From: Chloroflexota bacterium
Lineage (GTDB): Bacteria; Chloroflexota; UBA11872
DNA length: 64,000 nucleotides
Assembly: GCA_022825895.1 (NCBI GenBank)
Contig: JAJDVX010000010.1
Coordinates: forward strand, 62,001-126,000
Direction of reading: 5' to 3'
Made by a program: the position numbers and the translations under genes. Below, in pieces: positions 1-64,000 of the stretch. The notes under the pieces were generated by a model. That model did not search any database. It was not told the origin of the DNA and worked only from the letters and a program-made list of their open reading frames with translations. Positions within the stretch are counted from its first letter, which is position 1, and each line of letters begins with the position of its first letter.

Positions 1-681
1 GTCGTAGAGGCGGCGGTAGCTGGCGGGCGGTTCCCAGGGTTCGTGGGGGTCGAAGGAATCGACGACAAGGAAGAAGTCGTCGGCATCGTCGTTGTCGTAG
101 AGCCAGCGGGCGGCGTCGTTGAAGAGGCGGGCGGGGTAGAAGTCGGCTTCCTCGCGCCGGAACAGGTTGTTGGTGAGGTACTGGGTGAAGAATTCGCGGC
201 GTTGATGCTTTTCGGGCAGGCGTTCGGGGACGTGACGGCGGATGGCGTCGGGCGGGAGGGCGGGGCCTGAGCGGAAGCGGTCGGTTTCCTGGCCGCGGAT
301 CCACTGCCACTCAGCGAAGCCGCGGTGGAAGTTCTTGCTGGGTTTGAACTGGTGGTAGCAGTCGGTGAATAGGGCGGTGCGGTAGCCGACGTCGGTCAAC
401 AGTTCGGAGACGGTGTCCTGTTCCTCGGGGATGGGGCCCCAGCCGGGAGCGCCGGAGAAGTCGCCCTTGTAGTCGCGGTGGCCGACGTAGGGGAAGGTGC
501 GCTGGCCGGTGTGGAGGGCGCGGCGAAACGGCAGGGTGGGCAGGGCCTCGGGGAAGGCGCGGGTGCAGCGGATGGCCTGGGCGGCAAAGGCGTCGAAGTT
601 GGGGGTGCGGATCCAGTCGTTGCCGTAGGCGCCGAGGTGGTCTTTGCGGAGGGTGTCGAAGACGACGAGGACGACGTTCAT
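1..681 (-). CDS. sulfatase-fold hydrolase (alkaline phosphatase superfamily), 3' end outside window
   Basis: The first 227 residues of a sulfatase/alkaline-phosphatase superfamily enzyme are present; the C-terminus lies beyond the left edge. The ATG at 681 opens with MNVVLVVFDTLRKDHLG, the usual first strand with metal-binding Asp9, followed by GAYG and TPNFD. The DPHEPW motif (residues near 215) supplies further metal ligands. At the position normally occupied by the formylglycine motif C/S-x-P-x-R it reads T49-L-P-F-R53, so the residue converted to formylglycine in true sulfatases is Thr. Thr is the nucleophile in nucleotide pyrophosphatase/phosphodiesterase relatives, so a phospho-hydrolase or transferase activity is possible (inference). 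No signal peptide is seen. The DUF429 gene lies upstream on the same strand, 90 bp away. Confidence 0.85.
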   Translation of the reverse strand, partial: MNVVLVVFDTLRKDHLGAYGNDWIRTPNFDAFAAQAIRCTRAFPEALPTLPFRRALHTGQRTFPYVGHRDYKGDFSGAPGWGPIPEEQDTVSELLTDVGYRTALFTDCYHQFKPSKNFHRGFAEWQWIRGQETDRFRSGPALPPDAIRRHVPERLPEKHQRREFFTQYLTNNLFRREEADFYPARLFNDAARWLYDNDDADDFFLVVDSFDPHEPWEPPASYRRLYD

Positions 682-771
682 GGACTGGATCTCCTGGCTT
701 GCAGGTTCAGGGAATGCTGCGGTTGCTGGACTAGAACGTCAACCGGGGACGGTGGATCAATGCGCGCGGAG

Positions 772-1623
772 TTACCAGGGCGAGTCTATTGGGACTGCGC
801 GTTTGGTTGCGGCGGCGTGGAGGATGGCGCGGGTTGGGGGTGTGACGGGGGAGACCATGTAGCCGAGTTGGGCATCGCCGAGGACGGTTACCTGGTTGCG
901 AGGCGCCTTCCGCCAGTGAAGGGCAACGATGAGGCAGATGGCGGCGTCGAGGCAATCCTGGTGAGTCTTGGCGGGCTCTTTGACTTCAGCCAGATTGCGG
1001 GCCCACTTGGCGAGGTCGTGCAGGTGCAGCGAGGCGGCGTGGCGACTGGCGGCGAGGGCGACGAGGCGCCAGTCGGGGTGCGAGAATTTTCTGCGATTGG
1101 CCGGGTTGTAGCGGGCCGCGCGCTTGCGTTCGAGGATGGCCGGTTCGAGTGCGGGTAGGGCGAGGGCGGGGAAGACTTCAATTGCATGGAGTCCGTTCAC
1201 GGCCGATCTGGACCGTGGTGGGTTCTGTACGGGTTCGAGCCGTTGGAGGAATTGCCAGATGGGCGCATTGGGGCCGAACATCCGGACTTTGCTTTGGATC
1301 GTGCGTCCGCTCCTGGTCTTGCCTTGACTGGCGGGTTGAACACCGCCGCGGAGGCGAGATATGAGCGACGCCGCGACCCTATCGACGGGCCGACTGCCGG
1401 TTTGATTGGGTACGACGGTTGGCTGGTCAATCGCAACGAGGACGTAGTCGTGCGTTGATTGAAGCTTTTCGATGATCGTGGCGGCGTGGTCGAAGCCGGC
1501 GGTTTCGGGCAGGCGGGTCTCAACCAGACGGTCCTGGGAAAACGAAGCTGACGCGATGCCGCCGGCGGCGTTGCCGGCCCAGGCGGAATCGAATCCGACG
1601 AAGGCTTCGCGGCCGGCGGTCAC
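772..1623 (-). CDS. DUF429 family protein (predicted RNase H-like nuclease)
   Basis: A 283-residue protein beginning MTAGREAFVGFDSAWAG. The GFDSAW start and the later AIDQPTVVPN segment (near residue 65) fit the DUF429/COG4923 family, which has a predicted RNase H-like fold with acidic residues at the strand ends. A later acidic/His region, HQDCLDAAICLIVAL, matches the conserved C-terminal helix of the family. The biological role of the family is unknown. It may be read together with the sulfatase-fold gene downstream, 90 bp away. Family assignment is from recognition of the conserved segments only. Confidence 0.7.
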   Translation of the reverse strand: MTAGREAFVGFDSAWAGNAAGGIASASFSQDRLVETRLPETAGFDHAATIIEKLQSTHDYVLVAIDQPTVVPNQTGSRPVDRVAASLISRLRGGVQPASQGKTRSGRTIQSKVRMFGPNAPIWQFLQRLEPVQNPPRSRSAVNGLHAIEVFPALALPALEPAILERKRAARYNPANRRKFSHPDWRLVALAASRHAASLHLHDLAKWARNLAEVKEPAKTHQDCLDAAICLIVALHWRKAPRNQVTVLGDAQLGYMVSPVTPPTRAILHAAATKRAVPIDSPW

Positions 1624-1746
1624 GTGGTCACGATCGGTGTCGGGAACACCGGGATTCCGTAGCTCCAGGTACGCCAGGTTCTCGGGAACTGGAGGCGTAT
1701 ATGACGCACGTCGCGCACTCTACTCCTTACGCCCAAGCCCTCTAAT

Positions 1747-1888
1747 GAGACCCTTGCGCAACCCAGAGTCGGTTGCGCGGAAGACCCCTCACCGATTTAC
1801 GCCGAGGACGGCGGAATCTGCCTCTCCCCCAGGAGAGGGTGAAGAACCGCCGCGGCTTCGAGGTTGAGGGGCGTTTTGCAAAGGTCTC
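1747..1888. repeat. MITE-like palindromic intergenic repeat, copy 1
   Basis: The 340-bp gap between DUF429 and the Gfo/Idh/MocA gene holds an element of about 142 bp. It begins GAGACCCTTGCGCAACCC (1747-1764) and ends TTGCAAAGGTCTC (1876-1888), which are imperfect inverted repeats of each other. Inside is a GGTTGCGCGGAAGACC stretch followed by CCCTCACC, then a GAGAGGG segment. The same blocks recur near 5.7, 9.1-9.36 and 15.6-15.8 kb. There is no coding capacity. The rest of the gap shows nothing recognisable. Confidence 0.75.
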
Positions 1889-1963
1889 TCTAAAGCGCCG
1901 GTGCCGGCGGAAGGGTGTCGGTCTGCTACGGTGCCGGACTAACGGTGGGGTGACTGACGAGGA

Positions 1964-3148
1964 ATGGCCATGACTACGTACCGGGTGGGGTTTTTGGGCG
2001 TGGGGCCACGCGGGTTGAGCCAGGCGCGGGCGTACATGTTGCATCCGCGGGTGGAGATTGCGGCGCTGTGCGACGTGGACCCGGAACGGCTGGGAGCGGC
2101 GGCGGCGGAGTTCGGGGTGGAGCGGACGTATGACGACTTCCGGGCAATGCTGGACGAAGAGAGCCTGGACATCGTCAACATTCCGACGCGTACGGACCTG
2201 CACGCGCCGTTGACGATCGGGGTGCTTGAACACAGGGCACCGAAGGCCGTCATCGTGGAGAAGCCGATGGCCACCAGCCTGACGGACGCGGACCGGATGC
2301 TGGAGCTGGCGGAGGCCAATGGGACGCGGCTGGCGATTCATCACCAGATGCGGACGACGCCGACGTTCAACGTGGCCGACCGGTTGATCAACGCGGGCGA
2401 GATCGGGCCGCTGACGACGATCAAGATCCGGGGCAAGGGCTACTACGGCGGATACGACATGTTGAACATCGGCACACACATGCTGAACGGCACGCGCCGG
2501 TTCGCGGGCAACGCGCGCAGCGTGCTGGCCACCTGCGTGACCGGCGGACGCCCGACCACGGCGGCGGACATCGTGGAGGGCTCTTACGGGTTCGGTCTGC
2601 TGGCGGGCGAGCACATTTCGGCGATCTACGAGTTCGACGGCGGGCTGACGGCCTTTGCCGAGATGCACCGGCGCAGCCAGCCGGACAGCGGCTGGGTTCA
2701 CATCAAGATCTACGGCGAGGACGGGGCGCTGTGCCTGTACAACTCGCGGGAGTTGTTCGTCCGGCGCGGGCGCGACGAGGTCGTGGACGACACGCCGTGG
2801 GAGCGATACGAGCTGGCCGACGAGGACCGGTACCTGCACGGGCACGACTACTACGACCACGCGGGCGGCGACTTGTGGATGGCCGAGGAAACGGTGCGGG
2901 TGCTGGACGAGGACCGGGAGCATGAGTGCGGCGGGTTTGAGGGCCGGGCGGTGATGGAGATGATGGACGGGGCGTGGGTCTCGCACTTCAGCCGGTCGCG
3001 GGTGGACTTTCCGCTGGAGCGGGGCGAGCACCCGCTGCGCAAGGAACTGGCGAAGGCGGGGCTGCCGGAGCCGGACCCGGAGCGAGGGAAGTTGCGCTAC
3101 GGGGATTGGCTGCCGGGTGAGTTGGCGCGGATTGAGGCGGCGACGTAG
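1964..3148 (+). CDS. Gfo/Idh/MocA family NAD(P)-dependent oxidoreductase
   Basis: A 394-residue dehydrogenase of the glucose-fructose oxidoreductase/inositol dehydrogenase family. The N-terminal Rossmann motif is G12-V-G-P-R-G17 after a first strand YRVGFLG, and the family hallmark E99-K-P101 closes the nucleotide-binding domain. Family members oxidise or reduce sugars, inositols and derivatives with a bound or free nicotinamide; the substrate cannot be told from sequence. ATGs at 1964 and 1970 are both possible starts. It stands alone on the + strand between intergenic repeats. The length is slightly above the usual 330-390. Confidence 0.9.
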   Translation: MAMTTYRVGFLGVGPRGLSQARAYMLHPRVEIAALCDVDPERLGAAAAEFGVERTYDDFRAMLDEESLDIVNIPTRTDLHAPLTIGVLEHRAPKAVIVEKPMATSLTDADRMLELAEANGTRLAIHHQMRTTPTFNVADRLINAGEIGPLTTIKIRGKGYYGGYDMLNIGTHMLNGTRRFAGNARSVLATCVTGGRPTTAADIVEGSYGFGLLAGEHISAIYEFDGGLTAFAEMHRRSQPDSGWVHIKIYGEDGALCLYNSRELFVRRGRDEVVDDTPWERYELADEDRYLHGHDYYDHAGGDLWMAEETVRVLDEDREHECGGFEGRAVMEMMDGAWVSHFSRSRVDFPLERGEHPLRKELAKAGLPEPDPERGKLRYGDWLPGELARIEAAT

Positions 3149-3560
3149 CCGAAGTCCTGGCACCTAGCAGTTACGGCGGTTGAGTCAACGTGCTTTTGAC
3201 GATGTTCGGACGAGGGCTTGCGGTGACTGAGATTGTTCCGACCGGCGATGGGTGGTGGGGGTAGCTGCCGCCCTCACCCCATCCCTCTCCTTGGAGAATG
3301 TGAATCACCGCGGCCCCGGACGATGTTGTTCCCTGGAGCGTTCGTTGCGCGGGCGACCCTTGGATACGGTTCAAGTCCGGGGCAAAGTCTGCCTGTTCCC
3401 GAGCAGGAGGCCGTGGCGACCCGGTGAATGCAGAGGATTCTGTCCGGCCAGGGGTGCGACGCGTGGGCCGTCGGCTACCCGGGCAGATCGACGGGAGCGC
3501 TGCGGCGGGAACGCAGGGGGCGCGCGGAAGGAGTTGGAGTCAGAAAGGATGGGTGATCCG
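3149..3560. other. intergenic stretch with a repeat remnant
   Basis: This 412-bp gap has no convincing ORF. At 3271-3290 it carries CCCTCACCCCATCCCTCTCC, the core of the palindromic repeat family found in other gaps, but without recognisable termini. It is probably a decayed copy. The remainder shows no terminator, promoter or RNA that I can support. Confidence 0.5.
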
Positions 3561-3914
3561 TCACTCCCTGATTCGAATCCGTGAGCCTTCCACAATCCAA
3601 AGCTGACGATCTGGGGATGACCCGACCAACGTTTCGATCAGCATTGCCCCAATCTCCAACAGATCATCCCGAGACTGACTCGGCAGCCGGAATACCACGA
3701 TTCCGGGGTATTCGCTCGGTGGATACAACCTGATGTCGGCGAAGTCCGTGTCCTGGGTTAGCAGCACGCGTTTCTCATGAAGGCAGGCTGAGGCGAGGTC
3801 GGAATCCGCTGTGCCGCCCATTGCCTGTTCGAGAACCGTGACCGCGTCGTGGCCGGATTCCGTGAGCAGACGCCTGAGTTGCAGTGGCAGATTCTCGTCC
3901 AGCTTGAAGCGCAA
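3561..3914 (-). CDS. DUF5615 PIN-like protein, probable toxin of a TA-like pair
   Basis: A 117-residue protein with the N-terminal signature FKLDENLP and a central LLTQDTDFADI, the hallmarks of the DUF5615 PIN-like family (VapC-like small nucleases in which the acidic residues would bind metal). It starts at a TTG only 9 bp after the stop of the DUF433 gene, with no clear Shine-Dalgarno, suggesting translational coupling. DUF433-DUF5615 pairs are widespread and regarded as type II toxin-antitoxin-like modules. Toxicity is inferred from family, not shown. Confidence 0.8.
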   Translation of the reverse strand: MRFKLDENLPLQLRRLLTESGHDAVTVLEQAMGGTADSDLASACLHEKRVLLTQDTDFADIRLYPPSEYPGIVVFRLPSQSRDDLLEIGAMLIETLVGSSPDRQLWIVEGSRIRIRE

Positions 3915-3923
3915 AGGGAATCG

Positions 3924-4154
<231 letters not shown>

Positions 4155-4372
4155 TCAACCACCCTCCGGTTGACTGTCGCTCAACGTTGGCGCTTCGCCG
4201 TCCGGCGCGACGTCAGATCCTTGGGCAGTGTGCCAGTCGAGAGTGGTGGGCTCGTCGGGGTCGGTTTGGAGAGGAGGGCACCCACAAGGGGCGCCTCTAC
4301 CGGATGCGGGATGGGCGGGGATGGAGGGTGAGGGGGTAGGCTCGCGCAGGATTTGCTGGCGGGAGGGGCTTT

Positions 4373-5611
4373 GTGCGGATTGAGGACCTGGCGGGGACGA
4401 CGATTGGCGCGGCGGTGTCGGGCGGGCTGGATAGCTGCACGGCCACGCGATGGCTGGTTGAGGAAGGCGTGGGCGTCGTTGGGCTGACGGCCGACCTGGG
4501 GCAGCCGGACGAAGACGACATCAATGACGTGGCCGAGCGCATGCGCGTGGCCGGGGCGCAGGAAGCACTGATCGTGGACGCGCGCGAGTCGCTGGCGCGG
4601 GCCGGGCTGGAAGTGATCCAGGCGCAGGCGAAGTACGAGGGCGGCTACTGGAATACCACGGGTATAGCGCGGTACGCGACCGTGGCGGCCATCCTGCCGG
4701 AACTGACGGCGCGAGGTCTGACGGTGCTGAGCCATGGGGCGACCGGGCGGGGCAACGACCAGGTTCGATTCCAACTGGCGACGAACATGCTGGCGCCGGG
4801 GGTGCAGGTGTACGCGCCGTGGCGCGACCCGAGTTTCCTGGAGCAGTTTCCCGGGCGGCGCGAGATGATTGCCTACTGCGAAGCGGAGGAGATTCCGATC
4901 CGGGCGACGCTGGACAAGCCCTACTCAACGGACGCGAATCTGCTGGGGCTGACGCACGAGGCCGGACTGCTGGAAGAGTTGAGCACGCACGCGCAGTTCG
5001 TGGAGCCGGAGATGGGGGTCTATCCCAAGGACGCGCCGGACGAGGAAACGCGCGTGTCGTTCCGCTTCGAGGCGGGTGTGCCGGTGGCGATGGACGGGGA
5101 CGAGATCCCGCTGCTGGAGGTGTTCGAGCGGGCGAATGCGATTGGCGGGGCGAACGGGGTTGGCATCGGGTTGCACACCGTCGAGAACCGGTTTGTGGGG
5201 ATCAAGTCGCGCGGGGTGTACGAGGCGCCGGGCATGGAGTTGCTGGGGTGCGCGTACGAGTACCTGCTGCAGCTGATCCTGGACCGGCGGACGCGGCCGG
5301 TGTTCGATTCGCTGTCGGCGGCGCTGGGGCGTCAGATTTACGAGGGCTACTGGTATGACCTGGCGAGCACGGCGCTGCGGCGGGCCATCGGCGAAATCAC
5401 GCGGCTGGCGACGGGCACGGTGCACGTGGACGTGTACCGGGGCCACGCGCAGTTTGCGGGGGCAGAGGACGCACCGCATTCGCTTTATAGTGACGCGTCC
5501 AGCATGGAAGGCGTCGGAGACTTCGACCATGTGGATTCGGAAGGGTTTCTGGGTGTGTTGGGAGTCAGCGCGCGCGCGGCGAACGCGGGTGGGCAGACGA
5601 GCCGGGAGTAG
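4373..5611 (+). CDS. argG: argininosuccinate synthase
   Basis: A 412-residue enzyme joining citrulline and aspartate with ATP to give argininosuccinate in arginine synthesis. The ATP-pyrophosphatase P-loop is S16-G-G-L-D-S21. Further conserved segments are the Y/G-rich GYWNTTGIARY, SHGATGRGNDQVRF (near residue 125) and KSRGVYEAPG. Full length for the family (about 400-440). The start is a GTG at 4373 preceded by a GGGAGGGG Shine-Dalgarno; no in-frame ATG fits better. No other arg genes adjoin it, so it is not part of an arginine operon here. Confidence 0.95.
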   Translation: MRIEDLAGTTIGAAVSGGLDSCTATRWLVEEGVGVVGLTADLGQPDEDDINDVAERMRVAGAQEALIVDARESLARAGLEVIQAQAKYEGGYWNTTGIARYATVAAILPELTARGLTVLSHGATGRGNDQVRFQLATNMLAPGVQVYAPWRDPSFLEQFPGRREMIAYCEAEEIPIRATLDKPYSTDANLLGLTHEAGLLEELSTHAQFVEPEMGVYPKDAPDEETRVSFRFEAGVPVAMDGDEIPLLEVFERANAIGGANGVGIGLHTVENRFVGIKSRGVYEAPGMELLGCAYEYLLQLILDRRTRPVFDSLSAALGRQIYEGYWYDLASTALRRAIGEITRLATGTVHVDVYRGHAQFAGAEDAPHSLYSDASSMEGVGDFDHVDSEGFLGVLGVSARAANAGGQTSRE

Positions 5612-5667
5612 TGGGTAGCTTTGGGCTATGAGCCACGCAAAGACCCTCAGCTCAACCTTGTCGCGCG

Positions 5668-5756
5668 GGAGACCTTTGTCTAACTCGAGGGATGGTTGCC
5701 CGGAAGACCCTCACCCCAACCCTCTCCCACGGGGAGAGGGAGCAAGTGCGGGTTCA
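5668..5756. repeat. MITE-like palindromic intergenic repeat, partial copy 2
   Basis: The gap between argG and the next gene carries GGAGACCTTTGTCTAACT (from 5668), matching the left terminus of the repeat family. It continues with GGTTGCCCGGAAGACC and a CCCTCACCCCAACCCTCTCCC / GGGAGAGGG palindrome. The right terminus is not recognisable, so the copy appears truncated or diverged. Confidence 0.65.
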
Positions 5757-5783
5757 CCATTGAGCCCGAGGGGCGAGTAGCGC

Positions 5784-7628
5784 ATGACGATGATGATGGT
5801 GCGGCGGCCGGACGTGGGGACGCTGTCGGTTGCGGCTGCCGTGGTGCTTGGATTGCAGGCGGTTCGGGTTTTTACCAGCCATATTTTCTGGGTGGTCGGG
5901 GAGACTTCCGATCGCGTGCTGCTGGCGGCAATCGTGTTTGGCGGGGTGATCCTGTGGGGCCTGGCGGGTCCGCTGGCGCGGTTCCTGGGGATTGGCCATG
6001 CGCGGCGCATTTCGATCGTGCTGCTGGCAGGGCTGGCCGTGGGAGGTCAGTTGTCTGGGTCGCCGACGGCCGACATGTGGATCGGCGGCGCGGGGACCGT
6101 TGTTTTCGGGTGGGTGCTGGCGCTCTGGGTGGCAAGCGTGGGTCGCGCCGCCGGACAAGGATTGGCGCTGGCGTTCACGGCGGACGTGGCGATCCGGGGC
6201 GTGTTCCGGACGGTGGACGCGCCGCTGAGCGACTCGCCGTGGGCTGCCGGGATCGTGGCGCTGCTGGCGCTGCTGGCGCTGGGCGGCGGCTGGCGCGCGG
6301 CGAGGCGAACGGCCGAGTTTGGCGGCCCACTGAGGAGCATCCCGCTGCTTGGACTTGGATCGGCCCTGATGGTGTTCATGGCGTTCAGCGGGAACTTCGG
6401 GCAGACAGCGGCGCCGAGCGGGCTGGACTTGCGGGCGGCGCTGATCTGGGTGGCAGCCGCCGCGACGGCGGGGCTGGGGTGGTCGTCGGCTTCCGCGAAG
6501 TCAAGCCGAGGCAAGAGTGTCTTGCACTTGGCGGCGGCATCATTGCTGATGGCGGCGGGGGCGTGGCTGGCAATCTCGGCGCCGAGCAGCACGATTCCGG
6601 GGCTTGCGCTGGTGGGGCTGGGTCTGCCGGTGGTGGTGACGTCGCTGTTTCCGGAGGACCGGAAGCCGGGGACCTCGGCCTGGTCAGTCGTCAACGTGAC
6701 GGTGGGCGGCGTACTGCTGGTGGCGCTGCTGTTTATTTTCTACTCCTTCTATGCACCGCCCTGGGTGTTGCCCGGAGCGGTTGGGGTAACGGTGGTGCTG
6801 GCGCTGGGGTCGTCATTGAAACGACAGCAACTGCAAGGCAAGCGGTTGATTCCGTTTTGGGCGCCGCTTCTGTTTCTGCCGCCGTTCGTCGTTGGGGTGA
6901 TTTCGGGCGCGCCGTCGGCCGATCCGACGCCTAAAGCCGCCGGGGCCAACTTGAACGTGATGACGTACAACATCCGACAGGGGTTTGGCGGTACCAGTAA
7001 GTTCGACCTGGAGGCGGTGGCGCAGGAGATCGAGAAGCGGCCGACGGACATCGTGGGCCTGCAGGAGGTTGGGCGCGGCTGGGTGATTTCAGGCGCGGTT
7101 GACACGATGGCGTGGTTGTCGCTGCGGCTGGACATGCCGGCCTACTACGGCGCCAACCTGGGCGACCTGTGGGGGAACGCGGTGCTGACGCGGCTGCCGG
7201 TGTTTGGGGTGGCCAATACGCACTTCAATAGCGAGGGCCGGGTTCCGCGCGGATTCCAGCGCATCGGCATTCAGACGGCTGGCGCTCCAATCACCATCCT
7301 GCACACGCACCTGGACCACGAGGATGACGGGGATACGGTGCGGGCGGCGCAGGTTGTGCGGGTGTTGGAGGACTGGGGGACCACGCCGCGGACGATCCTG
7401 CTGGGCGATCTGAACGCGGAGCCGGATTCGGTGCCGATTCGAACGCTGACGAATGCGGGGTTCGTGGACGCGAGTCCGAACGGTCCGTTGACGTATCCGG
7501 CGGTGGAGCCGGAAGAGCGGATCGACTACATCTTCGTGACGCCGGACCTGAGCGTGACGGAGGCCGAGACGCGGGAGTCGCTGGCTTCGGACCATTTCCC
7601 GGTGTGGGCATCGCTGGCGGGGGCGTAG
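5784..7628 (+). CDS. polytopic membrane protein fused to an endonuclease/exonuclease/phosphatase (EEP) domain
   Basis: A 614-residue protein. Residues about 10-385 are a run of hydrophobic segments, roughly a dozen predicted transmembrane helices. The C-terminal 230 residues are an EEP domain (DNase I/sphingomyelinase-like fold) with the catalytic set visible in order: MTYNIRQG (Asn), GLQEVG (Glu), HTHLDH, GDLNAEP (Asp, Asn) and SDHFPV (Asp, His). EEP enzymes cleave phosphodiesters of nucleic acids or lipids. The membrane anchor favours a lipid or cell-surface substrate (inference). ATG at 5784 follows GAGGGGCGAG. The 3' end overlaps the start of the GNAT gene by 25 bp. Confidence 0.85.
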   Translation: MTMMMVRRPDVGTLSVAAAVVLGLQAVRVFTSHIFWVVGETSDRVLLAAIVFGGVILWGLAGPLARFLGIGHARRISIVLLAGLAVGGQLSGSPTADMWIGGAGTVVFGWVLALWVASVGRAAGQGLALAFTADVAIRGVFRTVDAPLSDSPWAAGIVALLALLALGGGWRAARRTAEFGGPLRSIPLLGLGSALMVFMAFSGNFGQTAAPSGLDLRAALIWVAAAATAGLGWSSASAKSSRGKSVLHLAAASLLMAAGAWLAISAPSSTIPGLALVGLGLPVVVTSLFPEDRKPGTSAWSVVNVTVGGVLLVALLFIFYSFYAPPWVLPGAVGVTVVLALGSSLKRQQLQGKRLIPFWAPLLFLPPFVVGVISGAPSADPTPKAAGANLNVMTYNIRQGFGGTSKFDLEAVAQEIEKRPTDIVGLQEVGRGWVISGAVDTMAWLSLRLDMPAYYGANLGDLWGNAVLTRLPVFGVANTHFNSEGRVPRGFQRIGIQTAGAPITILHTHLDHEDDGDTVRAAQVVRVLEDWGTTPRTILLGDLNAEPDSVPIRTLTNAGFVDASPNGPLTYPAVEPEERIDYIFVTPDLSVTEAETRESLASDHFPVWASLAGA

Positions 7629-8287
7629 GCACAGCCGGCGAAATCTCGATCCGGCCCGCGACGGCGAACGATGCCGAAGCGGTGGGAGATCTGCTGGCGG
7701 ACGCGGCGGGTCCGCTGGCGGCTCCGATCTGGGGCGGCGGGAGCATTGAACGCACGCGAGAGCGCTTTGCGGGAATGTTCGCGTGCTGGGGCGGTTCCGA
7801 CCATCACTTCGTGGCTTGCGAGGAGCAGCGGGTTGTCGGGGTGATTGGGCACACGGCGGATCGAACGGATCCCTGGCAGTCGTTGCAGGCGTCGCTGGCG
7901 ACGTTTCGAGTTTATGGGTTGCTGGGATCGTTCGCGTTGTCGTGGCGGATGCGGCACATGGTGTCGGCGGAGCCGGCGCTGGTTCGTAACAGCTATAGCG
8001 TGTGGAACCTGGCGGTGGCGGAGGAGGAGCGACGACGGGGGATTGGGTCCGAACTGCTCAGGCACGCTCACGCGGGGGCGAGGGCGGCGGGGGCGTTGAC
8101 GGTTGGGCTGGAGGTGCTGATCGGCAATACAAGCGCGATCAGGTTCTACGAGGCGGCGGGGTACAAGGAGCGGCGGCGAAGGGAGTCGGCGCGGCTGCGG
8201 AAGATGACCGGGGCGGCCGGGCTGATCTATATGACGCGGGCGGTCAGGGACGACGACTGGGCGGCGGCGACGACGCCTTCGAGGTAG
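7604..8287 (+). CDS. GNAT family N-acetyltransferase
   Basis: A 227-residue protein with a GNAT domain. The acetyl-CoA pyrophosphate-binding motif is visible as ERRRGIGSELL (near residue 146), followed by the strand GLEVLIGNTSAIRFYEAAGY, the conserved motif B of the fold. The first about 13 residues come from the GTG at 7604, inside the end of the upstream EEP gene; ISIRPATANDAEAV marks the true domain start. The acceptor is unknown. The 3' end overlaps the convergent isomerase gene by 61 bp, so the last residues are uncertain in importance. Confidence 0.85.
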   Translation: MGIAGGGVGTAGEISIRPATANDAEAVGDLLADAAGPLAAPIWGGGSIERTRERFAGMFACWGGSDHHFVACEEQRVVGVIGHTADRTDPWQSLQASLATFRVYGLLGSFALSWRMRHMVSAEPALVRNSYSVWNLAVAEEERRRGIGSELLRHAHAGARAAGALTVGLEVLIGNTSAIRFYEAAGYKERRRRESARLRKMTGAAGLIYMTRAVRDDDWAAATTPSR

Positions 8288-9075
8288 GCGCGGGTCCTGG
8301 GGAGAACGACGGCGGGGTCGTCGGCGAAGGCGAAGGCTTCGATGGAGAGCAGGCCTTCGTAGCCCACCGACTTGAGCTTGCCGATGATGGGGAGGAAGTC
8401 GGTTTCACCCTCACCCGGGGCGTGCCGGTTGGCGTCGTTGACGTGGACGTGGGCCAGCCAGGGGAGGGCGAGATCCACGGCCTCCTCGAACGAGATGGGC
8501 TCCAGGCTGATCTGCTTGACGTCGAGGACGAGCTTGACGGCGGGGTGATTCATGCGGCGGGCGACTGCGATGCCTTCCCGGGTGTCGTTCATGAAGTTGG
8601 TAAGGGAGGTGACTAGAGGTTCCAGGCAGAGGGTGATATTCAGGCGGGCGGCTTCGTCGGCGGCGGGGCGGAGCTCGTCGATGAAGAGGTCGGAAGCTTC
8701 GTCGAAGGAGGCGTCCTCGGGCGCACGGCGTTGGCGCGGAGAGCCGACGACGATGACGGGTGCGCCGAAGTGGGCGGCCATTTGGACGATGGCGACGAGT
8801 TCGGCGGCGGAGGCGCGGCGCAGGTCGGGATCGCGGGTGACCAGGTTGAGGTGGGGGGTGTGCTGGAGGAGGGAGTTGAAGCCGATGACCTCAAGGCCGT
8901 GAGCGCGGGCGACCTGGCGGATTTGGACGCGCATGGCGGGGTCGGGGTCGGATACCGGGGTTCCGAGTGAGCCGGGCATGAGTTCGACGGCATCGAAACC
9001 AGTCTCGGCGGCGAGTTGGAAGAACGCCTCGATGGGGCGGTCGTCGAGGGTCTTGTTGCAGAGGGCGAGGCGCAC
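8227..9075 (-). CDS. sugar phosphate isomerase/epimerase (xylose isomerase-like TIM barrel)
   Basis: A 282-residue AP-endonuclease-2/xylose-isomerase-like TIM barrel. Family features are the first strand LALCNKTL, the second barrel strand FDAVELMPG, the glutamate in LCLEPL (near residue 150), LVLDVKQ, the histidines in LAHVHVNDANRHAPGEGE, and a C-terminal LSIEAFAF glutamate: a typical metal-binding set. Such enzymes isomerise or epimerise keto-sugars or hydrolyse related substrates; the substrate is undetermined. The start is the GTG at 9075. It converges with the GNAT gene, overlapping its end. Confidence 0.88.
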   Translation of the reverse strand: MRLALCNKTLDDRPIEAFFQLAAETGFDAVELMPGSLGTPVSDPDPAMRVQIRQVARAHGLEVIGFNSLLQHTPHLNLVTRDPDLRRASAAELVAIVQMAAHFGAPVIVVGSPRQRRAPEDASFDEASDLFIDELRPAADEAARLNITLCLEPLVTSLTNFMNDTREGIAVARRMNHPAVKLVLDVKQISLEPISFEEAVDLALPWLAHVHVNDANRHAPGEGETDFLPIIGKLKSVGYEGLLSIEAFAFADDPAVVLPRTRAYLEGVVAAAQSSSLTARVI

Positions 9076-9097
9076 CTAAGGAGCCTTGAACAGCCTG

Positions 9098-9360
9098 AGA
9101 GCGGTTGCGCGGAAGACCCTCACCCCGACCGTCTTCCACGGGAGGCTTTTGCGTAACCCAGGGTTGGTTGCCCGGAAGACCCCTCACCGATTTCGGCCGA
9201 GGACGGCCGAATCTGCCTCTCCCCTTGGAGAGGGAAAGAACGGCGACTCCTCAAAGTGTTTGACATCGCACACCCGTCCATCGGGTTACGCAAAGGTCTC
9301 CACGGGGAGGGGAGGAGGAGCGGACGCGGCATGGGGGGCGGGACACTTTGCAAAGGTCTC
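9098..9360. repeat. nested MITE-like repeats, copies 3a and 3b
   Basis: Two copies of the repeat family sit in the gap between two minus-strand genes. An inner copy runs from about 9141 to 9301, with left end GGAGGCTTTTGCGTAACCC (9141-9159) and right end GGGTTACGCAAAGGTCTCC (9283-9301), inverted repeats matching at 17 of 19 positions. It interrupts an outer copy that starts near GGTTGCGCGGAAGACC and resumes at CACGGGGAGG, ending in TTTGCAAAGGTCTC near 9360. TCCACGGG occurs directly at both insertion edges (9135-9142 and 9299-9306), consistent with a target-site duplication. Confidence 0.8.
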
Positions 9361-9362
9361 AC

Positions 9363-10298
9363 CTAGCGGTTGCGGATTTCGGCGAAGGCGGGGAAGTCGT
9401 GGGCCTCGCGGTGGTACTCGTGGTCGAAGTAGGTGGTGGTCTTGTAGTACTCGTGGCGGCCGTCGGTGGCTTCGCGGTGGATGCGGGCGAGGAGGTCGGC
9501 CTGTTCGGAGTCCGACATGGGGGTGAAGGTGCGGGCGATTTCCACGTCCTGGGCGAGGTCGCGTTCGTTGAGCATGCCGCAGATGAGCACGGCGATGGGC
9601 TGGGAGAGGGCGTAGCGACGGCAGTCCTGGGCCGTGAGGCCGTTGACGCCGACGAACTGGCCGTTGCCGCCGAGCGACTTCATGCCGAGGCAGGCGATGC
9701 CACGCTGGTTGAGCAGCGGCAGAATCTCGGACTTGAAGCTGCGGAAGGCGCCGTCGAAGGGACTGATGGGCATCTGGCAGGCGTCCCAATCGAAGTCGAA
9801 CTCGAGCATGGCGCGAAGGATGTGGGGGCTCTTGTGGCCGGTGAAGCCGATGTAGCGAACGAGGCCGCGCTCGCGAGCTTCAAGGGCGGCCTCGACGGCG
9901 CCGCCGGCTTCGAAGATCCACTCGGGGTCGTTGTCGTAGTTGACTTCGTGGAACTGCCAGAGGTCGAGGTGGTCCACCTGGAGGCGGCGGAGGCTGTCGT
10001 CGAGCTGCGATCGGGCGGTCTTAGCGTCGCGGGCGCAGACCTTGGACATGAGGAAGACGTCGTCGCGGCGACCCCGGATGGCGCGGCCGTATCGTTGTTC
10101 GCTGACGCCGTAGCCGTAGTCCCAGGCGGTGTCGAGGAAGGTTATGCCGGCGTCGATGGCGGCGGAGACGACACGGGCGGCTTCGGCGTCGGTGACGGAG
10201 GAGCGGGAGAGGTGGCCGCCGCCGAGGCCGATGATGGAGAACTCGTCGGGATGGCGGCCGAGGCGTCGGGTGGGGAGCGGAGTTTCGTGCGGGGGCAT
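9363..10298 (-). CDS. aldo/keto reductase
   Basis: A 311-residue AKR. The catalytic tetrad is visible: Asp in FLDTAWDYGYG, Tyr in the same segment, Lys in FLMSKVCAR, and His in LWQFHEVNY. Members reduce sugar or steroid carbonyls with NAD(P)H in a TIM barrel. The ATG at 10298 shares its first base with the TGA of the upstream epimerase gene (TGATG junction), so the two are translationally coupled. The partner genes suggest oxidation/reduction of a sugar-derived intermediate; the substrate is unknown. Confidence 0.93.
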   Translation of the reverse strand: MPPHETPLPTRRLGRHPDEFSIIGLGGGHLSRSSVTDAEAARVVSAAIDAGITFLDTAWDYGYGVSEQRYGRAIRGRRDDVFLMSKVCARDAKTARSQLDDSLRRLQVDHLDLWQFHEVNYDNDPEWIFEAGGAVEAALEARERGLVRYIGFTGHKSPHILRAMLEFDFDWDACQMPISPFDGAFRSFKSEILPLLNQRGIACLGMKSLGGNGQFVGVNGLTAQDCRRYALSQPIAVLICGMLNERDLAQDVEIARTFTPMSDSEQADLLARIHREATDGRHEYYKTTTYFDHEYHREAHDFPAFAEIRNR

Positions 10299-11083
10299 CA
10301 GGTCATTCCGGGAACTTCAAAGCCCCACAAGGAGTAGACGCCGCCCTTGGGCAGGACCTCGTCGGCGTAGTCCTCGGCGTTGTCGACGGGGCGGTAGCCG
10401 AGTTCGCTGACGGCGTTGGTGATGTCCCAGTAGGCGCGGGCGTTGGCGGAAATGCCGTAGTAGATGCCGTACTTGATGTCCGGAGCGACGATGGAGCGCT
10501 CCACCAGGTTGAGCAAGTCGCGGTCGCTGAGCCAGGTGGAGAGGATGCGGGGGCCCATGCTGAAGTCGGTCGGCTTCTGGCGGTACTCATAGCTGCCGAT
10601 CCGGAGGACGATGACTTCCATGCCGTGGCGGTCGGAGAAGTAGCGGCCGAGGGCTTCGCCCCAGACCTTGGCGGCGCCGTAGACGCCATCGGGCCGGGGC
10701 AGCGACTCGGCGTCGCACCGCTCGCCGACGATTTCGTACCAGCCGGTGGCGTGGTTGGAGCTGGCGTAGATGAAGCGGCGGACGCCGGCAAGGCGCGCGG
10801 CTTCGTAGGCGTTCCAAAGTCCGACGATGTTGGGTTGGAGGTAGGGCTCGAACTCGTCGGTGTTGTGGTTGGACTTGGCGTGCATGTGGACGACGACGTC
10901 CTGGCCGGCGAAGGCCCTGGCGATGGTGTCCACGTTGTCGAAGTCGAGCTGAATGAAGCGGGGGTCGTCGTTGGGGCTGCGGGACGTGCCGGTGACGTCA
11001 AAGCAGTCGGGGAGGTCCTCCATGAGGGTTTGCCCGATCTTGCCGGTCGCGCCGGTCACCATCACCTTGAGCCGATCAGCCAT
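10298..11083 (-). CDS. NAD-dependent epimerase/dehydratase family protein, uronate dehydrogenase-like
   Basis: A 261-residue extended SDR starting MADRLKVMVTGATGKIG. The cofactor motif is GATGKIG, and the catalytic Y-x-x-x-K is in GVYGAAKVW. The short length, GLWNAYEAARLAGVRRFIYASSNHATGWY and LRIGSYEYRQKP are reminiscent of hexuronate dehydrogenases, which oxidise uronates to aldarolactones; this is a suggestion, not proof. The reading frame stays open further upstream, but that part is a low-complexity S/P/A shadow of the URO-D gene, so the ATG at 11083 is preferred. Its stop is coupled to the AKR start. Confidence 0.88.
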   Translation of the reverse strand: MADRLKVMVTGATGKIGQTLMEDLPDCFDVTGTSRSPNDDPRFIQLDFDNVDTIARAFAGQDVVVHMHAKSNHNTDEFEPYLQPNIVGLWNAYEAARLAGVRRFIYASSNHATGWYEIVGERCDAESLPRPDGVYGAAKVWGEALGRYFSDRHGMEVIVLRIGSYEYRQKPTDFSMGPRILSTWLSDRDLLNLVERSIVAPDIKYGIYYGISANARAYWDITNAVSELGYRPVDNAEDYADEVLPKGGVYSLWGFEVPGMT

Positions 11084-11216
11084 GAACGCGCTCCCCGCTG
11101 GGTTGGCGGGCGCGGACCGGCGCCCGGTGGCAGAGGATACCGAGCCGAGCCTGAGGGCAGGCGGGCGAGCGCCCTGGACACGGCTCGACAGGGCGTCGCG
11201 GTCGAGGTTCGGCCGG

Positions 11217-12329
11217 CTAGTTGCTTGGTTGGCCGGCGGCGCCGGGTACTCCTTCGACAGAGTCCGCGAACGCGCGGATGTGGTCGGCGGGGGTGTCCGG
11301 AGAGAGGCCGCCGGCGGTGCATAGCAGCATGCCGCCGGAGGGCGCGCCGACGGCAAGGCGCTGGCGGCAGTCGCTGGTGATTTCGGTGGGCTCGAGGTGC
11401 TGGACGACGTGGATGGGCGGGACATTGCCCATGAGGCAGACGCGGCCGCCAAGGTGCTGGGCGGCGATGTCCATCTCGATGCCGAACATGAAGACGGTGC
11501 AGTTCATGTCGGCGATCGCGGCGACGGCGGCGTCGGGGACCAGGTTCTCGTTGTGATAGAGGCGGAATTCCGCCGAAGAGAAGGCGTCGAAGATGTCCTT
11601 GAGATAGGGGTAGATGAACTCCTCGCAGTGGGCCTGGCCGACCTGGCCGGGGAGGTGGTCGGTGACGACGAGACGATCGATAGTGCCGGTGATGCTTTCC
11701 TGGGCACGGAGGTAGGCGATGTTGGCCTCGACGACGCGCTTATTCCAGTCGTGAATGAGTTTCGGGTGCTCGTAGAGCTCGATGAGGTAGCGCTCGTAGC
11801 CGAGGACCAGGGCGCCGGACTCGACGCCCATGCAGCGGCCGTAGCCCTCGAAGTGGCCCCAGGTTTGGGCGATGACCGGATCCATGTGGTCGGCGTACCA
11901 GGCGTAGTCGTTGAGGGCGATGGCCATGTGGCCGGACTTCCACGGATCGGGCATTTCGAGCGCCGGGAGGTCGTGGATGTCGTTGACGGCGGCGAACGGG
12001 ACCAGGGGGCCGTCTTCCTCCTGCTTGATGGGCGAACCCCAGGCGGAGGTTTCAGGCGCGTAGCCATAGTCAGGGGCAACGCCGGGGAGGTGCAGGATGT
12101 CGGGAAACTCGAGCTGGAACTTGGCCTGGGCGTAGTACTTGGCCTCAACGGTCTCGTAGTACTCCTGGCGTCCGACGCCGGCGTAGCCGGAGAGAAACGG
12201 TTCGGAGGCCCAGACCACGGGCGGGACCTCGTCGACAGCCTCCTGCCGGTTGGCGGCCATGACGCGCGCGTAGACGTCCTTCGAGCGGCTGGCGGCCTCG
12301 GTGCTGTCGGGCAAAGGGGGGCGGGGCAT
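11217..12329 (-). CDS. uroporphyrinogen decarboxylase family protein (URO-D/methyltransferase-like)
   Basis: A protein of about 370 residues resembling the URO-D superfamily, which includes true HemE and many corrinoid-dependent methyltransferases (MtaA/MtbA-like). Visible are a GYGRCMGVESGALVLG segment, LVVTDHLPGQVGQAHCEEFIYPYLKDIFDAF and a C-terminal glycine-rich PSGGMLLCTAGGLSPDTP. The last is like the URO-D C-terminal 'GGG' region that in methyltransferases holds substrate or zinc. The conserved HemE N-terminal PVWxMRQAG segment is absent, so heme synthesis is unlikely. MPRPPLPDS at 12329 is taken as the start, 7 bp after the DUF393 stop. Confidence 0.82.
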   Translation of the reverse strand: MPRPPLPDSTEAASRSKDVYARVMAANRQEAVDEVPPVVWASEPFLSGYAGVGRQEYYETVEAKYYAQAKFQLEFPDILHLPGVAPDYGYAPETSAWGSPIKQEEDGPLVPFAAVNDIHDLPALEMPDPWKSGHMAIALNDYAWYADHMDPVIAQTWGHFEGYGRCMGVESGALVLGYERYLIELYEHPKLIHDWNKRVVEANIAYLRAQESITGTIDRLVVTDHLPGQVGQAHCEEFIYPYLKDIFDAFSSAEFRLYHNENLVPDAAVAAIADMNCTVFMFGIEMDIAAQHLGGRVCLMGNVPPIHVVQHLEPTEITSDCRQRLAVGAPSGGMLLCTAGGLSPDTPADHIRAFADSVEGVPGAAGQPSN

Positions 12330-12336
12330 GGACCGT

Positions 12337-12819
12337 CTAACGTGCGGAGTCGGGCGACTCAGTGTCGCTTGATACGGCAGGATCAAGCAACGGCCAGTCG
12401 CTAGGGAGCAGATCGTCCGGGGGCGGTTCAGGCAGCCAGCCGGTCACGCGGCCCAGTGGACCGCGTGACCAGGCAGCGAGGTCGTAGGTTCGGTCAATCA
12501 ACCGCCCGACAAGCGGCCAGTAGCCGACGGACCGCCAGGAGGCCTCGGGCTGTACCTGGCAGAGGACGGCACGCAGAGCCACGCCGGCATGAAGCACGCG
12601 CCCGTCAGGTCGAATCACGTGCATGCTCTGTTGCCGTCGGGTGGGCGAGATGGTTGACATCAGGGGCTCTGCGATGGGCGAGGTCATGTCGATCCGCGCC
12701 ACGCGATGATCAGGGTCCAAACGAACAAGCAGCGCCACACAGCGGCGGCAAAAGCCGCAGGATCCGTCGTAAAGAAGGATCGGGCGGCGGGCAGCGGTCT
12801 GGTCACCCCGGACGTTCAT
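12337..12819 (-). CDS. DUF393 (DCC family) thiol-disulfide oxidoreductase-like protein
   Basis: A 160-residue protein with the DCC-family signature ILLYDGSCGFCRRCVALL close to the N-terminus; the CxxC resembles a thioredoxin-like redox site. Members are small and mostly uncharacterised. The ATG at 12819 (MNVRGDQ) puts the signature near residue 12; a further ATG at 12882 would add 21 residues. The stop lies 7 bp before the URO-D start, so this gene probably heads a four-gene minus-strand operon with URO-D, epimerase and AKR. Confidence 0.85.
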   Translation of the reverse strand: MNVRGDQTAARRPILLYDGSCGFCRRCVALLVRLDPDHRVARIDMTSPIAEPLMSTISPTRRQQSMHVIRPDGRVLHAGVALRAVLCQVQPEASWRSVGYWPLVGRLIDRTYDLAAWSRGPLGRVTGWLPEPPPDDLLPSDWPLLDPAVSSDTESPDSAR

Positions 12820-12947
12820 ACTGAGTGAGAGTGTAAGGCGAGCCGACCGTTCGAGACTCTCTTTGCCGGTCAGCCGGTACACACCGGCGCCGCTCGGGCT
12901 GAAGCGGAGCCGTGATCGACTTCCGCGCTGGCCGTCAGATTGAAGGG

Positions 12948-13973
12948 CTAGTCGCGCGGTTTGAAGCGGGCGAGTTGGTCGTCGACCCAGGCGTGGTTGG
13001 CGTCGCGGGTGCGGCCGGCGTTGTGAGGGGTGTGGACGACGTTGTGGCGGCCGAGGAGCGGCGAGTCGAGGGGGACGGGTTCTTCGGCGAAGACGTCGGC
13101 GGCCAGGGCCAATTCATCGTTGAGGACGCGGCGATAGAGGGCGTCGGTGTCACAGACGGCGGCTCGGGTGACCTGCACGACCAATGAACCGTGGGGCAGG
13201 GCGTCGATCAAGTCGGCCGTTATGAGGCCGCGCGTGTTGTCGGTTAGCGGGACCATCGGCACAAAGATCTCAGAGTCCCTGACGAGTTCGGACAGGTGGA
13301 AGCAGCGCCGGACACGGGCCGCGGCGAAGGTGGCGTCAGGCGCGTAGGGGTCCCAGATCGCGACGTCGGCGCCTACGGCCGCGCAGAAGGAGGCGTAGCG
13401 GGCGCCGATGTTGCCGGCGCCGATGACGCGCACGCGCTTGCCGGCCAAGGTGCCGCTGGTGAATCGAGGGTCGTCGCCGTACTGCTCACCGCGCCGACCC
13501 GGGCGGCCGACTTCAGGGCGGTACTTCCAGGTTTCGTGCCCGCGCTGCATGGCGGTGTAGGTCTGCGGCGTACGGCGGAGCGCGGCCAGGGTGAGGCCCA
13601 ACCCGTATTCGGCCACGGACTGTCCCCAGTAGACGTCAAGCCGGTGGGGGATGAAGCTGACGCCGCGGGCGATGGCCGCCTCGATGCCGTTGGTTGTCGA
13701 GTCGCCCCACCAGTTGGTGAGGAGGTAGCGCGGGTGGAAGCACTCGTCGAGCGCGCTGAAGGGCTCGAGATCCTGGGCAGCTGCCGGAAGTCCCAGGAGC
13801 GCCAGGCGCTGGACCGAGGCAGGGTCGGGGACGAGTTGCGGGGCGCGGACCGCGGGATCCGCGGTGCGATAGAACTCGCAGGCGCCCTGGCGTTGCCAGC
13901 ACTCGTGCCAGTAGTCGGCCGCAAAGGGCCACGCGGCGTCGAAACGTTCGTTGACACAGATGACTGATCGCAT
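12948..13973 (-). CDS. D-isomer-specific 2-hydroxyacid dehydrogenase family protein
   Basis: A protein of about 341 residues from MRSVICVNERF. The NAD-binding motif is GAGNIG (near residue 166), with the aspartate at the end of the next strand in IWDPYA. The catalytic Arg/Glu/His triad corresponds to VTRAAV, DVFAEEP and VVHTPHNAG. The C-terminal half is typical; the N-terminal half is divergent and longer than in phosphoglycerate or lactate dehydrogenases. Substrate unknown. An ATG at 13997 would add eight residues. Its start diverges from the cupin gene by about 96 bp. Confidence 0.88.
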   Translation of the reverse strand: MRSVICVNERFDAAWPFAADYWHECWQRQGACEFYRTADPAVRAPQLVPDPASVQRLALLGLPAAAQDLEPFSALDECFHPRYLLTNWWGDSTTNGIEAAIARGVSFIPHRLDVYWGQSVAEYGLGLTLAALRRTPQTYTAMQRGHETWKYRPEVGRPGRRGEQYGDDPRFTSGTLAGKRVRVIGAGNIGARYASFCAAVGADVAIWDPYAPDATFAAARVRRCFHLSELVRDSEIFVPMVPLTDNTRGLITADLIDALPHGSLVVQVTRAAVCDTDALYRRVLNDELALAADVFAEEPVPLDSPLLGRHNVVHTPHNAGRTRDANHAWVDDQLARFKPRD

Positions 13974-14069
13974 AGCCCGCAGCCTCCAGATGCCCAATGG
14001 CTGGCCAATGACGCCTGCGCTGTACTATCGCAGACTGTCGGCGTGTGGCCGTGTTCGGCGGAGCTAACC

Positions 14070-14468
14070 ATGAAGCGATTTCTCATTCAGTCAGAGACTC
14101 CACGCGATCAACTGGACTGGGGATCGCTGGGGTGGCTGAGCAATCCGCCGGTGACGGGGAGCACGTACCTGACGGTGATCGACGTGGAATTGCTGCCGGG
14201 CAATGGGCACGACTTTCACAAGCACCCGGACCAGGAAGAGTCGATCGTGTGCGTGAACGGCACCGTGGAGCAGTGGGTGGACCAGGAGCGGCGAATGCTG
14301 AATCCGGGCGACGCCGTGTACATCCCGGCCGACTGCGTACACGCGACCTTCAACGAGGGCGACGAACCGGCCAAGGTGCTTGCGATCCTGGGTCCGTGCG
14401 TCGGTGAAATCGGCTACGAAGTGGAAGAGGTGGCCGATCAGGCGCCCTGGAGCACGCTTCGCGGGTAG
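14070..14468 (+). CDS. small cupin-domain protein
   Basis: A 132-residue single-domain cupin. Motif 1 reads G-H-D-F-H-K-H-P-D-Q-E-E (residues about 46-57), carrying the two His and a Glu that bind metal; motif 2 is PGDAVYIPADCVHATFN with a further His. The ATG at 14070 has GCGGAG upstream. Cupins of this size are sugar isomerases, dioxygenases or sensors; nothing fixes which. It precedes the acetamidase gene by 135 bp on the same strand. Confidence 0.88.
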   Translation: MKRFLIQSETPRDQLDWGSLGWLSNPPVTGSTYLTVIDVELLPGNGHDFHKHPDQEESIVCVNGTVEQWVDQERRMLNPGDAVYIPADCVHATFNEGDEPAKVLAILGPCVGEIGYEVEEVADQAPWSTLRG

Positions 14469-14603
14469 CCGGCCGCGCAGGCTGTTCGCCGGCGCATACT
14501 TGCGACTTCAAACGTGTTCCGAGGGCTTCGGCTGGTCTCCGGGCGGTTGGATGCTCCAAACTGCGGCCTAGGTTTCCCCTGCCGCGGTAAGTGAAGGCTG
14601 AGC

Positions 14604-15539
14604 ATGGCACACCACGAGTTTTCGCCCACGACGTACTACAACACGATGGGGACGCATCCGCCGGCTTTGCATGTCGAGGCGGGTGATTCGATTTCGACGA
14701 CGACGGTCGACGCCCGCGGGTTCGATCATGAGCGAGTGGAGCGGGCGGGGCGGCCGAATCCGCAGACGGGTCCGTTCCACGTGAACGGCGCGGAAGCCGG
14801 CGACACGCTGGTGCTGCACGTGCACGAGGTCGTGCCGAACCGGCGGATGGGCTGGACGACGGCGCGGCTGGCGCCGAATGTGCTGGACTTCGGGTACGAG
14901 GCGGACCTGGACGGCGACGTCGAGCTGGCCTTTTGGGACGTGGACGTGGAGGCGGGAACGGTGACGCTGACGGAGCCGCAGAACCGTCTGACCGGGCAGC
15001 CGCTGCCGCTGCGGCCGATGCTGGGGACGGTGGGCGTGGCTCCCGACATCGGGGAGGCCATCAGCACGATGACCTCGGCAGCGCACGGCGGCAACATGGA
15101 CTACAACGGGATCAAGCCCGGCGTAACGGTGTACCTGCCGGTGTTCACCGACGGGGCGCTGTTTTTCCTGGGCGACGGGCACGCGCTGCAAGGCGACGGG
15201 GAGATGGACGGCACGGGCGTGGAGATCTCGCTGGACGTGCGGTTCAGCCTGGACCTGATCAAGGGCAAGACGATCGGCTGGCCAAGGGCGGAGGACGATA
15301 CCTACCTGATGGCGTGCGGCAACGTGCGGCCGCTGGACCAAGCGGTGCAGCACGCGACGACGGAGATGGTTTCGTGGCTGGAGACGGACTACGGCCTGAC
15401 GACTCGCGAGGCGCACATGCTGCTGGGACGGTTCGTGGAGTACGACGTGGGGAACATGTTCGACCCGGCGTACACGATGGTGTGCAAGGTGCGGAAGTCG
15501 GTGCTGGCGGAGTTGGGGTTCGAGCGCCAGGCGGATTGA
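14604..15539 (+). CDS. acetamidase/formamidase family protein
   Basis: A 311-residue protein that fits the FmdA/AmdA family, which hydrolyses formamide, acetamide and similar short amides to ammonia plus acid. Seen are the family-typical NGAEAGDTLVLHVHEV, the metal/active-site stretch SAAHGGNMDYNGIKPGVTVYLPV (residues about 155-175, with the HGGNMD core), and the FFLGDGHALQGDGE strand. Length is typical (about 300-410). A translation start at ATG 14604 is reasonable with GTGAAGG upstream. The substrate may be a different amide. Confidence 0.92.
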   Translation: MAHHEFSPTTYYNTMGTHPPALHVEAGDSISTTTVDARGFDHERVERAGRPNPQTGPFHVNGAEAGDTLVLHVHEVVPNRRMGWTTARLAPNVLDFGYEADLDGDVELAFWDVDVEAGTVTLTEPQNRLTGQPLPLRPMLGTVGVAPDIGEAISTMTSAAHGGNMDYNGIKPGVTVYLPVFTDGALFFLGDGHALQGDGEMDGTGVEISLDVRFSLDLIKGKTIGWPRAEDDTYLMACGNVRPLDQAVQHATTEMVSWLETDYGLTTREAHMLLGRFVEYDVGNMFDPAYTMVCKVRKSVLAELGFERQAD

Positions 15540-15601
15540 GGGCGGCCTTTAGCCTGAGCCTGATCAGGTATCCGTGAAGATACCTATGCGTCGGCGGGGC
15601 T

Positions 15602-15761
15602 TGGGTGCGCGGAAGACCCTCACCCCAACCCTCTCCCACGGGGAGAGGGAGCAAGAGCGGCCGCGCATTAGCCGATGAGAGACGTTATGCAAAGGTCTCC
15701 AGGGGGAGAGGGAGAAAGAACGGCCGCATTTCGGAAACGCGGGGCTCTTTGCGGAGGTTTC
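15602..15761. repeat. MITE-like palindromic intergenic repeats, tandem or nested copy 4
   Basis: The gap downstream of the acetamidase gene contains GTGCGCGGAAGACC followed by the CCCTCACCCCAACCCTCTCCC / GGGGAGAGGG palindrome, then TTATGCAAAGGTCTCC (to 15700). A second AGGGGGAGAGGG block follows, with an end-like CTCTTTGCGGAGGTTTCC. It looks like two adjoining or nested members of the family seen near 1.8, 5.7 and 9.2 kb. The last bases reach the stop codon of the next gene. Confidence 0.7.
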
Positions 15762-16757
15762 CTAAGGGACTTCGGTAAGCGCGACGGGGCGGCCTTCGCG
15801 GCTGGAGATGTCGCAGGCGATGGCGGCGCGGAGGGCTTCGACGGCGTCGTCGGCGGTGCTTCGCGAGGGCTGGCGGCCTCGGGCCACGTCCAGGAAGGCG
15901 TCGACCTCGGCGGCGTAGGCGTGGGCAAAGCGGTCGTGGAAGTCCGGGTGGGGCTCTGCTCCGAGCGGTGGGGCGCCGGGCTCGAGGGAGCGGAGCGGAG
16001 CGCGAGGGTCCCAGCCGACCACGACGCTGTCGCGGGAGCCGAACATCTCCATCCGAACGTCGTAGCCGAGCGGGTTGTGGCGGGTGTAGCTGAGGAGGCC
16101 GAGCGCGCCGCCCGACAGGGTGCACGTGGCTATGGCGGTGTCGCAGTCATCGAAGCGGCCGTAGACGTCCCACTTGCGGACGGCGGTCTGGGCGTAGACC
16201 TGGACGACCTCTTCGCCGGTGACGAAGCGAATGGCGTCGAAGTCGTGGACGCTGAAATCGCGGAACATGCCGCCGGAGCCGGCGATGTAGGCCTCGGTGG
16301 CGGGCTCGGGGTCGTGGCCGACGGTGCGAAGGGTGTAGAGCGTTCCCAGCCCTCCGGCACTGACCAGGTCGGCGGCGGCCTGGAAACCGGGATCGAAGCG
16401 GCGCTGGAAGCCCATCAGCACGGGGACGTTGCGCTGGTGGATGAGGGCGACGACCTCGCGGGAGCGTTGGAGGTCGTGCGAGATGGGCTTTTCGCAAAGG
16501 GTGGGGACACCGGCTTCGACGGCGGCTTGCAGGAGTTCGGCGTGGGCGGTGGTGGTGGCGGCGATCAGGACGGCGTCGACGGAGGCGAGCAGTTCGTCGT
16601 AGCCGGTTACGTAGCGAAGGCCGAGATCGCTGGCGACGGACATTGCAAGTTCCGTGCTGGCGTCCTGCAGCAGCACTTCCGACACTTCCGGATGCGCCAC
16701 GAGCCGTTCGGCGTGCGGGCGCCCGATGCGGCCAACTCCGGCCACGCCTACGCGCAT
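15762..16757 (-). CDS. Gfo/Idh/MocA family oxidoreductase, inositol 2-dehydrogenase-like
   Basis: A 331-residue dehydrogenase. It starts MRVGVAGVGRIGRPHA with the GxGxxG cofactor motif, has C-E-K-P (near residue 93), and SVHDFDAIRFVTGEEV, where the D/H pair matches the catalytic Asp-x-x-x-His region of inositol 2-dehydrogenases. That makes a polyol or inositol a fair guess for substrate (inference). The reading frame extends upstream to 16820, but the ATG at 16757 gives the canonical start. It does not share an operon with the first Gfo/Idh/MocA gene. Confidence 0.92.
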   Translation of the reverse strand: MRVGVAGVGRIGRPHAERLVAHPEVSEVLLQDASTELAMSVASDLGLRYVTGYDELLASVDAVLIAATTTAHAELLQAAVEAGVPTLCEKPISHDLQRSREVVALIHQRNVPVLMGFQRRFDPGFQAAADLVSAGGLGTLYTLRTVGHDPEPATEAYIAGSGGMFRDFSVHDFDAIRFVTGEEVVQVYAQTAVRKWDVYGRFDDCDTAIATCTLSGGALGLLSYTRHNPLGYDVRMEMFGSRDSVVVGWDPRAPLRSLEPGAPPLGAEPHPDFHDRFAHAYAAEVDAFLDVARGRQPSRSTADDAVEALRAAIACDISSREGRPVALTEVP

Positions 16758-16974
16758 ATCGGTACCTTCCGTCCCTCTACCGCCCGCCGCGCGGCCGGTG
16801 GGATGTCTGTTCGCCGGCAATCATCGCGCAATCTGGACCGGTGGGCCCCGCACGTCAAGGGCGGAACGCGAGAGACGGAGGGCGGGCAGCGTAGGCTTAG
16901 GCCACGTTCTCCAGGTGGAGCGGGATTGACGTGCGCGCTCAGAGTCACGCTGCTTCCGGTTGCCGGAGCCGCCA

Positions 16975-17823
16975 ATGAGTGAAGGCCGGCTGGCGGGCAA
17001 GGTTGCCGTGGTCACGGGCGGCGGGAGCCAGCCCGGTGAGATCGGGACCGGGCGGGCGTCCTGCGTGTACATGGCGCGGGAGGGCGCCCGGGTGCTAGTG
17101 GCGGATATCGCCGCGGAGAATGCGCAGCGGACGGTGGATGCGATCCTGGAGGCGGGCGGCGAGGCTTCGATCTTTGTTGGGGATGCGACCTCGAACGACG
17201 ACTGCCAGGCGATGGTGTCGACGGCCGCTGAGCGATACGGCGGGCTGCACGTGCTGATGAACAACCTGGGGTTCCGCTGGGGCGGACATGACCTGCGGAA
17301 GGGCGTGGCGGAAATTGACGAGGACGTTCTGATGCGGGCGTTCGACTTGAACCTGAAGAGCGCGGTTCTGGCGAGCAAGCATGCGATTCCGGCGATGATT
17401 GCATCGGGCGGCGGTTCGATCATCAACGTGTCGTCGATCGACGGAATCGCGGGAGCACGGCACCGGGGGGTGGCGTATTCGATCACAAAGGGTGCGCTGC
17501 CGATCCTGACGCGCAATACGGCGGCGTTTCATGGACGCGAGGGGATTCGGGCCAATTGCATCGTGCCGGGGCACTTGCAATCGGCGTATCAGTCGAGAAT
17601 CAAACCGGTAGACCGTGAACTGCGACGGCGGGTGAGTCCGCTGGGAACCGAAGGGACGCCGTGGGACATTGCATGGGCGGCGGTGTACCTGGCGAGCGAC
17701 GAGTCGCGCTGGGTGACGGGCGTGACGCTGCCGGTGGACGGAGGACTCTTTGCCGCGCAGCCGCTGCTGGCTCATGATCTGCTGCAGGAGCCGGACCTGG
17801 GGCCGCTCTCCGCGGAGGCCTGA
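16975..17823 (+). CDS. short-chain dehydrogenase/reductase
   Basis: A 282-residue classical SDR. The cofactor loop is VVTGGGSQPGEIGTG, unusually extended; catalytic residues are Ser in INVSSIDG and Y-S-I-T-K near residue 166; the C-terminus has WVTGVTLPVDGG. The ATG at 16975 follows GGAGCCGCC. Its TGA is directly followed by the ATG of the acetoacetate decarboxylase-like gene, with an MFS transporter next, suggesting a three-gene uptake and oxidation/decarboxylation unit. Confidence 0.92.
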   Translation: MSEGRLAGKVAVVTGGGSQPGEIGTGRASCVYMAREGARVLVADIAAENAQRTVDAILEAGGEASIFVGDATSNDDCQAMVSTAAERYGGLHVLMNNLGFRWGGHDLRKGVAEIDEDVLMRAFDLNLKSAVLASKHAIPAMIASGGGSIINVSSIDGIAGARHRGVAYSITKGALPILTRNTAAFHGREGIRANCIVPGHLQSAYQSRIKPVDRELRRRVSPLGTEGTPWDIAWAAVYLASDESRWVTGVTLPVDGGLFAAQPLLAHDLLQEPDLGPLSAEA

Positions 17824-18660
17824 ATGCCGTACGACTTGAAGCCGAAGACGATGTACCTGATGCCGACGCACTTCGGGCCGATGAGCGGCCCGCGGCAGGG
17901 GCCGGGCGGCGAGATGGGGGCGTTCGGCGTCGATGAACGGAAGACGCGGCGGTATTCGGTCAGCTTTCTGACGGAGCGGGCGCAGCTGGAGGCGCTGCTG
18001 CCGCCGGGGTTCGAGCAGGTCGGGGAGCCGGTGGTGACGGTTTCGGCCAGCTACATGACCGAGATCGACTGGCTGGCGGGGCGCGGGTACAACACGCTGG
18101 GCGTGACGTTTCAGGCCAGGTTCAACGGATCGCGGGACCAGGCGACCGGGCCGCTGCTGCTGGTGCTGTGGGAGAACCTGACGGACCCGATCCTGACGGG
18201 GCGGGAGCAACTGGGGTTCTCGAAGATCTACTGCGCGCTGCCCGAGCCGGTGGTTCACGAGGGCGAGACGCAGTGCACGGCGAGCTGGCTGGGATTCCGG
18301 TTCATGGACATGCGCCTGACGAACATGGCGGCGGTGGAAGAGCCGGCGGCGGCGGCCCCGCCAGACGATGGATTGCTGAAGGGGACGCTGCACTATAAGT
18401 ACGTTCCGACGACGGGCGATTGGGGCGAAGCCGATGCGGAGTACGCGGTGCTGAGTCCACAGAATCCGCCGGTGAGCGAACCGCAACGCTGGCAGGGGGA
18501 AGGCAGCGTGACGTTTCAGCGTGCGCGCTGGGAGGACTTGCCGACGCAGTACATGGTCGTGAATGCGCTGGCCGAGCTGGAGGTGAAGGAGTTTCGAGGG
18601 GCGAGCATCGAGCACAGCGTGGGCGGCAGGGATCTGATTGATCAGCGCATTTTGCGGTAG
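17824..18660 (+). CDS. acetoacetate decarboxylase family protein
   Basis: A 278-residue protein of the ADC superfamily. The signature ILTGREQLGFSKIYC (residues about 122-136) corresponds to the G-R-E-x-x-G-F-x-K region in which Lys forms the Schiff base in true acetoacetate decarboxylase, so the Lys is kept. It is somewhat longer than ADC (about 245). ADC relatives also act as aldolases/dehydratases, so a decarboxylase activity is not certain. It starts at the base after the SDR stop codon. Confidence 0.83.
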   Translation: MPYDLKPKTMYLMPTHFGPMSGPRQGPGGEMGAFGVDERKTRRYSVSFLTERAQLEALLPPGFEQVGEPVVTVSASYMTEIDWLAGRGYNTLGVTFQARFNGSRDQATGPLLLVLWENLTDPILTGREQLGFSKIYCALPEPVVHEGETQCTASWLGFRFMDMRLTNMAAVEEPAAAAPPDDGLLKGTLHYKYVPTTGDWGEADAEYAVLSPQNPPVSEPQRWQGEGSVTFQRARWEDLPTQYMVVNALAELEVKEFRGASIEHSVGGRDLIDQRILR

Positions 18661-18720
18661 GTGCCGTGGGCACTTGGCCGAGCCGCTGCTTGACATAATG
18701 TGGCGAAGTCGAGGCTAGGC

Positions 18721-19965
18721 ATGGGTTCGGCAGCGGCAGGGACCCAGGCATCGAACGGACTTGCGCGGTGGCAGACGCCGCTGGTGGTGATTGCGGCGTG
18801 CGCGCTAATTGCGGTGATCGGGTTTGGTACGCGGTCGATATTCGGGCTGTTCCTGCCGCCGATGACCGAGGCGCGGGGCTGGTCGCGCGAGGCGTTCAGC
18901 GTGGCGATGGCGACGCAGCAACTGACGTTCGGGGTGGTGCTGCCGCTGGCGGCGGCTTCGTCGGACAGGTTCGGACCGGTGCGGGTGATGGTGGCCGGCG
19001 CCGTTGCCTATGCGCTGGGCCTGTGGCTGATGACGATGGTGGATTCGGCCCTGGTGTTCCTGCTGGTGGCAGGGCTGCTGGTTGGCGGCACTAACGCCTT
19101 CACGTCGTTTTCGCTCGTCATAGCCACCATGGCGCGGATGGTGGAGCCAAAACGGCGGCCCCTGGTGATGGGACTGGGGATGGCGGCCGGATCGCTGGGC
19201 CAGGTGATCTTCTCACCGATCACGCAAGGGTTCATCAGCGCGTTCGGTTGGAGCGACGCGCTGCTGATCCTGGCGGTGGGGTTTCTCGCCATCGTGCCCC
19301 TGGCGTTCCTGCTTCCGGGCAACCCCGAGGTGGCGGCCGAGCAGACGGCCAAGGAGAGCGTTGGCGCGGCGATCCGGGAAGCGGTAGGACACCGGGGCTA
19401 TCTGCTGCTGACGATGGGATTCTTCGTGTGCGGGTTTCACGTGGCATTCATCACGGTGCACCTGCCGGCGTACATGCTGGACCTGGGATTCGAGCCTCGC
19501 GTGGGCGCGATCGCGCTGTCGCTGATCGGGTTCTTCAACATCGTCGGGTCGTTTCTGTCAGGTATGGCGGGGACGCACCTGAGTCGACGGCTGAGCCTGA
19601 GCTTCATCTATGCAAGCCGAGCCGCGGTGATTGCCGCATTCCTGCTGCTGCCGAAGACGGAGCCAGTGGCGTACATGTTTGCCTCGCTGATGGGATTGCT
19701 GTGGCTGGCGACGGTGCCGCTGACGAACGCAATCGTGGCGCGGGTGTTCGGGGTGCGGTACCTGGCCACGCTGTTTTCGTTTGTGTTTCTCTCGCATCAG
19801 CTCGGGTCGTTCTCGGGCATCTGGCTCGCTGGTGGCATCTACGAGGCGACGGGAAGCTATGACGGGATGTGGGTGGCCGGGATCGTTCTTGGGATTGCGG
19901 CGGCGCTGATTCACCTGCCGATCAACGAACGGCCGATTGCGCGGCTGGCGGAAGCGCAGGGCTAG
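18721..19965 (+). CDS. MFS transporter, monocarboxylate/oxalate-formate antiporter-like
   Basis: A 414-residue integral membrane protein with twelve hydrophobic segments in two six-helix halves. The first half has IFGLFLPPMTEARGWSREAFSVAMA and DRFGPVRVMVAGA, the latter the MFS loop 2-3 motif, typical of the MCT/OFA subgroup that carries organic acids. In-frame GTG at 18700 and ATG at 18721 are possible starts; the ATG is preferred. Placed after the SDR and ADC-like genes, it probably imports their acid substrate (inference). Confidence 0.9.
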   Translation: MGSAAAGTQASNGLARWQTPLVVIAACALIAVIGFGTRSIFGLFLPPMTEARGWSREAFSVAMATQQLTFGVVLPLAAASSDRFGPVRVMVAGAVAYALGLWLMTMVDSALVFLLVAGLLVGGTNAFTSFSLVIATMARMVEPKRRPLVMGLGMAAGSLGQVIFSPITQGFISAFGWSDALLILAVGFLAIVPLAFLLPGNPEVAAEQTAKESVGAAIREAVGHRGYLLLTMGFFVCGFHVAFITVHLPAYMLDLGFEPRVGAIALSLIGFFNIVGSFLSGMAGTHLSRRLSLSFIYASRAAVIAAFLLLPKTEPVAYMFASLMGLLWLATVPLTNAIVARVFGVRYLATLFSFVFLSHQLGSFSGIWLAGGIYEATGSYDGMWVAGIVLGIAAALIHLPINERPIARLAEAQG

Positions 19966-19981
19966 TTCGGAGGGGCTCCGC

Positions 19982-21502
19982 CTAGGTTTCGTCGAGCGTG
20001 GGGCGGTATTGGAGGGCTTCGGCCAGGTGCTCGATGCGGATGGATTCGCTCTCGGATAGATCGGCGATGGTTCGCGCGAGCTTGAGGACGCGGTGATGGC
20101 CGCGGCCGCTGAGGGAGAGGCGGTCGTGGGCGCTGCGGAGGAGGCGTTCGGCGTCGGGTTCGAGGGCGCAGATGCGGGAGATGAGGCGGGCGGTGAGTTC
20201 GGCGTTGGTGAAGAAGCCGTGTGGAGCCAGGCGCTCTTCCTGGATCTTGCGCGCCCGGGCGATACGGGCCTGGACGTGGGACGAGGGTTCGCGCTCGGTG
20301 TCGTCGGCCATCTTGGCGTATTCGAGGCGGGGAACATCGATGTGGACGTCGATGCGGTCGAGCAGCGGGCCCGAGATGCGGTTGCGGTAGCGGCGGGCGG
20401 CTTCGGCGCTCATTCCGCTGCCGGGGCCGTCCGAGGCGGCGAAGCCGGACGGCGAGGGGTTCATGGCGGCGACCAGCATCAGGCGGGCGGGCAGGTCCAC
20501 GCTGTAGGCGGCACGGGTGATGGTGATGTGACCGTCTTCGAGAGGCTGACGGAGGGATTCGAGGGTCTGGCGGCCGAATTCGGGGAACTCGTCCAGGAAG
20601 AGGACGCCGCGGTGGGCGAGGCTGATCTCGCCGGGGCGGGGCGAGGTACCGCCACCGACCATGCCGGCATAGGTGACGGTGTGGTGGGGGGCGCGGAAGG
20701 GACGCTCGACGACGAGGCCGGCGCCGTCGCGCAGCTGGCCGGCGATGCTGTAGATCTTGGTGACCTCGATGGCTTCGTCGAGGGTCATGGGCGGGAGGAC
20801 CGACGGCAACGCGCGGGCCAGCAGGGTCTTGCCGGAGCCGGGCGGGCCGACCATGAGCACGTTGTGGGCGCCGGCGGCGGCGACTTCCAGGGCGCGCTTG
20901 GCGTGTTCGTGGCCGCGGACGTCGGCGAAGTCGACAGGGTATTCGGCCGACCGGGTCGACATTTCGGTGACGGGCAGGGGTTCGATTCGAATGAGGCCCA
21001 TGTAGTGGGCGATGAGTTGTTGCAGGGACTCGACGGGGTAGACGGATATGCCCTCGACGACGGCGGCTTCGGCGCCGTCAACGGCCGGGACGAAGGCCTT
21101 GTCCACGCCGGCGTCGCGAGCGGCGGCGACCATGGGAAGGACTCCGTGGGTGTGGCGAACGCCGCCGTCGAGTGACAGTTCACCCAGGTAGACGGCCTGG
21201 TTGTCGTCGAAGCCCTCGAGCTGGCCGGTTGCGGCCAGGATGGCTACGGCCATAGGGAGGTCGTAGACGGGGCCTTCCTTGCGGATGTCGGCGGGAGCGA
21301 GGTTTACGGTGAGTCGGCGCTCGGGGAAGACGGCGCCGCTGTTGCGGATGGCGCTGCGGGTGCGCTCGCGGGCTTCCTGCACGGCGGCGTCGGGCAGGCC
21401 GACGACGTTGTGCTTGGGCAGACCGTTGCTGATGTCGGCCTCGACGTCAAGAACGACGCCGTCAAGGCCGGTAATCGCGCAGCTGTGTACGGTGCCAAGC
21501 AT
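19982..21502 (-). CDS. comM: YifB/ComM family Mg-chelatase-like AAA+ ATPase
   Basis: A 506-residue protein with an N-terminal Lon-protease-like S5 domain (MLGTVHSCAITGLDGVVLDVEADIS), a central Mg-chelatase AAA+ domain with Walker A GPPGSGKTLLARALP and Walker B LFLDEFPEF, and a C-terminal Mg-chelatase-like domain. ComM is a branch-migration helicase in natural transformation; the role in non-competent bacteria is unclear. Full family length. It lies convergent to the MFS gene with a 16-bp gap and adjoins a small lipoprotein gene. Confidence 0.95.
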   Translation of the reverse strand: MLGTVHSCAITGLDGVVLDVEADISNGLPKHNVVGLPDAAVQEARERTRSAIRNSGAVFPERRLTVNLAPADIRKEGPVYDLPMAVAILAATGQLEGFDDNQAVYLGELSLDGGVRHTHGVLPMVAAARDAGVDKAFVPAVDGAEAAVVEGISVYPVESLQQLIAHYMGLIRIEPLPVTEMSTRSAEYPVDFADVRGHEHAKRALEVAAAGAHNVLMVGPPGSGKTLLARALPSVLPPMTLDEAIEVTKIYSIAGQLRDGAGLVVERPFRAPHHTVTYAGMVGGGTSPRPGEISLAHRGVLFLDEFPEFGRQTLESLRQPLEDGHITITRAAYSVDLPARLMLVAAMNPSPSGFAASDGPGSGMSAEAARRYRNRISGPLLDRIDVHIDVPRLEYAKMADDTEREPSSHVQARIARARKIQEERLAPHGFFTNAELTARLISRICALEPDAERLLRSAHDRLSLSGRGHHRVLKLARTIADLSESESIRIEHLAEALQYRPTLDET

Positions 21503-21540
21503 GTGTGCCAGGAGCGGCCCGCCCAGCCGCGTTTACTGCG

Positions 21541-21693
21541 CTACATACCCGGCCCGTCGCCGATGGTCTTGTGCATCTTGAATTGCCCGCTCTTCTTTTC
21601 TTCGCCGCCGCAGGCCGCCAGCAGCAGGCCGGTGGCGAGCAGGGCGACGACGCGGCGTCGAGGAACTACTTTCCGCAGTTTGGTGGCCGGCAT
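21541..21693 (-). CDS. small predicted lipoprotein
   Basis: A protein of 50 residues from the ATG at 21693 (GGGAG upstream): basic N-region MPATKLRKVVPRRR, hydrophobic VVALLATGLLL, and a lipobox L-A-A-C, then a short hydrophilic tail GGEEKKSGQFKMHK. The mature lipopeptide would be about 25 residues. The function is unknown. It sits between the large glycosidase-like gene and comM. The size and signal sequence make it easy to miss by automated callers. Confidence 0.6.
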   Translation of the reverse strand: MPATKLRKVVPRRRVVALLATGLLLAACGGEEKKSGQFKMHKTIGDGPGM

Positions 21694-21763
21694 GCGGATC
21701 TCCCTGGCTTGGCCGACGGCGCCTATCGTACGCGCTCTCAGGCTGAAGAGTGACATTGGGCGC

Positions 21764-24700
21764 CTAGCGCTGAACGGGTACCACGACGTAGGGGGGCTCG
21801 ACGTCCAGGTCGGGACCGATTGAGCCGTTGCCGAGACGGTCGATGGCTTCGACGTAGTACATGAGGTCCCAGTCCGGAACGATGTCCATGCCGGGGATGG
21901 TGGCCGACCAGACGCCGTTGGTTTGCTGCATGGGAACCGGTGTGTAGAGTTCGCGCTGGTTGAGGTCGCGGTAATAGAGGGTTACGGACTGCAGATCGTC
22001 GTCGGAATCCACGCGGGCGGTGACGGTGAGGTCCTGGCCGGGGACGGCGAGCGAGGCGCGTTCGACGTCGACGGCCGGAGCAGAAACGGCGTTACCGACG
22101 GCCACGGGTTGGGGGGCTTCGGCGGAACGCCAGGATCTGCTTTCTCCGTTAGCGTCGGTGGCCTCGATGTAGTAGGCGGCGTCACAACAGGCGGGGACGG
22201 TAATGCCGGCTGAGTAGACGGGGCCGTCAGCGGACATGGACGCGCGCTGCCAGGGGCAGTCGCCGGAGCGCCAAACCAGGTCGACGCTCTCGATGCCGTC
22301 GGGGGCGGTGACAGTGGCCGACAGGTCGAGCGAGCCGGGGGCCGCTGTGCGGACGGGGACATGCCCGATTTGGGGTGCGGCTTCGCGGACGACGAGGGCG
22401 TTGATGACCCAGTCGGAGGCGGGGTGGGAGTTGATTTCAAGCTCGAGGCGCCCGTTGGCGATGTTGCAGCGCTGGGTCTTCTGAACTACCTGGCCGGCGG
22501 GAATGGTGAAGCGCTCGGTCTGGTGACGGCCCTGGAAGGTGAGCCACATAGGGCCGCGGTCCGCGGCATCCGGCGAAGTGTCGCACATGACAGCGGTTAC
22601 GTCGTAGACGCCCGGCGCGACTTCGGCGCGGAAGGTGTGCTCGACGTAGCCGGGATTGGGTCCGCGGTGCTGGAAGTCGTCTTCCAACAGGCGGAGGGGA
22701 AGATCGCCGGGTTCCCGATTGCGGCCCAGCAGGTCGCCGTTGTCGGGGAGCGGCGGGCTGAAGGCGCGGATGTCGCGCGTCATCTTCCAGCCGATGCCGC
22801 GCGTGGGGGTGTACTGGACGTCGGGCGAGACGGCGCGGAAGCGTCGTTCGACCCAGGCGGACTGCATGGTTCGGGGGATCCAGGGACGCGGGTCGACGGG
22901 TTCGGCGCCGAAGTCGAAGCCGTGGGCGAAGAGGCCGAAGCGTTCGAAGACTCGCTGGACTTCGTCCAGGCGGGCGAGGTCGTGGTCGAGGTAGGGGGTG
23001 AGGCGATTCCAGGTGCCGGCTTCGTCCTTGACGGGGCCGAAGATCATCTCGTCGTCGTAGAGGCCGCCGGTGTGGTCGACGATGGCCTGCCACTGGTCGC
23101 GAGCGGACTGCATGTGGGCCCTGGCGGACTTCAGGCGATCGGCGGCGCCGGCCAGGTAGAAGAAGGCGAGGTCCAAGCCCGCGCGCAGCTTGTGGGCGTG
23201 GTAGCGCGCGAGACCGGAACAGAGGCGGACATCGGCTTGGATACCGCGAAATTCGGGTCGGGCCTCGCTTTGAACCGAGCCATCCGCTCGATCGAGGGCG
23301 GCATCGGCGGCGTTGGCGTGCCGCTCGAGGCGTTCGGCGATCTGCAGCGGGGTGAGCTTGGCGCGGACGGAGTCAGCGAGATAGTCCTCGACGTATTCGC
23401 TGGCGCCATAGAAACCAGCCAGGTCGCTCGGTTCGACCTCGAGGTAGGCGTCGAGCAGGCCGCCGGTGTCGCGCTCGGCCCACCAGCCGAAGACGCTGGC
23501 CGAGGGGAGGTGGGCGGCGGTGATGAACGGGAGGTAGTGGGAACTCTTCGAGACGGCATCCAGCACGTCAGCCCCGGCGTCGGCGCCAAAGCGGTCGTTG
23601 AATTCGCGCTGCCACGCAGCGGAATCGCAGGCCGGGTCGTAGCCGAGGCGGCCGAAGAGGAGGTACCAGAACCAGTAGCGTTCGTCCTCGAACTCGTACC
23701 AGTTCATGTCGTCCGGCTTGAAGAGCGGCCAGGCGCCACCGACGTTGCGGAAGCCCTTGTTGGACAGGGGGGCGCAGACTTCGAAGCCCTTGGAGCCACC
23801 CAGGGCGCAGCTCTCGGCGTAGCGCCGGACCCAGGCTGGGTCGCCCCACAGGGTGAACTTGTTGGTGCCCAGATTCCACATACGGAGCAGGAACTCGTAC
23901 TCGCGCGGGTACTTGAGCAGGTCGCCGTAGGAGTGGCGGCGGTCCATGCGGTCGAAGTCCTGCAAGAGACCGGCGGAGTAGGGCATGCCCTGGTGCTCGC
24001 ACCAGTACTTGGTGGAGACGGTGGTGGGCAGGCCGGTATCCAGCGCGCCTTCCCAGGTGTCGTCGGCGATGGCCTTGGCGCGACAGTCGATTTCGATTTC
24101 GCGGCCGGCGGCCACGACGCCGCTGTAGATCGAGCGGAAGAAGGCCGGGCTGTCCTCGGCCTCGATGCCGGACTCGGAGTTCACGCGTAGCTGGACGCCG
24201 GAAATGTCCGGGCAGGCCTTGAGGACCTTGGCCATGCCGAGCTCGCAATAGTCGGCCAGGATGTCGAGGCTGAGACCTTCGACCAGGGACTCGCCGTACT
24301 CGTAGCTGTGCTGCTGCCAGACGCCGAAGGTGAAGTCGATGCCGCGCTCCACGGCGGTGCGGGAGATCATCTTGAGGGTGGCGAGGTTTCGTTCGCGTTG
24401 CTCGTCGGACAGGCTGGGCACGGTGACATCGGGGAACTCGGGCATCGGGACCAGGAAGGCGTAGGGCGGGACGAGGTAGGCCGTCTGATGGCCGAAGGTG
24501 AGGCTGAAGGCGTTGAAGCGGTAGAGCGAGAGCTTGTCGAAGTAGGCCCGCCAGAACTCCGGGTTGAAGTACCAGGGGCCGTCGACGGCTTCGTTGTGGG
24601 GAAAGATGCAGACGCTGCGCTTGCGGAGGAACGGGGACTCGCTGGTGGGCGGGAAGGTAGCTGCCCAGTCGAGCTGCGCCGGGGCGAGTTCAATGCGGCG

Positions 24701-25006
24701 AGAGGCCTCGCGCAAAGCGTAGGCGAGACCGCGGTCGTCGGAGCCGCCGATGGCCAGGGTTCCGCCGGCGAAGGCGAACGCCAGGGACTCGGGCGCGTCG
24801 TTCAGGGCAGCGCCCGCCGCCTGCAGCCGAGCGGCCGGTTGGGTCGTCGCCGCCGTGCCCACCTGGATCGTGATCGCGGCGTGATCGTCGGTGACGGTGT
24901 AGCCGCTCTCGTCGAGCGTTTGCCGGAGCCGATCCAGCGCCAATTCCGCGGGCGATCCCAGGTCGCCGTTGACCACGATTCGAATGCGTGTCGCTGCGTC
25001 AGCCAC
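21764..25006 (-). CDS. large glycoside hydrolase-like protein (GH67/GH20-type N-terminal domain, TIM barrel, C-terminal beta domains)
   Basis: A 1080-residue protein. Residues about 1-120 resemble the alpha/beta domain that precedes the barrel in GH67 and GH20 enzymes (GGSDDRGLAYALREASRRIE). Residues about 130-500 contain barrel-type segments (PWYFNPEFWRAYFDKLSLYRFNAF, VNSESGIEAEDSPAFF, NLGTNKFTLWGDPAWVRRY). The C-terminal 350 residues look beta-rich and may be carbohydrate-binding. No signal peptide is seen at the GTG start (25006), so it is probably cytoplasmic. Which glycosidic bond it cuts cannot be told; an alpha-glucuronidase-like role is only a possibility. It follows the sulfatase and beta-propeller genes of the same strand. 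Confidence 0.6.
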   Translation of the reverse strand: MADAATRIRIVVNGDLGSPAELALDRLRQTLDESGYTVTDDHAAITIQVGTAATTQPAARLQAAGAALNDAPESLAFAFAGGTLAIGGSDDRGLAYALREASRRIELAPAQLDWAATFPPTSESPFLRKRSVCIFPHNEAVDGPWYFNPEFWRAYFDKLSLYRFNAFSLTFGHQTAYLVPPYAFLVPMPEFPDVTVPSLSDEQRERNLATLKMISRTAVERGIDFTFGVWQQHSYEYGESLVEGLSLDILADYCELGMAKVLKACPDISGVQLRVNSESGIEAEDSPAFFRSIYSGVVAAGREIEIDCRAKAIADDTWEGALDTGLPTTVSTKYWCEHQGMPYSAGLLQDFDRMDRRHSYGDLLKYPREYEFLLRMWNLGTNKFTLWGDPAWVRRYAESCALGGSKGFEVCAPLSNKGFRNVGGAWPLFKPDDMNWYEFEDERYWFWYLLFGRLGYDPACDSAAWQREFNDRFGADAGADVLDAVSKSSHYLPFITAAHLPSASVFGWWAERDTGGLLDAYLEVEPSDLAGFYGASEYVEDYLADSVRAKLTPLQIAERLERHANAADAALDRADGSVQSEARPEFRGIQADVRLCSGLARYHAHKLRAGLDLAFFYLAGAADRLKSARAHMQSARDQWQAIVDHTGGLYDDEMIFGPVKDEAGTWNRLTPYLDHDLARLDEVQRVFERFGLFAHGFDFGAEPVDPRPWIPRTMQSAWVERRFRAVSPDVQYTPTRGIGWKMTRDIRAFSPPLPDNGDLLGRNREPGDLPLRLLEDDFQHRGPNPGYVEHTFRAEVAPGVYDVTAVMCDTSPDAADRGPMWLTFQGRHQTERFTIPAGQVVQKTQRCNIANGRLELEINSHPASDWVINALVVREAAPQIGHVPVRTAAPGSLDLSATVTAPDGIESVDLVWRSGDCPWQRASMSADGPVYSAGITVPACCDAAYYIEATDANGESRSWRSAEAPQPVAVGNAVSAPAVDVERASLAVPGQDLTVTARVDSDDDLQSVTLYYRDLNQRELYTPVPMQQTNGVWSATIPGMDIVPDWDLMYYVEAIDRLGNGSIGPDLDVEPPYVVVPVQR

Positions 25007-25140
25007 GGCTATCGCCTCTCTTTGGGCGCGCCGAACGGTGCGCCCGATCGCCCGACTCGGAATGCTCGGGGCATTGTCGCAGTCCCCGCCAGGATCAGAA
25101 GAACCGAGCCTTCGCTACAACGCCCTGAGCCGGCCTCATC

Positions 25141-26589
25141 CTAGAAGCCGGGGCGCGGGATGGGTGTTTCGCCCTCGGCCACGAAGGAACGCAGTTCCCT
25201 ACCGGAGAGCGGCAGGAAGTCGCCGCGGATGGCGTAGATGCGGGCGTTGTTCATCTCGATCTCGAGGCGAATTGCCTGGCCGGTGAAGGAGGCAAGGCCG
25301 CGCCCGCCAGTCCAGCGGGGCGACCAGTCGAGCGCGTCGCCGGTAAAGGGGTGGCAGTCGTCGTAGCCGTAGCCCTCGATCACCTCGCCGGTCGGGTCGG
25401 TGACCTGCACTCGGGTTTCGAGACCGGACTGGATGTTGAACCTGGCCTCGCCGCCCTGCCAATAGAGGGAACGGGTGCCGATCATGCCCGGACCGAAGCA
25501 GGACTCGACGTAGTAGAAGCCGTCCAACCGCAGCTTGTGCATGAGCAGGGCGCCGGTGTCGTTGCCCTCGCCGGCCGGTCCGCGTTCGAGTCGCTTGGGT
25601 CCGATATGGGGGTTGATGTGGTACCCGTGCTCGAGCTTGGAGGCACTGGAGTAGATGCGGATCTGGTTGTCGTCGTCGACGAGGAGACTGTGCGGACGCA
25701 TGGTGCCCGCGCCGTACTCGCCCTGCTCGGCGTTGGGGATGAAGGGCTCCCGGATGGAGCGGTTGAAGTGCCAGCCGTTGTAGCTGTAGGCCAGCTGGCA
25801 GTCGGTCTTACCTCCCCAGTACTTGACCAGGGGGACGGGATCGGTGTGATAGATCCAGACCAGGCCGACAAACTTGTCGGCGTAGGGGAAGGCGACCATG
25901 CCGTAGATTTCGGCCAGCGGGGTGTCGAGGGCGTCGGTGGCGAGCACCAGTTCGGGCTCGCTGTAGGTCCGAAAGTCCTTTGTCTCCGAAAGCGCGACCC
26001 GGCGCGGGTGCGCGTGGGGCGCGGGGCGGGCGCTGATGACATAGCAGTCGCGCACGTGGTTCCAGTAGGCGGTGCTGGGCGGGTCGGGGCTGTGCTTGCG
26101 CCATTCCACGCCCTTGACGCGGGTCCAGTTCAGGCCTTCGGGCGACGTCCACAGGTGGTTCCCCTTGCCGACCGCGAAGCCCTTGACGCGCTCGTTCGGG
26201 TCTTCAGCGTGCTCGTCGAAGTAGCAGTCCCACTGGTGGAAGTCCTCGGACTTGGACAGCACCTGGTTGGGGTACCGGCGGTCCGGTAGGGGCACACGAT
26301 CGGTCAGATCGGGCTTCTCCCAGTGAATGCCGTCGTCGCTCTCGGCCACCAGGGCGTAGCTGTCGGGCTGTTCCTCGGGAACCACGGACTTGCCGTTGTA
26401 GAGGATGCGCCAGACGCCCGACTCGTGCTTGAACGCGGTGGGGTAACCGGAGCCGAGCCAGAAGCCGGGCTCTTCGAGGGTGGCCTCGGGGACAAGCTGC
26501 GGCTGGCCGATTCCCCGCCGGCAGTTATTCCAGCGACTCAGGTAGTTGTCGTCCCAGAAGAGGAGCGTGAAATCGCCGGAATTCAGCAT
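25141..26589 (-). CDS. beta-propeller glycosidase-like protein (GH32/43/62-type fold), paralogue A
   Basis: A 482-residue protein from ATG 26589 (MLNSGDFTLLFWDD). It carries repeated S-x-D/E-G-x-x-W segments, such as AESDDGIHWEKPD and TSPEGLNWTRV, the blade pattern of five-bladed beta-propeller glycosidases. It ends in a beta-sandwich-like region (RLEIEMNNARIYAIRGD). No signal peptide. It lies between a sulfatase gene and the 1080-residue glycosidase-like gene on the same strand. It is related in motif and length to the genes at 29805 and 32676. The catalytic acids were not identified with certainty. Confidence 0.72.
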   Translation of the reverse strand: MLNSGDFTLLFWDDNYLSRWNNCRRGIGQPQLVPEATLEEPGFWLGSGYPTAFKHESGVWRILYNGKSVVPEEQPDSYALVAESDDGIHWEKPDLTDRVPLPDRRYPNQVLSKSEDFHQWDCYFDEHAEDPNERVKGFAVGKGNHLWTSPEGLNWTRVKGVEWRKHSPDPPSTAYWNHVRDCYVISARPAPHAHPRRVALSETKDFRTYSEPELVLATDALDTPLAEIYGMVAFPYADKFVGLVWIYHTDPVPLVKYWGGKTDCQLAYSYNGWHFNRSIREPFIPNAEQGEYGAGTMRPHSLLVDDDNQIRIYSSASKLEHGYHINPHIGPKRLERGPAGEGNDTGALLMHKLRLDGFYYVESCFGPGMIGTRSLYWQGGEARFNIQSGLETRVQVTDPTGEVIEGYGYDDCHPFTGDALDWSPRWTGGRGLASFTGQAIRLEIEMNNARIYAIRGDFLPLSGRELRSFVAEGETPIPRPGF

Positions 26590-26707
26590 GGCGGGAACTC
26601 CCTGCGTGGCGCACACGGCATCAGGTTGCATTGACGATACCGCGCGGAGTGCGCGGGCCTGAAGTCGCGTTGCCGCTGTGGCGCCAGGGGATTGCCGGGG
26701 ATAGCGA

Positions 26708-28186
26708 CTACGAACTGTCCCGGCGGTTGAGGTCGGGCCTGATCTGGTCGGGCAGGAGTTGCGGGCGTCCCGCGACAAGGAGTTGGCCGTCCACGAACCC
26801 CTCCGGGCGGTTGCGTAGCTGGTCCAGCATGCGCCGGCGCCAGAGGGCCACGCGGGGTGCGGCGGCCGGGTCGTTTGCGGCGTTGTGGAGCTCGTGCGGG
26901 TCGCGAGCCAGGTCGAAGAAATGCTCCTGGCCGTCCTCGGGATACCAGATGTACTTCTCGCGGCCGTCGGTCAGGTACTGGTGGCCCGGGGCGTACTCCG
27001 ACCAGCGCGCGCTGCCGCGTCCCATGCGTCTGCCGTTGTGCTCGCCGTGCAGGTAGGGGCGCCAGGCCGGCCGTTCTCCGCGGGCCAGCGGGACGACGCT
27101 GCGGCCGTCCACGGAGTCCGGAATCGCGACGCCCGCCGCGTCCAGCAGGGTAGGCATGACGTCCTGGAGGCCGACCGGCTGATCGATCACGGAGCCCTGT
27201 TGCGGTTCGAGCCAGTCGGGGAGCCGCAGGATGAAGGGGATGTTGGCGGAGGGCTGATGCGCCCAGGTCTTGCGGAATAGGTTGTGGTCGCCCAGCATCT
27301 CGCCGTGGTCGCTGGTGTAGAGCACGACGGTGTCCCGCCACATGCCGGCGGCGGAGAGCGCGCGAAAGACGCGGTTGACCTGGTCGTCGATGTGATTGAC
27401 AAGCCCGTAGTAGGCGGCGCGCATGCGGCGCATCCAGGCGTCGGGCAAGTTGATATCGACGGGCTGGATGTTGAGGCCGAGGTTGGGTTGGTCGAACTGC
27501 CTGGCCCAGTCGCCGATGAAGGGCTCGGGGATGTCGTCGGCGCGGGCCATGTAGCGGTCGAAGTACAGCTTGGGCGGAGTGAAGGGCGGGTGCGGATCGA
27601 CCACTGAGATCCACAAGAAGAGCGGGGACTCGGGGTCGCGCTTCTGGATGAGCTTGAGCGATTCGTTGGCGCACCAGGTGGTGAGGTCGTAGCCCTCGGG
27701 CAGGTGGCTGGGACGGGCGTTGAAGGAGTTGGTCTCGACGCCGTGCAACTTGCCGGCCAAGACTTCGCGGCGGCCCTGGGCGTTGAGCCAGTCGGCGTAG
27801 TCGTTGCCGTCGCGCTGGCTGTTGGCGACGAGCATGTGTTGAAAGCCGAAGCGCTTGCGGTCCGGGTGCCAGTGGGTCTTGCCGATGAGCTCGGTCTGAT
27901 AGCCGGCGTCTGCAAGCGTGGAGGCGATGGAGTGGCGGAGGTTCCATTGGTAGCCGCCGTAGAAGCCGACCATCCCGTTGGTGACGGGGGCCTGACCCGA
28001 GAGGATGACGCGGCGCGCGGGGATGCAGGTTGGCGACTCGCTGAACGCCGAGCGGAACCAAGCGCCGTTGCCGGCCAGGTAGTCGAGGTTGGGGGTGCGG
28101 AGGACGGGATGGCCGTCGATACCCAGGGCGTCGGCGCGTTGCTGGTCGGAGGTGATGAGAAGGATGTGCGGGCGGCGGCGGGGCAT
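26708..28186 (-). CDS. sulfatase with canonical C-x-P-x-R motif
   Basis: A 492-residue sulfatase. It begins MPRRRPHILLITSDQQRADAL, with the first metal-binding Asp in TSDQQRAD, and the formylglycine motif is C54-I-P-A-R58, intact. Further features are VVDPHPPF and VLYTSDHGEMLGDHNL, the latter giving the second metal Asp/His. It hydrolyses sulfate esters of sugars or other alcohols after Cys is converted to formylglycine; no maturase gene is in the window. No signal peptide. The neighbouring sulfatase stops 5 bp upstream, so they are co-transcribed. Confidence 0.95.
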   Translation of the reverse strand: MPRRRPHILLITSDQQRADALGIDGHPVLRTPNLDYLAGNGAWFRSAFSESPTCIPARRVILSGQAPVTNGMVGFYGGYQWNLRHSIASTLADAGYQTELIGKTHWHPDRKRFGFQHMLVANSQRDGNDYADWLNAQGRREVLAGKLHGVETNSFNARPSHLPEGYDLTTWCANESLKLIQKRDPESPLFLWISVVDPHPPFTPPKLYFDRYMARADDIPEPFIGDWARQFDQPNLGLNIQPVDINLPDAWMRRMRAAYYGLVNHIDDQVNRVFRALSAAGMWRDTVVLYTSDHGEMLGDHNLFRKTWAHQPSANIPFILRLPDWLEPQQGSVIDQPVGLQDVMPTLLDAAGVAIPDSVDGRSVVPLARGERPAWRPYLHGEHNGRRMGRGSARWSEYAPGHQYLTDGREKYIWYPEDGQEHFFDLARDPHELHNAANDPAAAPRVALWRRRMLDQLRNRPEGFVDGQLLVAGRPQLLPDQIRPDLNRRDSS

Positions 28187-28191
28187 GGCGC

Positions 28192-29634
28192 TCAGGCGCT
28201 CACCTGGTTGGTTGAAGGTTGTAGCTGTTCCGGGCGGAGTTCGTGCTGCCCGGCGACCAGGCGGCCGTCGCTGACGAAACCTTCGGGGCGAGCGGCGAGT
28301 TCGCCGATGAGGCGCTGACGCCAGACGGCCACGCGCTCGCTTGCGTCGGCGTCGTCGACAGCGTTGTGCATTTCGAGTGGATCGGCGTCGAGATCGAAGA
28401 ACTGTTCCTCGCCGGTTTGGGTGTACCAGATCAGCTTGTGGTGACCGTCGGTGACCCACTGGTTGCCCTGGTCGGGCTCGTAGCAGGCGGTGTGCTCGCC
28501 GTGGAGGTAGTCGCGCCAGGCGGGTGAGTCACCACGCATGAAGGGTAGGACGCTGACGCCGTCGACGGATTCGGGAATCGGAGCGCCTGCGACGTCGAGG
28601 ATGGTGGGCATGACGTCCTGGAGACCGACGGGGCGCTCGATGGTCAAGCCGGCGGTGCAGTTCATCCACTCGGGGGCGCGGGCGAGGAACGGGACGCGGA
28701 TGGAGGCCTCGTAGGGCCAGGTTTTGCGAAAGAGGTTGTGGTCGCCGAGCATCTCGCCGTGGTCGCTGGTGAAGAGCACGAAGGTGTCGTCCAGCAGGCC
28801 GCTTTCGCGGAAGCCCTTGAGCAGGCGCGAGACCTGGTCGTCGACGTGGTTGACGAGGCCGTAGTAGCCGGCGCGGCAGCGGTGGAGGTCGTCTTCGCGG
28901 AGGCGCATGACGGAGGCGTCGGGGTTGAGGCCGGGAGGCGGCGCATCAAGTTGGGGCGCCCAGTCGCCGACGTAAGGCTCGGGAAGGTCCATCGACTCGT
29001 AGCGTTCCCAGTAGACGAGCGGAGGGGTTAGCGGCGGGTGCGGGTCGACGAAGGAGACCCAGAGGAAGAACGGGGCGTCGGGGTCGCGCTGGCCGATGAA
29101 GCGGAGAGCCTCGTTGACGCACCAGGTGGTGTGGGAGAAGCGTTCGTCGAGATGGCTGGGGCGTCCCACCCAGCCGTTGGTGGAGACGCCATGGGCCAGA
29201 CCCATCTCCAGCGACGTGGCGCCGTTATCGGCCAGCCATTCGGCGTAGTCGTTGTTGTCGCGCTGGCTGTCGGCCCAGACCATGTTGTCGAAGCCGTAGC
29301 GCTTGCGTTGCGGGTACATGTGGAGCTTGCCGACGAGTTGCGTCTGGTAGCCGGCCCTTGAAAGCTCGCCGGGCAGCGAGTGGTCGAGCGCCCAGCCGAC
29401 GCCGCCGTAGAAGCCGACCATGCCGTGGTTGTAGGGCTGCATGCCGGAGAGCATGGTGCGGCGGGCGCCGATGCAGGACGGGACTTCGGCGTAGGCGCGG
29501 GTGAAGTTGGTCCCGCTGGCGGCCAGGAAGTCGAGGTTGGGCGTTGCCAGCGGGTCGGCGCCGTTGATGCTGAGGGCATCGCCTCGCTGCTGGTCGGTGG
29601 TGATGAAAATGATGTGCGGGCGGCGATCAGCCAA
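28192..29634 (-). CDS. sulfatase with variant C-x-G-x-R motif
   Basis: A 480-residue sulfatase, clearly a paralogue of the downstream one: same MADRRPHIIFITTDQQRGDAL opening, FVDPHPPLTPPLVYWERY, and VLFTSDHGEMLGDHNLFRKTW. Its formylglycine motif is C54-I-G-A-R58, with Gly in place of the usual Pro. The start is a TTG (29634); no in-frame ATG fits. It heads a minus-strand run of four genes down to 21764. Substrate unknown, likely a sulfated sugar (inference). Confidence 0.9.
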   Translation of the reverse strand: MADRRPHIIFITTDQQRGDALSINGADPLATPNLDFLAASGTNFTRAYAEVPSCIGARRTMLSGMQPYNHGMVGFYGGVGWALDHSLPGELSRAGYQTQLVGKLHMYPQRKRYGFDNMVWADSQRDNNDYAEWLADNGATSLEMGLAHGVSTNGWVGRPSHLDERFSHTTWCVNEALRFIGQRDPDAPFFLWVSFVDPHPPLTPPLVYWERYESMDLPEPYVGDWAPQLDAPPPGLNPDASVMRLREDDLHRCRAGYYGLVNHVDDQVSRLLKGFRESGLLDDTFVLFTSDHGEMLGDHNLFRKTWPYEASIRVPFLARAPEWMNCTAGLTIERPVGLQDVMPTILDVAGAPIPESVDGVSVLPFMRGDSPAWRDYLHGEHTACYEPDQGNQWVTDGHHKLIWYTQTGEEQFFDLDADPLEMHNAVDDADASERVAVWRQRLIGELAARPEGFVSDGRLVAGQHELRPEQLQPSTNQVSA

Positions 29635-29804
29635 GGCGCGGAACCCTGTTCAGCGGACGCGGGGTGATTATCGCGCACGGATGGGCGGCGGGGAGGTCCA
29701 GACGCTGCACCGCCTGTATCGGTGTAGCTGCCGCGGACGGCGGGGTGGGCGGATTGGACATATAGTCAGCGACAGGGTCGGGGTTCGTCTGAGGAGCGGC
29801 GGTG

Positions 29805-31379
29805 ATGGCTGAGCTACTTCCGGGGCGAGTGCCGCCGTTCGACGTCGCCGCCGGGTATCACCCGATCATGGACTACCGGTTCGTGAGCGCCGGGCAACCG
29901 CGGTGGGTTGGGGCGGACGGCAAGCCGATTCACTATTGGGAGACGGCGGATCCGGATCAGATTCGCGCGGAGCACGCGAACGTGCCGCGCGGGATCGAGT
30001 TGCGGGCGCAGCCGGCCGAACGGTCGGAATTGATCCTGACGTGCACCGAGCCGTGGGAGTACAACAACGGCGGTCCGGCGATCATTCGCGAGGGCGGGCT
30101 GTACCGCATGTGGTACCACGCGATCGCGCCGGACCACTGGGACCCGGAGATCGCGCCGTCGCTGGGTTGGGGGCCCGACTGGGGCGGGTTCGTCTGTTAC
30201 GCGGAATCTGACGATGGGTTCGAGTGGCGCAAGCCGGATTGCGGCCAGTACGCGTGGCAGGGGCAGGACGCCACGAACATCGTGTTTGGCCGAGAACTGG
30301 CGGGCGAGCCGGGAATTCATGGGGAGTCGGTGTTCCTGGACCCACAGGCGCCGGCGCACGAGCGGTTCAAGTGCTTCTACATGGGACGGCTCTCGAAGGA
30401 CGTCATTACTCAGTGGGCGCGGGAGCATCCGGAGCGGGTGGACCCGTGGATTGCCGAGCATCCCGATCGCGGATTCTTCGTGGCGACTTCGCCGGACGGG
30501 ATCCGATGGACGCCGCATCCGGAGCCGGTGGTGATCTTCATCAGCGACACCATGAACGTGGTGGACTGGAACGCGGAGCGGGAGAGCTACGTGTGGTACT
30601 CGCGGGGCTGGTCGTGGGACCGGCGCACGATTGCGCGGGCCGAGTCGCGCGATTTCTTTGCCTGGCCGCTGCCGGAGCAGGCGTTGACCACGCCGCCGGA
30701 TGACCTGGCGTTCACGGACATCTATACCAACGGCAAGGTGACCTATCCGGGCGATCCGTCCACGCACATCATGTTCCCGACGCTGTACGATCGGGCGCTT
30801 GACACGACATCGCTGGCGGTTGCGACGAGCTCGGACGATGTCGTGTGGAACTGGGTGCCGGGCGGTCCGGTTTTGGAACCGGGGGCCGAGGGCACGTTCG
30901 ACTCGGGCTGCCTGTTTGGGTGCAAGGGCCTGGTGGAGTTGGCGGGCGACCGGATTGGAACGCCGTATACGGGGAATGACCTGCCGCACAAGTACCCGCG
31001 ACAGAATCTGCAGAGCGCCACGGCGTATGCCACGTGGGGTCGCGGGCGGATTGCAGGGTTGGTTGCGGAGGGGGATGGAGAGTTCGCGACGCCGCAGATG
31101 CTGCTGCAGGGGCGAGAGGTACGGCTGAACGTGAAGACGGCGGCCGACGGCGAGGTCCGGGTTACGGCGCTGGAGCGCGGGCCGGGGTGGACGTCGCGGC
31201 CGGGACATGGCGCCTGGATCGAGGTGGGCGAGAGCCGGTCGATCCAGGGCGATCACCTGGGCGTGCCGGTGGACTGGAACGGGAGCCAGTCGTTGCCGCT
31301 CTCGAGGCACGGACCGGTGGTTCTTCAGTTCAAGCTGCGGAAGGCGACGCTGTTTGGATTCGAGGTGACGGGCATATGA
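29805..31379 (+). CDS. beta-propeller glycosidase-like protein, paralogue B
   Basis: A 524-residue protein from ATG 29805 (GAGGAGCGG upstream). Blade-type segments include RMWYHAIAPDHW, YAESDDGFEWRKPD, VATSPDGIRWTPH and FDSGCLFGCKGL, in the style of GH32/GH43/GH130-like propellers. The C-terminal 110 residues are a beta-sandwich-like domain (REVRLNVKTAADGEVRVTALE). No signal peptide. Its stop overlaps the ATG of the 2-hydroxyacid dehydrogenase gene (ATGA), so the two are coupled. Substrate unknown. It shares the S-x-DG-x-x-W pattern with the two other paralogues of the locus. Confidence 0.75.
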   Translation: MAELLPGRVPPFDVAAGYHPIMDYRFVSAGQPRWVGADGKPIHYWETADPDQIRAEHANVPRGIELRAQPAERSELILTCTEPWEYNNGGPAIIREGGLYRMWYHAIAPDHWDPEIAPSLGWGPDWGGFVCYAESDDGFEWRKPDCGQYAWQGQDATNIVFGRELAGEPGIHGESVFLDPQAPAHERFKCFYMGRLSKDVITQWAREHPERVDPWIAEHPDRGFFVATSPDGIRWTPHPEPVVIFISDTMNVVDWNAERESYVWYSRGWSWDRRTIARAESRDFFAWPLPEQALTTPPDDLAFTDIYTNGKVTYPGDPSTHIMFPTLYDRALDTTSLAVATSSDDVVWNWVPGGPVLEPGAEGTFDSGCLFGCKGLVELAGDRIGTPYTGNDLPHKYPRQNLQSATAYATWGRGRIAGLVAEGDGEFATPQMLLQGREVRLNVKTAADGEVRVTALERGPGWTSRPGHGAWIEVGESRSIQGDHLGVPVDWNGSQSLPLSRHGPVVLQFKLRKATLFGFEVTGI

Positions 31380-32332
31380 AGATTGTGATTGGAACCGGTC
31401 AATTCGGCGAGGACTACGCGGAGCAGCTGGGGGCGCGCTTTCCCGGGGTCACGTTCAGCATGGCCCTGACCGATCCGGACGAGGTGCACGAGATCGTGGA
31501 TGCGGATGCGTTCCTGGGGTGGCCGGAGCCCGAAGCGATAGCCGCGGCGCAGCGGCTGCGCTGGATTCACGTGCCGGGGATGGGGATCAACAACACGATG
31601 CTCAGCCCGGGCATTGCCGAGTCCGGGATCGTGGTGACGAATTCGCCGGGGGCGCACACGAGTCCGATCGCGGACCACGTGATGTTTTTCGTGCTGTCGC
31701 TGGCGCACCAGGGGCGGCGGCTGATGGACGATCAGCGGGCTCGGCGCTGGGACACCGGGTCGTACGAGCGCCAGCTGCGCGACCTTGACGGCTCTTCCAT
31801 GTTGCTGATCGGGCTGGGCGGCATTGGGCGCGCCGTGTTTCAGCGGGCGCAGAGCTTTGGGATGCAGGTGTCGGCGATCGATCCGACACCGACGGACGTG
31901 CCGGCGGGCATTCGCGAGATTGGCGGTGTTGAGCGGCTGGATGAACTGCTGGCCGAGACCGACTGGCTGGTCGTGACCGTTCCCATAACCCCGGGCACGC
32001 GGAACATGATCGACGCCCGACGGATCGGGCTGCTGAAGCAGGGCGCCGCGGTGATCGTGATATCGCGCGGCGGAATCGTGGACGAGGACGCGCTGGCGGA
32101 GGCATTGTGCTCGGGTCGCCTGTCCGGGGCCGGGCTGGATGCGACGGCAACGGAGCCGTTGCCCGCGGAGAGTCCGCTGTGGGACATGGACAACGTGCTG
32201 ATTTCGCCGCACTGCTCGGGGGTTACACCGAGCATGTGGAAGCAACGGCAGCAAACGCTGGAGGACCAGGTGCAGCGCTTCTTGGAGGGACGACCGCTGG
32301 CGTTTGTGTGCGATCTGGAGCGGGGGTATTAG
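31376..32332 (+). CDS. D-2-hydroxyacid dehydrogenase
   Basis: A 318-residue member of the D-isomer-specific 2-hydroxyacid dehydrogenase family. It starts MKIVIGTGQFGEDY, has the NAD motif GLGGIG (near residue 145), a following aspartate in AIDPTP, and the catalytic Arg in ISRGGIVDE, Glu in LDATATEPL and His in ISPHCSG. The frame stays open upstream inside the preceding gene, but the ATG at 31376, overlapping the TGA at 31377, is the natural start. It probably acts on an acid derived from the carbohydrate handled by the neighbouring proteins (inference). Confidence 0.93.
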   Translation: MKIVIGTGQFGEDYAEQLGARFPGVTFSMALTDPDEVHEIVDADAFLGWPEPEAIAAAQRLRWIHVPGMGINNTMLSPGIAESGIVVTNSPGAHTSPIADHVMFFVLSLAHQGRRLMDDQRARRWDTGSYERQLRDLDGSSMLLIGLGGIGRAVFQRAQSFGMQVSAIDPTPTDVPAGIREIGGVERLDELLAETDWLVVTVPITPGTRNMIDARRIGLLKQGAAVIVISRGGIVDEDALAEALCSGRLSGAGLDATATEPLPAESPLWDMDNVLISPHCSGVTPSMWKQRQQTLEDQVQRFLEGRPLAFVCDLERGY

Positions 32333-32675
32333 GCCAGGAGCGGCGCGTTGCCCTCGTGGGTGAGTGAATCAGACGCCTTGCACGCCAATCGAGGCTGCGA
32401 CTTTACATAAGACGAGACAGCACGAGTTGGTGCTTGCGTGCCGGCGGATTCCCGGGGCGTTGGGGCGACGCCGGTGCTGACGCATGCTGGATTTGCCGTG
32501 CATGTCGGCCATCAACCCCAAGCACCGAAGTGAGCCTGAGATCCTGTCCCACAATAACGTCGCCGGGTGGCTCGGCGAGAGACTGGCCTTTCCAGCACGG
32601 CGAGAGTTTCAGCCAGGCGTTGCGGTTGGCAGCAAGCGCTCAAGGATTGACCCCGGCGATCCGAGCATTCTCGGC
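32333..32675. other. intergenic stretch without recognisable gene
   Basis: A 343-bp gap lies between two convergently transcribed genes. Short ORFs on both strands (for instance 32434-32691) have no recognisable protein character. I see no tRNA, and no copy of the palindromic repeat family. It could be a decayed gene; this cannot be supported further. Confidence 0.4.
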
Positions 32676-34172
32676 CTACGAGAGGGCGTAGGCGTAGAGG
32701 CGGGCTGCGCCGTAGAGCCAGAAGCGGAGTTTGACCTGGCCGCCGCCGAGATCGGACAGGTTCTTGCCGTTCCAGGACACGGGCCGGCGCAGGCCGTCGA
32801 TGAAGATGTCGTCGGAGTCCCGGCGGGTGAAGCCGTCCAGGGGCTGGTTGGTGTCGGGGTCGAGGATTTCGACTTCGATCCAGCTGCGGTTCTGGCGGAC
32901 GTCGCCGACGTTGAGGGTGAGGTTCGTGAGACCGGCCGAATCAATAGGCGTGGTCGTGGCGTGGCCGGGGGTTTCGCGGTCGGGGGTTTCGAGGCAGGTG
33001 AAGCCGTCCTCGCGGAGGGTGGCGAGACCCATGCGCACGACGCGCCCGGAGCCGCTGCCGGAGCCGCCGTATTCGACGCCCGGGATGAAGTTCTCGGGCG
33101 GCCAGGTGGTGAAGTCCTCGGCGGCACCGCCGTAGTACAGGTAGATGGTGCCGTCCTTGACGACAGGCTTGTCGGAGATGACGAGCAGGCCGCCGTCCCA
33201 CTCGGTGTGGGCGCCGCGCGGGATGGTGGGCTGGTGGGGGTTTACGCGTTCGAAGTTGGCGCCGTCCGAGCTCACGGCCAGGCGAATGTCGCCTCCGTAC
33301 ATGCCGTAGAGCCCATAGTCGCTGGGTACGTACCAGCCGTACTCGTAGGCCATGATCCAGGCGCCGCCGTACGGGCCCATCATGACGTGATGGTCTTCTT
33401 CCTCGAGGCCGTCGTTGGGTGAAATCAGCGGGTTTTCTTCGGCTTCGCGGAAGTTCTCGATGTCGGGACCATAAGCCAGGAATTTGGCTCGGCCCTGGGA
33501 CGGGTTTCGCTTGGCGAATTGCTTCTGGTGGGGCTCGTCAATGTCGACCATCCACTGGTAGACGAATTTGAAACGCCGGCTTGGATCGGGGTCCTGATCG
33601 TCACGGACCAGAACGCCGACGTCTGGCGGTCGTCCACCCCAGCGCGGAAGCAGGATTCGCTCGCCGGTGGTCCAGTTGATGCCGTCCGGGGAAAAGATGG
33701 CACGGGCGCCGTGCTCGCTGTAGGCGGGTTCCCCGACGTAGCTGTGGAGGCGCTTGATGCCCTTGTAGCGCTTGTTGGGGTCGGGCTCGGCGTCGTCCTT
33801 GATGACTGGGCCGCGGCCTTCGATGACGATGTTGTTTTGCTTACTGCCCTTGTACTCGAACATCCCCAGGTTGGGCTTGTGCCAATTGACGCCGTCCTCG
33901 CTTATGGCGTACCCGGTGGCCCACCAGCTGGCGCCGCCCATGTCGGAGCCGGCGTACCAGGCCTTGAAGAGCTTGTCCTCTTCGTCGTAGATGACGCTTT
34001 GGGAGGACCAGGGGGCGCAGTGGGTGGAGTCCCACTCGTGGATGTCGCCGAGCGGGAGCACGGGGTTGAGCGGGTGCTTTTCGGCCTTGCAGACGGCCCG
34101 GACGACGTTGTGGCGGGACTCCACACGGTCGAGGAGGAGGAAGCCATCGGTGCTGGCTGGGTTGGCGCTCAT
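32676..34172 (-). CDS. beta-propeller glycosidase-like protein, paralogue C
   Basis: A 498-residue protein from the ATG at 34172 (AAGGA upstream), the best match to paralogue B in this locus. Shared features are AISEDGVNWHKPNLGMFEYK and FSPDGINWTTGERILLPRWGG in the propeller. A C-terminal beta-sandwich segment SWIEVEILDPDTNQPLDGF ends the protein. No signal peptide is present; a longer ORF start at 34244 is not supported. Conserved acids suggest a five-bladed propeller glycosidase, but I could not place it in a GH family. The ABC importer genes follow upstream on the same strand. Confidence 0.75.
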   Translation of the reverse strand: MSANPASTDGFLLLDRVESRHNVVRAVCKAEKHPLNPVLPLGDIHEWDSTHCAPWSSQSVIYDEEDKLFKAWYAGSDMGGASWWATGYAISEDGVNWHKPNLGMFEYKGSKQNNIVIEGRGPVIKDDAEPDPNKRYKGIKRLHSYVGEPAYSEHGARAIFSPDGINWTTGERILLPRWGGRPPDVGVLVRDDQDPDPSRRFKFVYQWMVDIDEPHQKQFAKRNPSQGRAKFLAYGPDIENFREAEENPLISPNDGLEEEDHHVMMGPYGGAWIMAYEYGWYVPSDYGLYGMYGGDIRLAVSSDGANFERVNPHQPTIPRGAHTEWDGGLLVISDKPVVKDGTIYLYYGGAAEDFTTWPPENFIPGVEYGGSGSGSGRVVRMGLATLREDGFTCLETPDRETPGHATTTPIDSAGLTNLTLNVGDVRQNRSWIEVEILDPDTNQPLDGFTRRDSDDIFIDGLRRPVSWNGKNLSDLGGGQVKLRFWLYGAARLYAYALS

Positions 34173-34293
34173 GTGGAGTCCTTCGACGCTGAACACTGGC
34201 CGATGCTCAGGATAGACAGCCCGGAAGTCCGGCGCGACCAGCACGCGCCCTTCACGATGTCTGCTGAGGCGAGGCTCGTTTGGACGGGGTGCG

Positions 34294-35169
34294 TTAGCCC
34301 TTGATGCCGGTCAGCGCGATGCCGCGGATGAACTGCTTTTGGGCCAGGAAGAAGGCCACGATCATCGGCACAATCAGCAGCATGGCGCCGGCCATGAGGA
34401 GATGGTATTCGGTGCCGAACCTGGAGACGAAGAACTTAAGGCCTACCGCAAGTGTGAGATTCTCGGTTCGCAGGAGATAGATCAACGGCTCCAGGAAGTC
34501 ATTCCAGCGGTTCATGAACGAGAAGACCGCAATGGTCGCGATGGCAGGCACCGAAAGTGGGATGACGACCTTGCGGAGGATCTGGAGGTGGGAAGCGCCG
34601 TCGATACGAGCCGCGTCGTCGAGCTCGCGCGGCAGCGTGAGGAAGAACTGTCGCATGATGAAGATGTAGAACGGCGTCCCGAAGAGACGTGGGATTAGCA
34701 ACGGCCACAACGTATCAATCATGTCCAGGCGGTGGAAGATGAGCCAGCGCGGGATCAGTGTCACGGCACCCGGGAGCATCATCGTGGCCAGGACGCCGAT
34801 AAAGAGCTTGTCGCGTGCCGCGAAGCGGGTGCGCGCGAAGCCGTAGGCGACTGAAACGCTTGTGATCGTTTCGGCGACCACGCTGAACGCTACGACAATG
34901 ATCGAATTCTTCATCCATGACCAAGTCGGTCCGTTCTGCCACATGATGGAGTAGTTTTCCCAGACCGGCGGCAAGGGAACGATGATCGGCGGGACGACGT
35001 AGAGGTCGGATTCCTTCGTCAGCGAGGTTCGTAGCATGAAGAACACGGGGTACATATAGACAAATGAGCCGCCGACCACGATGAGATAAAGAAGGAAACG
35101 GCGCGCCCAGCGGAAAGTGCGCAACACGATCGGCCGTCGCCGCCCTGCTTCGGCCGTAGTCGCCGTCAT
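34294..35169 (-). CDS. ABC sugar transporter permease (MalG-type)
   Basis: A 291-residue inner-membrane permease with six hydrophobic segments and the EAA loop with conserved Gly (ELDDAARIDGASHLQILRKVVIPLSVPAI). This is the binding-protein-dependent CUT1 (MalG) type that imports oligosaccharides. The cytoplasmic ATP-binding subunit contacts that loop; none is encoded in the window. The ATG at 35169 follows the TAG of the partner permease without a gap. Typical length for the family is about 275-295. Confidence 0.95.
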   Translation of the reverse strand: MTATTAEAGRRRPIVLRTFRWARRFLLYLIVVGGSFVYMYPVFFMLRTSLTKESDLYVVPPIIVPLPPVWENYSIMWQNGPTWSWMKNSIIVVAFSVVAETITSVSVAYGFARTRFAARDKLFIGVLATMMLPGAVTLIPRWLIFHRLDMIDTLWPLLIPRLFGTPFYIFIMRQFFLTLPRELDDAARIDGASHLQILRKVVIPLSVPAIATIAVFSFMNRWNDFLEPLIYLLRTENLTLAVGLKFFVSRFGTEYHLLMAGAMLLIVPMIVAFFLAQKQFIRGIALTGIKG

Positions 35170-36126
35170 CTAGCCTGGCTCCTGGTATTCGTAGTAGACC
35201 CAGCGCCGTGCGCCGAGGAACTGGACAATTGTGGCCGCAAAGATGATCGCGAAGAGGATCCAGGAGATTGAGGCGGCATAGCCCATCTTGAAGGCGTTCC
35301 AGCCCATGATCCAAATATAGAGCAGGATGAACAGGGTGGCGTTGTCCGGTCCGCCTCCCGTCATCAGCAACGCCTGGGTCACCACCTGGAACGACCCGAT
35401 CACACCCAGGATCAGGCTCAGGAATATGTAGGGCGTCATCATGGGAATGGTTACGTGGCGAACTTTGGCCCACCAGCCGCCGCCATCGACTTCCGCAGCC
35501 TCATAGAGATGTTGAGGCACGCCCTGCAGGCCGGCCAGGAATATCACCATGGAGGCGCCCACGCCCCAGAAGCTCATGATGATGAGGGCCGGCATGGCCC
35601 AGGTGGTCGATGTCAGCCAGCGCGGCCCCTCAATGCCAAACCAGCCCAGCATGCCGTTGAGCGCCCCGCGCGGCGCGAACAGCCAGATCCAGATCAATGC
35701 CATGCCCACGCCGGACGTCACGGACGGGATGTAGTACATGGTGCGCCAGATCGGCATGCCCCTGACCTTCTGATTCAGAAGGCCGGCCACCGTGAACGCG
35801 ATGATTGTCGACCCGGGGACGTGAAACAGGGTGTAGAAGGCGGTGTTCCAGAGGCTCTTGCCAACCAGAGGGTCAGTGAACGCCGCCTGGTAGTTGCGGA
35901 GTCCGATGTAGGTCGGCGGACGACCCACGTCCCAGTTCAGGAACGAGATGATGAGCGCGAAAATGTAGGGTCCCAGGTCGAGCAGGATGAAGCCCACGAC
36001 CCAGGGAAAGATGAAGACCCAGCCCTCCTGGCCGGCAATCCACTTGCGAATCGCACGCCAGCGCGAAAGGCGCGCGGGCACCGTTCGCAGGCCCGTCGTC
36101 TTCGCGCTAAGGCTGCTCGACGCCAC
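35170..36126 (-). CDS. ABC sugar transporter permease (MalF-type)
   Basis: A 318-residue membrane protein with six hydrophobic segments and the EAA motif HLYEAAEVDGGGWWAKVRHVTIPMM, of CUT1 MalF type. It pairs with the MalG-type subunit to form the translocation pore. The start is a GTG at 36126 (MASSSLSAKTTG). The gene lies 121 bp after the solute-binding protein gene, with a stem-loop in the gap, and is directly followed by the MalG gene. Transport cargo is inferred from the neighbouring sulfatases and glycosidases. Confidence 0.95.
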   Translation of the reverse strand: MASSSLSAKTTGLRTVPARLSRWRAIRKWIAGQEGWVFIFPWVVGFILLDLGPYIFALIISFLNWDVGRPPTYIGLRNYQAAFTDPLVGKSLWNTAFYTLFHVPGSTIIAFTVAGLLNQKVRGMPIWRTMYYIPSVTSGVGMALIWIWLFAPRGALNGMLGWFGIEGPRWLTSTTWAMPALIIMSFWGVGASMVIFLAGLQGVPQHLYEAAEVDGGGWWAKVRHVTIPMMTPYIFLSLILGVIGSFQVVTQALLMTGGGPDNATLFILLYIWIMGWNAFKMGYAASISWILFAIIFAATIVQFLGARRWVYYEYQEPG

Positions 36127-36199
36127 GCTTCACCTCCGGGCCGGCGGCCCGTATGCCCTCGGGCAACCGAAGCCCCAAGCTTGGGATGCCCTTGGACAG

Positions 36200-36231
36200 C
36201 CGGTGGGGACGCCTAGCGGCGTCCCCACCGG
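36200..36231. promoter_or_regulatory. strong intra-operon stem-loop between binding-protein and permease genes
   Basis: A perfect 13-bp inverted repeat, CCGGTGGGGACGC (36200-36212) and GCGTCCCCACCGG (36219-36231), has a six-base spacer. It lies in the 121-bp gap after the binding-protein gene and before the MalF-type permease (minus-strand direction). There is no clear U-tract on that strand, so it is more likely an mRNA-stabilising or attenuating hairpin than a full terminator. Such hairpins commonly allow binding proteins to be made in excess over the permease. Confidence 0.65.
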
Positions 36232-36247
36232 GTCAAATCCTGAGAGC

Positions 36248-37867
36248 CTAGATTTCGCGTCGGAGAGCTTCGGTCCCCTCCGCGTCCAACTCTTCCATCA
36301 TCTGGTACGGGCTCTCGCCGCCCGTCAGGGCGCGGTCGCCGAGCTTGCCCAGAACGAGCCGGAACCACTCCAGCCAGTTCGGGTGCGCGTGGGTGCCGCG
36401 AATCCAGTTTTCGCGGAACTGACCCACGGCCTCGGCCTCCGCGGCCAGGTCGGGGAAGTTGTCCGTTCCGCTGGAGAACTCGGTGATGAACGGGCTGTTC
36501 CAGATGGACTTGGCGGCAGGCACGACCGGCTGAAACTCAGCCAGGTACGGCGCCATGATGTCGCCGTGCCAGAACAGGGCAAGCCCAGCGGCCTCCTCGG
36601 CGTTTCCGCGCTCCTCGGCGGCCCGATTGACCACGATGTTGTTGGTCTCGTTGTGGTAGCCGCGGAGACCCGTGTACGGCGACTGGTAAGGCCAGAACAC
36701 GTGGAAGTCGAAGCGGCCGCCGATGCGGTTCTTGATGCCTCCGCCCGAGTTGTAGCCGAAGCCGGACATTCCGATCAGCCCGGTGGCAAACAGGTTGGTC
36801 GAGCCGGAGGTGTTCGCCGGCGACTCCAGCGTGGCCTGCACCTCGTCGGTGGTCGGGGCCACGCCGTCTTCCCAGGCCAGCTTCCACCAGTCGGCGAACG
36901 CTTCAACCGAGTTGCCGCCGGGCACCGTGGCGACGGAAGCCGTGGACGTCTCGGACGCGGAGTCGTACCACTTGGCGCCTTCACTGGAGAAGCGCTCGGC
37001 CCAGCCCTGGTTCCAGGCCCCGGTCTGGCGCTCCAAGCCCCAAATGCCGGCTTCCTCGTCGCGCATCTGGGCCGAAAGTTCACGAAACTCGTCGAAACTG
37101 TAGTCCTTGTCGGGAATCGTGACGCCGAACTGCTCGACGAGGCTCAGGTTGGCCATCATGGCGCCGACGTACACACCGTAGGGCACCCCGCGAATAACCC
37201 CGTCCTTGTCAACCAGGTAGCCGTCGTGCCACCAGAAGTCGGCCGGCGTCAGGCCGGCGCGCTCCAGGTGCGGCTGCAGGTCAAGGTTGTAAAGGTCGGC
37301 GTTCCACCACAGCTCGGACATGACTTCCGGACCGGAACCCGCGACCAGCAGGTTGGTCAGGATGCCGGCGTAACCAACGGCGGTGCTGCCGCCGGAACCC
37401 GAGATGATGAGGATGTCCACGGTGACGTGCGGGTTGACCTTGTTGTATTCCTCGGCCATGAACTTGTGGGTAGCCGCGCGAACGCCGGAACCCCAGTCGG
37501 TGGAGAACTCCAGCCGCACCGGTGTCTTCTGCATCGGCGCTTCGACCATGACCTCGACTTCCCTGGTCACGACCTTCTCGACGACCCTCTCCCGTTCGAC
37601 GATCTCGGTCACCACGCGTTCGACCGGCACCTCAACTTGCTGGGTGACGATCTTCTCCTGCGTAACGATGCGATCGACCGGGACTTCCTTGACCTCGGTC
37701 CTCGTCACGATTGTTTCGACTGGGACTTCCTTGATGACCGTGGTCTCGACCGGGACTTCCTTGGTGATGATCTGCGGCTCGGCTTCGCCACAGGCCGCCA
37801 GGGCCGCGACGCCGGCCACGCCTACACCCAGTCCACCTGCGATGCGCAGCATCCGGCGTCGGGTCAT
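36248..37867 (-). CDS. ABC transporter sugar-binding lipoprotein with Tat-type signal
   Basis: A protein of about 539 residues. The N-terminus from ATG 37867 is MTRRRMLRIAGGLGVGVAGVAALAAC: twin-arginine-type basic residues, hydrophobic core and lipobox L-A-A-C. Then comes a charged spacer of about 80 residues made of E-V-P-V-E-like repeats, and then the extracellular type-1 solute-binding domain (DWGSGVRAATHKFMAEEYNKVNPHVTVDILIISG). This layout is common in Chloroflexota. An ATG at 37885 is an alternative. It is the first gene of a three-gene importer operon without its ATPase. Confidence 0.93.
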   Translation of the reverse strand: MTRRRMLRIAGGLGVGVAGVAALAACGEAEPQIITKEVPVETTVIKEVPVETIVTRTEVKEVPVDRIVTQEKIVTQQVEVPVERVVTEIVERERVVEKVVTREVEVMVEAPMQKTPVRLEFSTDWGSGVRAATHKFMAEEYNKVNPHVTVDILIISGSGGSTAVGYAGILTNLLVAGSGPEVMSELWWNADLYNLDLQPHLERAGLTPADFWWHDGYLVDKDGVIRGVPYGVYVGAMMANLSLVEQFGVTIPDKDYSFDEFRELSAQMRDEEAGIWGLERQTGAWNQGWAERFSSEGAKWYDSASETSTASVATVPGGNSVEAFADWWKLAWEDGVAPTTDEVQATLESPANTSGSTNLFATGLIGMSGFGYNSGGGIKNRIGGRFDFHVFWPYQSPYTGLRGYHNETNNIVVNRAAEERGNAEEAAGLALFWHGDIMAPYLAEFQPVVPAAKSIWNSPFITEFSSGTDNFPDLAAEAEAVGQFRENWIRGTHAHPNWLEWFRLVLGKLGDRALTGGESPYQMMEELDAEGTEALRREI

Positions 37868-37983
37868 GTGTGAACTGATGCCCATACCGTGAGCCTCCCC
37901 TTAAGTGCGACGCATCCGCTCGGCGCCGCAAGCCAAAGTACCATGCAGCGCCTGAATCTTCCTAACCCGAAACGGCAAAGCTG

Positions 37984-39216
37984 GTGGTATACGACCTGCT
38001 GATCACTGCCGGCCGCATCGAGGATCCGGCTCGGGGTCTCCGCGGACCCGGATATGTGGCGACGAACGACGATCGCATAGCGATCACAACCATTGGAGCG
38101 GATGCGGACGAAGTTCCGGAGGCGGGGCGGCGGCTCGACTTTCCCGAAGGCGTGCTGCTGCCCGGGCTGGTGGACATGCACGCGCACCCGGCGATTGAGG
38201 ACTCGAAGTACGGAGTCGACCCCGACGAGCACTTTCTGCCGCGGGGCTCGACGACCGTTATGTCGCAGGGCGATGCCGGTGCGCGCAATTGGCCGCGGTA
38301 TCGCGATCGAGTCATCGAACGTGCTCGCACCCGCGTGCGGATGGCCATCAACTTATCGGCCTCTGGGGAGTCCAACCCCGGATTCAGCCTGGGGGACTTG
38401 GCCGAGGCGGATGTGGACGCCTGCGTGAACGCGATCCGCGACGGAGGCGACCTGATCTGGGGCATCGCCATCAACGTGGCCGAGGCCGTGTGCGGGGACT
38501 GCGATCCGCGCGAGATGTTGCGCCGCGCAATCCAAGCGGGCGAAGCGACCGATCGCCCGCTGCTGGTCGGCACGCGGCACGACAACGACTTTCCGTTGGA
38601 CGAGTTGCTGGACCGGTTGCGGCCGGGCGACGTGGTGACCTATTGCCTGCACGGGCTCGTGGACCGCATCGCAAGGGACGGGCGGGTCCTGGACTGTGTA
38701 TGGCGAGCCCGGGAACGCGGCGTGCTGTTCGACACGGGCCACGGGATGGGGTCGTTTGACTTTGAGGTCGCGGAGACGGTGATCAAGGAAGGGTTTCTGC
38801 CCGACACGATTTCTACGGACCAGTACCGGCGACACGTGGGGTCCAGCCCGCAGCACGATCTTCCGCTGACAGTGTCCAAGCTGTTGGCGGCCGGGATGCG
38901 CGAAGAAGACGCCTGGCCGCGAATCACGTCGCGTCCGGCGGAACTCCTGGGCCTGGCGGGCGAGGTGGGCACGCTGGCGTCGGGCGCCTGCGCGGACCTG
39001 GTGGTGCTGACGGAAGCGAAGGAAGAAGTGCCGTTGCGGGATGTCAGCGGCCACGCGCGTTCCGGGAGGATCTGGAGCGCCGCGGCCGTCGTCCGAGGCG
39101 GCGAGGTGGTAACGCCGCCGGCCAGTTTGGACCGGACGGAGATCGTCGACGCCTCACTTACGGTCGCTCGCTTGTCGCCGGATGCGCCGCCGTCTAGATT
39201 CTTGACCAATCCATAG
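37984..39216 (+). CDS. amidohydrolase (dihydroorotase-like) family protein
   Basis: A 410-residue metal-dependent amidohydrolase. It shows the N-terminal beta-sandwich start MVYDLLITAGRIEDP, the metal-binding LVDMHAHPAIED, CLHGLV (His), DTGHGMG (His), and the DTISTDQYRRH segment where the Asp should sit. The end has SGACADLVVL, the second part of the sandwich. It most resembles the deacetylase/dihydroorotase branch. It begins at a GTG (37984); the solute-binding-protein gene is divergent with about 117 bp between. Its substrate may be an amide or lactone in the same pathway (inference). Confidence 0.88.
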   Translation: MVYDLLITAGRIEDPARGLRGPGYVATNDDRIAITTIGADADEVPEAGRRLDFPEGVLLPGLVDMHAHPAIEDSKYGVDPDEHFLPRGSTTVMSQGDAGARNWPRYRDRVIERARTRVRMAINLSASGESNPGFSLGDLAEADVDACVNAIRDGGDLIWGIAINVAEAVCGDCDPREMLRRAIQAGEATDRPLLVGTRHDNDFPLDELLDRLRPGDVVTYCLHGLVDRIARDGRVLDCVWRARERGVLFDTGHGMGSFDFEVAETVIKEGFLPDTISTDQYRRHVGSSPQHDLPLTVSKLLAAGMREEDAWPRITSRPAELLGLAGEVGTLASGACADLVVLTEAKEEVPLRDVSGHARSGRIWSAAAVVRGGEVVTPPASLDRTEIVDASLTVARLSPDAPPSRFLTNP

Positions 39217-39251
39217 GCGTCAGCTCGGGTCGTACCGAGACCGGAGGCATC

Positions 39252-40817
39252 GTGATCGCTCCAAAGTCGCGCGTTCCCGCATACACCTACCCGACGACGT
39301 TGGCCGAGCAAGAAGCGGCACTTGCCACGAACCCGCTCATGCAGCGGTTGCTGGCGTCGCGGGAGTCGTATGCCGGCTTGCGGCACCGTCCCGCGTATCA
39401 CTACGTCAATCCCGAATCGACCCTCAACGACCCCAACGGGCTCTGCTTCTGGCAGGGTCGCTGGCACCTGTTCTACCAGGCGTACCCGCCGGAGGACGAC
39501 CGGCAGCACTGGGGTCACGCGGTGTCCGACGACCTGGTGCACTGGCGCGATCTGCCGTACGCCATCTATCCGAGCCCCGAGGACAAGTGCTTTTCGGGAT
39601 CGACCCTGGTCGAGGACGACCGGGTCATTGCCATCTATCACGGGGTCGGCGCCGGGAATATGGTGGCGACGTCCAGCGATCCGCTGCTACTTAACTGGGA
39701 CAAAGTCGGCAACCGGGCCGTGATTCCGATGCCGGATCGAGACGGTCCGCCCGCGCCCTACCGGGTTTTCGATCCGTGTATCTGGATGAAAGACGGCGTC
39801 TACTACTCGCTGTCCGCCGGAACCAAGCCCGAGGGCCCCGCCGGCAAGCCGATCCGGGCCAACTTCCTGTTCAGGTCCGAGGACCTGGAGCACTGGGAGT
39901 ACCTGCACCCCTTCGTGGAAGACGACCACTACTCCATGGTTGGCGACGACGGCGCCTGTCCGTACTTCTGGCCGATTGGCGATCGACACATGCTGCTCTT
40001 TTACAGCCACACGAGCGGCGGCCAATACCTGCTGGGCGATTACGACACCGAGCGCGACAAATTCGTGGTGACGAACGGCGCGAAGTACAACTTTGGGCCG
40101 TCAGGGCCATCGGGCCTGCACGCTCCGTCGGCGACGCCGGACGGCAAGGGCGGCCTGATCGTGATCTTCAACATGAACCCCGGAAAGCCCACGCCGCGCT
40201 GGAACCAGATTATGACGCTGCCGCGACGACTTACGGTCGACGGCGACGTGGTGTTTGTGGAACCGGTCGAGACCCTGACCTCGCTGCGGCAGGCAGAGCA
40301 AGACGTGGGCTCACTGGATTTGCCGGCCAACCAGGAGGTAGTACTGGACGGAACGGCCGGCGACTCGCTTGAGCTTGAGTTGGAAGTCGAGCCTTCGTCC
40401 GCGCCGATGGTTGAGCTGAACGTCCTGCGCTCGCCGGACCGGGAAGAGTTCACGCGTATCGCCTTCTACCGCGACCGCGGCTATCGCACCAACCACTTCA
40501 CGCAGGGAATCGTGGGACCGCTCTGGACCCACTTGAGCCAGATCTCGATCGACACGTCGTATTCGTCGATCGCGCCCGATGCGCTGTCGCGTGCGCCGGA
40601 AAACGCGCAGGTCCTGATCGCGCCCGACGAGCCGCTGCGGCTACGGGTGTTCGTTGATCGAAGCGCGGTGGAGGTGTTCGCGAACGGGCGGCAGGCCCTG
40701 GCGGTGCGCGTCTATCCCGAGCGCGAGGACAGCGTGGGTGTATCGCTGCGTTCGCAGGGAGCGCCAAGCACGGTGCGATCTCTGAAGGCGTGGACGCTGG
40801 AGGCGCTCTGGGACTAG
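39252..40817 (+). CDS. glycoside hydrolase family 32 protein (fructosidase-like)
   Basis: A 521-residue protein starting at GTG 39252 (GGAGG five bases upstream). GH32 features are the nucleophile motif N59-D60-P61-N62-G63, RDP-type motif F173-D174-P175, and a C-terminal beta-sandwich with LRVFVDRSAVEVFANG. The expected Glu of the E-C motif is replaced: the stretch reads D-D-G-A235-C236-P. The acid/base is therefore either missing or provided by another residue, and fructosidase activity is not assured. No signal peptide. Normally hydrolyses beta-fructosides. Confidence 0.9.
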   Translation: MIAPKSRVPAYTYPTTLAEQEAALATNPLMQRLLASRESYAGLRHRPAYHYVNPESTLNDPNGLCFWQGRWHLFYQAYPPEDDRQHWGHAVSDDLVHWRDLPYAIYPSPEDKCFSGSTLVEDDRVIAIYHGVGAGNMVATSSDPLLLNWDKVGNRAVIPMPDRDGPPAPYRVFDPCIWMKDGVYYSLSAGTKPEGPAGKPIRANFLFRSEDLEHWEYLHPFVEDDHYSMVGDDGACPYFWPIGDRHMLLFYSHTSGGQYLLGDYDTERDKFVVTNGAKYNFGPSGPSGLHAPSATPDGKGGLIVIFNMNPGKPTPRWNQIMTLPRRLTVDGDVVFVEPVETLTSLRQAEQDVGSLDLPANQEVVLDGTAGDSLELELEVEPSSAPMVELNVLRSPDREEFTRIAFYRDRGYRTNHFTQGIVGPLWTHLSQISIDTSYSSIAPDALSRAPENAQVLIAPDEPLRLRVFVDRSAVEVFANGRQALAVRVYPEREDSVGVSLRSQGAPSTVRSLKAWTLEALWD

Positions 40818-40836
40818 GCCGAGCGAGCGCGACGGA

Positions 40837-41565
40837 TCAGCGGCTCTTCCAGTCCAGGTCGATCTCGGGCAGCATCGGCAGTTCCTGCATGAACCGGTAG
40901 AAGCGTCCGGTCGGACCGCCGTCCGGCAGCGAGGCCAGCCAGACGGCCGTCGGCACGGCCTCGGAGGGCGGCACGTCCGAGGTCGGGTTCATGTCGGTCT
41001 TGACCGAGCCGGGGCTCATGGCGTTGACGAGGACGTTGGAGGCCTCGACCTCTTTGGCCATGGCAATCGTCAGCGCGTTGACCGCGGCCTTGGACGCGGC
41101 GTAGGCCGACTCGCCGGGATTGCACATGATGGCGGCGCCGGAGGAGACGTTAACGATTCGCCCGTAGCCGGCTTCGATCATGTGCGGCAACGCGGCGTGG
41201 CAGCAGGCGAAGAGGCCCACGAGGTTTACCGCCTGCACACCGGCGAAGGCTTCCGGTGCGACGTCGGCAACATGCCCGCGGGCATTGCTGACGCCGGCGT
41301 TGTTGCACAGGACATCGAGCCGTCCATGTTGTCCGACCACATCGTCAATCGTCCGCCGCACCGCGGCCACGTCGGCAACGTCCATCCGCGCGACGTCGGT
41401 CGATCCCGACAGGTCGTCGATCTCGGCCGCGACGGCGGTTAGCCGTGCCTCGTCGCGCGCGGCCAGGACGACGTGCGCACCAGCCCGCGCGTAGCCAAGC
41501 GCGACTTCGCGCCCGATTCCGCGACTGGCGCCGGTGACCAGTGCTATACGACCAGCAAGACTCAT
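40837..41565 (-). CDS. short-chain dehydrogenase/reductase
   Basis: A 242-residue classical SDR. It shows VTGASRGIGR (cofactor loop), CNNAGVSN, the catalytic Ser in NVSSGAA, and Y-A-A-S-K near residue 155. It ends PTGRFYRFMQ in place of the usual TGxxxxVDGG tail. Gene on the minus strand, convergent with the GH32 gene with an 18-bp gap. Substrate unknown. It might take part in the same carbohydrate route, but there is no direct evidence. Confidence 0.92.
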   Translation of the reverse strand: MSLAGRIALVTGASRGIGREVALGYARAGAHVVLAARDEARLTAVAAEIDDLSGSTDVARMDVADVAAVRRTIDDVVGQHGRLDVLCNNAGVSNARGHVADVAPEAFAGVQAVNLVGLFACCHAALPHMIEAGYGRIVNVSSGAAIMCNPGESAYAASKAAVNALTIAMAKEVEASNVLVNAMSPGSVKTDMNPTSDVPPSEAVPTAVWLASLPDGGPTGRFYRFMQELPMLPEIDLDWKSR

Positions 41566-41655
41566 ACGGACCTTCCTTTCGGCTACAACGTCAACATCAG
41601 CGGATGCACGGTCCGGCTGCCGGCGGAGGACGAAGCATCAACCGACGTCTCGGTT

Positions 41656-41892
41656 CTAGCTGCCCTGGCTGGCTTCCTTGGCGGCCTTGGCCTGATCGAG
41701 GCCCGAGCGGCGCGCCTCGTCGTCCTTCTCGTAGTCCGTGGCGCCTACGCAGCCGCGCCCGCAGCGACCCGAGGGCTTGAACTCGAAGGAATCGCTGTCG
41801 GCGCAGGCGCTCAGCCCGAGCAGGGCCGGGCCAACAATGAGCGCGCCGATAACCGCGCGTCGGCCTAGGACTCGAGGAGCATGGTTGAGCAT
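41656..41892 (-). CDS. small predicted lipoprotein
   Basis: A 78-residue protein: basic start MLNHAPRVLGRRAV, a hydrophobic stretch IGALIVGPALLGL and the lipobox L-S-A-C, then a mature part with two more Cys (PSGRCGRGCVGATDYEKDD) and an Ala/Gln/Lys-rich tail. The extra Cys pair may form a disulfide or bind metal. Nothing else is recognised. Its neighbours are the SDR gene downstream and the ThDP enzyme upstream. Confidence 0.65.
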   Translation of the reverse strand: MLNHAPRVLGRRAVIGALIVGPALLGLSACADSDSFEFKPSGRCGRGCVGATDYEKDDEARRSGLDQAKAAKEASQGS

Positions 41893-41991
41893 GATCCCGG
41901 CTCTCTGATGCCCTAATCAGGCACGAGCATAACGCAGAGAGCCCGCTGGCCGAATCCGGGCCGTGGCCGGAACTGGCCGGCGCCGGAACGG

Positions 41992-43608
41992 CTATTGCAC
42001 CTGCAGTGGCCGCCGGCACTTCACCGGCACGTCAATGAGCGAGGGGCGGTCGAGTTCAAGCGCGTCGCGCAGCGTGTCCTCCAGTGTTTCAGGTGTAGCT
42101 CGCATGCCGACGGCGCCGAACGATTCGGCGAATCTCACAAAGTCGGGGTTCCTGAGGTTGACTTCGTAGTCGTTGTCGTAGTCGCGCAGGAAGTCCTCCT
42201 TGATCGCGCCGTACGCGTGGTCGTTGATGATCACGACGGGGACATTCAGCCCCTGCTGGACGGCCGTCGCCATTTCCTGCGCGGTGAAGAGGAAGCCCCC
42301 GTCGCCGGTCAGCGAGATGACGGGTCTGTCAGGGGCCACGATCTTGGCGCCTAGCGCCACGGGATAGGAGTAGCCCAAGGTTCCGAACGCCAGGCCGTAG
42401 AGCCAGGTTCGCGGCTCGTAGAAGGGCAGGTGTTCACGACTCCAGTAGCCCAGCAGGTGTGGGTCGCTGGCCACGATGGTGTTGCGTGGTAGCGCGCTCC
42501 GAATGGACTGCATCAGGCCCCACTCCAAGGGGGCGCGCTGTGCCAGTTCGGCGCGAACCTCGTCACGCGCCGCCCGGCCGTCGTCGACCCACTCGTCGCG
42601 GTCAACCTCGGGCGCGTCAGCCGTCGCTTCAACCAGCGCCGCCAACCCGGCCTTCGCATCGGCGTGCACGCCGATCTCGGCGGGAAAGTTCTTGCCAGGC
42701 TGGGTGGGGTCGATGTCGATGTGCAGCAATCGCTTCGGCACCGGCAGCGTCCAGCGACCGCTGGACAGGTACGAGAACCGAGCACCCACGGCGAGCATGA
42801 CGTCCGCCTGTTCCATGAAGCGGCGGATCGGACCGTGCTGGTTCAGGTTGCCGATGACCAACGGATGATCCTCGGGCATCGCGCCCTTACTGGTGGTGGT
42901 CAGCATGACGGGGATGTCCAGCGATTCGGCCAGCGTCCGCAACTCGTCCCAGGCGCCCGACATCATTACCCCGCCACCGGCCCAAATGAGCGGGCGCTCG
43001 GCGGCGGCGAGAATCGACGCCATGCGCTCCAGGTCGGTTGCATCGCCCTGCGGCGGCTGATACGTCTCCTCGTGGAGCAACGCCACCTCGCCTTCGCCTT
43101 GGAAGACGTCAACCGGGATTTCGACGACGACTGGGCGCGGGCGGTTGACCTGCATTCGGCGCAGACCCTCGTGGATGGCGCCCGGAATCTCGCCCGGCGA
43201 CATGGCCTGGCGGCTCCACTGGCTCAGACGGCTGAACACGCCGAACTGATCCTTGCTTTCGTGGACGATGCCTCTGTCCTGGTAGAGGTAGGCGGACATG
43301 TCCTCAGCCATGATGTTCAGCAGCGGGATGCCGTCGCCGTAGGCCTCGCCCATGGGGGTGGCGGCGTTGAGCGCACCTGGGCCCGCTGTGCTAAGAATCG
43401 TGGCCGGCTTGCCGGTCACGCGCGCCGCGCCGATAGCCATGTAGCCGGCGCCCTGTTCGTGCCGCACGAGCACGTGGCGAACCTTGTCCTGACGCATCAG
43501 CCGGCCGTACAGGTGCTCGCTGTGATAGCCGGGAATGCCGAACACGAGGTCAATGCCCTCGGCGATCAAACTCTGGACCACGGCGTCGGAGCCGGTCATC
43601 ACTGCCAT
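41992..43608 (-). CDS. thiamine diphosphate-dependent enzyme of the acetolactate synthase/decarboxylase family
   Basis: A 538-residue protein from ATG 43608 (GGGAG upstream). All three ThDP-family domains are present. The catalytic Glu is in RHE51QGAGYMA. A central domain has LIWAGGGVMMSG. The C-terminal cofactor motif GDGGFLF...NDHAYGA binds Mg-ThDP. Acetolactate synthase, glyoxylate carboligase and related decarboxylases share this layout; the precise reaction is unclear. No small regulatory subunit (ilvN) is adjacent. It reads toward the lipoprotein gene and begins 62 bp after the murJ stop. Confidence 0.93.
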   Translation of the reverse strand: MAVMTGSDAVVQSLIAEGIDLVFGIPGYHSEHLYGRLMRQDKVRHVLVRHEQGAGYMAIGAARVTGKPATILSTAGPGALNAATPMGEAYGDGIPLLNIMAEDMSAYLYQDRGIVHESKDQFGVFSRLSQWSRQAMSPGEIPGAIHEGLRRMQVNRPRPVVVEIPVDVFQGEGEVALLHEETYQPPQGDATDLERMASILAAAERPLIWAGGGVMMSGAWDELRTLAESLDIPVMLTTTSKGAMPEDHPLVIGNLNQHGPIRRFMEQADVMLAVGARFSYLSSGRWTLPVPKRLLHIDIDPTQPGKNFPAEIGVHADAKAGLAALVEATADAPEVDRDEWVDDGRAARDEVRAELAQRAPLEWGLMQSIRSALPRNTIVASDPHLLGYWSREHLPFYEPRTWLYGLAFGTLGYSYPVALGAKIVAPDRPVISLTGDGGFLFTAQEMATAVQQGLNVPVVIINDHAYGAIKEDFLRDYDNDYEVNLRNPDFVRFAESFGAVGMRATPETLEDTLRDALELDRPSLIDVPVKCRRPLQVQ

Positions 43609-43670
43609 ACGAGAACTCCCGCGGGTCGCGTGCGAGCGCTGATCGTAGCCGACGGACTGCCGCGGCCGGT

Positions 43671-45251
43671 CTAGTTCGCCAGTCCGGTTCCCAGTCGACT
43701 CCGAATCAGCCGCGCCAGGCGCGGCACTTCTGGAACCCGCATGAGTGCGAGGGCGGCGACGTACACGATGGCTATCCCGACACCGCTCACGAATAGCACG
43801 CGCCAGCCGGCCATTTGCGCGGGTTCCAGCGCCAGGGTCGACCATTCGCGCAAGAACAGGCCAACGGCCGCCGCAAGACCGCCTGCCGCGATCACCCGAA
43901 CGCCAAAGAACCAGAGTCCGGGGTCGCCGAATCCGCCCAGGCGACGCCACAGCAGCCAGCCCAGGACCGCGCCGTGCAGGCTGTTCTGGACCGAGTTGGC
44001 CGCGACCAGTCCGAAGACGCCGAAGGGTTCGACCAGCGCGAGCGCCACCACCAGGTAGGCCAGGCCACCGCCGACTCCGACAAGTACGGGCGTGAGCGTG
44101 TTGCGGGTGGCGTAGAAGGCCGCAATGAACACCTGATCCAACGCGGTGAGGGGAAGTTGAACCGCATAGATCAATAAGGCCAGTCCCGTCAGGTCGGTAG
44201 CTGCGGCGTCGAAATCGCCGCGTTCGTAGACCACGCGTATCACCGGCACGCTCAATGCGGTGAGGACCACGGTGACCGGGACCATCAGGACGAATGCGCT
44301 GCGCCCGGCGGTTACCAGCGCCGACTTGAATTCGTCGGCGTTGACCAGGTCGCGCGGATCCTCGGGTGCGCTGCGGGCCAGCACCGGCAGAAACGCCAGT
44401 GCGATGGCCGACCCGATCAGGCCCAGCGGGAACTGCTGCAGGCGAGTCGCGAAACGCATGATGGCCAGGCTGCCCTCGCCGGTGCGCGATGCGAGGTTGG
44501 TATCGACGATTACCAACGCCTGCGCCACGACCAGACCGGCCGCAATGGGCAGATACAGGCGAAGCGCGCGAGTCGTGTCCGGATTGCCCCGCCAGGCGGG
44601 CTTCGTCAGCCGCACCCGGTCCCGAATCAGCGCCGGAACCTGGACCAGCAGATGGGCGCCCGCGCCCGCCAGGTAGCCGATCGCTACCCCCACCGGTCCG
44701 ACGACCGGCGTGAGCGCGAGCGCAAGGACAATGAGCGTTCCGTTCAGCGTGGCCGGCGCAAACGAGGGGCCGGCAAAGCGATCGCGGGCGTAGAGCCGCG
44801 CCGCCGTGACGGCGGATAGCCCGAGGAAGAGAACCGCCGGCAGGGTGATGCGGGTCATGACAACCGCGAGGTCTCGCGTCGCCGGCGGCAAGCCGGGCGC
44901 GGCCGCTGCGACCAACGGTTCAGCCAGCAGCACGAGCACGACGATCACCCCGACCATCGCCAGCCCGACGGACGACATGAGCGTCGAGAAGGTGCGCGCC
45001 AGGCGTCGATCATCCGAGGCCATTTCGCTGAACAGTGGGATCAGGACGCCCGAGATCGCGCCGCCGATCACGAGTTCGTGCACCAACTGCGGGATGCGGG
45101 TGGCCACCTCGAACGCGTCCGTCGCACCCGAGATGCCGAACAGGGCGGCAATGACCGGCTCGCGGACGAAGCCGAGGAGCCGGCTGAGTATGTTGCCGGC
45201 CGCGACCAGCGCGGCGGCCTGGGCGACCCGCCTGGCGGTCGCCGTGTTCAC
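43671..45251 (-). CDS. murJ: MurJ/MviN lipid II flippase
   Basis: A 526-residue membrane protein, about 14 predicted helices. The start is taken at the GTG (45251) that overlaps the stop of the adenylyltransferase gene (GTGA), giving MNTATARRVAQAAALVAAGNILSRLLGFVREPVIAALFG. The R-x-x-G-x-x-R-E-x-x-x-A family signature and VARLYARDRF-like first half fit MurJ, which moves lipid II across the membrane for peptidoglycan synthesis. It lies downstream of the heptose-kinase/adenylyltransferase genes in one operon. Confidence 0.93.
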   Translation of the reverse strand: MNTATARRVAQAAALVAAGNILSRLLGFVREPVIAALFGISGATDAFEVATRIPQLVHELVIGGAISGVLIPLFSEMASDDRRLARTFSTLMSSVGLAMVGVIVVLVLLAEPLVAAAAPGLPPATRDLAVVMTRITLPAVLFLGLSAVTAARLYARDRFAGPSFAPATLNGTLIVLALALTPVVGPVGVAIGYLAGAGAHLLVQVPALIRDRVRLTKPAWRGNPDTTRALRLYLPIAAGLVVAQALVIVDTNLASRTGEGSLAIMRFATRLQQFPLGLIGSAIALAFLPVLARSAPEDPRDLVNADEFKSALVTAGRSAFVLMVPVTVVLTALSVPVIRVVYERGDFDAAATDLTGLALLIYAVQLPLTALDQVFIAAFYATRNTLTPVLVGVGGGLAYLVVALALVEPFGVFGLVAANSVQNSLHGAVLGWLLWRRLGGFGDPGLWFFGVRVIAAGGLAAAVGLFLREWSTLALEPAQMAGWRVLFVSGVGIAIVYVAALALMRVPEVPRLARLIRSRLGTGLAN

Positions 45252-45748
45252 GTCGTGCGGCGGCTCCGGGCGATCAACTCGCTGGAGGCGTGGCCGGGCG
45301 CCAGAGGCACGAAGACGGCCGGAATTCCAAGTCGCTGGAGCGTTGTCGTCTCGGGCAGCGTCCGACCTCCCACGGCCGGATCGTAGTCCGCTCCCTTGAC
45401 ATAACAATCCGGTCGAAGTTGCTCGATGAGTCGATCGGCGGTCGTCTCGCCAAAGGGTGTCACGGCGGTGACCCAGCGCACGGCCCGGAGAACCGCCAGT
45501 CGATCCTCCAGCGGCATCAGGGGGCGATCGGGTCCCTTCAGCTTGCGTACACCCGCGTCGCTGTTCAGTCCCACAACCAGCACGTCGCCCACGGCCGCGG
45601 CGCCACGGAGAAGGGCCGTATGCCCCGGATGGATGAGGTCAAAGCATCCGTTGGTCAGCACGAGGCGCCGGCCGGCGGCGCGTGCCCGTGTGCCCCAGTC
45701 CGCCAGATCGCCTGGGTGGATGACTTCGGCCTCAGGCGAAAAGCTCAC
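45248..45748 (-). CDS. rfaE2: D-glycero-beta-D-manno-heptose 1-phosphate adenylyltransferase-like (cytidylyltransferase fold)
   Basis: A protein of 166 residues from GTG 45748 (the frame stays open to 45793). Nucleotidyltransferase motifs are LTNGCFDLIHPGHTALL, with the HxGH-type catalytic core, and NSDAGVRKLKGPDRPLMP. This is the C-terminal half of E. coli HldE, here as a separate gene; it adenylates heptose 1-phosphate. The rfaE1-like kinase gene immediately precedes and overlaps it by 17 bp. In Chloroflexota lacking LPS the final use of ADP-heptose is open. Confidence 0.9.
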   Translation of the reverse strand: MSFSPEAEVIHPGDLADWGTRARAAGRRLVLTNGCFDLIHPGHTALLRGAAAVGDVLVVGLNSDAGVRKLKGPDRPLMPLEDRLAVLRAVRWVTAVTPFGETTADRLIEQLRPDCYVKGADYDPAVGGRTLPETTTLQRLGIPAVFVPLAPGHASSELIARSRRTT

Positions 45749-46757
45749 GGGCCTCACGCACGATTTCTTCGGCCGACACCACGGCAACGCCAAGCTGTCG
45801 AACCACGACCCGGGCGGCCAGTGACGAAAGGACGGCCGCCTCCCGCGGCGAGGCGCCGCCCAGAATTGCGGTCGTCATGGTTGCGGCCACGGTGTCGCCG
45901 GCACCGGAGGGATCGGCCACGCGGCCTGTAGCCGCCGCAGGAATGAAGGCCTGTCCGTCCGTTCCCGCGTCCAATGCCATGCCCGCTGCTCCGAGCGTGA
46001 CCAGCACGGCCCGGACTCCCACCAGTCGCCTCAGTTCACCGGCCGCAACCAATGCGTCGTCGGTCGACGCGATTTCGCGTCCGAGTTCGGCTTCGGCCTC
46101 AGGCTGGTTGGGCGTAAGGAGCGTCACGTCGCGAAATCTCGCCAGGCCCCCGTGTGCGTCGGCGGTAATCACCAGCCCGGCCGCGCGTGCCGCAGGCAGG
46201 GCGGTGTCCAGAATGGTTGAGTTGATCACGCCTGTTTCGTAGTCGGAGATCACCAGGGCGTCGTTCCGGGTGACCGCGGATTCCAAGTAAGCGGAGATGC
46301 CCTCGACGGTCTCGTGCGTGACCGGCGCCCGGTCGAGCGTATCCACCCGGGCAATCATGCTCTGAGGCCGCTGGCGGTCGCCGCCGGCCCAAATTCGCAG
46401 CTTGACCGCCGTCACTCGATCCGGGTCGGGCAACAGGCCATCGGTGCGAATGCCGCGCTGCTCCAACTCCTCCCGTAGCCGATCGGCCATTGCATCGGCG
46501 CCAACGACACCGGCCACAGCCACGTCGCCACCCAGACCGTTCAGATTGGTAGCTACGTTCGTGGCCCCACCGGGTATGAGCCGACGCTCGTGCTGCTCGA
46601 TGACGGGCAGGGGCGCTTCGCGCGAAAGCCGGCGAGCCGTGCCAATGATGTGCTCGTCCAGGACCATGTCGCCGAGCACGATGGCCCGCTTGCCGGCCGC
46701 ACGGTCGAAGATCTGGGCGGCGCGTTCGGAACTTATGGTCGGGCCGAAGGCCCCCAT
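45732..46757 (-). CDS. rfaE1: D-glycero-beta-D-manno-heptose-7-phosphate kinase-like (PfkB/ribokinase family)
   Basis: A 341-residue sugar kinase. Features are MVLDEHIIGTARRLSREAPLPVIE, an N-terminal signature of HldE/RfaE1 kinases, PGGATNVATNLNGLG for substrate binding, and the PfkB signature with catalytic Asp in DPSGAGDTVAATM (near residue 285). It phosphorylates heptose 7-phosphate at C1. Its stop overlaps the following adenylyltransferase gene; the ATG at 46757 follows the TAG of the upstream isomerase without a gap. Confidence 0.92.
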   Translation of the reverse strand: MGAFGPTISSERAAQIFDRAAGKRAIVLGDMVLDEHIIGTARRLSREAPLPVIEQHERRLIPGGATNVATNLNGLGGDVAVAGVVGADAMADRLREELEQRGIRTDGLLPDPDRVTAVKLRIWAGGDRQRPQSMIARVDTLDRAPVTHETVEGISAYLESAVTRNDALVISDYETGVINSTILDTALPAARAAGLVITADAHGGLARFRDVTLLTPNQPEAEAELGREIASTDDALVAAGELRRLVGVRAVLVTLGAAGMALDAGTDGQAFIPAAATGRVADPSGAGDTVAATMTTAILGGASPREAAVLSSLAARVVVRQLGVAVVSAEEIVREARELFA

Positions 46758-47528
46758 CTATGGGCCGCGCGCGGCATGCAGGTAGGCGGCGCACTGGCGC
46801 AAGGCTTCGGCCGGGTCACCGCGCATGCGGCACTCCAAGGCCGTTGATCCGGTGTAGCCGATGTCGCGTAGCGCGGCGTAGATCGCGGCAAAGTCAGTCG
46901 AGCCGGTGCCTGGATGCGCCCGCTGGTTGTCGGCGAAGTGCACGTGCCCGATCCAGTCGCCAGCGGCTCGAATGCTCGCCGGCATGTTGTCTTCCTCGAT
47001 GTTCATGTGGAATACGTCGGCCAGGACCTTCACGCGCGGGCTGCCAACGCGCTCGGCGATGGCGATCCCGTCAGCCAGGGTGTTGATCAGGTGCATTTCG
47101 TAACGGTTGAGCGGCTCGATCGTGATGTTTACGCCCGCCGCCACCGCATGCGGCGCCAGCTGTTCCAGGGCCCGCACGTAGCTATCCGCCTGGTCCTGCG
47201 CGACGATGCCGTCCGGCAGCGATCCGCGCACCGGCACGGAGATCAGGGCCGATACGCCCAATTCGTGGCAGGCATCGAGGGCTCGCCGCGTCTGGTCGAT
47301 GCGACGGCGCTGGGAATACTCGTCCTCCACCAGGTCCAGGCCGCGACCGTCCGGGCACATGCTCATCGCGGGGATTCCGGCGTCCGCGAGGGCGTTGCGG
47401 TATTCCTCGACGTGATCGACCGCGTCGCTGTGGATTTCGACGGCCTCGAAGCCTGCCGCAGCCAGACAGTCGATCCGCTCGGCGACCGAGTTACCCGGAG
47501 CCAGTTGTACCTGCGCGGAGAGTTTCAT
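46758..47528 (-). CDS. sugar phosphate isomerase/epimerase, hydroxypyruvate isomerase-like TIM barrel
   Basis: A 256-residue xylose-isomerase-like TIM barrel. It shows MKLSAQVQLAPGNSV, FEAVEIHSD, the metal Glu in NITIEPLNRYEMH (near residue 137), VLADVFHMNIEEDN, the His in IGHVHFADNQRAHPGTGSTD, and the C-terminal Glu in ALECRMRG. This pattern is like hydroxypyruvate isomerase or D-tagatose/psicose epimerases. It is the first gene of a minus-strand operon with rfaE1, rfaE2 and murJ. Whether it makes a heptose precursor is speculative. Confidence 0.88.
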   Translation of the reverse strand: MKLSAQVQLAPGNSVAERIDCLAAAGFEAVEIHSDAVDHVEEYRNALADAGIPAMSMCPDGRGLDLVEDEYSQRRRIDQTRRALDACHELGVSALISVPVRGSLPDGIVAQDQADSYVRALEQLAPHAVAAGVNITIEPLNRYEMHLINTLADGIAIAERVGSPRVKVLADVFHMNIEEDNMPASIRAAGDWIGHVHFADNQRAHPGTGSTDFAAIYAALRDIGYTGSTALECRMRGDPAEALRQCAAYLHAARGP

Positions 47529-47581
47529 GGTTAGGCCCTGCTCCTTCGGGGCGGCAGCGTAGCAGAGCTAATCGGCGTTCC

Positions 47582-47590
47582 TGTTATCAT
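47582..47590 (+). promoter_or_regulatory. possible extended -10 promoter
   Basis: TGTTATCAT fits an extended -10 (TG-N-TATNAT). It lies in the gap between the divergent isomerase and the small basic protein/peptidase genes, about 45 bp before the TTG at 47634. The -35 region is unclear. Only a candidate. Confidence 0.3.
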
Positions 47591-47633
47591 TTCTCGAAAC
47601 CTTTGGTTACTCAGAACTGGGCGTACGCCTCCG

Positions 47634-47762
47634 TTGAATAAGCGTAAGCGCGTGGCCTGGCGCAAGCACCGCCGCACCAAGAAACGCGGTCGCTTGCGCC
47701 GGAAGGCCGAGCGCGAAGCCGACACCGCACCTGGTCGCCGACGGTCGCGTCAGACGTCGTAG
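47634..47762 (+). CDS. tiny highly basic protein, possibly ribosome-associated
   Basis: An open frame of 42 residues from TTG 47634: MNKRKRVAWRKHRRTKKRGR followed by LRRKAEREADTAPGRRRSRQTS, with stop at 47760-47762. It is extremely rich in Arg and Lys, like small ribosomal or ribosome-associated proteins such as bS22 or the AURKAIP1/COX24-type family. No ATG is available in frame, and the Shine-Dalgarno is weak, so the start is unsure. It lies 31 bp before the M16 peptidase gene. The function is not established. Confidence 0.45.
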   Translation: MNKRKRVAWRKHRRTKKRGRLRRKAEREADTAPGRRRSRQTS

Positions 47763-47793
47763 CGGCGCGGCCGTCCGGCCACCCGCCGCGTTG

Positions 47794-49083
47794 ATGCCTG
47801 CCGCACTTACGGCCGAACAGCGCACGCTGGCAAACGGCGTGCATCTGATCGCAACTCCAGTTCCGCATACCGCAGCGGTCAGCTTGCACGTGGCCTCGCG
47901 AGCCGGATCAGGCAGCGAGCCGTCCGCGTTGAGCGGCGTTACGCACTTCGTTGAACACATGCTTTTTCGTCACCGCTCGCACGAACCGGGCGCGTTCGCC
48001 TGCGCCATCGAGCGTCTTGGCGGGCAGATCAATGCCGCGACGGAACCGGAGTTGACGGTGGTTGGGGCCAAAGTTCCCGCCGAAGCCTGGCCCGCCGCGC
48101 TCCAGATCGTGGCCCGCATGGTGCATGAACCGGCGATGGATCCGGGCGAGATCGAAAAGGAACGCACCGTCATCCTGGACGAATTGGCGTTGCTGGACGA
48201 CCTGCCGGAAGAGTCCGCGCGCCGTTCCGTGCTGGCTCGGCTGTGGCCGAAGCATCCCTTCGGCCGCGAAATCGCCGGAACGACGACAACCGTTGGTTCA
48301 TTGACGCGCGACAACCTGCTAAGACGGGCTACCGCGATGTTTGCCGGTCGCAATACCATCGTAAGTGTGGCGGGAGCGCTGGATCCGGCGGCGGCCCTGG
48401 ACACGCTCGCCGACGCCTTTGACTCGGCGCCCGCCGGGTCCCGAGAAACTTATCCCGGGTTCCAGACCAACGGCCAGGCGCCGGAACGAGTTCAGATCGT
48501 TCGCCGTGAGGCTGAACAGGCGTACTTTTCCGTCGCCGGATTCACGCCTGGCCGCACCAGTCCTGACCGCTATGCGATGGAATTGCTGGGTGCGGTTCTG
48601 GGCGCCGGATTTGGCGCTCGGCTGGTGCTGGAGCTACGCGAACGGCACGGTCTGGCCTACGACATCGGCGCCGATGTTGGGCATTGCGGGGAGCAGGGGG
48701 TTCTCTCCATCGACGGCGCGACCGATCCGAGCCAGTTGACAAAAGCACTTGCGATCGTCCTTGGTGAACTGGGCGATGTGGTCGAGCGAGGAGTTACGGA
48801 AGACGAATTCGAACGTGCCCGCGCCTACATTGTTGGAGGCCTTGTGCGGTCCCTGGAGGACTCGGCGATTGTGGCGGCGTGGTACGCCCGTGAGCATGCG
48901 CTTGAGCCGACCCCGCTCGCACCGGAAACCTCGATTGGACGAGTGCGCGCCGTCACTCGCCACGAGGTCAACACTTCCGCTCGAGCCTGCCTGGCCCGCG
49001 ACTGGCCTCTGATCGCCGTGGCCGGCCCGCTGGTCGACGACATCGAGATTCCCACCGAAGTGGCGCTCGCAGGCGTTGGTTGA
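47794..49083 (+). CDS. M16 family zinc metallopeptidase (processing peptidase-like)
   Basis: A 429-residue protein from ATG 47794. The inverted zinc motif H51-F-V-E54-H55 is present, with a downstream Glu in EIEKERTVILDELAL completing the zinc site, and the C-terminal half is the inactive second domain typical of M16B. Short for M16A (about 900) but normal for bacterial M16B (about 420). Such enzymes often act with a second M16 protein; none is next to it. A TPR-like gene follows by one base. Confidence 0.94.
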   Translation: MPAALTAEQRTLANGVHLIATPVPHTAAVSLHVASRAGSGSEPSALSGVTHFVEHMLFRHRSHEPGAFACAIERLGGQINAATEPELTVVGAKVPAEAWPAALQIVARMVHEPAMDPGEIEKERTVILDELALLDDLPEESARRSVLARLWPKHPFGREIAGTTTTVGSLTRDNLLRRATAMFAGRNTIVSVAGALDPAAALDTLADAFDSAPAGSRETYPGFQTNGQAPERVQIVRREAEQAYFSVAGFTPGRTSPDRYAMELLGAVLGAGFGARLVLELRERHGLAYDIGADVGHCGEQGVLSIDGATDPSQLTKALAIVLGELGDVVERGVTEDEFERARAYIVGGLVRSLEDSAIVAAWYAREHALEPTPLAPETSIGRVRAVTRHEVNTSARACLARDWPLIAVAGPLVDDIEIPTEVALAGVG

Positions 49084-49084
49084 C

Positions 49085-50479
49085 ATGCGGCCGAGCGAGG
49101 CGGCGGCCCTGGCGCGGCAGGCGCTGGCGGACGGTGACGCGACGCTGGCCGGTTCAATCACGGAGCGGCTGCTTGGCGAGTTTGCCGGATACCCGCCCGC
49201 ACGGCTGGTGCGGGCGCTGCTGGCCGAGCAGGGCAACGACTCCGATGCCGCCCTGGACGACCTGCGCGCCGTTACTTCCGCTGAACCGACAAACTCCGAG
49301 GCACGAGCCGCACAGGCGCGCCTGTTTCAACGCCGGGGCGACGTCGACCGTGCGCGCATGGCCGCACGACAGTCGGTGGAACTCATCCCTGGCGACCCGA
49401 ATGTGCTTGAGTCGGCCCTCGAGATTCTGAATGTCGAGCCCGATTCACTGGAAACCAGCGCCGCGGTTTTAGCACGCGTTCATCTCAACTGCGGCTGGCC
49501 GGACCTGGCGGAGCGTCACGCCCGGGTAGCCGTGAGCGAGAGTCCGGAGCGCGTGGATGTCCGCCTTACGCTGGCGGAAGCTCTGTGGCGGCTCGGACGA
49601 CTCTCCGCCTGCGAGGCCGAGTGCCGGGTCGTCGCCGATCAGGCCGAGGAGTGCGTCCGCGCCGCCGTGATGCGCGCCCACATCCTCTCCGAGCGAGGAC
49701 GCACCGCTGAGGGCCAGGAGCTCCTGGACCGAATCGGACGGATCGACCCCGAATTCCGAGAAGCCCGTGAATTGCTCGGCACGCTGGAAGTCCATCGGCT
49801 TGTGCTGCCCGGCGTGGTTGAAATCGATTTGCCGCCGGAACTCATCCGGCAATCCAACGACGCTGGCGAGGCGGTCGCAGAGCCGGACGCTGATCCCGCA
49901 CCAGTGGAAGCCCAGACAGCCGACGGGCCTGACGGGCAGGATGGGACGCCTGGGGAATCCGCCGTCCAAGACCGGCATTCGCAACCGGTGGAAGACCTCC
50001 AAGGGTCCGAAGTCCAGGTAGACGCGGTCGGCAGCGATTCGGTCACGGGTGAGGCGACCGCTGCTTTGTCCGAACAGCTGCGTCTCGATGTCGTTGCCGA
50101 GGAACCTGAATCGCTGGACGCGGAAGAGACGCCGCCGGATGGAGTTTCGCCTGTTTCGTCAGACTCTGCGGCGGAGGCCGCTGCGCCCACGGATGAAGCG
50201 GACGTGGGTGCGGACTTCTCAACATTTGACTGGGCGCGCCACTTGATCGAGCAGTCGGAGTGGACGGAAGCCGCGCGCGTATTGGCTGATATCGTGAGGG
50301 CGAATGATCCCGATATAGCGCGTGTCGACGGCTTGCTATTGGAAGCCGTGGCGCATCGTGAACTCCGCGAATCGGCCTGGAAGCTGTTGGGCAATCACTA
50401 CATGCAGACTGGCCGTCCCCAGGCCGCCGCCGACGCGTATTTGCGGGCGGCGAATGTCGCCGGCGGGTCGACGGAATGA
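49085..50479 (+). CDS. TPR-like repeat protein with acidic linker
   Basis: A 464-residue cytoplasmic-looking protein from ATG 49085, one base after the M16 stop. The first 250 residues are made of helix-turn-helix Ala/Leu/Arg-rich repeats of tetratricopeptide type (for instance DVDRARMAARQSVELIPGDP and RVDVRLTLAEALWRLGRL). Next comes an acidic, low-complexity segment of about 110 residues (about 255-370). The C-terminus has two more TPR-like helices (AWKLLGNHYMQTGRPQAAAD). No signal peptide. Probably a scaffold; the partner may be the roadblock protein encoded next (ATGA overlap). Confidence 0.75.
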   Translation: MRPSEAAALARQALADGDATLAGSITERLLGEFAGYPPARLVRALLAEQGNDSDAALDDLRAVTSAEPTNSEARAAQARLFQRRGDVDRARMAARQSVELIPGDPNVLESALEILNVEPDSLETSAAVLARVHLNCGWPDLAERHARVAVSESPERVDVRLTLAEALWRLGRLSACEAECRVVADQAEECVRAAVMRAHILSERGRTAEGQELLDRIGRIDPEFREARELLGTLEVHRLVLPGVVEIDLPPELIRQSNDAGEAVAEPDADPAPVEAQTADGPDGQDGTPGESAVQDRHSQPVEDLQGSEVQVDAVGSDSVTGEATAALSEQLRLDVVAEEPESLDAEETPPDGVSPVSSDSAAEAAAPTDEADVGADFSTFDWARHLIEQSEWTEAARVLADIVRANDPDIARVDGLLLEAVAHRELRESAWKLLGNHYMQTGRPQAAADAYLRAANVAGGSTE

Positions 50480-50823
50480 ACTCCGCCTCGGACCTGCACG
50501 CGGAAATCCAGCGCTTGCCCGGCATCACCGGCGCCGCGGTCTGGAGGATTGGCGAGATACCGACCGGCGATCTTGGGGGACGAGGTGGATCTATCGGCCC
50601 GGGACTGCTCTCGGCCAGTATCGGCACGATGGAGCAGGCTGTTGAGACGATGGGGCTAGGGCAGATCGCCGAGATCTGGTTTGTGACCGAGGACACCCAA
50701 TGCCTGGCCATGCGGGCGGGACAATGGCAGGCCGTTGTGATCGGCGGACTGGCCCTGGATGTGGACAGCGTGCGCGACGGCTTGACCAGTCTGCTTGCGG
50801 CGAACGATGAACCTGGCGCCTGA
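50476..50823 (+). CDS. roadblock/LC7 domain protein
   Basis: A 115-residue protein of the roadblock/LC7 (MglB-like) fold. The pattern is helix EIQRLPGITGAAVWRIG, strand, then helix MEQAVETMGLGQIAEIWFVTEDTQCLAMRAGQWQAVVIG, matching the compact alpha/beta layout. Roadblock proteins bind and regulate small Ras-like GTPases such as MglA; no GTPase gene is in the window. The ATG overlaps the stop of the TPR-like gene, so the two are translated together. ndk lies 28 bp downstream. Confidence 0.7.
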   Translation: MNSASDLHAEIQRLPGITGAAVWRIGEIPTGDLGGRGGSIGPGLLSASIGTMEQAVETMGLGQIAEIWFVTEDTQCLAMRAGQWQAVVIGGLALDVDSVRDGLTSLLAANDEPGA

Positions 50824-50851
50824 GGATGGGCGTCCACAGGAAGGAAGCCGA

Positions 50852-51301
50852 ATGGAACGGACGCTAGTCCTGCTCAAGCCCGACGCCCTGCAGCGCGCGA
50901 TTGCGATGCAGATTCTCCAGCGGTTTGAACAACGCGGGCTGCGGCTGATCGGGCTGAAGCTGGTGGCCGCGAGCGGTGAGCAGGCGAGCCAGCACTACGC
51001 CGAGCACGAGGGGAAGTTCTTTTTCGACGGCCTGGTGGCCCACCTGCAGAGCGGACCGGTCGTGGCCGCCGTCCTGGAAGGCCCGGAGGCTATTTCGGTT
51101 GTGCGTGCCATGGTGGGGTCTACCCGGCCGCACGAGGCCGCTGCGGGAACGATCCGGGGCGATCTGGCGCTGGCCGGTCTTCGTAACCTGGTCCACGCTT
51201 CGGACTCGCCGGAGACCGCGGCGCGGGAGATTGCCCACTGGTTCGAGGCTGACGAAGTGCTTGACTACGAGCGACCCCTTGATCGCTGGGTGTATGAGTA
51301 G
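50852..51301 (+). CDS. ndk: nucleoside diphosphate kinase
   Basis: A 149-residue NDK. It begins MERTLVLLKPDALQR, and the active-site phospho-His is H115 in RNLVHASDSPETA, as in all NDKs. It transfers gamma-phosphate between NTPs and NDPs. A longer in-frame start (50795) is less likely than the ATG at 50852. Located upstream of sucCD, whose succinyl-CoA synthetase makes ATP or GTP; NDK balances the pool (inference). Confidence 0.97.
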   Translation: MERTLVLLKPDALQRAIAMQILQRFEQRGLRLIGLKLVAASGEQASQHYAEHEGKFFFDGLVAHLQSGPVVAAVLEGPEAISVVRAMVGSTRPHEAAAGTIRGDLALAGLRNLVHASDSPETAAREIAHWFEADEVLDYERPLDRWVYE

Positions 51302-51352
51302 GACGAGGCGAGCGAGCATGGCGCTTCGGTCTTCGTTGCCCACGGACCGCGT

Positions 51353-52483
51353 ATGAAGGTTCACGAGTGCGACGCCCGCGAGATCTTTCGGCGTCACGGC
51401 CTGCCAGTCCCGGACTGGCGCGTGGCCTCGACGGCTGACGAGGCAGCTCAGGCGGCAAGTGCCTTTGAATGGCCTGTGGTTATCAAAGCCCAGGTGCTCG
51501 CCGGTGGACGCGGCAAGGCCGGGGGCGTGAAGCTGGCCGATTCGCCGGCCGAAGCCGCCGCGGCAGCGACACAGATCCTTGATCTGAACATCGGTAGCGA
51601 GCCTGTGCGCCGGGTGCTTGTTGCGCCAGCCGTGGACATCGCTCGCGAGCTCTATCTGGGCGTGGTGATCGACCGGACGGCCCAGTCGTTGGTGCTGATG
51701 GCCAGCGCCGAGGGCGGCGTCGACATCGAGGAGGTGGCGGCGACGAACCCGTCCGCAATCGTCCGAGTGAATGTCGATCCGGTGGTCGGTCTGCCCGACT
51801 GGGAAGCTCGGCAGCTTGGCTTCGGCCTCGGCCTCTCAGGCGCGCAGGTACATCAGTTCGTCAGGATCGCGCGAGGGCTTGTTGAGGCTTTTGTCGACGT
51901 CGACGCGGCGCTCGCGGAAGTGAATCCGCTGGTGGTCGACGCCGAAGGCAATCTGCAAGCCATCGACGCGAAGCTGAACATCGACGACAACGCGCTTGGC
52001 CGTCAACCGGACATCGAGCAACTCCGCGACCCGCATGAGGAGAGCGCGGCCGAACGCCGCGCCCGGGCCGCCGGGCTGAGCTACATCAAGCTGGACGGCA
52101 CGATCGGGTGCATGGTCAATGGCGCCGGGCTTGCCATGGCCACGATGGACGTGATCAAGCACTACGGCGGGGAGCCGGCCAATTTTCTGGATGTGGGCGG
52201 CGGGGCCGGCGTGGAGAAGATCACGACGGCGTTCGAGCTTATCCTGGAAGACCCCAACGTGCGCGCGGTGCTGGTGAACATTTTCGCCGGCATCACGCGC
52301 GCCGATGACGTGGCTGCCGGGGTTATCGCCGCCCGCGAACGCCTGGCGCAGCAGGTTCCGCTGGTGGTTCGAGTCGCCGGCACGCGCGAGGCCGAGGCCC
52401 TGGAACTGCTGGATAGCGCCGGGATCGGCGCGGAACGTTCGATGGACTCGGCCGCCGCCCTGGTCGTGGAGGCGGCGCGATGA
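51353..52483 (+). CDS. sucC: succinyl-CoA synthetase, beta subunit
   Basis: A 376-residue ATP-grasp subunit. It begins [20 protein letters not shown], with Lys-rich ATP-grasp segments [20 protein letters not shown], and [21 protein letters not shown] (Mg2+-binding) and [30 protein letters not shown]. The subunit binds nucleotide and succinate. Typical length is about 385. Its stop overlaps the ATG of sucD (ATGA). Confidence 0.97.
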
Positions 52484-53361
52484 GCATTCTCCTCGACGCC
52501 TCGGCCCGGCTGCTCGTTCAGGGAATGACGGGCAGCCAGGGGTCGTTCCACGCGCGGCTGATGCGCGAGGCGGGGACGCAGGTGGTGGCCGGTGTCACCC
52601 CGGGTCGCGCCGGCGCCTCGGTGGCGGGGCTTGAGGACGTTCCGATCTTCAACACGGTTGCGGAAGCGGTGGAAGCGACCAACGCCAACGCCGCGTGCAT
52701 ATTCGTGCCGGCCGCCTTCGCGGCGGACGCCATTCTTGAAGACGCGGCTGCGGGCCTGGACGTCATCGTCTGTCTGACCGAGGGGATTCCTGTTCTCGAC
52801 ATGCTTCGCGTGATGCCGCGCGTCCGCGCCTCGGGTGCGCACCTCATTGGACCGAACTGCCCGGGCGTCACGACGCCGGCAGACGGAGTCAAGGTGGGTG
52901 TCATGCCTTGGGCGGTCCACACGCCCGGGCACGTGGGCGTGGTGAGCCGCAGCGGAACGCTCACGTACGAGGTCGTTCAGCACCTGACCGACATGGGCGC
53001 CGGGCAGACGACGACGGTGGGAATCGGCGGAGATCCCGTCATCGGCACGAGATTCATCGACGTGTTGTCAATGTTCGAGGCAGATTCGGAAACTCATGGA
53101 GTAGTCTTGTTGGGCGAGATCGGCGGTGACGACGAAGAACGGGCGGCAACGTATATTCAGGAGCGAATGACGAAGCCCGTCACATCGTTCATCGCCGGGA
53201 AGACCGCGCCCCCCGAACGCCGGATGGGGCACGCGGGCGCCATCGTGTCAGGCACGTCCGGCAGTGCGACCGCGAAGGAAGCCGCGCTAACGGCGGCCGG
53301 AGTGCTGGTAGGCGAGACGCCGGAGCACGCCGCCCGCTTGCTGGTAGACAGACTGCGATAG
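52480..53361 (+). CDS. sucD: succinyl-CoA synthetase, alpha subunit
   Basis: A 293-residue subunit with the CoA-binding Rossmann fold ([17 protein letters not shown], near the N-terminus) and the active-site phospho-His in [12 protein letters not shown] (near residue 247). Works with SucC to convert succinyl-CoA to succinate with nucleoside triphosphate formation. The overlapping ATGA start and adjoining 2-oxoacid oxidoreductase genes place it in one pathway. Confidence 0.97.
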
Positions 53362-53469
53362 GTAGGAGAGTGTCCGGCTGGTGATAATGGACGGAATAAC
53401 GGAAAGCCCGAAGGAGACTTGGTCGCCCGACACGGCCAGCCAAACTGGCCGCTGGCAGGGGACGACGCG

Positions 53470-55329
53470 ATGAAGGAAAACGCTCTCTCGTGGATGATCG
53501 GCGGCCCTGCACTTACGGGCGGCGTCAATAGTTCGGCGGAGGTCTTTGCCAAGGCCTGCGCGCGGGCCGGCCTGTATGTGTTCTCGAACATCGAATATCA
53601 CTCGAACATCATGGGCCGCCACATTTCGTACCGGGTGCGGACGAGCGACACGCCGGTCCATTCCCACGTGGAACACGTGGACCTGCTGCTGGCGCTTGAC
53701 TCCGAGACGCTGTTTGGAACGCCGGAGTACCAGGATTACCAGCGGCACGGCGGCCACCTGCACCGGGTGGCGCCGGACGGTGTGGTCATCCTGGACGCCA
53801 AGGCCAAGATCGACCATTCCGCCATTGAACGCGACGACATTCACGTCGTTGCCCTTGCCTACGACGACCTCGTACGGGAGTCGGTGGAGGAACTCGGCGT
53901 TACCTACAACGCCCGTCGCCACAGCGTGATGCGCAACATGGTGCCAATTGGCGCCAGTTGCGCCCTGCTGGATTTTGACATCAATCACGTCGTGTCCCTG
54001 GTAGCCGAAGTGCTCCCCGCGCACCGGCAGGACATGGTGGAAATGAACCGCCACGTTCTACTGCATGCGGCCGAGCAGGCGCGGCGTGCGTACGCCAAGG
54101 AAGAGTTCCACGTCACGCTGCGGCCGCGTCCCGAGCGCAACGGCCACATGCTGATCAAGGGCGTTGACGCCGTGGGGATCGCAAAGATTCACGCCGGCTG
54201 TGGTTTCCAGACGTACTACCCCATTGCCCCGGCGTCGGATGAGAGCGTGATGCTGGAGCGTCACCAGACGAGCTACCCCATCGTGGTTCTGCAAGCCGAG
54301 GACGAAATCGCCTCAATGAACATGGCGGTCGGCGCGGCCCATGCCGGGGTGCGGGCGTCTACGTCAACGGCCGGTCCGGGCTTCAGCCTGATGGCCGAAG
54401 GTCTGGGTTTCGCATCGATCACCGAGGCTGCCGGCCCCGTGGTGGTTCTCTGGCAGCGTGGTGGGCCGAGCACGGGTCTTCCCACGCGCCAATCGCAGCA
54501 GGATCTACGCTTCGCCCTGCAGCCCGCCCATGGCGAGTTCCCCCACATCGTGGTTGCGCCGGGTGATGCTCGTGAAGCCGCGCGCATCACCCACATGGCA
54601 TTCAACTGGGGGGATCGCTACCAGATGCCCGTGGTGGTACTGGCCGACAAGTTCATTGCGAATTCCCTGGTCACACTCGAGGACCTCGGATTGGACGGCC
54701 TCCCCGTGGACCGCGGCGAGTACTGGACGCTGGAAATGAACGGCTCGGAACCGTACCGGCGTCACCGCCTGACCGAGTCCGGCATCAGCCCGCGCGCGGT
54801 CTTCGGTACGCCCGGCGGACAGTACGTGACCACCAGCGACGAACACACCGAGCGGGGTCGTATCGACGAGCAGGTCGAGAACCGCATGGCGCAAATGGAT
54901 AAGCGCATGCAGAAGCTCGACCTGGCGGCTCAGGAGATCCCCGACGAGTGGCAGTACGAATTCATTGGTCCGGAGGACGCCGACGTCACGATTGTCGGCT
55001 GGGGTTCGACGCGCGGACCAATCACGGACGCCCTGCCGGTGCTGCAATCCGAGCACGGCATCGCCGCCAACTTCCTGCAGATTCGGCTGCTGCGGCCGTT
55101 CCCCGCCTCCGTCGTGCAAGAGAAGCTGGGCGGCGCCCGGAAAGTCCTCCTGGTGGAAGACAACTACATGGGCCAGTTGGGCATGCTGATCGCGGAGCAA
55201 ACCGGCATTAAGCTTGAGCGGATGGCGCTGAAGTACGACGGGCGTCCGTTCTCTCAGGACGAAGTAGTTGAAGCTGTATGCGAGCACTCGGAGGCCGACC
55301 TGGGCCGGCTGGTGCTCTCGCACCCGTAG
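53470..55329 (+). CDS. korA: 2-oxoacid:ferredoxin oxidoreductase, fused gamma-alpha subunit (KorA-type)
   Basis: A 619-residue fused subunit. The N-terminal about 190 residues are the gamma domain (WMIGGPALTGGVNSSAEVFAKACARAG). The alpha part has YPIAPASDESVM, the counterpart of the family YPITPSSE motif, and TAGPGFSLMAEGLGFA. This arrangement matches bacterial 2-oxoglutarate ferredoxin oxidoreductases. ATG 53470 follows an AGGGGA; a TTG at 53419 is also in frame but with a Shine-Dalgarno too close. It makes succinyl-CoA, CO2 and reduced ferredoxin from 2-oxoglutarate when paired with KorB. Confidence 0.94.
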   Translation: MKENALSWMIGGPALTGGVNSSAEVFAKACARAGLYVFSNIEYHSNIMGRHISYRVRTSDTPVHSHVEHVDLLLALDSETLFGTPEYQDYQRHGGHLHRVAPDGVVILDAKAKIDHSAIERDDIHVVALAYDDLVRESVEELGVTYNARRHSVMRNMVPIGASCALLDFDINHVVSLVAEVLPAHRQDMVEMNRHVLLHAAEQARRAYAKEEFHVTLRPRPERNGHMLIKGVDAVGIAKIHAGCGFQTYYPIAPASDESVMLERHQTSYPIVVLQAEDEIASMNMAVGAAHAGVRASTSTAGPGFSLMAEGLGFASITEAAGPVVVLWQRGGPSTGLPTRQSQQDLRFALQPAHGEFPHIVVAPGDAREAARITHMAFNWGDRYQMPVVVLADKFIANSLVTLEDLGLDGLPVDRGEYWTLEMNGSEPYRRHRLTESGISPRAVFGTPGGQYVTTSDEHTERGRIDEQVENRMAQMDKRMQKLDLAAQEIPDEWQYEFIGPEDADVTIVGWGSTRGPITDALPVLQSEHGIAANFLQIRLLRPFPASVVQEKLGGARKVLLVEDNYMGQLGMLIAEQTGIKLERMALKYDGRPFSQDEVVEAVCEHSEADLGRLVLSHP

Positions 55330-55346
55330 GAAGGGCAACGAATACC

Positions 55347-56294
55347 GTGGTAGTCGCTGACACCGAACGATTGACGGCCAAGACCTTTGGGGTTGAGGAC
55401 TCGCATCCGGACTGGTGCGGCGGCTGCGGCGACTTCGGGATCCTGAGCGCGGTGAAGCAGGCGCTGGCCAAGCTCGGGCGACCACCGCACGAGGTCGCGG
55501 TCATTTCGGGCATCGGCTGCGCCGGCAAGCTCCCTCACTACATCAACTCCTATGGCCTCCACACGCTCCACGGTCGGGCCCTTAATGTGGCTACCGGCGT
55601 GAAGTTGGCCAATCAAGACCTGGAAGTTCTCGTGGCCGGGGGAGACGGCGACGGCTATGGCATTGGCGCGGGCTACTTGGTCAACTCTGGTCGCCGCAAC
55701 CTGAACATCGCCTATCTCGTCCACAACAACGGCGTCTACGGCCTCACCAAGGGCCAGGCTGCTCCCACAATGCGCCGCGGCCAAAAGACCAAGGGCATGG
55801 CCGAAGCGGCGATCCAGGAGAGCGTGAATCCCATTGGCTTGGCCATCGCGTCCGGCTACACGTTCATCGCCCGCGGCTACGCGATGGCGCAGCCGGACCT
55901 CGTCGACCTGATTGTGCAGGCCGTGCAGCATCGCGGAACCGCGCTCATCGACATCCTGCAGCCCTGCCCGATCTACAACGACCTGATGACCATCGATTTC
56001 TTCCGCGGCCGGGACGTCGGCCACAACCGCATATATCGGCTCGAGGACGAAGGGTTCGACGGGCGCGTGCATGACCCGAGCAATCCCGACGAGATCGTGG
56101 CCAAGCAGCAGGCCGCGATCGCTAAGTCGTTCGAATGGGGTGACCGGATCCCGACAGGAGTGCTCTATCAGGTTGCCGCCCCGACCTACGAAGATGAACT
56201 CGCCGGCCGTTTGCCCGAACTGGGTGCCAATAGCCTGTTGGACCTGGCGACGCCTGGTCGGGACATTTCTCGGCTTGAGGACGCCTACCGCTAA
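55347..56294 (+). CDS. korB: 2-oxoacid:ferredoxin oxidoreductase, beta subunit (KorB-type)
   Basis: A 315-residue beta subunit from GTG 55347 (AGGAAGGG upstream). It has W-C24-G-G-C27-G-D-F at the N-terminus and a further cysteine in GIGCAGK (near residue 58), ligands of a [4Fe-4S] cluster, then the ThDP-binding GGDGDGYGIGAGY...NNGVYGLTKGQ. This is the two-subunit form with one cluster and no separate ferredoxin-like delta subunit. It follows korA by 17 bp. Acceptor is probably ferredoxin. Confidence 0.95.
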   Translation: MVVADTERLTAKTFGVEDSHPDWCGGCGDFGILSAVKQALAKLGRPPHEVAVISGIGCAGKLPHYINSYGLHTLHGRALNVATGVKLANQDLEVLVAGGDGDGYGIGAGYLVNSGRRNLNIAYLVHNNGVYGLTKGQAAPTMRRGQKTKGMAEAAIQESVNPIGLAIASGYTFIARGYAMAQPDLVDLIVQAVQHRGTALIDILQPCPIYNDLMTIDFFRGRDVGHNRIYRLEDEGFDGRVHDPSNPDEIVAKQQAAIAKSFEWGDRIPTGVLYQVAAPTYEDELAGRLPELGANSLLDLATPGRDISRLEDAYR

Positions 56295-56396
56295 AGCGCG
56301 GCCGTCAACTTCCCTGGAAATAACAGGTTCGTACGTAGCGACCAGTTAGCGTGCGGCGGACCGTGGTGGGCTGGAACCTGTGCCAGACTCGCTTGA

Positions 56397-56470
56397 GCCC
56401 CCGTAGCTCAGTGGACCAGAGCGACGGCCTTCTAAGCCGTGGGCCGCAGGTTCGAATCCTGCCGGGGGCG
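56397..56470 (+). tRNA. tRNA-Arg (anticodon TCT)
   Basis: A 74-base cloverleaf. The acceptor stem is GCCCCCG (56397-56403) with CGGGGGC (56463-56469). The D-arm contains AGCTCAGTGGACCAGAGC. The anticodon stem ACGGC/GCCGT encloses the loop CTTCTAA, anticodon TCT. The T-arm contains GCAGGTTCGAATCCTGC. The CCA is not encoded: the next bases after the discriminator G are CCT. It ends one base before the stop of the convergent YbjT-like gene. Confidence 0.95.
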
Positions 56471-56471
56471 C

Positions 56472-57911
56472 CTAGTCACGTACCGCGCGCCGGGCAATGG
56501 CTGTCGCCAACCCGTCGAAGATCCAGGCGTGTATCGGATACAGGGCATACCAGTAGGCCAGTCCGGCCAGTCCTTTCGGACTGAACGCCGCTGTCTGCTC
56601 CAAGAGGGTGGCGCCATCGTCCGCCGTTCGCAGCCTGAACTGGAGCCAGGCTCGTCCAGGCAGTTTCATCTCGGCCCGTAGCCGGATCAACTTGTCGACT
56701 CTCAGGTCCTCGACTCGCCAGAAGTCGAGAGCATCGCCAATGCGCAGGTCGTCGGGATGGCGTCGCCCGCGGCGCAGTCCGACACCGCCAAGCAGACGGT
56801 CCAAGGCCCCTCGAATCCGCCAGGTCCAGTTGGCGAAGTACCACCCTCGAGCGGCGCCGATTCCAGCAACTACGCGAAACACGTCGCTCGCCGGGGCCGA
56901 AATCCTGCGGCTGCGACGCTCGATGATCATTCCCTGGCTGGACTCCAAGCGCACCCCTGCCTTCTGTTCAGACTCCGGCCCCGCGGCGTCGGTCCAGGAC
57001 GTGTGGATGTGTCCGTGGTCGAGATCATCTATCACCCGGTCGATTGCCGAGGTGTAGTCGAGTGGCTCTATATCGGGAAAGAGCGCGCGCGCCAGATCGT
57101 TCGTTACCACGACATCGTTTCGAAGCCCTTCCACAAGTGCCACGGTGATGTTGGCCGGAATGGGAGTGATCCAGTGAACCCAGTAGGAAGACAGTCGTGG
57201 GGTAAGCACCGGGACGGGGAGTAGCAGCCGGCGGAGACCTCGGGCCCTGGCGTATCCAAGAATCAGGCCCTTGTATGTGGTCACGTCCCTACCGCCAATC
57301 TCGACGATCTTTCCTGCGCTCTCGGGCACAGAGAGTGACGACACCAGATAGCTCAGCACGTCATCGACGGCGATTGGCTGAATCCGCGAGTAAATCCACC
57401 TGGGACAGATCATCACCGGGAGTCGTTCCACGAGATATCGGATCATCTCGAAGGAGATACTGCCCGCGCCGACAATGACGGCGGCTCGGAATTCCGTAAC
57501 CGGGACCTCACCCTCCCGAAGTGCTTGTCCTGTTTCATGGCGTGAACGCAGGTGCCGGGACAGATCGGCGCCAGGTTCCCCGAGGCCTCCCAGGTAGATA
57601 ATGCGCTTCACGCCTGCCCGCCGGGCAGCCAACCCGAATGTCCGGGCAGCCCGGACGTCCAATTCGCCGAAGCTGACTTCCGTGGACATACTGTGAATCA
57701 GGTAGTAGGCGGAATCGACTCCGTCGAGCGCACGCGACAGGTCTTGAGGGTTGAGGGCGTCACCGACCGAAATCTCGACCTTTCTTGACCACGTACGAGA
57801 CTTCGCGCGCGCCGGGCTTCGCACGAGCACGCGAACGCGGTGGCCTTTGCGAAGCAGTTGAGGGACCAAGCGTCCGCCGATGTAGCCGGTCGCACCGGTT
57901 ACCAGGATCAT
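56472..57911 (-). CDS. NAD(P)-binding YbjT-like protein with C-terminal DUF2867 domain
   Basis: A 479-residue protein. The N-terminal about 300 residues are an atypical SDR/NmrA-like Rossmann fold, MILVTGATGYIGGRL. The C-terminal about 150 residues, with YFANWTWRIRGALDRLLGGVGLRRGRRHPDDLRIGDALDFWRVE, match DUF2867 (SRPBCC-like helix-grip fold). The pairing is found in many bacteria and in some plants; function is unknown. It converges with the tRNA-Arg gene, one base apart. Confidence 0.88.
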   Translation of the reverse strand: MILVTGATGYIGGRLVPQLLRKGHRVRVLVRSPARAKSRTWSRKVEISVGDALNPQDLSRALDGVDSAYYLIHSMSTEVSFGELDVRAARTFGLAARRAGVKRIIYLGGLGEPGADLSRHLRSRHETGQALREGEVPVTEFRAAVIVGAGSISFEMIRYLVERLPVMICPRWIYSRIQPIAVDDVLSYLVSSLSVPESAGKIVEIGGRDVTTYKGLILGYARARGLRRLLLPVPVLTPRLSSYWVHWITPIPANITVALVEGLRNDVVVTNDLARALFPDIEPLDYTSAIDRVIDDLDHGHIHTSWTDAAGPESEQKAGVRLESSQGMIIERRSRRISAPASDVFRVVAGIGAARGWYFANWTWRIRGALDRLLGGVGLRRGRRHPDDLRIGDALDFWRVEDLRVDKLIRLRAEMKLPGRAWLQFRLRTADDGATLLEQTAAFSPKGLAGLAYWYALYPIHAWIFDGLATAIARRAVRD

Positions 57912-58155
57912 GTCCTGCCTCTTGAACTGATTCCTTGATCTGCGTTCATCCTAGTTGTGGCGTCCAGCACAGCTTCGTGGGGATACGCACGATTGCATTG
58001 AGGCTCTTGTCCGGAGGCTGGGGGCAGCTCGGCCAGAACGGTGAGTGAACTGCCGGCAGCATAGATATAGGCGGCACATCAATCTGACGACTTGCTCGAG
58101 ACGGCCCAACGCACGACCTGCCCGCCGTAGTGCCCCCGTCAGGTCCCGCTCCGGA

Positions 58156-59262
58156 CTACGAGATCACCTGGGCTTCGTGTGCGCGTTGATAGTCGGTCAG
58201 CACTTCTCGCCCCTCGCCAGTGACCAGCACGAGATCCTCAATGTGATATCCCGCGACACCCGGATCGAGATAGGCGGGTTCAATGCAGAGCACCATGCCG
58301 GGCTGGAGCACTTCGTCGGCGGCGGGCTTGAGCATGGGGTACTCGTGGAGACCCAGACCAAGACCGTGGCCGATGTGGGCCATCTGAAACGGCAGGCCGA
58401 CGTTCCGATAGGCGGCCTGGCAGATGGAATAAAGGTCTCCCGCGCGGAGGCCGGGTCGGATTGCGTTGAGCGTCTCGACGTGGGTCTGATACAGGCGGTC
58501 GTAAGTGTCCCGCTGACTCGGACTTGGGGCGCCAACGAAGGCCGTGCGGGCCAGATCCGACCAGTAGCCGACGAAGTTGCCGGCAACGTCCGTGTGCAAT
58601 ACATGACCGGCTTCCAGGCGAGTCGCACCAGGACGGGCATGCCACTCAAACGACCGCATCCCCGTGCCCAGAAACAGGAAGTTCAGGACATCCGCGCCGG
58701 CGGCGGTAACCGCGGCGGTGATGTCATCGGCGACCTTCTTTTCAGGTTCGCCGACGGACGCCCGCTTGAAGGCCCTACGAATCGCGCGCTCGGTCGCCCG
58801 ACCGGCCGCGGCCAGGGCCTCGATCTCTTCGCGCGTCTTGATCATCCGGGTGCGGTCCAACAGATCTGCACAGTCGACCAGGGTGGCGCCCGGTAGCCGC
58901 TTCCGTAGGTGGTTTACATAAGCGGCCGGCAGCGAATGCGTCTCAACGCCGAGTCGGCCCCTTGAAAGGCCCTTTTCGGCAACGACTTCGGCAAGGAGAT
59001 CAACCGGAGAATCCACGAACTCTGTGTAGCTGCGCATGTCTTCGATCTGGCAGTCGTCCCGGCAGGCGACGTCCTCGCCCTTGCAGACGACGATCGCGGG
59101 ATCACCGTCGGCCGGCCACAGCAGCAGCGCGAGCCGGTCGGGAATCAGGCGCTGCATGACCATGCGGGCGCCCGACAGGTAGGAGACGTTCTCGAGCGAA
59201 CTGGCGATGACGGCGTCCATTCCAGACTCGGCAAGAAGCGCTTCGAATCGCTCCACGTTCAT
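58156..59262 (-). CDS. M24 family metallopeptidase (Xaa-Pro aminopeptidase-like)
   Basis: A 368-residue enzyme from ATG 59262. The N-terminal creatinase-type domain begins MNVERFEALLAESGMDAVIASS. The C-terminal pita-bread catalytic domain carries the five dimetal ligands: Asp in HTDVAGNFVGYWSDLAR (two Asp), His in GHGLGLGLHEYP, Glu in VLCIEPAYL and Glu in IEDLVLVT. It removes N-terminal residues next to Pro or has a related hydrolase activity. It starts one base after the stop of the GNAT gene. Confidence 0.94.
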   Translation of the reverse strand: MNVERFEALLAESGMDAVIASSLENVSYLSGARMVMQRLIPDRLALLLWPADGDPAIVVCKGEDVACRDDCQIEDMRSYTEFVDSPVDLLAEVVAEKGLSRGRLGVETHSLPAAYVNHLRKRLPGATLVDCADLLDRTRMIKTREEIEALAAAGRATERAIRRAFKRASVGEPEKKVADDITAAVTAAGADVLNFLFLGTGMRSFEWHARPGATRLEAGHVLHTDVAGNFVGYWSDLARTAFVGAPSPSQRDTYDRLYQTHVETLNAIRPGLRAGDLYSICQAAYRNVGLPFQMAHIGHGLGLGLHEYPMLKPAADEVLQPGMVLCIEPAYLDPGVAGYHIEDLVLVTGEGREVLTDYQRAHEAQVIS

Positions 59263-59263
59263 T

Positions 59264-59851
59264 TCACGTCGCTCCTGACGAGACCTGGTCCGCGCAACTG
59301 TCTGTTGGCAGCGTCCATTCGTCGTGAAACACGGCGTAGTAGACAAGGTCCACGTGTTCGTCTCGCATTTTCCAATGACCGCGCAGGACACCCTCGCGAG
59401 TCATGCCCAGCTTTTCCATGACGCGCCAGGACGGCTTGTTGTCGACGTGCGCTCGGGCATACACCTTGTGCAACTTGAAGCGTTGAAACCCCCAGTCCAC
59501 AACCGCGCGAGCAGCCTCGGTGGCAAGTCCTCGTCCCCACCAGCGCTTGCCCAGCATGTAGCCCAACTCGGCGGTCTCATGCTCGGGGTTCAGGTGCAGG
59601 CTGATGCCGCCGATGACCCGGCGCCCATAGACAACGGCGAATTCCGAATTCGTTGACCAGTCGGTGCGCATCTGGCGGTCGACGAACTCTGCGGCGTGGT
59701 TCCGGGTGTACGGTTCAGGTAGCGGCCGATACCGGGCCACCTCAGGGTCGGACGCGTAAGCCCACACATCGTCGACATCAATTGACTCGAACGGCCGCAG
59801 CAGCAGGCGTGCGGTTCGGAGTCTGGCTGGCTTGGACCGGTGTTGACTCAT
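59264..59851 (-). CDS. GNAT family N-acetyltransferase, RimJ/RimL-like
   Basis: A 195-residue protein. It shows TARLLLRPFESIDVDDVWAY (N-terminal), ELGYMLGKRWWGRGLATEAARAVVDWGF (residues about 90-118, motif A with the R-G-x-A loop binding acetyl-CoA), and NKPSWRVMEKLGMTREGVLR (motif B). RimJ/L-type enzymes acetylate the N-termini of ribosomal proteins; many relatives have other roles. It overlaps no gene; the M24 peptidase follows immediately on the same strand. Confidence 0.93.
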   Translation of the reverse strand: MSQHRSKPARLRTARLLLRPFESIDVDDVWAYASDPEVARYRPLPEPYTRNHAAEFVDRQMRTDWSTNSEFAVVYGRRVIGGISLHLNPEHETAELGYMLGKRWWGRGLATEAARAVVDWGFQRFKLHKVYARAHVDNKPSWRVMEKLGMTREGVLRGHWKMRDEHVDLVYYAVFHDEWTLPTDSCADQVSSGAT

Positions 59852-60108
59852 CAGTTACGTCTCGTTGCCGGAGCCGACGCGAGGCGAGTCCATGCACCAG
59901 CCTGGGATTGTTCCCGCCAACGCAGGCCGTATCCGCGGGCGGCAACGTGGCGATTGGCGGCCCCGACCGGGATCGGTGGATTGGCCGTGGAGCTGGTTCA
60001 GGTTACGACAGACCATCGATGGTCAGATGCCGCCGAGGGTCGCATGGCGGGTGGGCGAAGGTATCGCCGACTGGCGATCCGTGGGATCGAGCGGTGCGTG
60101 ATGTTCGG

Positions 60109-60546
60109 CTACGACGTCCGGCGGAGGCGGCGAGTCAGGGGAACAATGATGTTGTGGGTGAGAGTTCGGACTCGCTGAAACCGACGGTAGAGGCCGATGT
60201 ATGTGAAGCCCACCATAATGAGATAGCCGGGCCAGTTGAAAACGAATCCGATAAGGGCCTGCATGAGTTCAACGGGACCGTCGCCGGTAGGTCCGCTGGA
60301 GAGGGCCGCCAGAAAGAAGAACGGCAGCATGGCCAGGGCCCCGACGACGATCTGGCCCAGCAGGCCCACGATGGGCAGGAAGATGACGTAGAGCACGGCG
60401 CGGATGCGTCGCATGACGCGATCAAAGTCGTAGTCCTCGACCTGACCTTCGCGGCGGCCTTGGTAGGAGTCGAAGCCGCAATGGCGGCAGGTGGCCGAAC
60501 GGGCGGCAGTGTGGCGCCCGCAGTTGGTGCAGGTGATCGTGCCCAC
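60109..60546 (-). CDS. small zinc-ribbon membrane protein
   Basis: A protein of 145 residues from GTG 60546. An N-terminal zinc ribbon has CTNCGRHTAARSATCRHC (two CxxC pairs, residues about 5-22), followed by a hydrophilic stretch and two long hydrophobic segments (VLYVIFLPIVGLLGQIVVG and LIGFVFNWPGYLIMVGFTY). The rest is basic. A longer frame continues upstream to 61524 but covers the FAH gene in antisense and shows no protein-like character. Function unknown. Confidence 0.6.
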   Translation of the reverse strand: MGTITCTNCGRHTAARSATCRHCGFDSYQGRREGQVEDYDFDRVMRRIRAVLYVIFLPIVGLLGQIVVGALAMLPFFFLAALSSGPTGDGPVELMQALIGFVFNWPGYLIMVGFTYIGLYRRFQRVRTLTHNIIVPLTRRLRRTS

Positions 60547-60912
60547 GGGTTGGTGCCTTATTCCGGCGGCCGCATGATTGTGGCGCGTTTGGGCAGGTTG
60601 CGACAAGTCGCTCACGGGGCCGCCGGCCGCGCCCGTGGCGGGGCGGCGGATTTGCCACGCCATCGGGCGCCACTTGGCACCTGGCAGGCTCGGCCCTCTA
60701 TTGCCGACGAATGCACCGGCCGGGGAGTCGCCGCGAGCCAGCGGCTGGTTGGGTCCAGGGGATGCGGCGGTCCCCTGCGCCACCGGGCCTGCGAATGAGC
60801 TGATTCGCCACGCCACGCACGATTCGGGGCCAGCGCCGGGCTGGGTTAGGCTGCGCAGCCGGACACCTTGAAGCCCGTATGTCCGCGTGGCGACGCCAGA
60901 GGTGAGATAGCG
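60547..60912. other. intergenic stretch between divergent genes, no gene seen
   Basis: The 366 bases upstream of the FAH-family gene hold only open frames with Arg/Pro/Gly-rich, non-protein-like translations. No tRNA, strong promoter, operator palindrome or repeat of the 9-kb type is visible. The divergent zinc-ribbon gene and FAH gene probably have their promoters here. Confidence 0.4.
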
Positions 60913-61737
60913 ATGAAGATCATTCGATTCGAGACGGATGCCGGCTTGGCCCATGGCTCGCTTGAGGCGGGCGGAGAGGTTCGAGCCATCAGCGGAGACA
61001 TCTTCGGCGACTTTGACGTCGAGGGTCGGGTGGCCGACGTCGACGACCTGAACCTGCTGGCGCCCGTGGATCCGCCGAAGCTGATTGGCGTTGGCGGCAA
61101 TTATCTTGAGCACCTGCACGAGGGGGGCGAGGATGTGTTCGTCCCGCAGTTTCCAATGGTGTTTCAGCTTCCCTCCACGTCGGTCATTGGTCCGGGCGAT
61201 CCCATCGTGATTCCCAGCAAGGCGGACTTTAGGCACGCGGTCAACGATCCGAATCTGCAGGACGAGCCGTTTCGTCCGGTGGATTACGAGTCCGAGCTGG
61301 TTGCCGTGATAGGCAAGCCATGCCACCGAATCGATCCAGACGAGGCGCTGGACTATGTGCTGGGCTACAGCTGCGGCAACGACGTGAGTGCGCGCCCATT
61401 GCAGTTGGCGGAAATGGCCACCGGGGTGCTGATGCTGGGGAAAGGACTCCAGACATTCAAACCGTTGGGTCCGGCGATCGCTACTGACCTGGATCCGACA
61501 AATCTCCGCTTGCGTGGGCGGCACAACGGTACGGTCACGCAGGACACCAGCACGTCCGACCTGTTGTTCAGCGTTGCCTCGCTGGTTACCTACCTGGCGC
61601 AGGCGATCCGGCTGGAGCCCGGCGACTGCATCTACACGGGAACGCCTTCGGGCGGCGGCTCGTTAGTTCCCGGGGATACGATTGAGGTTGAGATCGACGG
61701 CATCGGCGTTCTGAGTAATCCGGTCACAGCGGGGTAG
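60913..61737 (+). CDS. fumarylacetoacetate hydrolase (FAH) family protein
   Basis: A 274-residue FAH fold protein from ATG 60913. The N-terminal lobe is MKIIRFETDAGLAHGSL. The catalytic domain has KLIGVGGNYLEH, the metal-binding DYESELVAVIGK (E-x-E), GYSCGNDVSAR (Asp) and IYTGTPSGGGSLVPGD (with Thr/Gly of the substrate pocket). The family includes acylpyruvate hydrolases and 2-keto-3-deoxy-sugar acid or oxaloacetate decarboxylase-like enzymes. It converges with the enolase-superfamily gene. Confidence 0.92.
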   Translation: MKIIRFETDAGLAHGSLEAGGEVRAISGDIFGDFDVEGRVADVDDLNLLAPVDPPKLIGVGGNYLEHLHEGGEDVFVPQFPMVFQLPSTSVIGPGDPIVIPSKADFRHAVNDPNLQDEPFRPVDYESELVAVIGKPCHRIDPDEALDYVLGYSCGNDVSARPLQLAEMATGVLMLGKGLQTFKPLGPAIATDLDPTNLRLRGRHNGTVTQDTSTSDLLFSVASLVTYLAQAIRLEPGDCIYTGTPSGGGSLVPGDTIEVEIDGIGVLSNPVTAG

Positions 61738-61748
61738 CTGTCGACCAG

Positions 61749-62849
61749 CTAGGTTCGGCTCCCGCCGACGCGGCGTTCGGCAAGCCAGTCTTCGCGATAT
61801 TCGAGGCCGAAGCCGGGGCGGTCGGGCACCTGGACCATGCCGTCGACAATGCGGATGGGCTCGACCCAGCAGTCGTCGTGGGTTGTTCCTTTGGCTTCCA
61901 GGTAAACGCTGTTGGTCATGGCGGCGAGTAGCTGTGCGTTGTGCTGCCAGCCGCCGTGAGTGGCGATCCGGACGTTGTAGGCGTCGGCCAATGCGGCTAC
62001 TTCCATGATCTCCATCACGCCGCCGGCGCGTCGGGCGTCCGGTTGCAGGATGTCCACGCCGCGCTTCTCGAGCAGGTCGAGCACGGCGTACTTGCCGTAG
62101 ATGTTCTCGCCGGTGGCGATGGGAACCGAGACTGCGGCTCGGAGTTCGCCGTACTCGGTATTCATCCAGGGACGCAGCGGCTCCTCGTACCAGTAGATGT
62201 CGTACGGCTCGTAGGCATGGCCGCGACGAATGGCTTCATCGACCGGGTGAATCTGGTTGGCGTCGATCATCACGTGTATGTCTGACCCGAGGGCGTTGCG
62301 GACGGCTTCCAGACGTCGCAGATCGTCGCCGAGGTCGGGTGCGCCGACCTTGATCTTGACGGCGCGGTAGCCGGCGTCGATGGCGCGTTGGCACTGCCCG
62401 ATCAATTCGTTCTCGGGGTAGTTGAGCCACCCAACCATGCCGTAGGCCGGAATCTCGGTGCGGTACTGGCCGAGGAGTTGGGCGACCGACGTATCACGTG
62501 CCTTGCCGAGGATGTCCCACACGCAGTAGTCGATGACCGAGATGCCAAAGACGCCAAGGCCGCTGGCGCCGTAGTACTCGGTCTGGTCGAATAGGTGGCG
62601 CCGCAGGCGGCGGGGCATGGAGGCGTCCTGGCCGACGACCAGTTTCCGCATCTCGACTTCAAAGAGCTGGCGCGTGAGTTCGCCGCCGTAGCCCGAAATG
62701 CTGAGGGTGAAGGTGCCGTAGATTCCGTCTTCCGTGTGGAGCCGCACAATCAGGTCGCGACCCGAGGCGATGCGGTGGATGGAATCTTCGATGACGCGCG
62801 GCGGCCCAGGCTGCTGGATGACGATGGTTTCGAGTTCGGTGATTCGCAT
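61749..62849 (-). CDS. mandelate racemase/muconate lactonizing enzyme family protein (enolase superfamily)
   Basis: A 366-residue protein. The catalytic barrel has the K165-I-K167 base motif, Mg ligands D196 (in IDANQ), E222 (WYEEPL) and E248 (ATGEN), and His298 in RIATHGGW, the second base of the mandelate racemase group. Substrates in this group are sugar acids, dehydrated to 2-keto-3-deoxy acids; the specific substrate is not readable. It is convergent with the FAH gene, and such a dehydratase could feed an FAH-type hydrolase/aldolase (inference). Confidence 0.93.
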   Translation of the reverse strand: MRITELETIVIQQPGPPRVIEDSIHRIASGRDLIVRLHTEDGIYGTFTLSISGYGGELTRQLFEVEMRKLVVGQDASMPRRLRRHLFDQTEYYGASGLGVFGISVIDYCVWDILGKARDTSVAQLLGQYRTEIPAYGMVGWLNYPENELIGQCQRAIDAGYRAVKIKVGAPDLGDDLRRLEAVRNALGSDIHVMIDANQIHPVDEAIRRGHAYEPYDIYWYEEPLRPWMNTEYGELRAAVSVPIATGENIYGKYAVLDLLEKRGVDILQPDARRAGGVMEIMEVAALADAYNVRIATHGGWQHNAQLLAAMTNSVYLEAKGTTHDDCWVEPIRIVDGMVQVPDRPGFGLEYREDWLAERRVGGSRT

Positions 62850-63041
62850 GTGGCCTCGCAGTTGCTCAGGGAGCGAGCGAGTCGGCGTCTGTTGAGGTTT
62901 TGCAGTCTAGTTGGTCGCGTCAGCTTCGCTGGCCGCCGTGCACCGGGCAGCCGCACTTAGTCGCGCTCGACGGGAGGCTCGGCCGCGAAGGGCGAAAGAC
63001 GCGTGCGACGATATGAGGCGTTGTGAGGTGGAGGCGAAACT

Positions 63042-64000
63042 GTGCCTGCCGTGGATGTCCCGCGGGTGTCGTTCGTTGGTTCAGGTCGGATTTCGATTGA
63101 CAGCGTGCGGGTGACCGATCCGGCGCCGAACCAGATACGCGTGCGGACGACGCAATCGTTAATCAGTGCTGGGTCGGAACGAAATAGCTTCGAGTCGCCA
63201 AATACCGAGCCGCGGTCGCCGGGCTATTCGAGTGTGGGGACTGTGGACGCGGTAGGGCGACAGGTTGAAGGCTATCGCGAAGGGGACCGGGTGTATGCCA
63301 CGGGACCGCATCAGGGTGCGCATTTGGTGGAAGTGGATACGCCTCGGGTGGCTGACCGGAAAGAGCATTACCCGCCGCCCAAAGTGCCCGACTCGGTGAC
63401 GGACGCGCAGGCCACGTTTTTGTCGCTGTGCGACGTGGCGTTGCACGGTGTCCGGCGAGGTCGTCCCTATATCGGTGACTCCGTGGCGGTGTTTGGCCAG
63501 GGCGTGGTGGGACAGTTGGTGACGCAGTTCGCACGTATGGTCAATCCCTATCCGCTGATTGGGATTGACCTGGAGGACGAGCGGTTGGAGTTGGCTCGTG
63601 CCAGCGGCGCGACGCACACGATCAACGCCAGCCGGCAGGACGCCGTGGACCGGGTGATCGAGTTGACGGAAGGCGAAGGCGCGCGGGTTGTATTCATGGT
63701 CACGCGCACGCCGGCGATCCTGCCGGACTGCATGCGAGCCACGGCGGCGGGCGGGACGGTGACGCTAACGGGCAGCCCGCCGGGCGCCGTGGACATTCGC
63801 CTTCAGGAAGAGTTGCTCCGCAAGGAGTTGACGATTACCGGCACCTACCAGACGCGCTTGTACCCGCTGACCGCCTACCACATGCAGCGCTGGACGCGCC
63901 CGGCGAATCGCGCCTACATCTACGAACTGATGGGACGGGGCGGCCTGACTGTTGACCACCTGGTGTCACACCACGTGCCGTACACAGAAGCCCAGGAAAT
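63042..64000 (+). CDS. medium-chain dehydrogenase/reductase (zinc-type ADH superfamily), 3' end outside window
   Basis: The first 319 codons of an MDR enzyme. It starts at GTG 63042 with GGAGG at 63030-63034. The N-terminal GroES-like part has LISAGSERNSFE, lacking the usual Cys-His zinc ligands of classical alcohol dehydrogenases; the Rossmann half shows VAVFGQGVVGQLVTQFARMV. Its N-terminus resembles threonine dehydrogenase/BchC-like MDR proteins. The cut at the right edge hides the C-terminus. Confidence 0.85.
   Translation, partial: MPAVDVPRVSFVGSGRISIDSVRVTDPAPNQIRVRTTQSLISAGSERNSFESPNTEPRSPGYSSVGTVDAVGRQVEGYREGDRVYATGPHQGAHLVEVDTPRVADRKEHYPPPKVPDSVTDAQATFLSLCDVALHGVRRGRPYIGDSVAVFGQGVVGQLVTQFARMVNPYPLIGIDLEDERLELARASGATHTINASRQDAVDRVIELTEGEGARVVFMVTRTPAILPDCMRATAAGGTVTLTGSPPGAVDIRLQEELLRKELTITGTYQTRLYPLTAYHMQRWTRPANRAYIYELMGRGGLTVDHLVSHHVPYTEAQE

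Follow-up and report, generated by a model that had tools for sequence, protein, structure and literature searches.

Do the sulfatase, glycosidase-like and sugar-importer genes that lie together in a Chloroflexota genome form one pathway for sulfated carbohydrates, and where in the cell would it operate? The genes occupy positions 21764-41565 of a 64,000-nucleotide stretch of DNA (the window), which lies on contig C26 of a 3.54-Mb genome. The locus is that of a marine Chloroflexota bacterium, probably a symbiont of a sponge. A sequence-only reading had proposed an intracellular locus for sulfated carbohydrates. Its overall interpretation is partly supported; its assignment to the Chloroflexota holds, and its account of the gene content is confirmed (Table 1). 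We consider it fairly probable that the locus serves the breakdown of sulfated, acidic oligosaccharides brought into the cell.

Table 1. Features of the locus, in window coordinates
Feature	Position	Strand	Basis
Candidate alpha-uronidase of TIM-barrel type, related to GH138; 1080 aa, without signal peptide	21764..25006	-	NF049878, BPa0997 homology
propB, orphan five-bladed-propeller-type glycosidase-like protein	25141..26589	-	start approximate (corrected, about 26589)
sulf2, S1 sulfatase, CIPAR motif, no signal peptide	26708..28186	-	PF00884/SGSH_C; start about 28186 (corrected)
sulf1, S1 sulfatase, CIGAR replaces CxPxR, no signal peptide	28192..29634	-	PF00884/SGSH_C
propC, orphan propeller protein	29802..31379	+	mutual relatedness, family profile
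D-2-hydroxyacid dehydrogenase (2HADH), candidate pathway role	31376..32332	+	domain match; start corrected to 31376
DNA-level trace of BNR (sialidase-like) gene	32560..32675	-	gene intact in four relatives
propD, orphan propeller protein	32676..34172	-	corrected start about 34172
CUT1 permease 2	34294..35169	-	PF00528
CUT1 permease 1	35170..36126	-	PF00528
Solute-binding protein, twin-Arg lipoprotein-like signal	36248..37885	-	PF01547; N-terminus
Amidohydrolase/deacetylase-family metallohydrolase, candidate member	37984..39216	+	PF01979
GH32-like protein, candidate member	39252..40817	+	PF00251/PF08244 (N and C domains)
SDR oxidoreductase, candidate member	40837..41565	-	PF00106

Sulfatases, importer and the probable site of desulfation

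Both predicted sulfatases carry PF00884 (166 and 162 bits, cut-off 25) and the C-terminal subdomain SGSH_C (62 and 71 bits, cut-off 29), and the sulfated substrate proposed earlier is likely. The formylglycine motif of S1 sulfatases, which we take to be C-x-P/A-x-R, is matched by the CIPAR of sulf2. The activation of sulf1 is uncertain, because CIGAR stands in place of CxPxR both in the window and in every one of the 12 loci scanned, from seven other genomes. The closest solved structure to both proteins (E 1.6e-97 and 2e-92) is BT1918 of B. theta (PDB 7OZ8), a 3S-GlcNAc sulfatase of subfamily S1_46 that acts in heparan sulfate breakdown and is described as periplasmic in passages of PMC10154612 and PMC10154620. 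The likeness is one of overall sequence; in contrast to BT1918, sulf1 and sulf2 lack signals, and sulf1 has the CIGAR motif.

The local absence of a formylglycine maturase and of an ABC ATPase is confirmed, since all matches of the genome search lie off contig C26. Maturase domains (PF03781) are found on contigs C6 (278 bits) and C38 (95 bits), and three OB_MalK matches place MalK-type ATPases elsewhere in the genome, with none on C26.

Hydropathy scores of the first 45 residues range from 0.33 to 1.43 among the cluster enzymes and reach 2.24 in the binding protein, although this measure is crude and errs in both directions (Mg-chelatase, 1.80; permease 1, 1.40). Of the locus products, the binding protein of the importer alone has a signal-like segment, and corrected starts yield no signal peptide in the enzymes, as the sequence-only reading had expected. 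PF00884 has 33 matches in the genome, representing about 32 genes, roughly 30 of them outside the locus. Thirty sulfatase loci were taken, of which 8 were without the motif and two shared one reading frame, leaving 21 distinct genes with readable starts. None has a signal; the stretch scored here is not the one used for the locus genes, and pre-domain stretches of about 10 residues or less, which have no room for a signal, were left unscored. Internal desulfation thus looks genome-wide. It would keep sulfate and sugars private, in contrast to the surface and periplasmic scheme by which passages of the review PMC10154612 describe sulfated-glycan use in Bacteroides. The distinction already drawn from Bacteroidota SusCD loci stands: no SusC/SusD pair was found when the locus genes were scanned against the Pfam families, and no secreted depolymerase was seen within the locus.

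The importer, a PF01547 binding protein with two PF00528 permeases, is of the CUT1 type previously named. Because a CUT1 ABC importer implies oligosaccharides, and nothing indicates polymer uptake, the idea that the substrate is taken up whole is not upheld. Against the PDB at E 0.01 the binding protein matched only two families, 22hh (1.4e-6), a binding protein of unnamed ligand, and 6rjy (6e-4), an arabino-oligosaccharide-binding protein. In this it is unlike the glycosaminoglycan ABC importer treated in parts of PMC5430744, which nonetheless offers a precedent for a solute-binding protein and ABC importer feeding internal degradation.

A GH138 relative and an orphan propeller family

The 1080-residue protein has no Pfam match at E ≤0.001, only sub-threshold ones at E ≤10. 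It scores 55.5 bits against NF049878, the NCBIfam equivalog model for alpha-d-galacturonidase, short of the cut-off of 1300; all eight members of its family match this model, and the window's protein scores best. BPa0997 (PDB 6HZE/6HZF), an alpha-galacturonidase presumably numbered GH138, is matched at E 1.5e-7 by the single sequence and at 1.4e-16 by the family profile, for which it is the only PDB match at E 0.01. The hhalign comparison (99.6%, 583 columns, 23% identity) spans the N-terminal domain as well as the central and helical regions. On this homology the protein is a distant relative of the GH138 alpha-galacturonidase, from which it differs in an extra beta-rich C-terminal region and in its score far below the equivalog cut-off. 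All eight family members share the proposed catalytic glutamates E278 and E337. These correspond by eye only to E294 and E361, which we take to be the catalytic glutamates of BPa0997; automatic alignment misses E294 by one column and leaves E361 unpaired. The PDB entry names an E361S variant.

A structure model of the protein is weak (mean pLDDT 53.0). Its best Foldseek matches, at TM-scores of about 0.1-0.2, are to GH115, GH84 and GH67, which make up most of ranks 1-24, all glycosidases. The later ranks listed are mostly Ig/FnIII-type proteins, presumably reflecting the modelled beta-rich C-terminus.

The three propeller proteins are related to one another (BLAST E 1e-7 to 2e-8), as had been suggested. 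None has a Pfam match at E ≤0.001, with only sub-threshold ones at E ≤10, among them a BT_1020-like propeller for propB (E 0.013); propD weakly matches the NCBIfam model for beta-1,2-mannobiose phosphorylase (E 0.045). A profile of the family has 39 matches in the genome, where about 26 propeller genes occur, and at E 0.01 Pfam matched none of 27 members. Against the PDB this profile reaches mannoside phosphorylases (E 5e-13 and 1.6e-9) and, more weakly, anhydrogalactosidase and fructosidase structures. These are five-bladed propeller enzymes of families that we take to be GH130, GH117 and GH32. The window's propellers resemble GH130/GH43-type enzymes at the level of the PDB profile match, with no Pfam family match. 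The structure model of propC (mean pLDDT 34.8) is too poor for use. Among plasmids propB had one match, 24% identical, on an Isosphaeraceae plasmid. In-frame TGA codons in propD of five relatives had suggested recoding or decay; in G157, the one inspected, the TGA lies upstream of a conserved Met, which speaks against this reading there.

Conservation and competing explanations

Gene order is kept in four close relatives, mostly 86-98% identical, which bears out part of the expected synteny. This is weak evidence, because identity is high and the housekeeping neighbours are equally conserved. These are MurJ, near the locus, and Mg-chelatase. In the congener G023, the most distant member of the genus (73% identity), the locus is split: only the importer and the GH138-like gene stay adjacent (the latter at 0.70 Mb), the propellers being found at 1.77 and 2.52 Mb, with three candidates scored per genome in the propeller search. 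Orthologs of sulf1 and sulf2 are missing from G023, where the three best relatives of sulf1 are 46-52% identical to sulf1 and 46% to sulf2, compared with 64-78% to other paralogs. The sulfatases and propellers are therefore not obligatory partners of the importer, and the remaining genes would be looser company of an importer/GH138-like unit. Close orthologs of the GH138-like gene are confined to one genus; in another family of the class, a 48%-identical gene has a related binding-protein gene (41%) on one side and a sulfatase gene on the other.

Propeller clusters were compared with sulfatase genes across the genome, excluding those of the window. Within 10 kb of a sulfatase lie 11 of 19 clusters, where 2.6 are expected (binomial P 7.6e-6); the random probability, derived from the full length of the genome, is an upper bound, and clusters on the same contig are not fully independent. 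Near binding-protein genes there is no enrichment (3 of 19 within 10 kb against 2.1 expected, P 0.34).

These data bear on the strongest alternative, a less probable one, that the locus is a loose neighbourhood of separate modules adjacent by chance in one subclade and sharing no substrate: the importer with the GH138-like gene, the sulfatase pair with the propellers, and an unrelated GH32, amidohydrolase and oxidoreductases. The arrangement in G023, the equal conservation of housekeeping neighbours and the lack of propeller enrichment near binding-protein genes fit it, as do the alternating strands, in which plus-strand propC and 2HADH interrupt two minus-strand runs. However, sulf1, sulf2, propB and the GH138-like gene are tightly spaced on one strand (spacers of 5, about 118 and 134 bp), the propeller-sulfatase association is improbable by chance, and the pairing of a GH138-like gene with a sulfatase recurs in another family.

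It is improbable that the sulfatases serve sulfur scavenging or detoxification by acting on small sulfate esters entering the cell, with carbon catabolism secondary. Both pass the generic arylsulfatase model NF010322, and some 32 sulfatase genes, signal-less in all 21 read, could serve many small substrates; but the abundance of sulfate in seawater leaves little need for scavenging, and the glycosidase-like proteins and sugar-type importer alongside favour glycan use. Remodelling or recycling of the bacterium's own sulfated glycan is very improbable, for although MurJ is nearby and a nucleotide-sugar-dehydratase-like frame was seen by eye near the locus in G023, the importer is of the CUT1 uptake type and the genes scanned in the locus and its flanks include no sulfotransferase or glycosyltransferase.

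Proposed pathway and relation to earlier work

For catabolism of imported sulfated oligosaccharides, we infer the substrate, the order of steps and the activity of every protein as follows. Other enzymes or organisms would release oligosaccharides, which the lipoprotein binding protein and the pair of permeases would take up with energy from a MalK-type ATPase whose gene lies elsewhere. A maturase from another contig would activate the two sulfatases, which would remove sulfate esters in the cytoplasm; the target of their best-known relative is 3-O-sulfo-N-acetylglucosamine. The GH138-like enzyme would next remove an alpha-linked uronic acid, and at least one propeller enzyme, a hydrolase or phosphorylase, would cut the remaining linkages. 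The homology of each part, the confinement of a signal-like segment to the binding protein, the maturase, MalK-type ATPases and many sulfatases encoded elsewhere in the genome, the importer/GH138-like adjacency in G023, the GH138-like gene beside a sulfatase in another family, the propeller-sulfatase proximity and the precedents of BT1918 and the glycosaminoglycan importer suggest this scheme. The sulfatases missing from G023 and the propellers set apart there, the lack of propeller enrichment near binding-protein genes, the CIGAR motif, the automatic misalignment of E278/E337 and the absence of a secreted depolymerase from the locus count against it.

More tentatively, the genus may have a largely cytoplasmic sulfated-glycan economy, in which a GH138 sister family tied to sugar importers and about 26 five-bladed propeller glycosidases or phosphorylases working beside sulfatases would dismantle sponge-matrix glycans of a sulfated, alpha-uronosyl kind.

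Sponge-matrix glycan use has been proposed for sponge Chloroflexi, and in sponge symbionts including these, arylsulfatase genes are grouped with genes for ABC transporters and for a dehydrogenase, according to passages of Slaby 2017 (PMC5649159) and Bayer 2018 (PMC6306507). Phylum, inferred host type and the many arylsulfatases agree with the present genome; unlike the window, those passages mention no GH138-like enzyme, propeller family or missing signal peptides. No description of this exact locus is among the literature matches listed. The general idea is known; a sister family of GH138 and a propeller family associated with sulfatases appear new and uncharacterised. They bear on the question of how the abundant, uncultured Chloroflexota of sponges live on glycans of the host. 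Should the propellers prove to be enzymes, this single genome would supply about 26 members of a carbohydrate-active family that has no assignment, many of them beside sulfatases; these and the sister family of GH138 are open to study by expression.

The GH32-like protein, amidohydrolase, SDR and 2-hydroxyacid dehydrogenase may also belong to the pathway and process its products. The BNR trace has no protein-level match inside the window at E 0.01. Of the GH32 signature motifs, which we take to be NDPNG, DP and ECP, the first two are present, but Ala replaces the Glu of ECP in all five sequences, leaving the set incomplete. The amidohydrolase scores 239 bits against PRK09237, under the cut-off of 371.

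Composition and conservation of the cluster

Every gene named in the sequence-only reading was found by sequence and domain searches in this genome (3.54 Mb, 44 contigs, 94% complete), in which the window is C26:62001-126000. The locus is a real cluster, conserved within one genus, and is best read as serving to import sulfated acidic oligosaccharides and break them down inside the cell; we infer the substrate and the activities. Systems of this type are already known, since Slaby 2017 describes, for one sponge-symbiont guild that includes Caldilineae and Anaerolineae Chloroflexi, recurrent clustering of arylsulfatase genes with ABC transporters and a dehydrogenase (PMC5649159), and Bayer 2018 describes sponge Chloroflexi as enriched in arylsulfatases and proposes that they use glycosaminoglycans (PMC6306507). 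The new part is two enzyme families, the GH138-like and the propeller proteins.

Features of the cluster, its surroundings and relatives' loci (window positions unless a contig or locus is named; SBP, solute-binding protein; 2HADH, D-2-hydroxyacid dehydrogenase; SDR, oxidoreductase)
Feature	Position	Strand	Remark
SBP, permease1, permease2, propD		-	one run
sulf1, sulf2, propB, GH138-like	sulf1 28192-29634; GH138-like 21764..25006	-	one run, further along than SBP to propD
propC, 2HADH		+	
amidohydrolase, GH32-like	GH32-like 39252-40817	+	
SDR		-	
Other sulfatase	C26:61614-62678 (window 1-681)		partly inside window start
Neighboring gene group	9363-18660		beside locus
BNR/sialidase-like trace	32560-32675		DNA level only
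BNR/sialidase-like gene, relative	L035:1238-2551		438 aa
Further permeases and binding protein, relative	L046:12543-16022		beyond the GH138-like gene

Near-full-length GH138-like genes are present in 12 of the 13 genomes of the genus (the thirteenth has a 48-residue piece) and in none of six genomes of the sister genus; among 400 phylum genomes the best match outside the genus has 48% identity. The synteny looked for in relatives held in part. The order from SDR to the GH138-like gene is intact in G308, G205, G157 and G069, though at 86-98% identity and with housekeeping neighbors conserved as well; the locus is split in G023, the most distant congener. There, a compact SBP-permease-permease-GH138-like unit lies at 0.70 Mb, propC and propD are adjacent at 1.77 Mb, and propB is at 2.52 Mb. 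A direct test of the three closest G023 sulfatases found no ortholog of sulf1 or sulf2: they share 46-52% identity with sulf1 and 46% with sulf2, versus 64-78% with other paralogs in our genome. In G322 (family f4 of the class), a GH138-like gene of 48% identity is flanked by a related SBP and a sulfatase. Nine distant places with the gene, two short contigs included, have a sulfatase at three or more, a permease at two or more and an SBP at one or more, minimum counts from queries with sequences of our genome only. Eleven relatives' loci are all titled as Chloroflexi/Chloroflexota MAGs (ten drafts, one chromosome), and labels such as RHO and COS suggest as hosts the sponges Rhopaloeides and Coscinoderma of Robbins 2021 (PMC8163846).

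The BNR/sialidase-like gene lies between propD and 2HADH in G308, G069, G280 and G157; G205 has an 86-residue remnant, and none was seen at this interval in G229. The neighboring gene group, apparently a catabolic unit distinct from the locus, comprises aldo/keto reductase, epimerase, URO-D, 2-hydroxyacid dehydrogenase, acetamidase/formamidase, SDR and acetoacetate decarboxylase-like genes.

The GH138-like and propeller families

The 1080-residue GH138-like protein matches no Pfam family above cut-off and scores 55.5 bits, sub-threshold (cut-off 1300), against the NCBIfam alpha-d-galacturonidase model, which is matched by all eight family members. In a PDB sequence search it matched BPa0997, a GH138 alpha-galacturonidase of known structure (E 1.5e-7); the next hits, to GH115, were marginal (E 0.3 and 0.67). 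BPa0997 is the sole PDB match of the eight-member profile at E ≤0.01 (best 1.4e-16), and hhalign gave 99.6% over 583 columns. Foldseek with a low-confidence model ranked GH115, GH84 and GH67 at the top, with low TM-scores. E278 and E337 are invariant (8/8) and, by eye, stand in G/S-E and K-Y/F-x-x-E contexts resembling those of BPa0997 E294 and E361. Their equivalence is a proposal, because the automatic alignment places E294 one column off and leaves E361 unpaired.

The three propellers (propB, propC and propD) are clearly related, with pairwise identities of ~20-31% within aligned stretches. The genome has 39 propeller-profile matches, counted as ~26 genes; matches occur in 48 of 400 phylum genomes and 20 of 224 genera. 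An alignment of 27 members (23 from this genome, four from relatives) includes none with a Pfam match at E 0.01. Its profile matched PDB entry 6n1a, an uncharacterised carbohydrate-binding protein (7e-14), and mannoside phosphorylases (5e-13, 1.6e-9); its matches to fructosidase and anhydrogalactosidase structures were weaker. The propellers are best read as a family of five-bladed, glycosidase-type propellers that is as yet unassigned.

Of the 19 propeller clusters other than the window's own, 11 have a sulfatase within 10 kb (2.6 expected, P 7.6e-6) and six have one within 5 kb (1.5 expected, P 0.003). Sulfatase clusters lie within 10 kb of PF01547 genes in 7 of 23 cases (2.5 expected, P 0.009). 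A general propeller-importer link is not supported, because only 3 of 19 propeller clusters do so (2.1 expected, P 0.34).

In the GH32-like protein NDPNG and DP are present, but the ECP motif has Ala in place of Glu in 5/5 sequences, so the protein may not be an ordinary fructosidase.

Sulfatases, cellular location and import

Both sulfatases belong to the S1 type and contain PF00884 and SGSH_C; the nearest solved relative of each is 7OZ8. This is BT1918, identified in PMC10154620 as an S1_46 3S-GlcNAc sulfatase; PMC10154612 gives its substrate as 3S,6S-GlcNAc, in heparin/heparan breakdown by B. theta. The formylglycine site is CIPAR in sulf2. Activation of sulf1 is in question, because CIGAR stands at this site instead of CxPxR, as in all 12 other sulf1 loci scanned (seven other genomes, five represented twice). 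The maturase, sought elsewhere in the genome, is encoded there: a PF03781 gene lies on contig C6 (278 bits), with a weaker match on C38 (95 bits).

The enzymes had been described as lacking visible signal peptides, and by a crude hydropathy score none in the cluster has a signal-like hydrophobic N-terminus, which the SBP has. The genome has ~32 sulfatase genes. Thirty loci were taken, of which 22 were readable, representing 21 distinct genes; their top pre-domain score is 1.19, versus 2.24 for the SBP N-terminus (slightly different stretches scored). Signal-less sulfatases therefore look like a genome-wide rule, on 21 genes of ~32, and not a peculiarity of the locus.

The sequence-only reading had the substrate taken up whole; uptake of a polymer is unsupported. 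MalK-type ATPases are encoded on contigs C13, C14 and C34. In some relatives (L046, L035, L036 and L038), permeases 49-64% identical to the window's lie ~9 kb beyond the GH138-like gene, and probably belong to a second CUT1 importer; L046 also has a binding protein there, 26% identical to the window's SBP.
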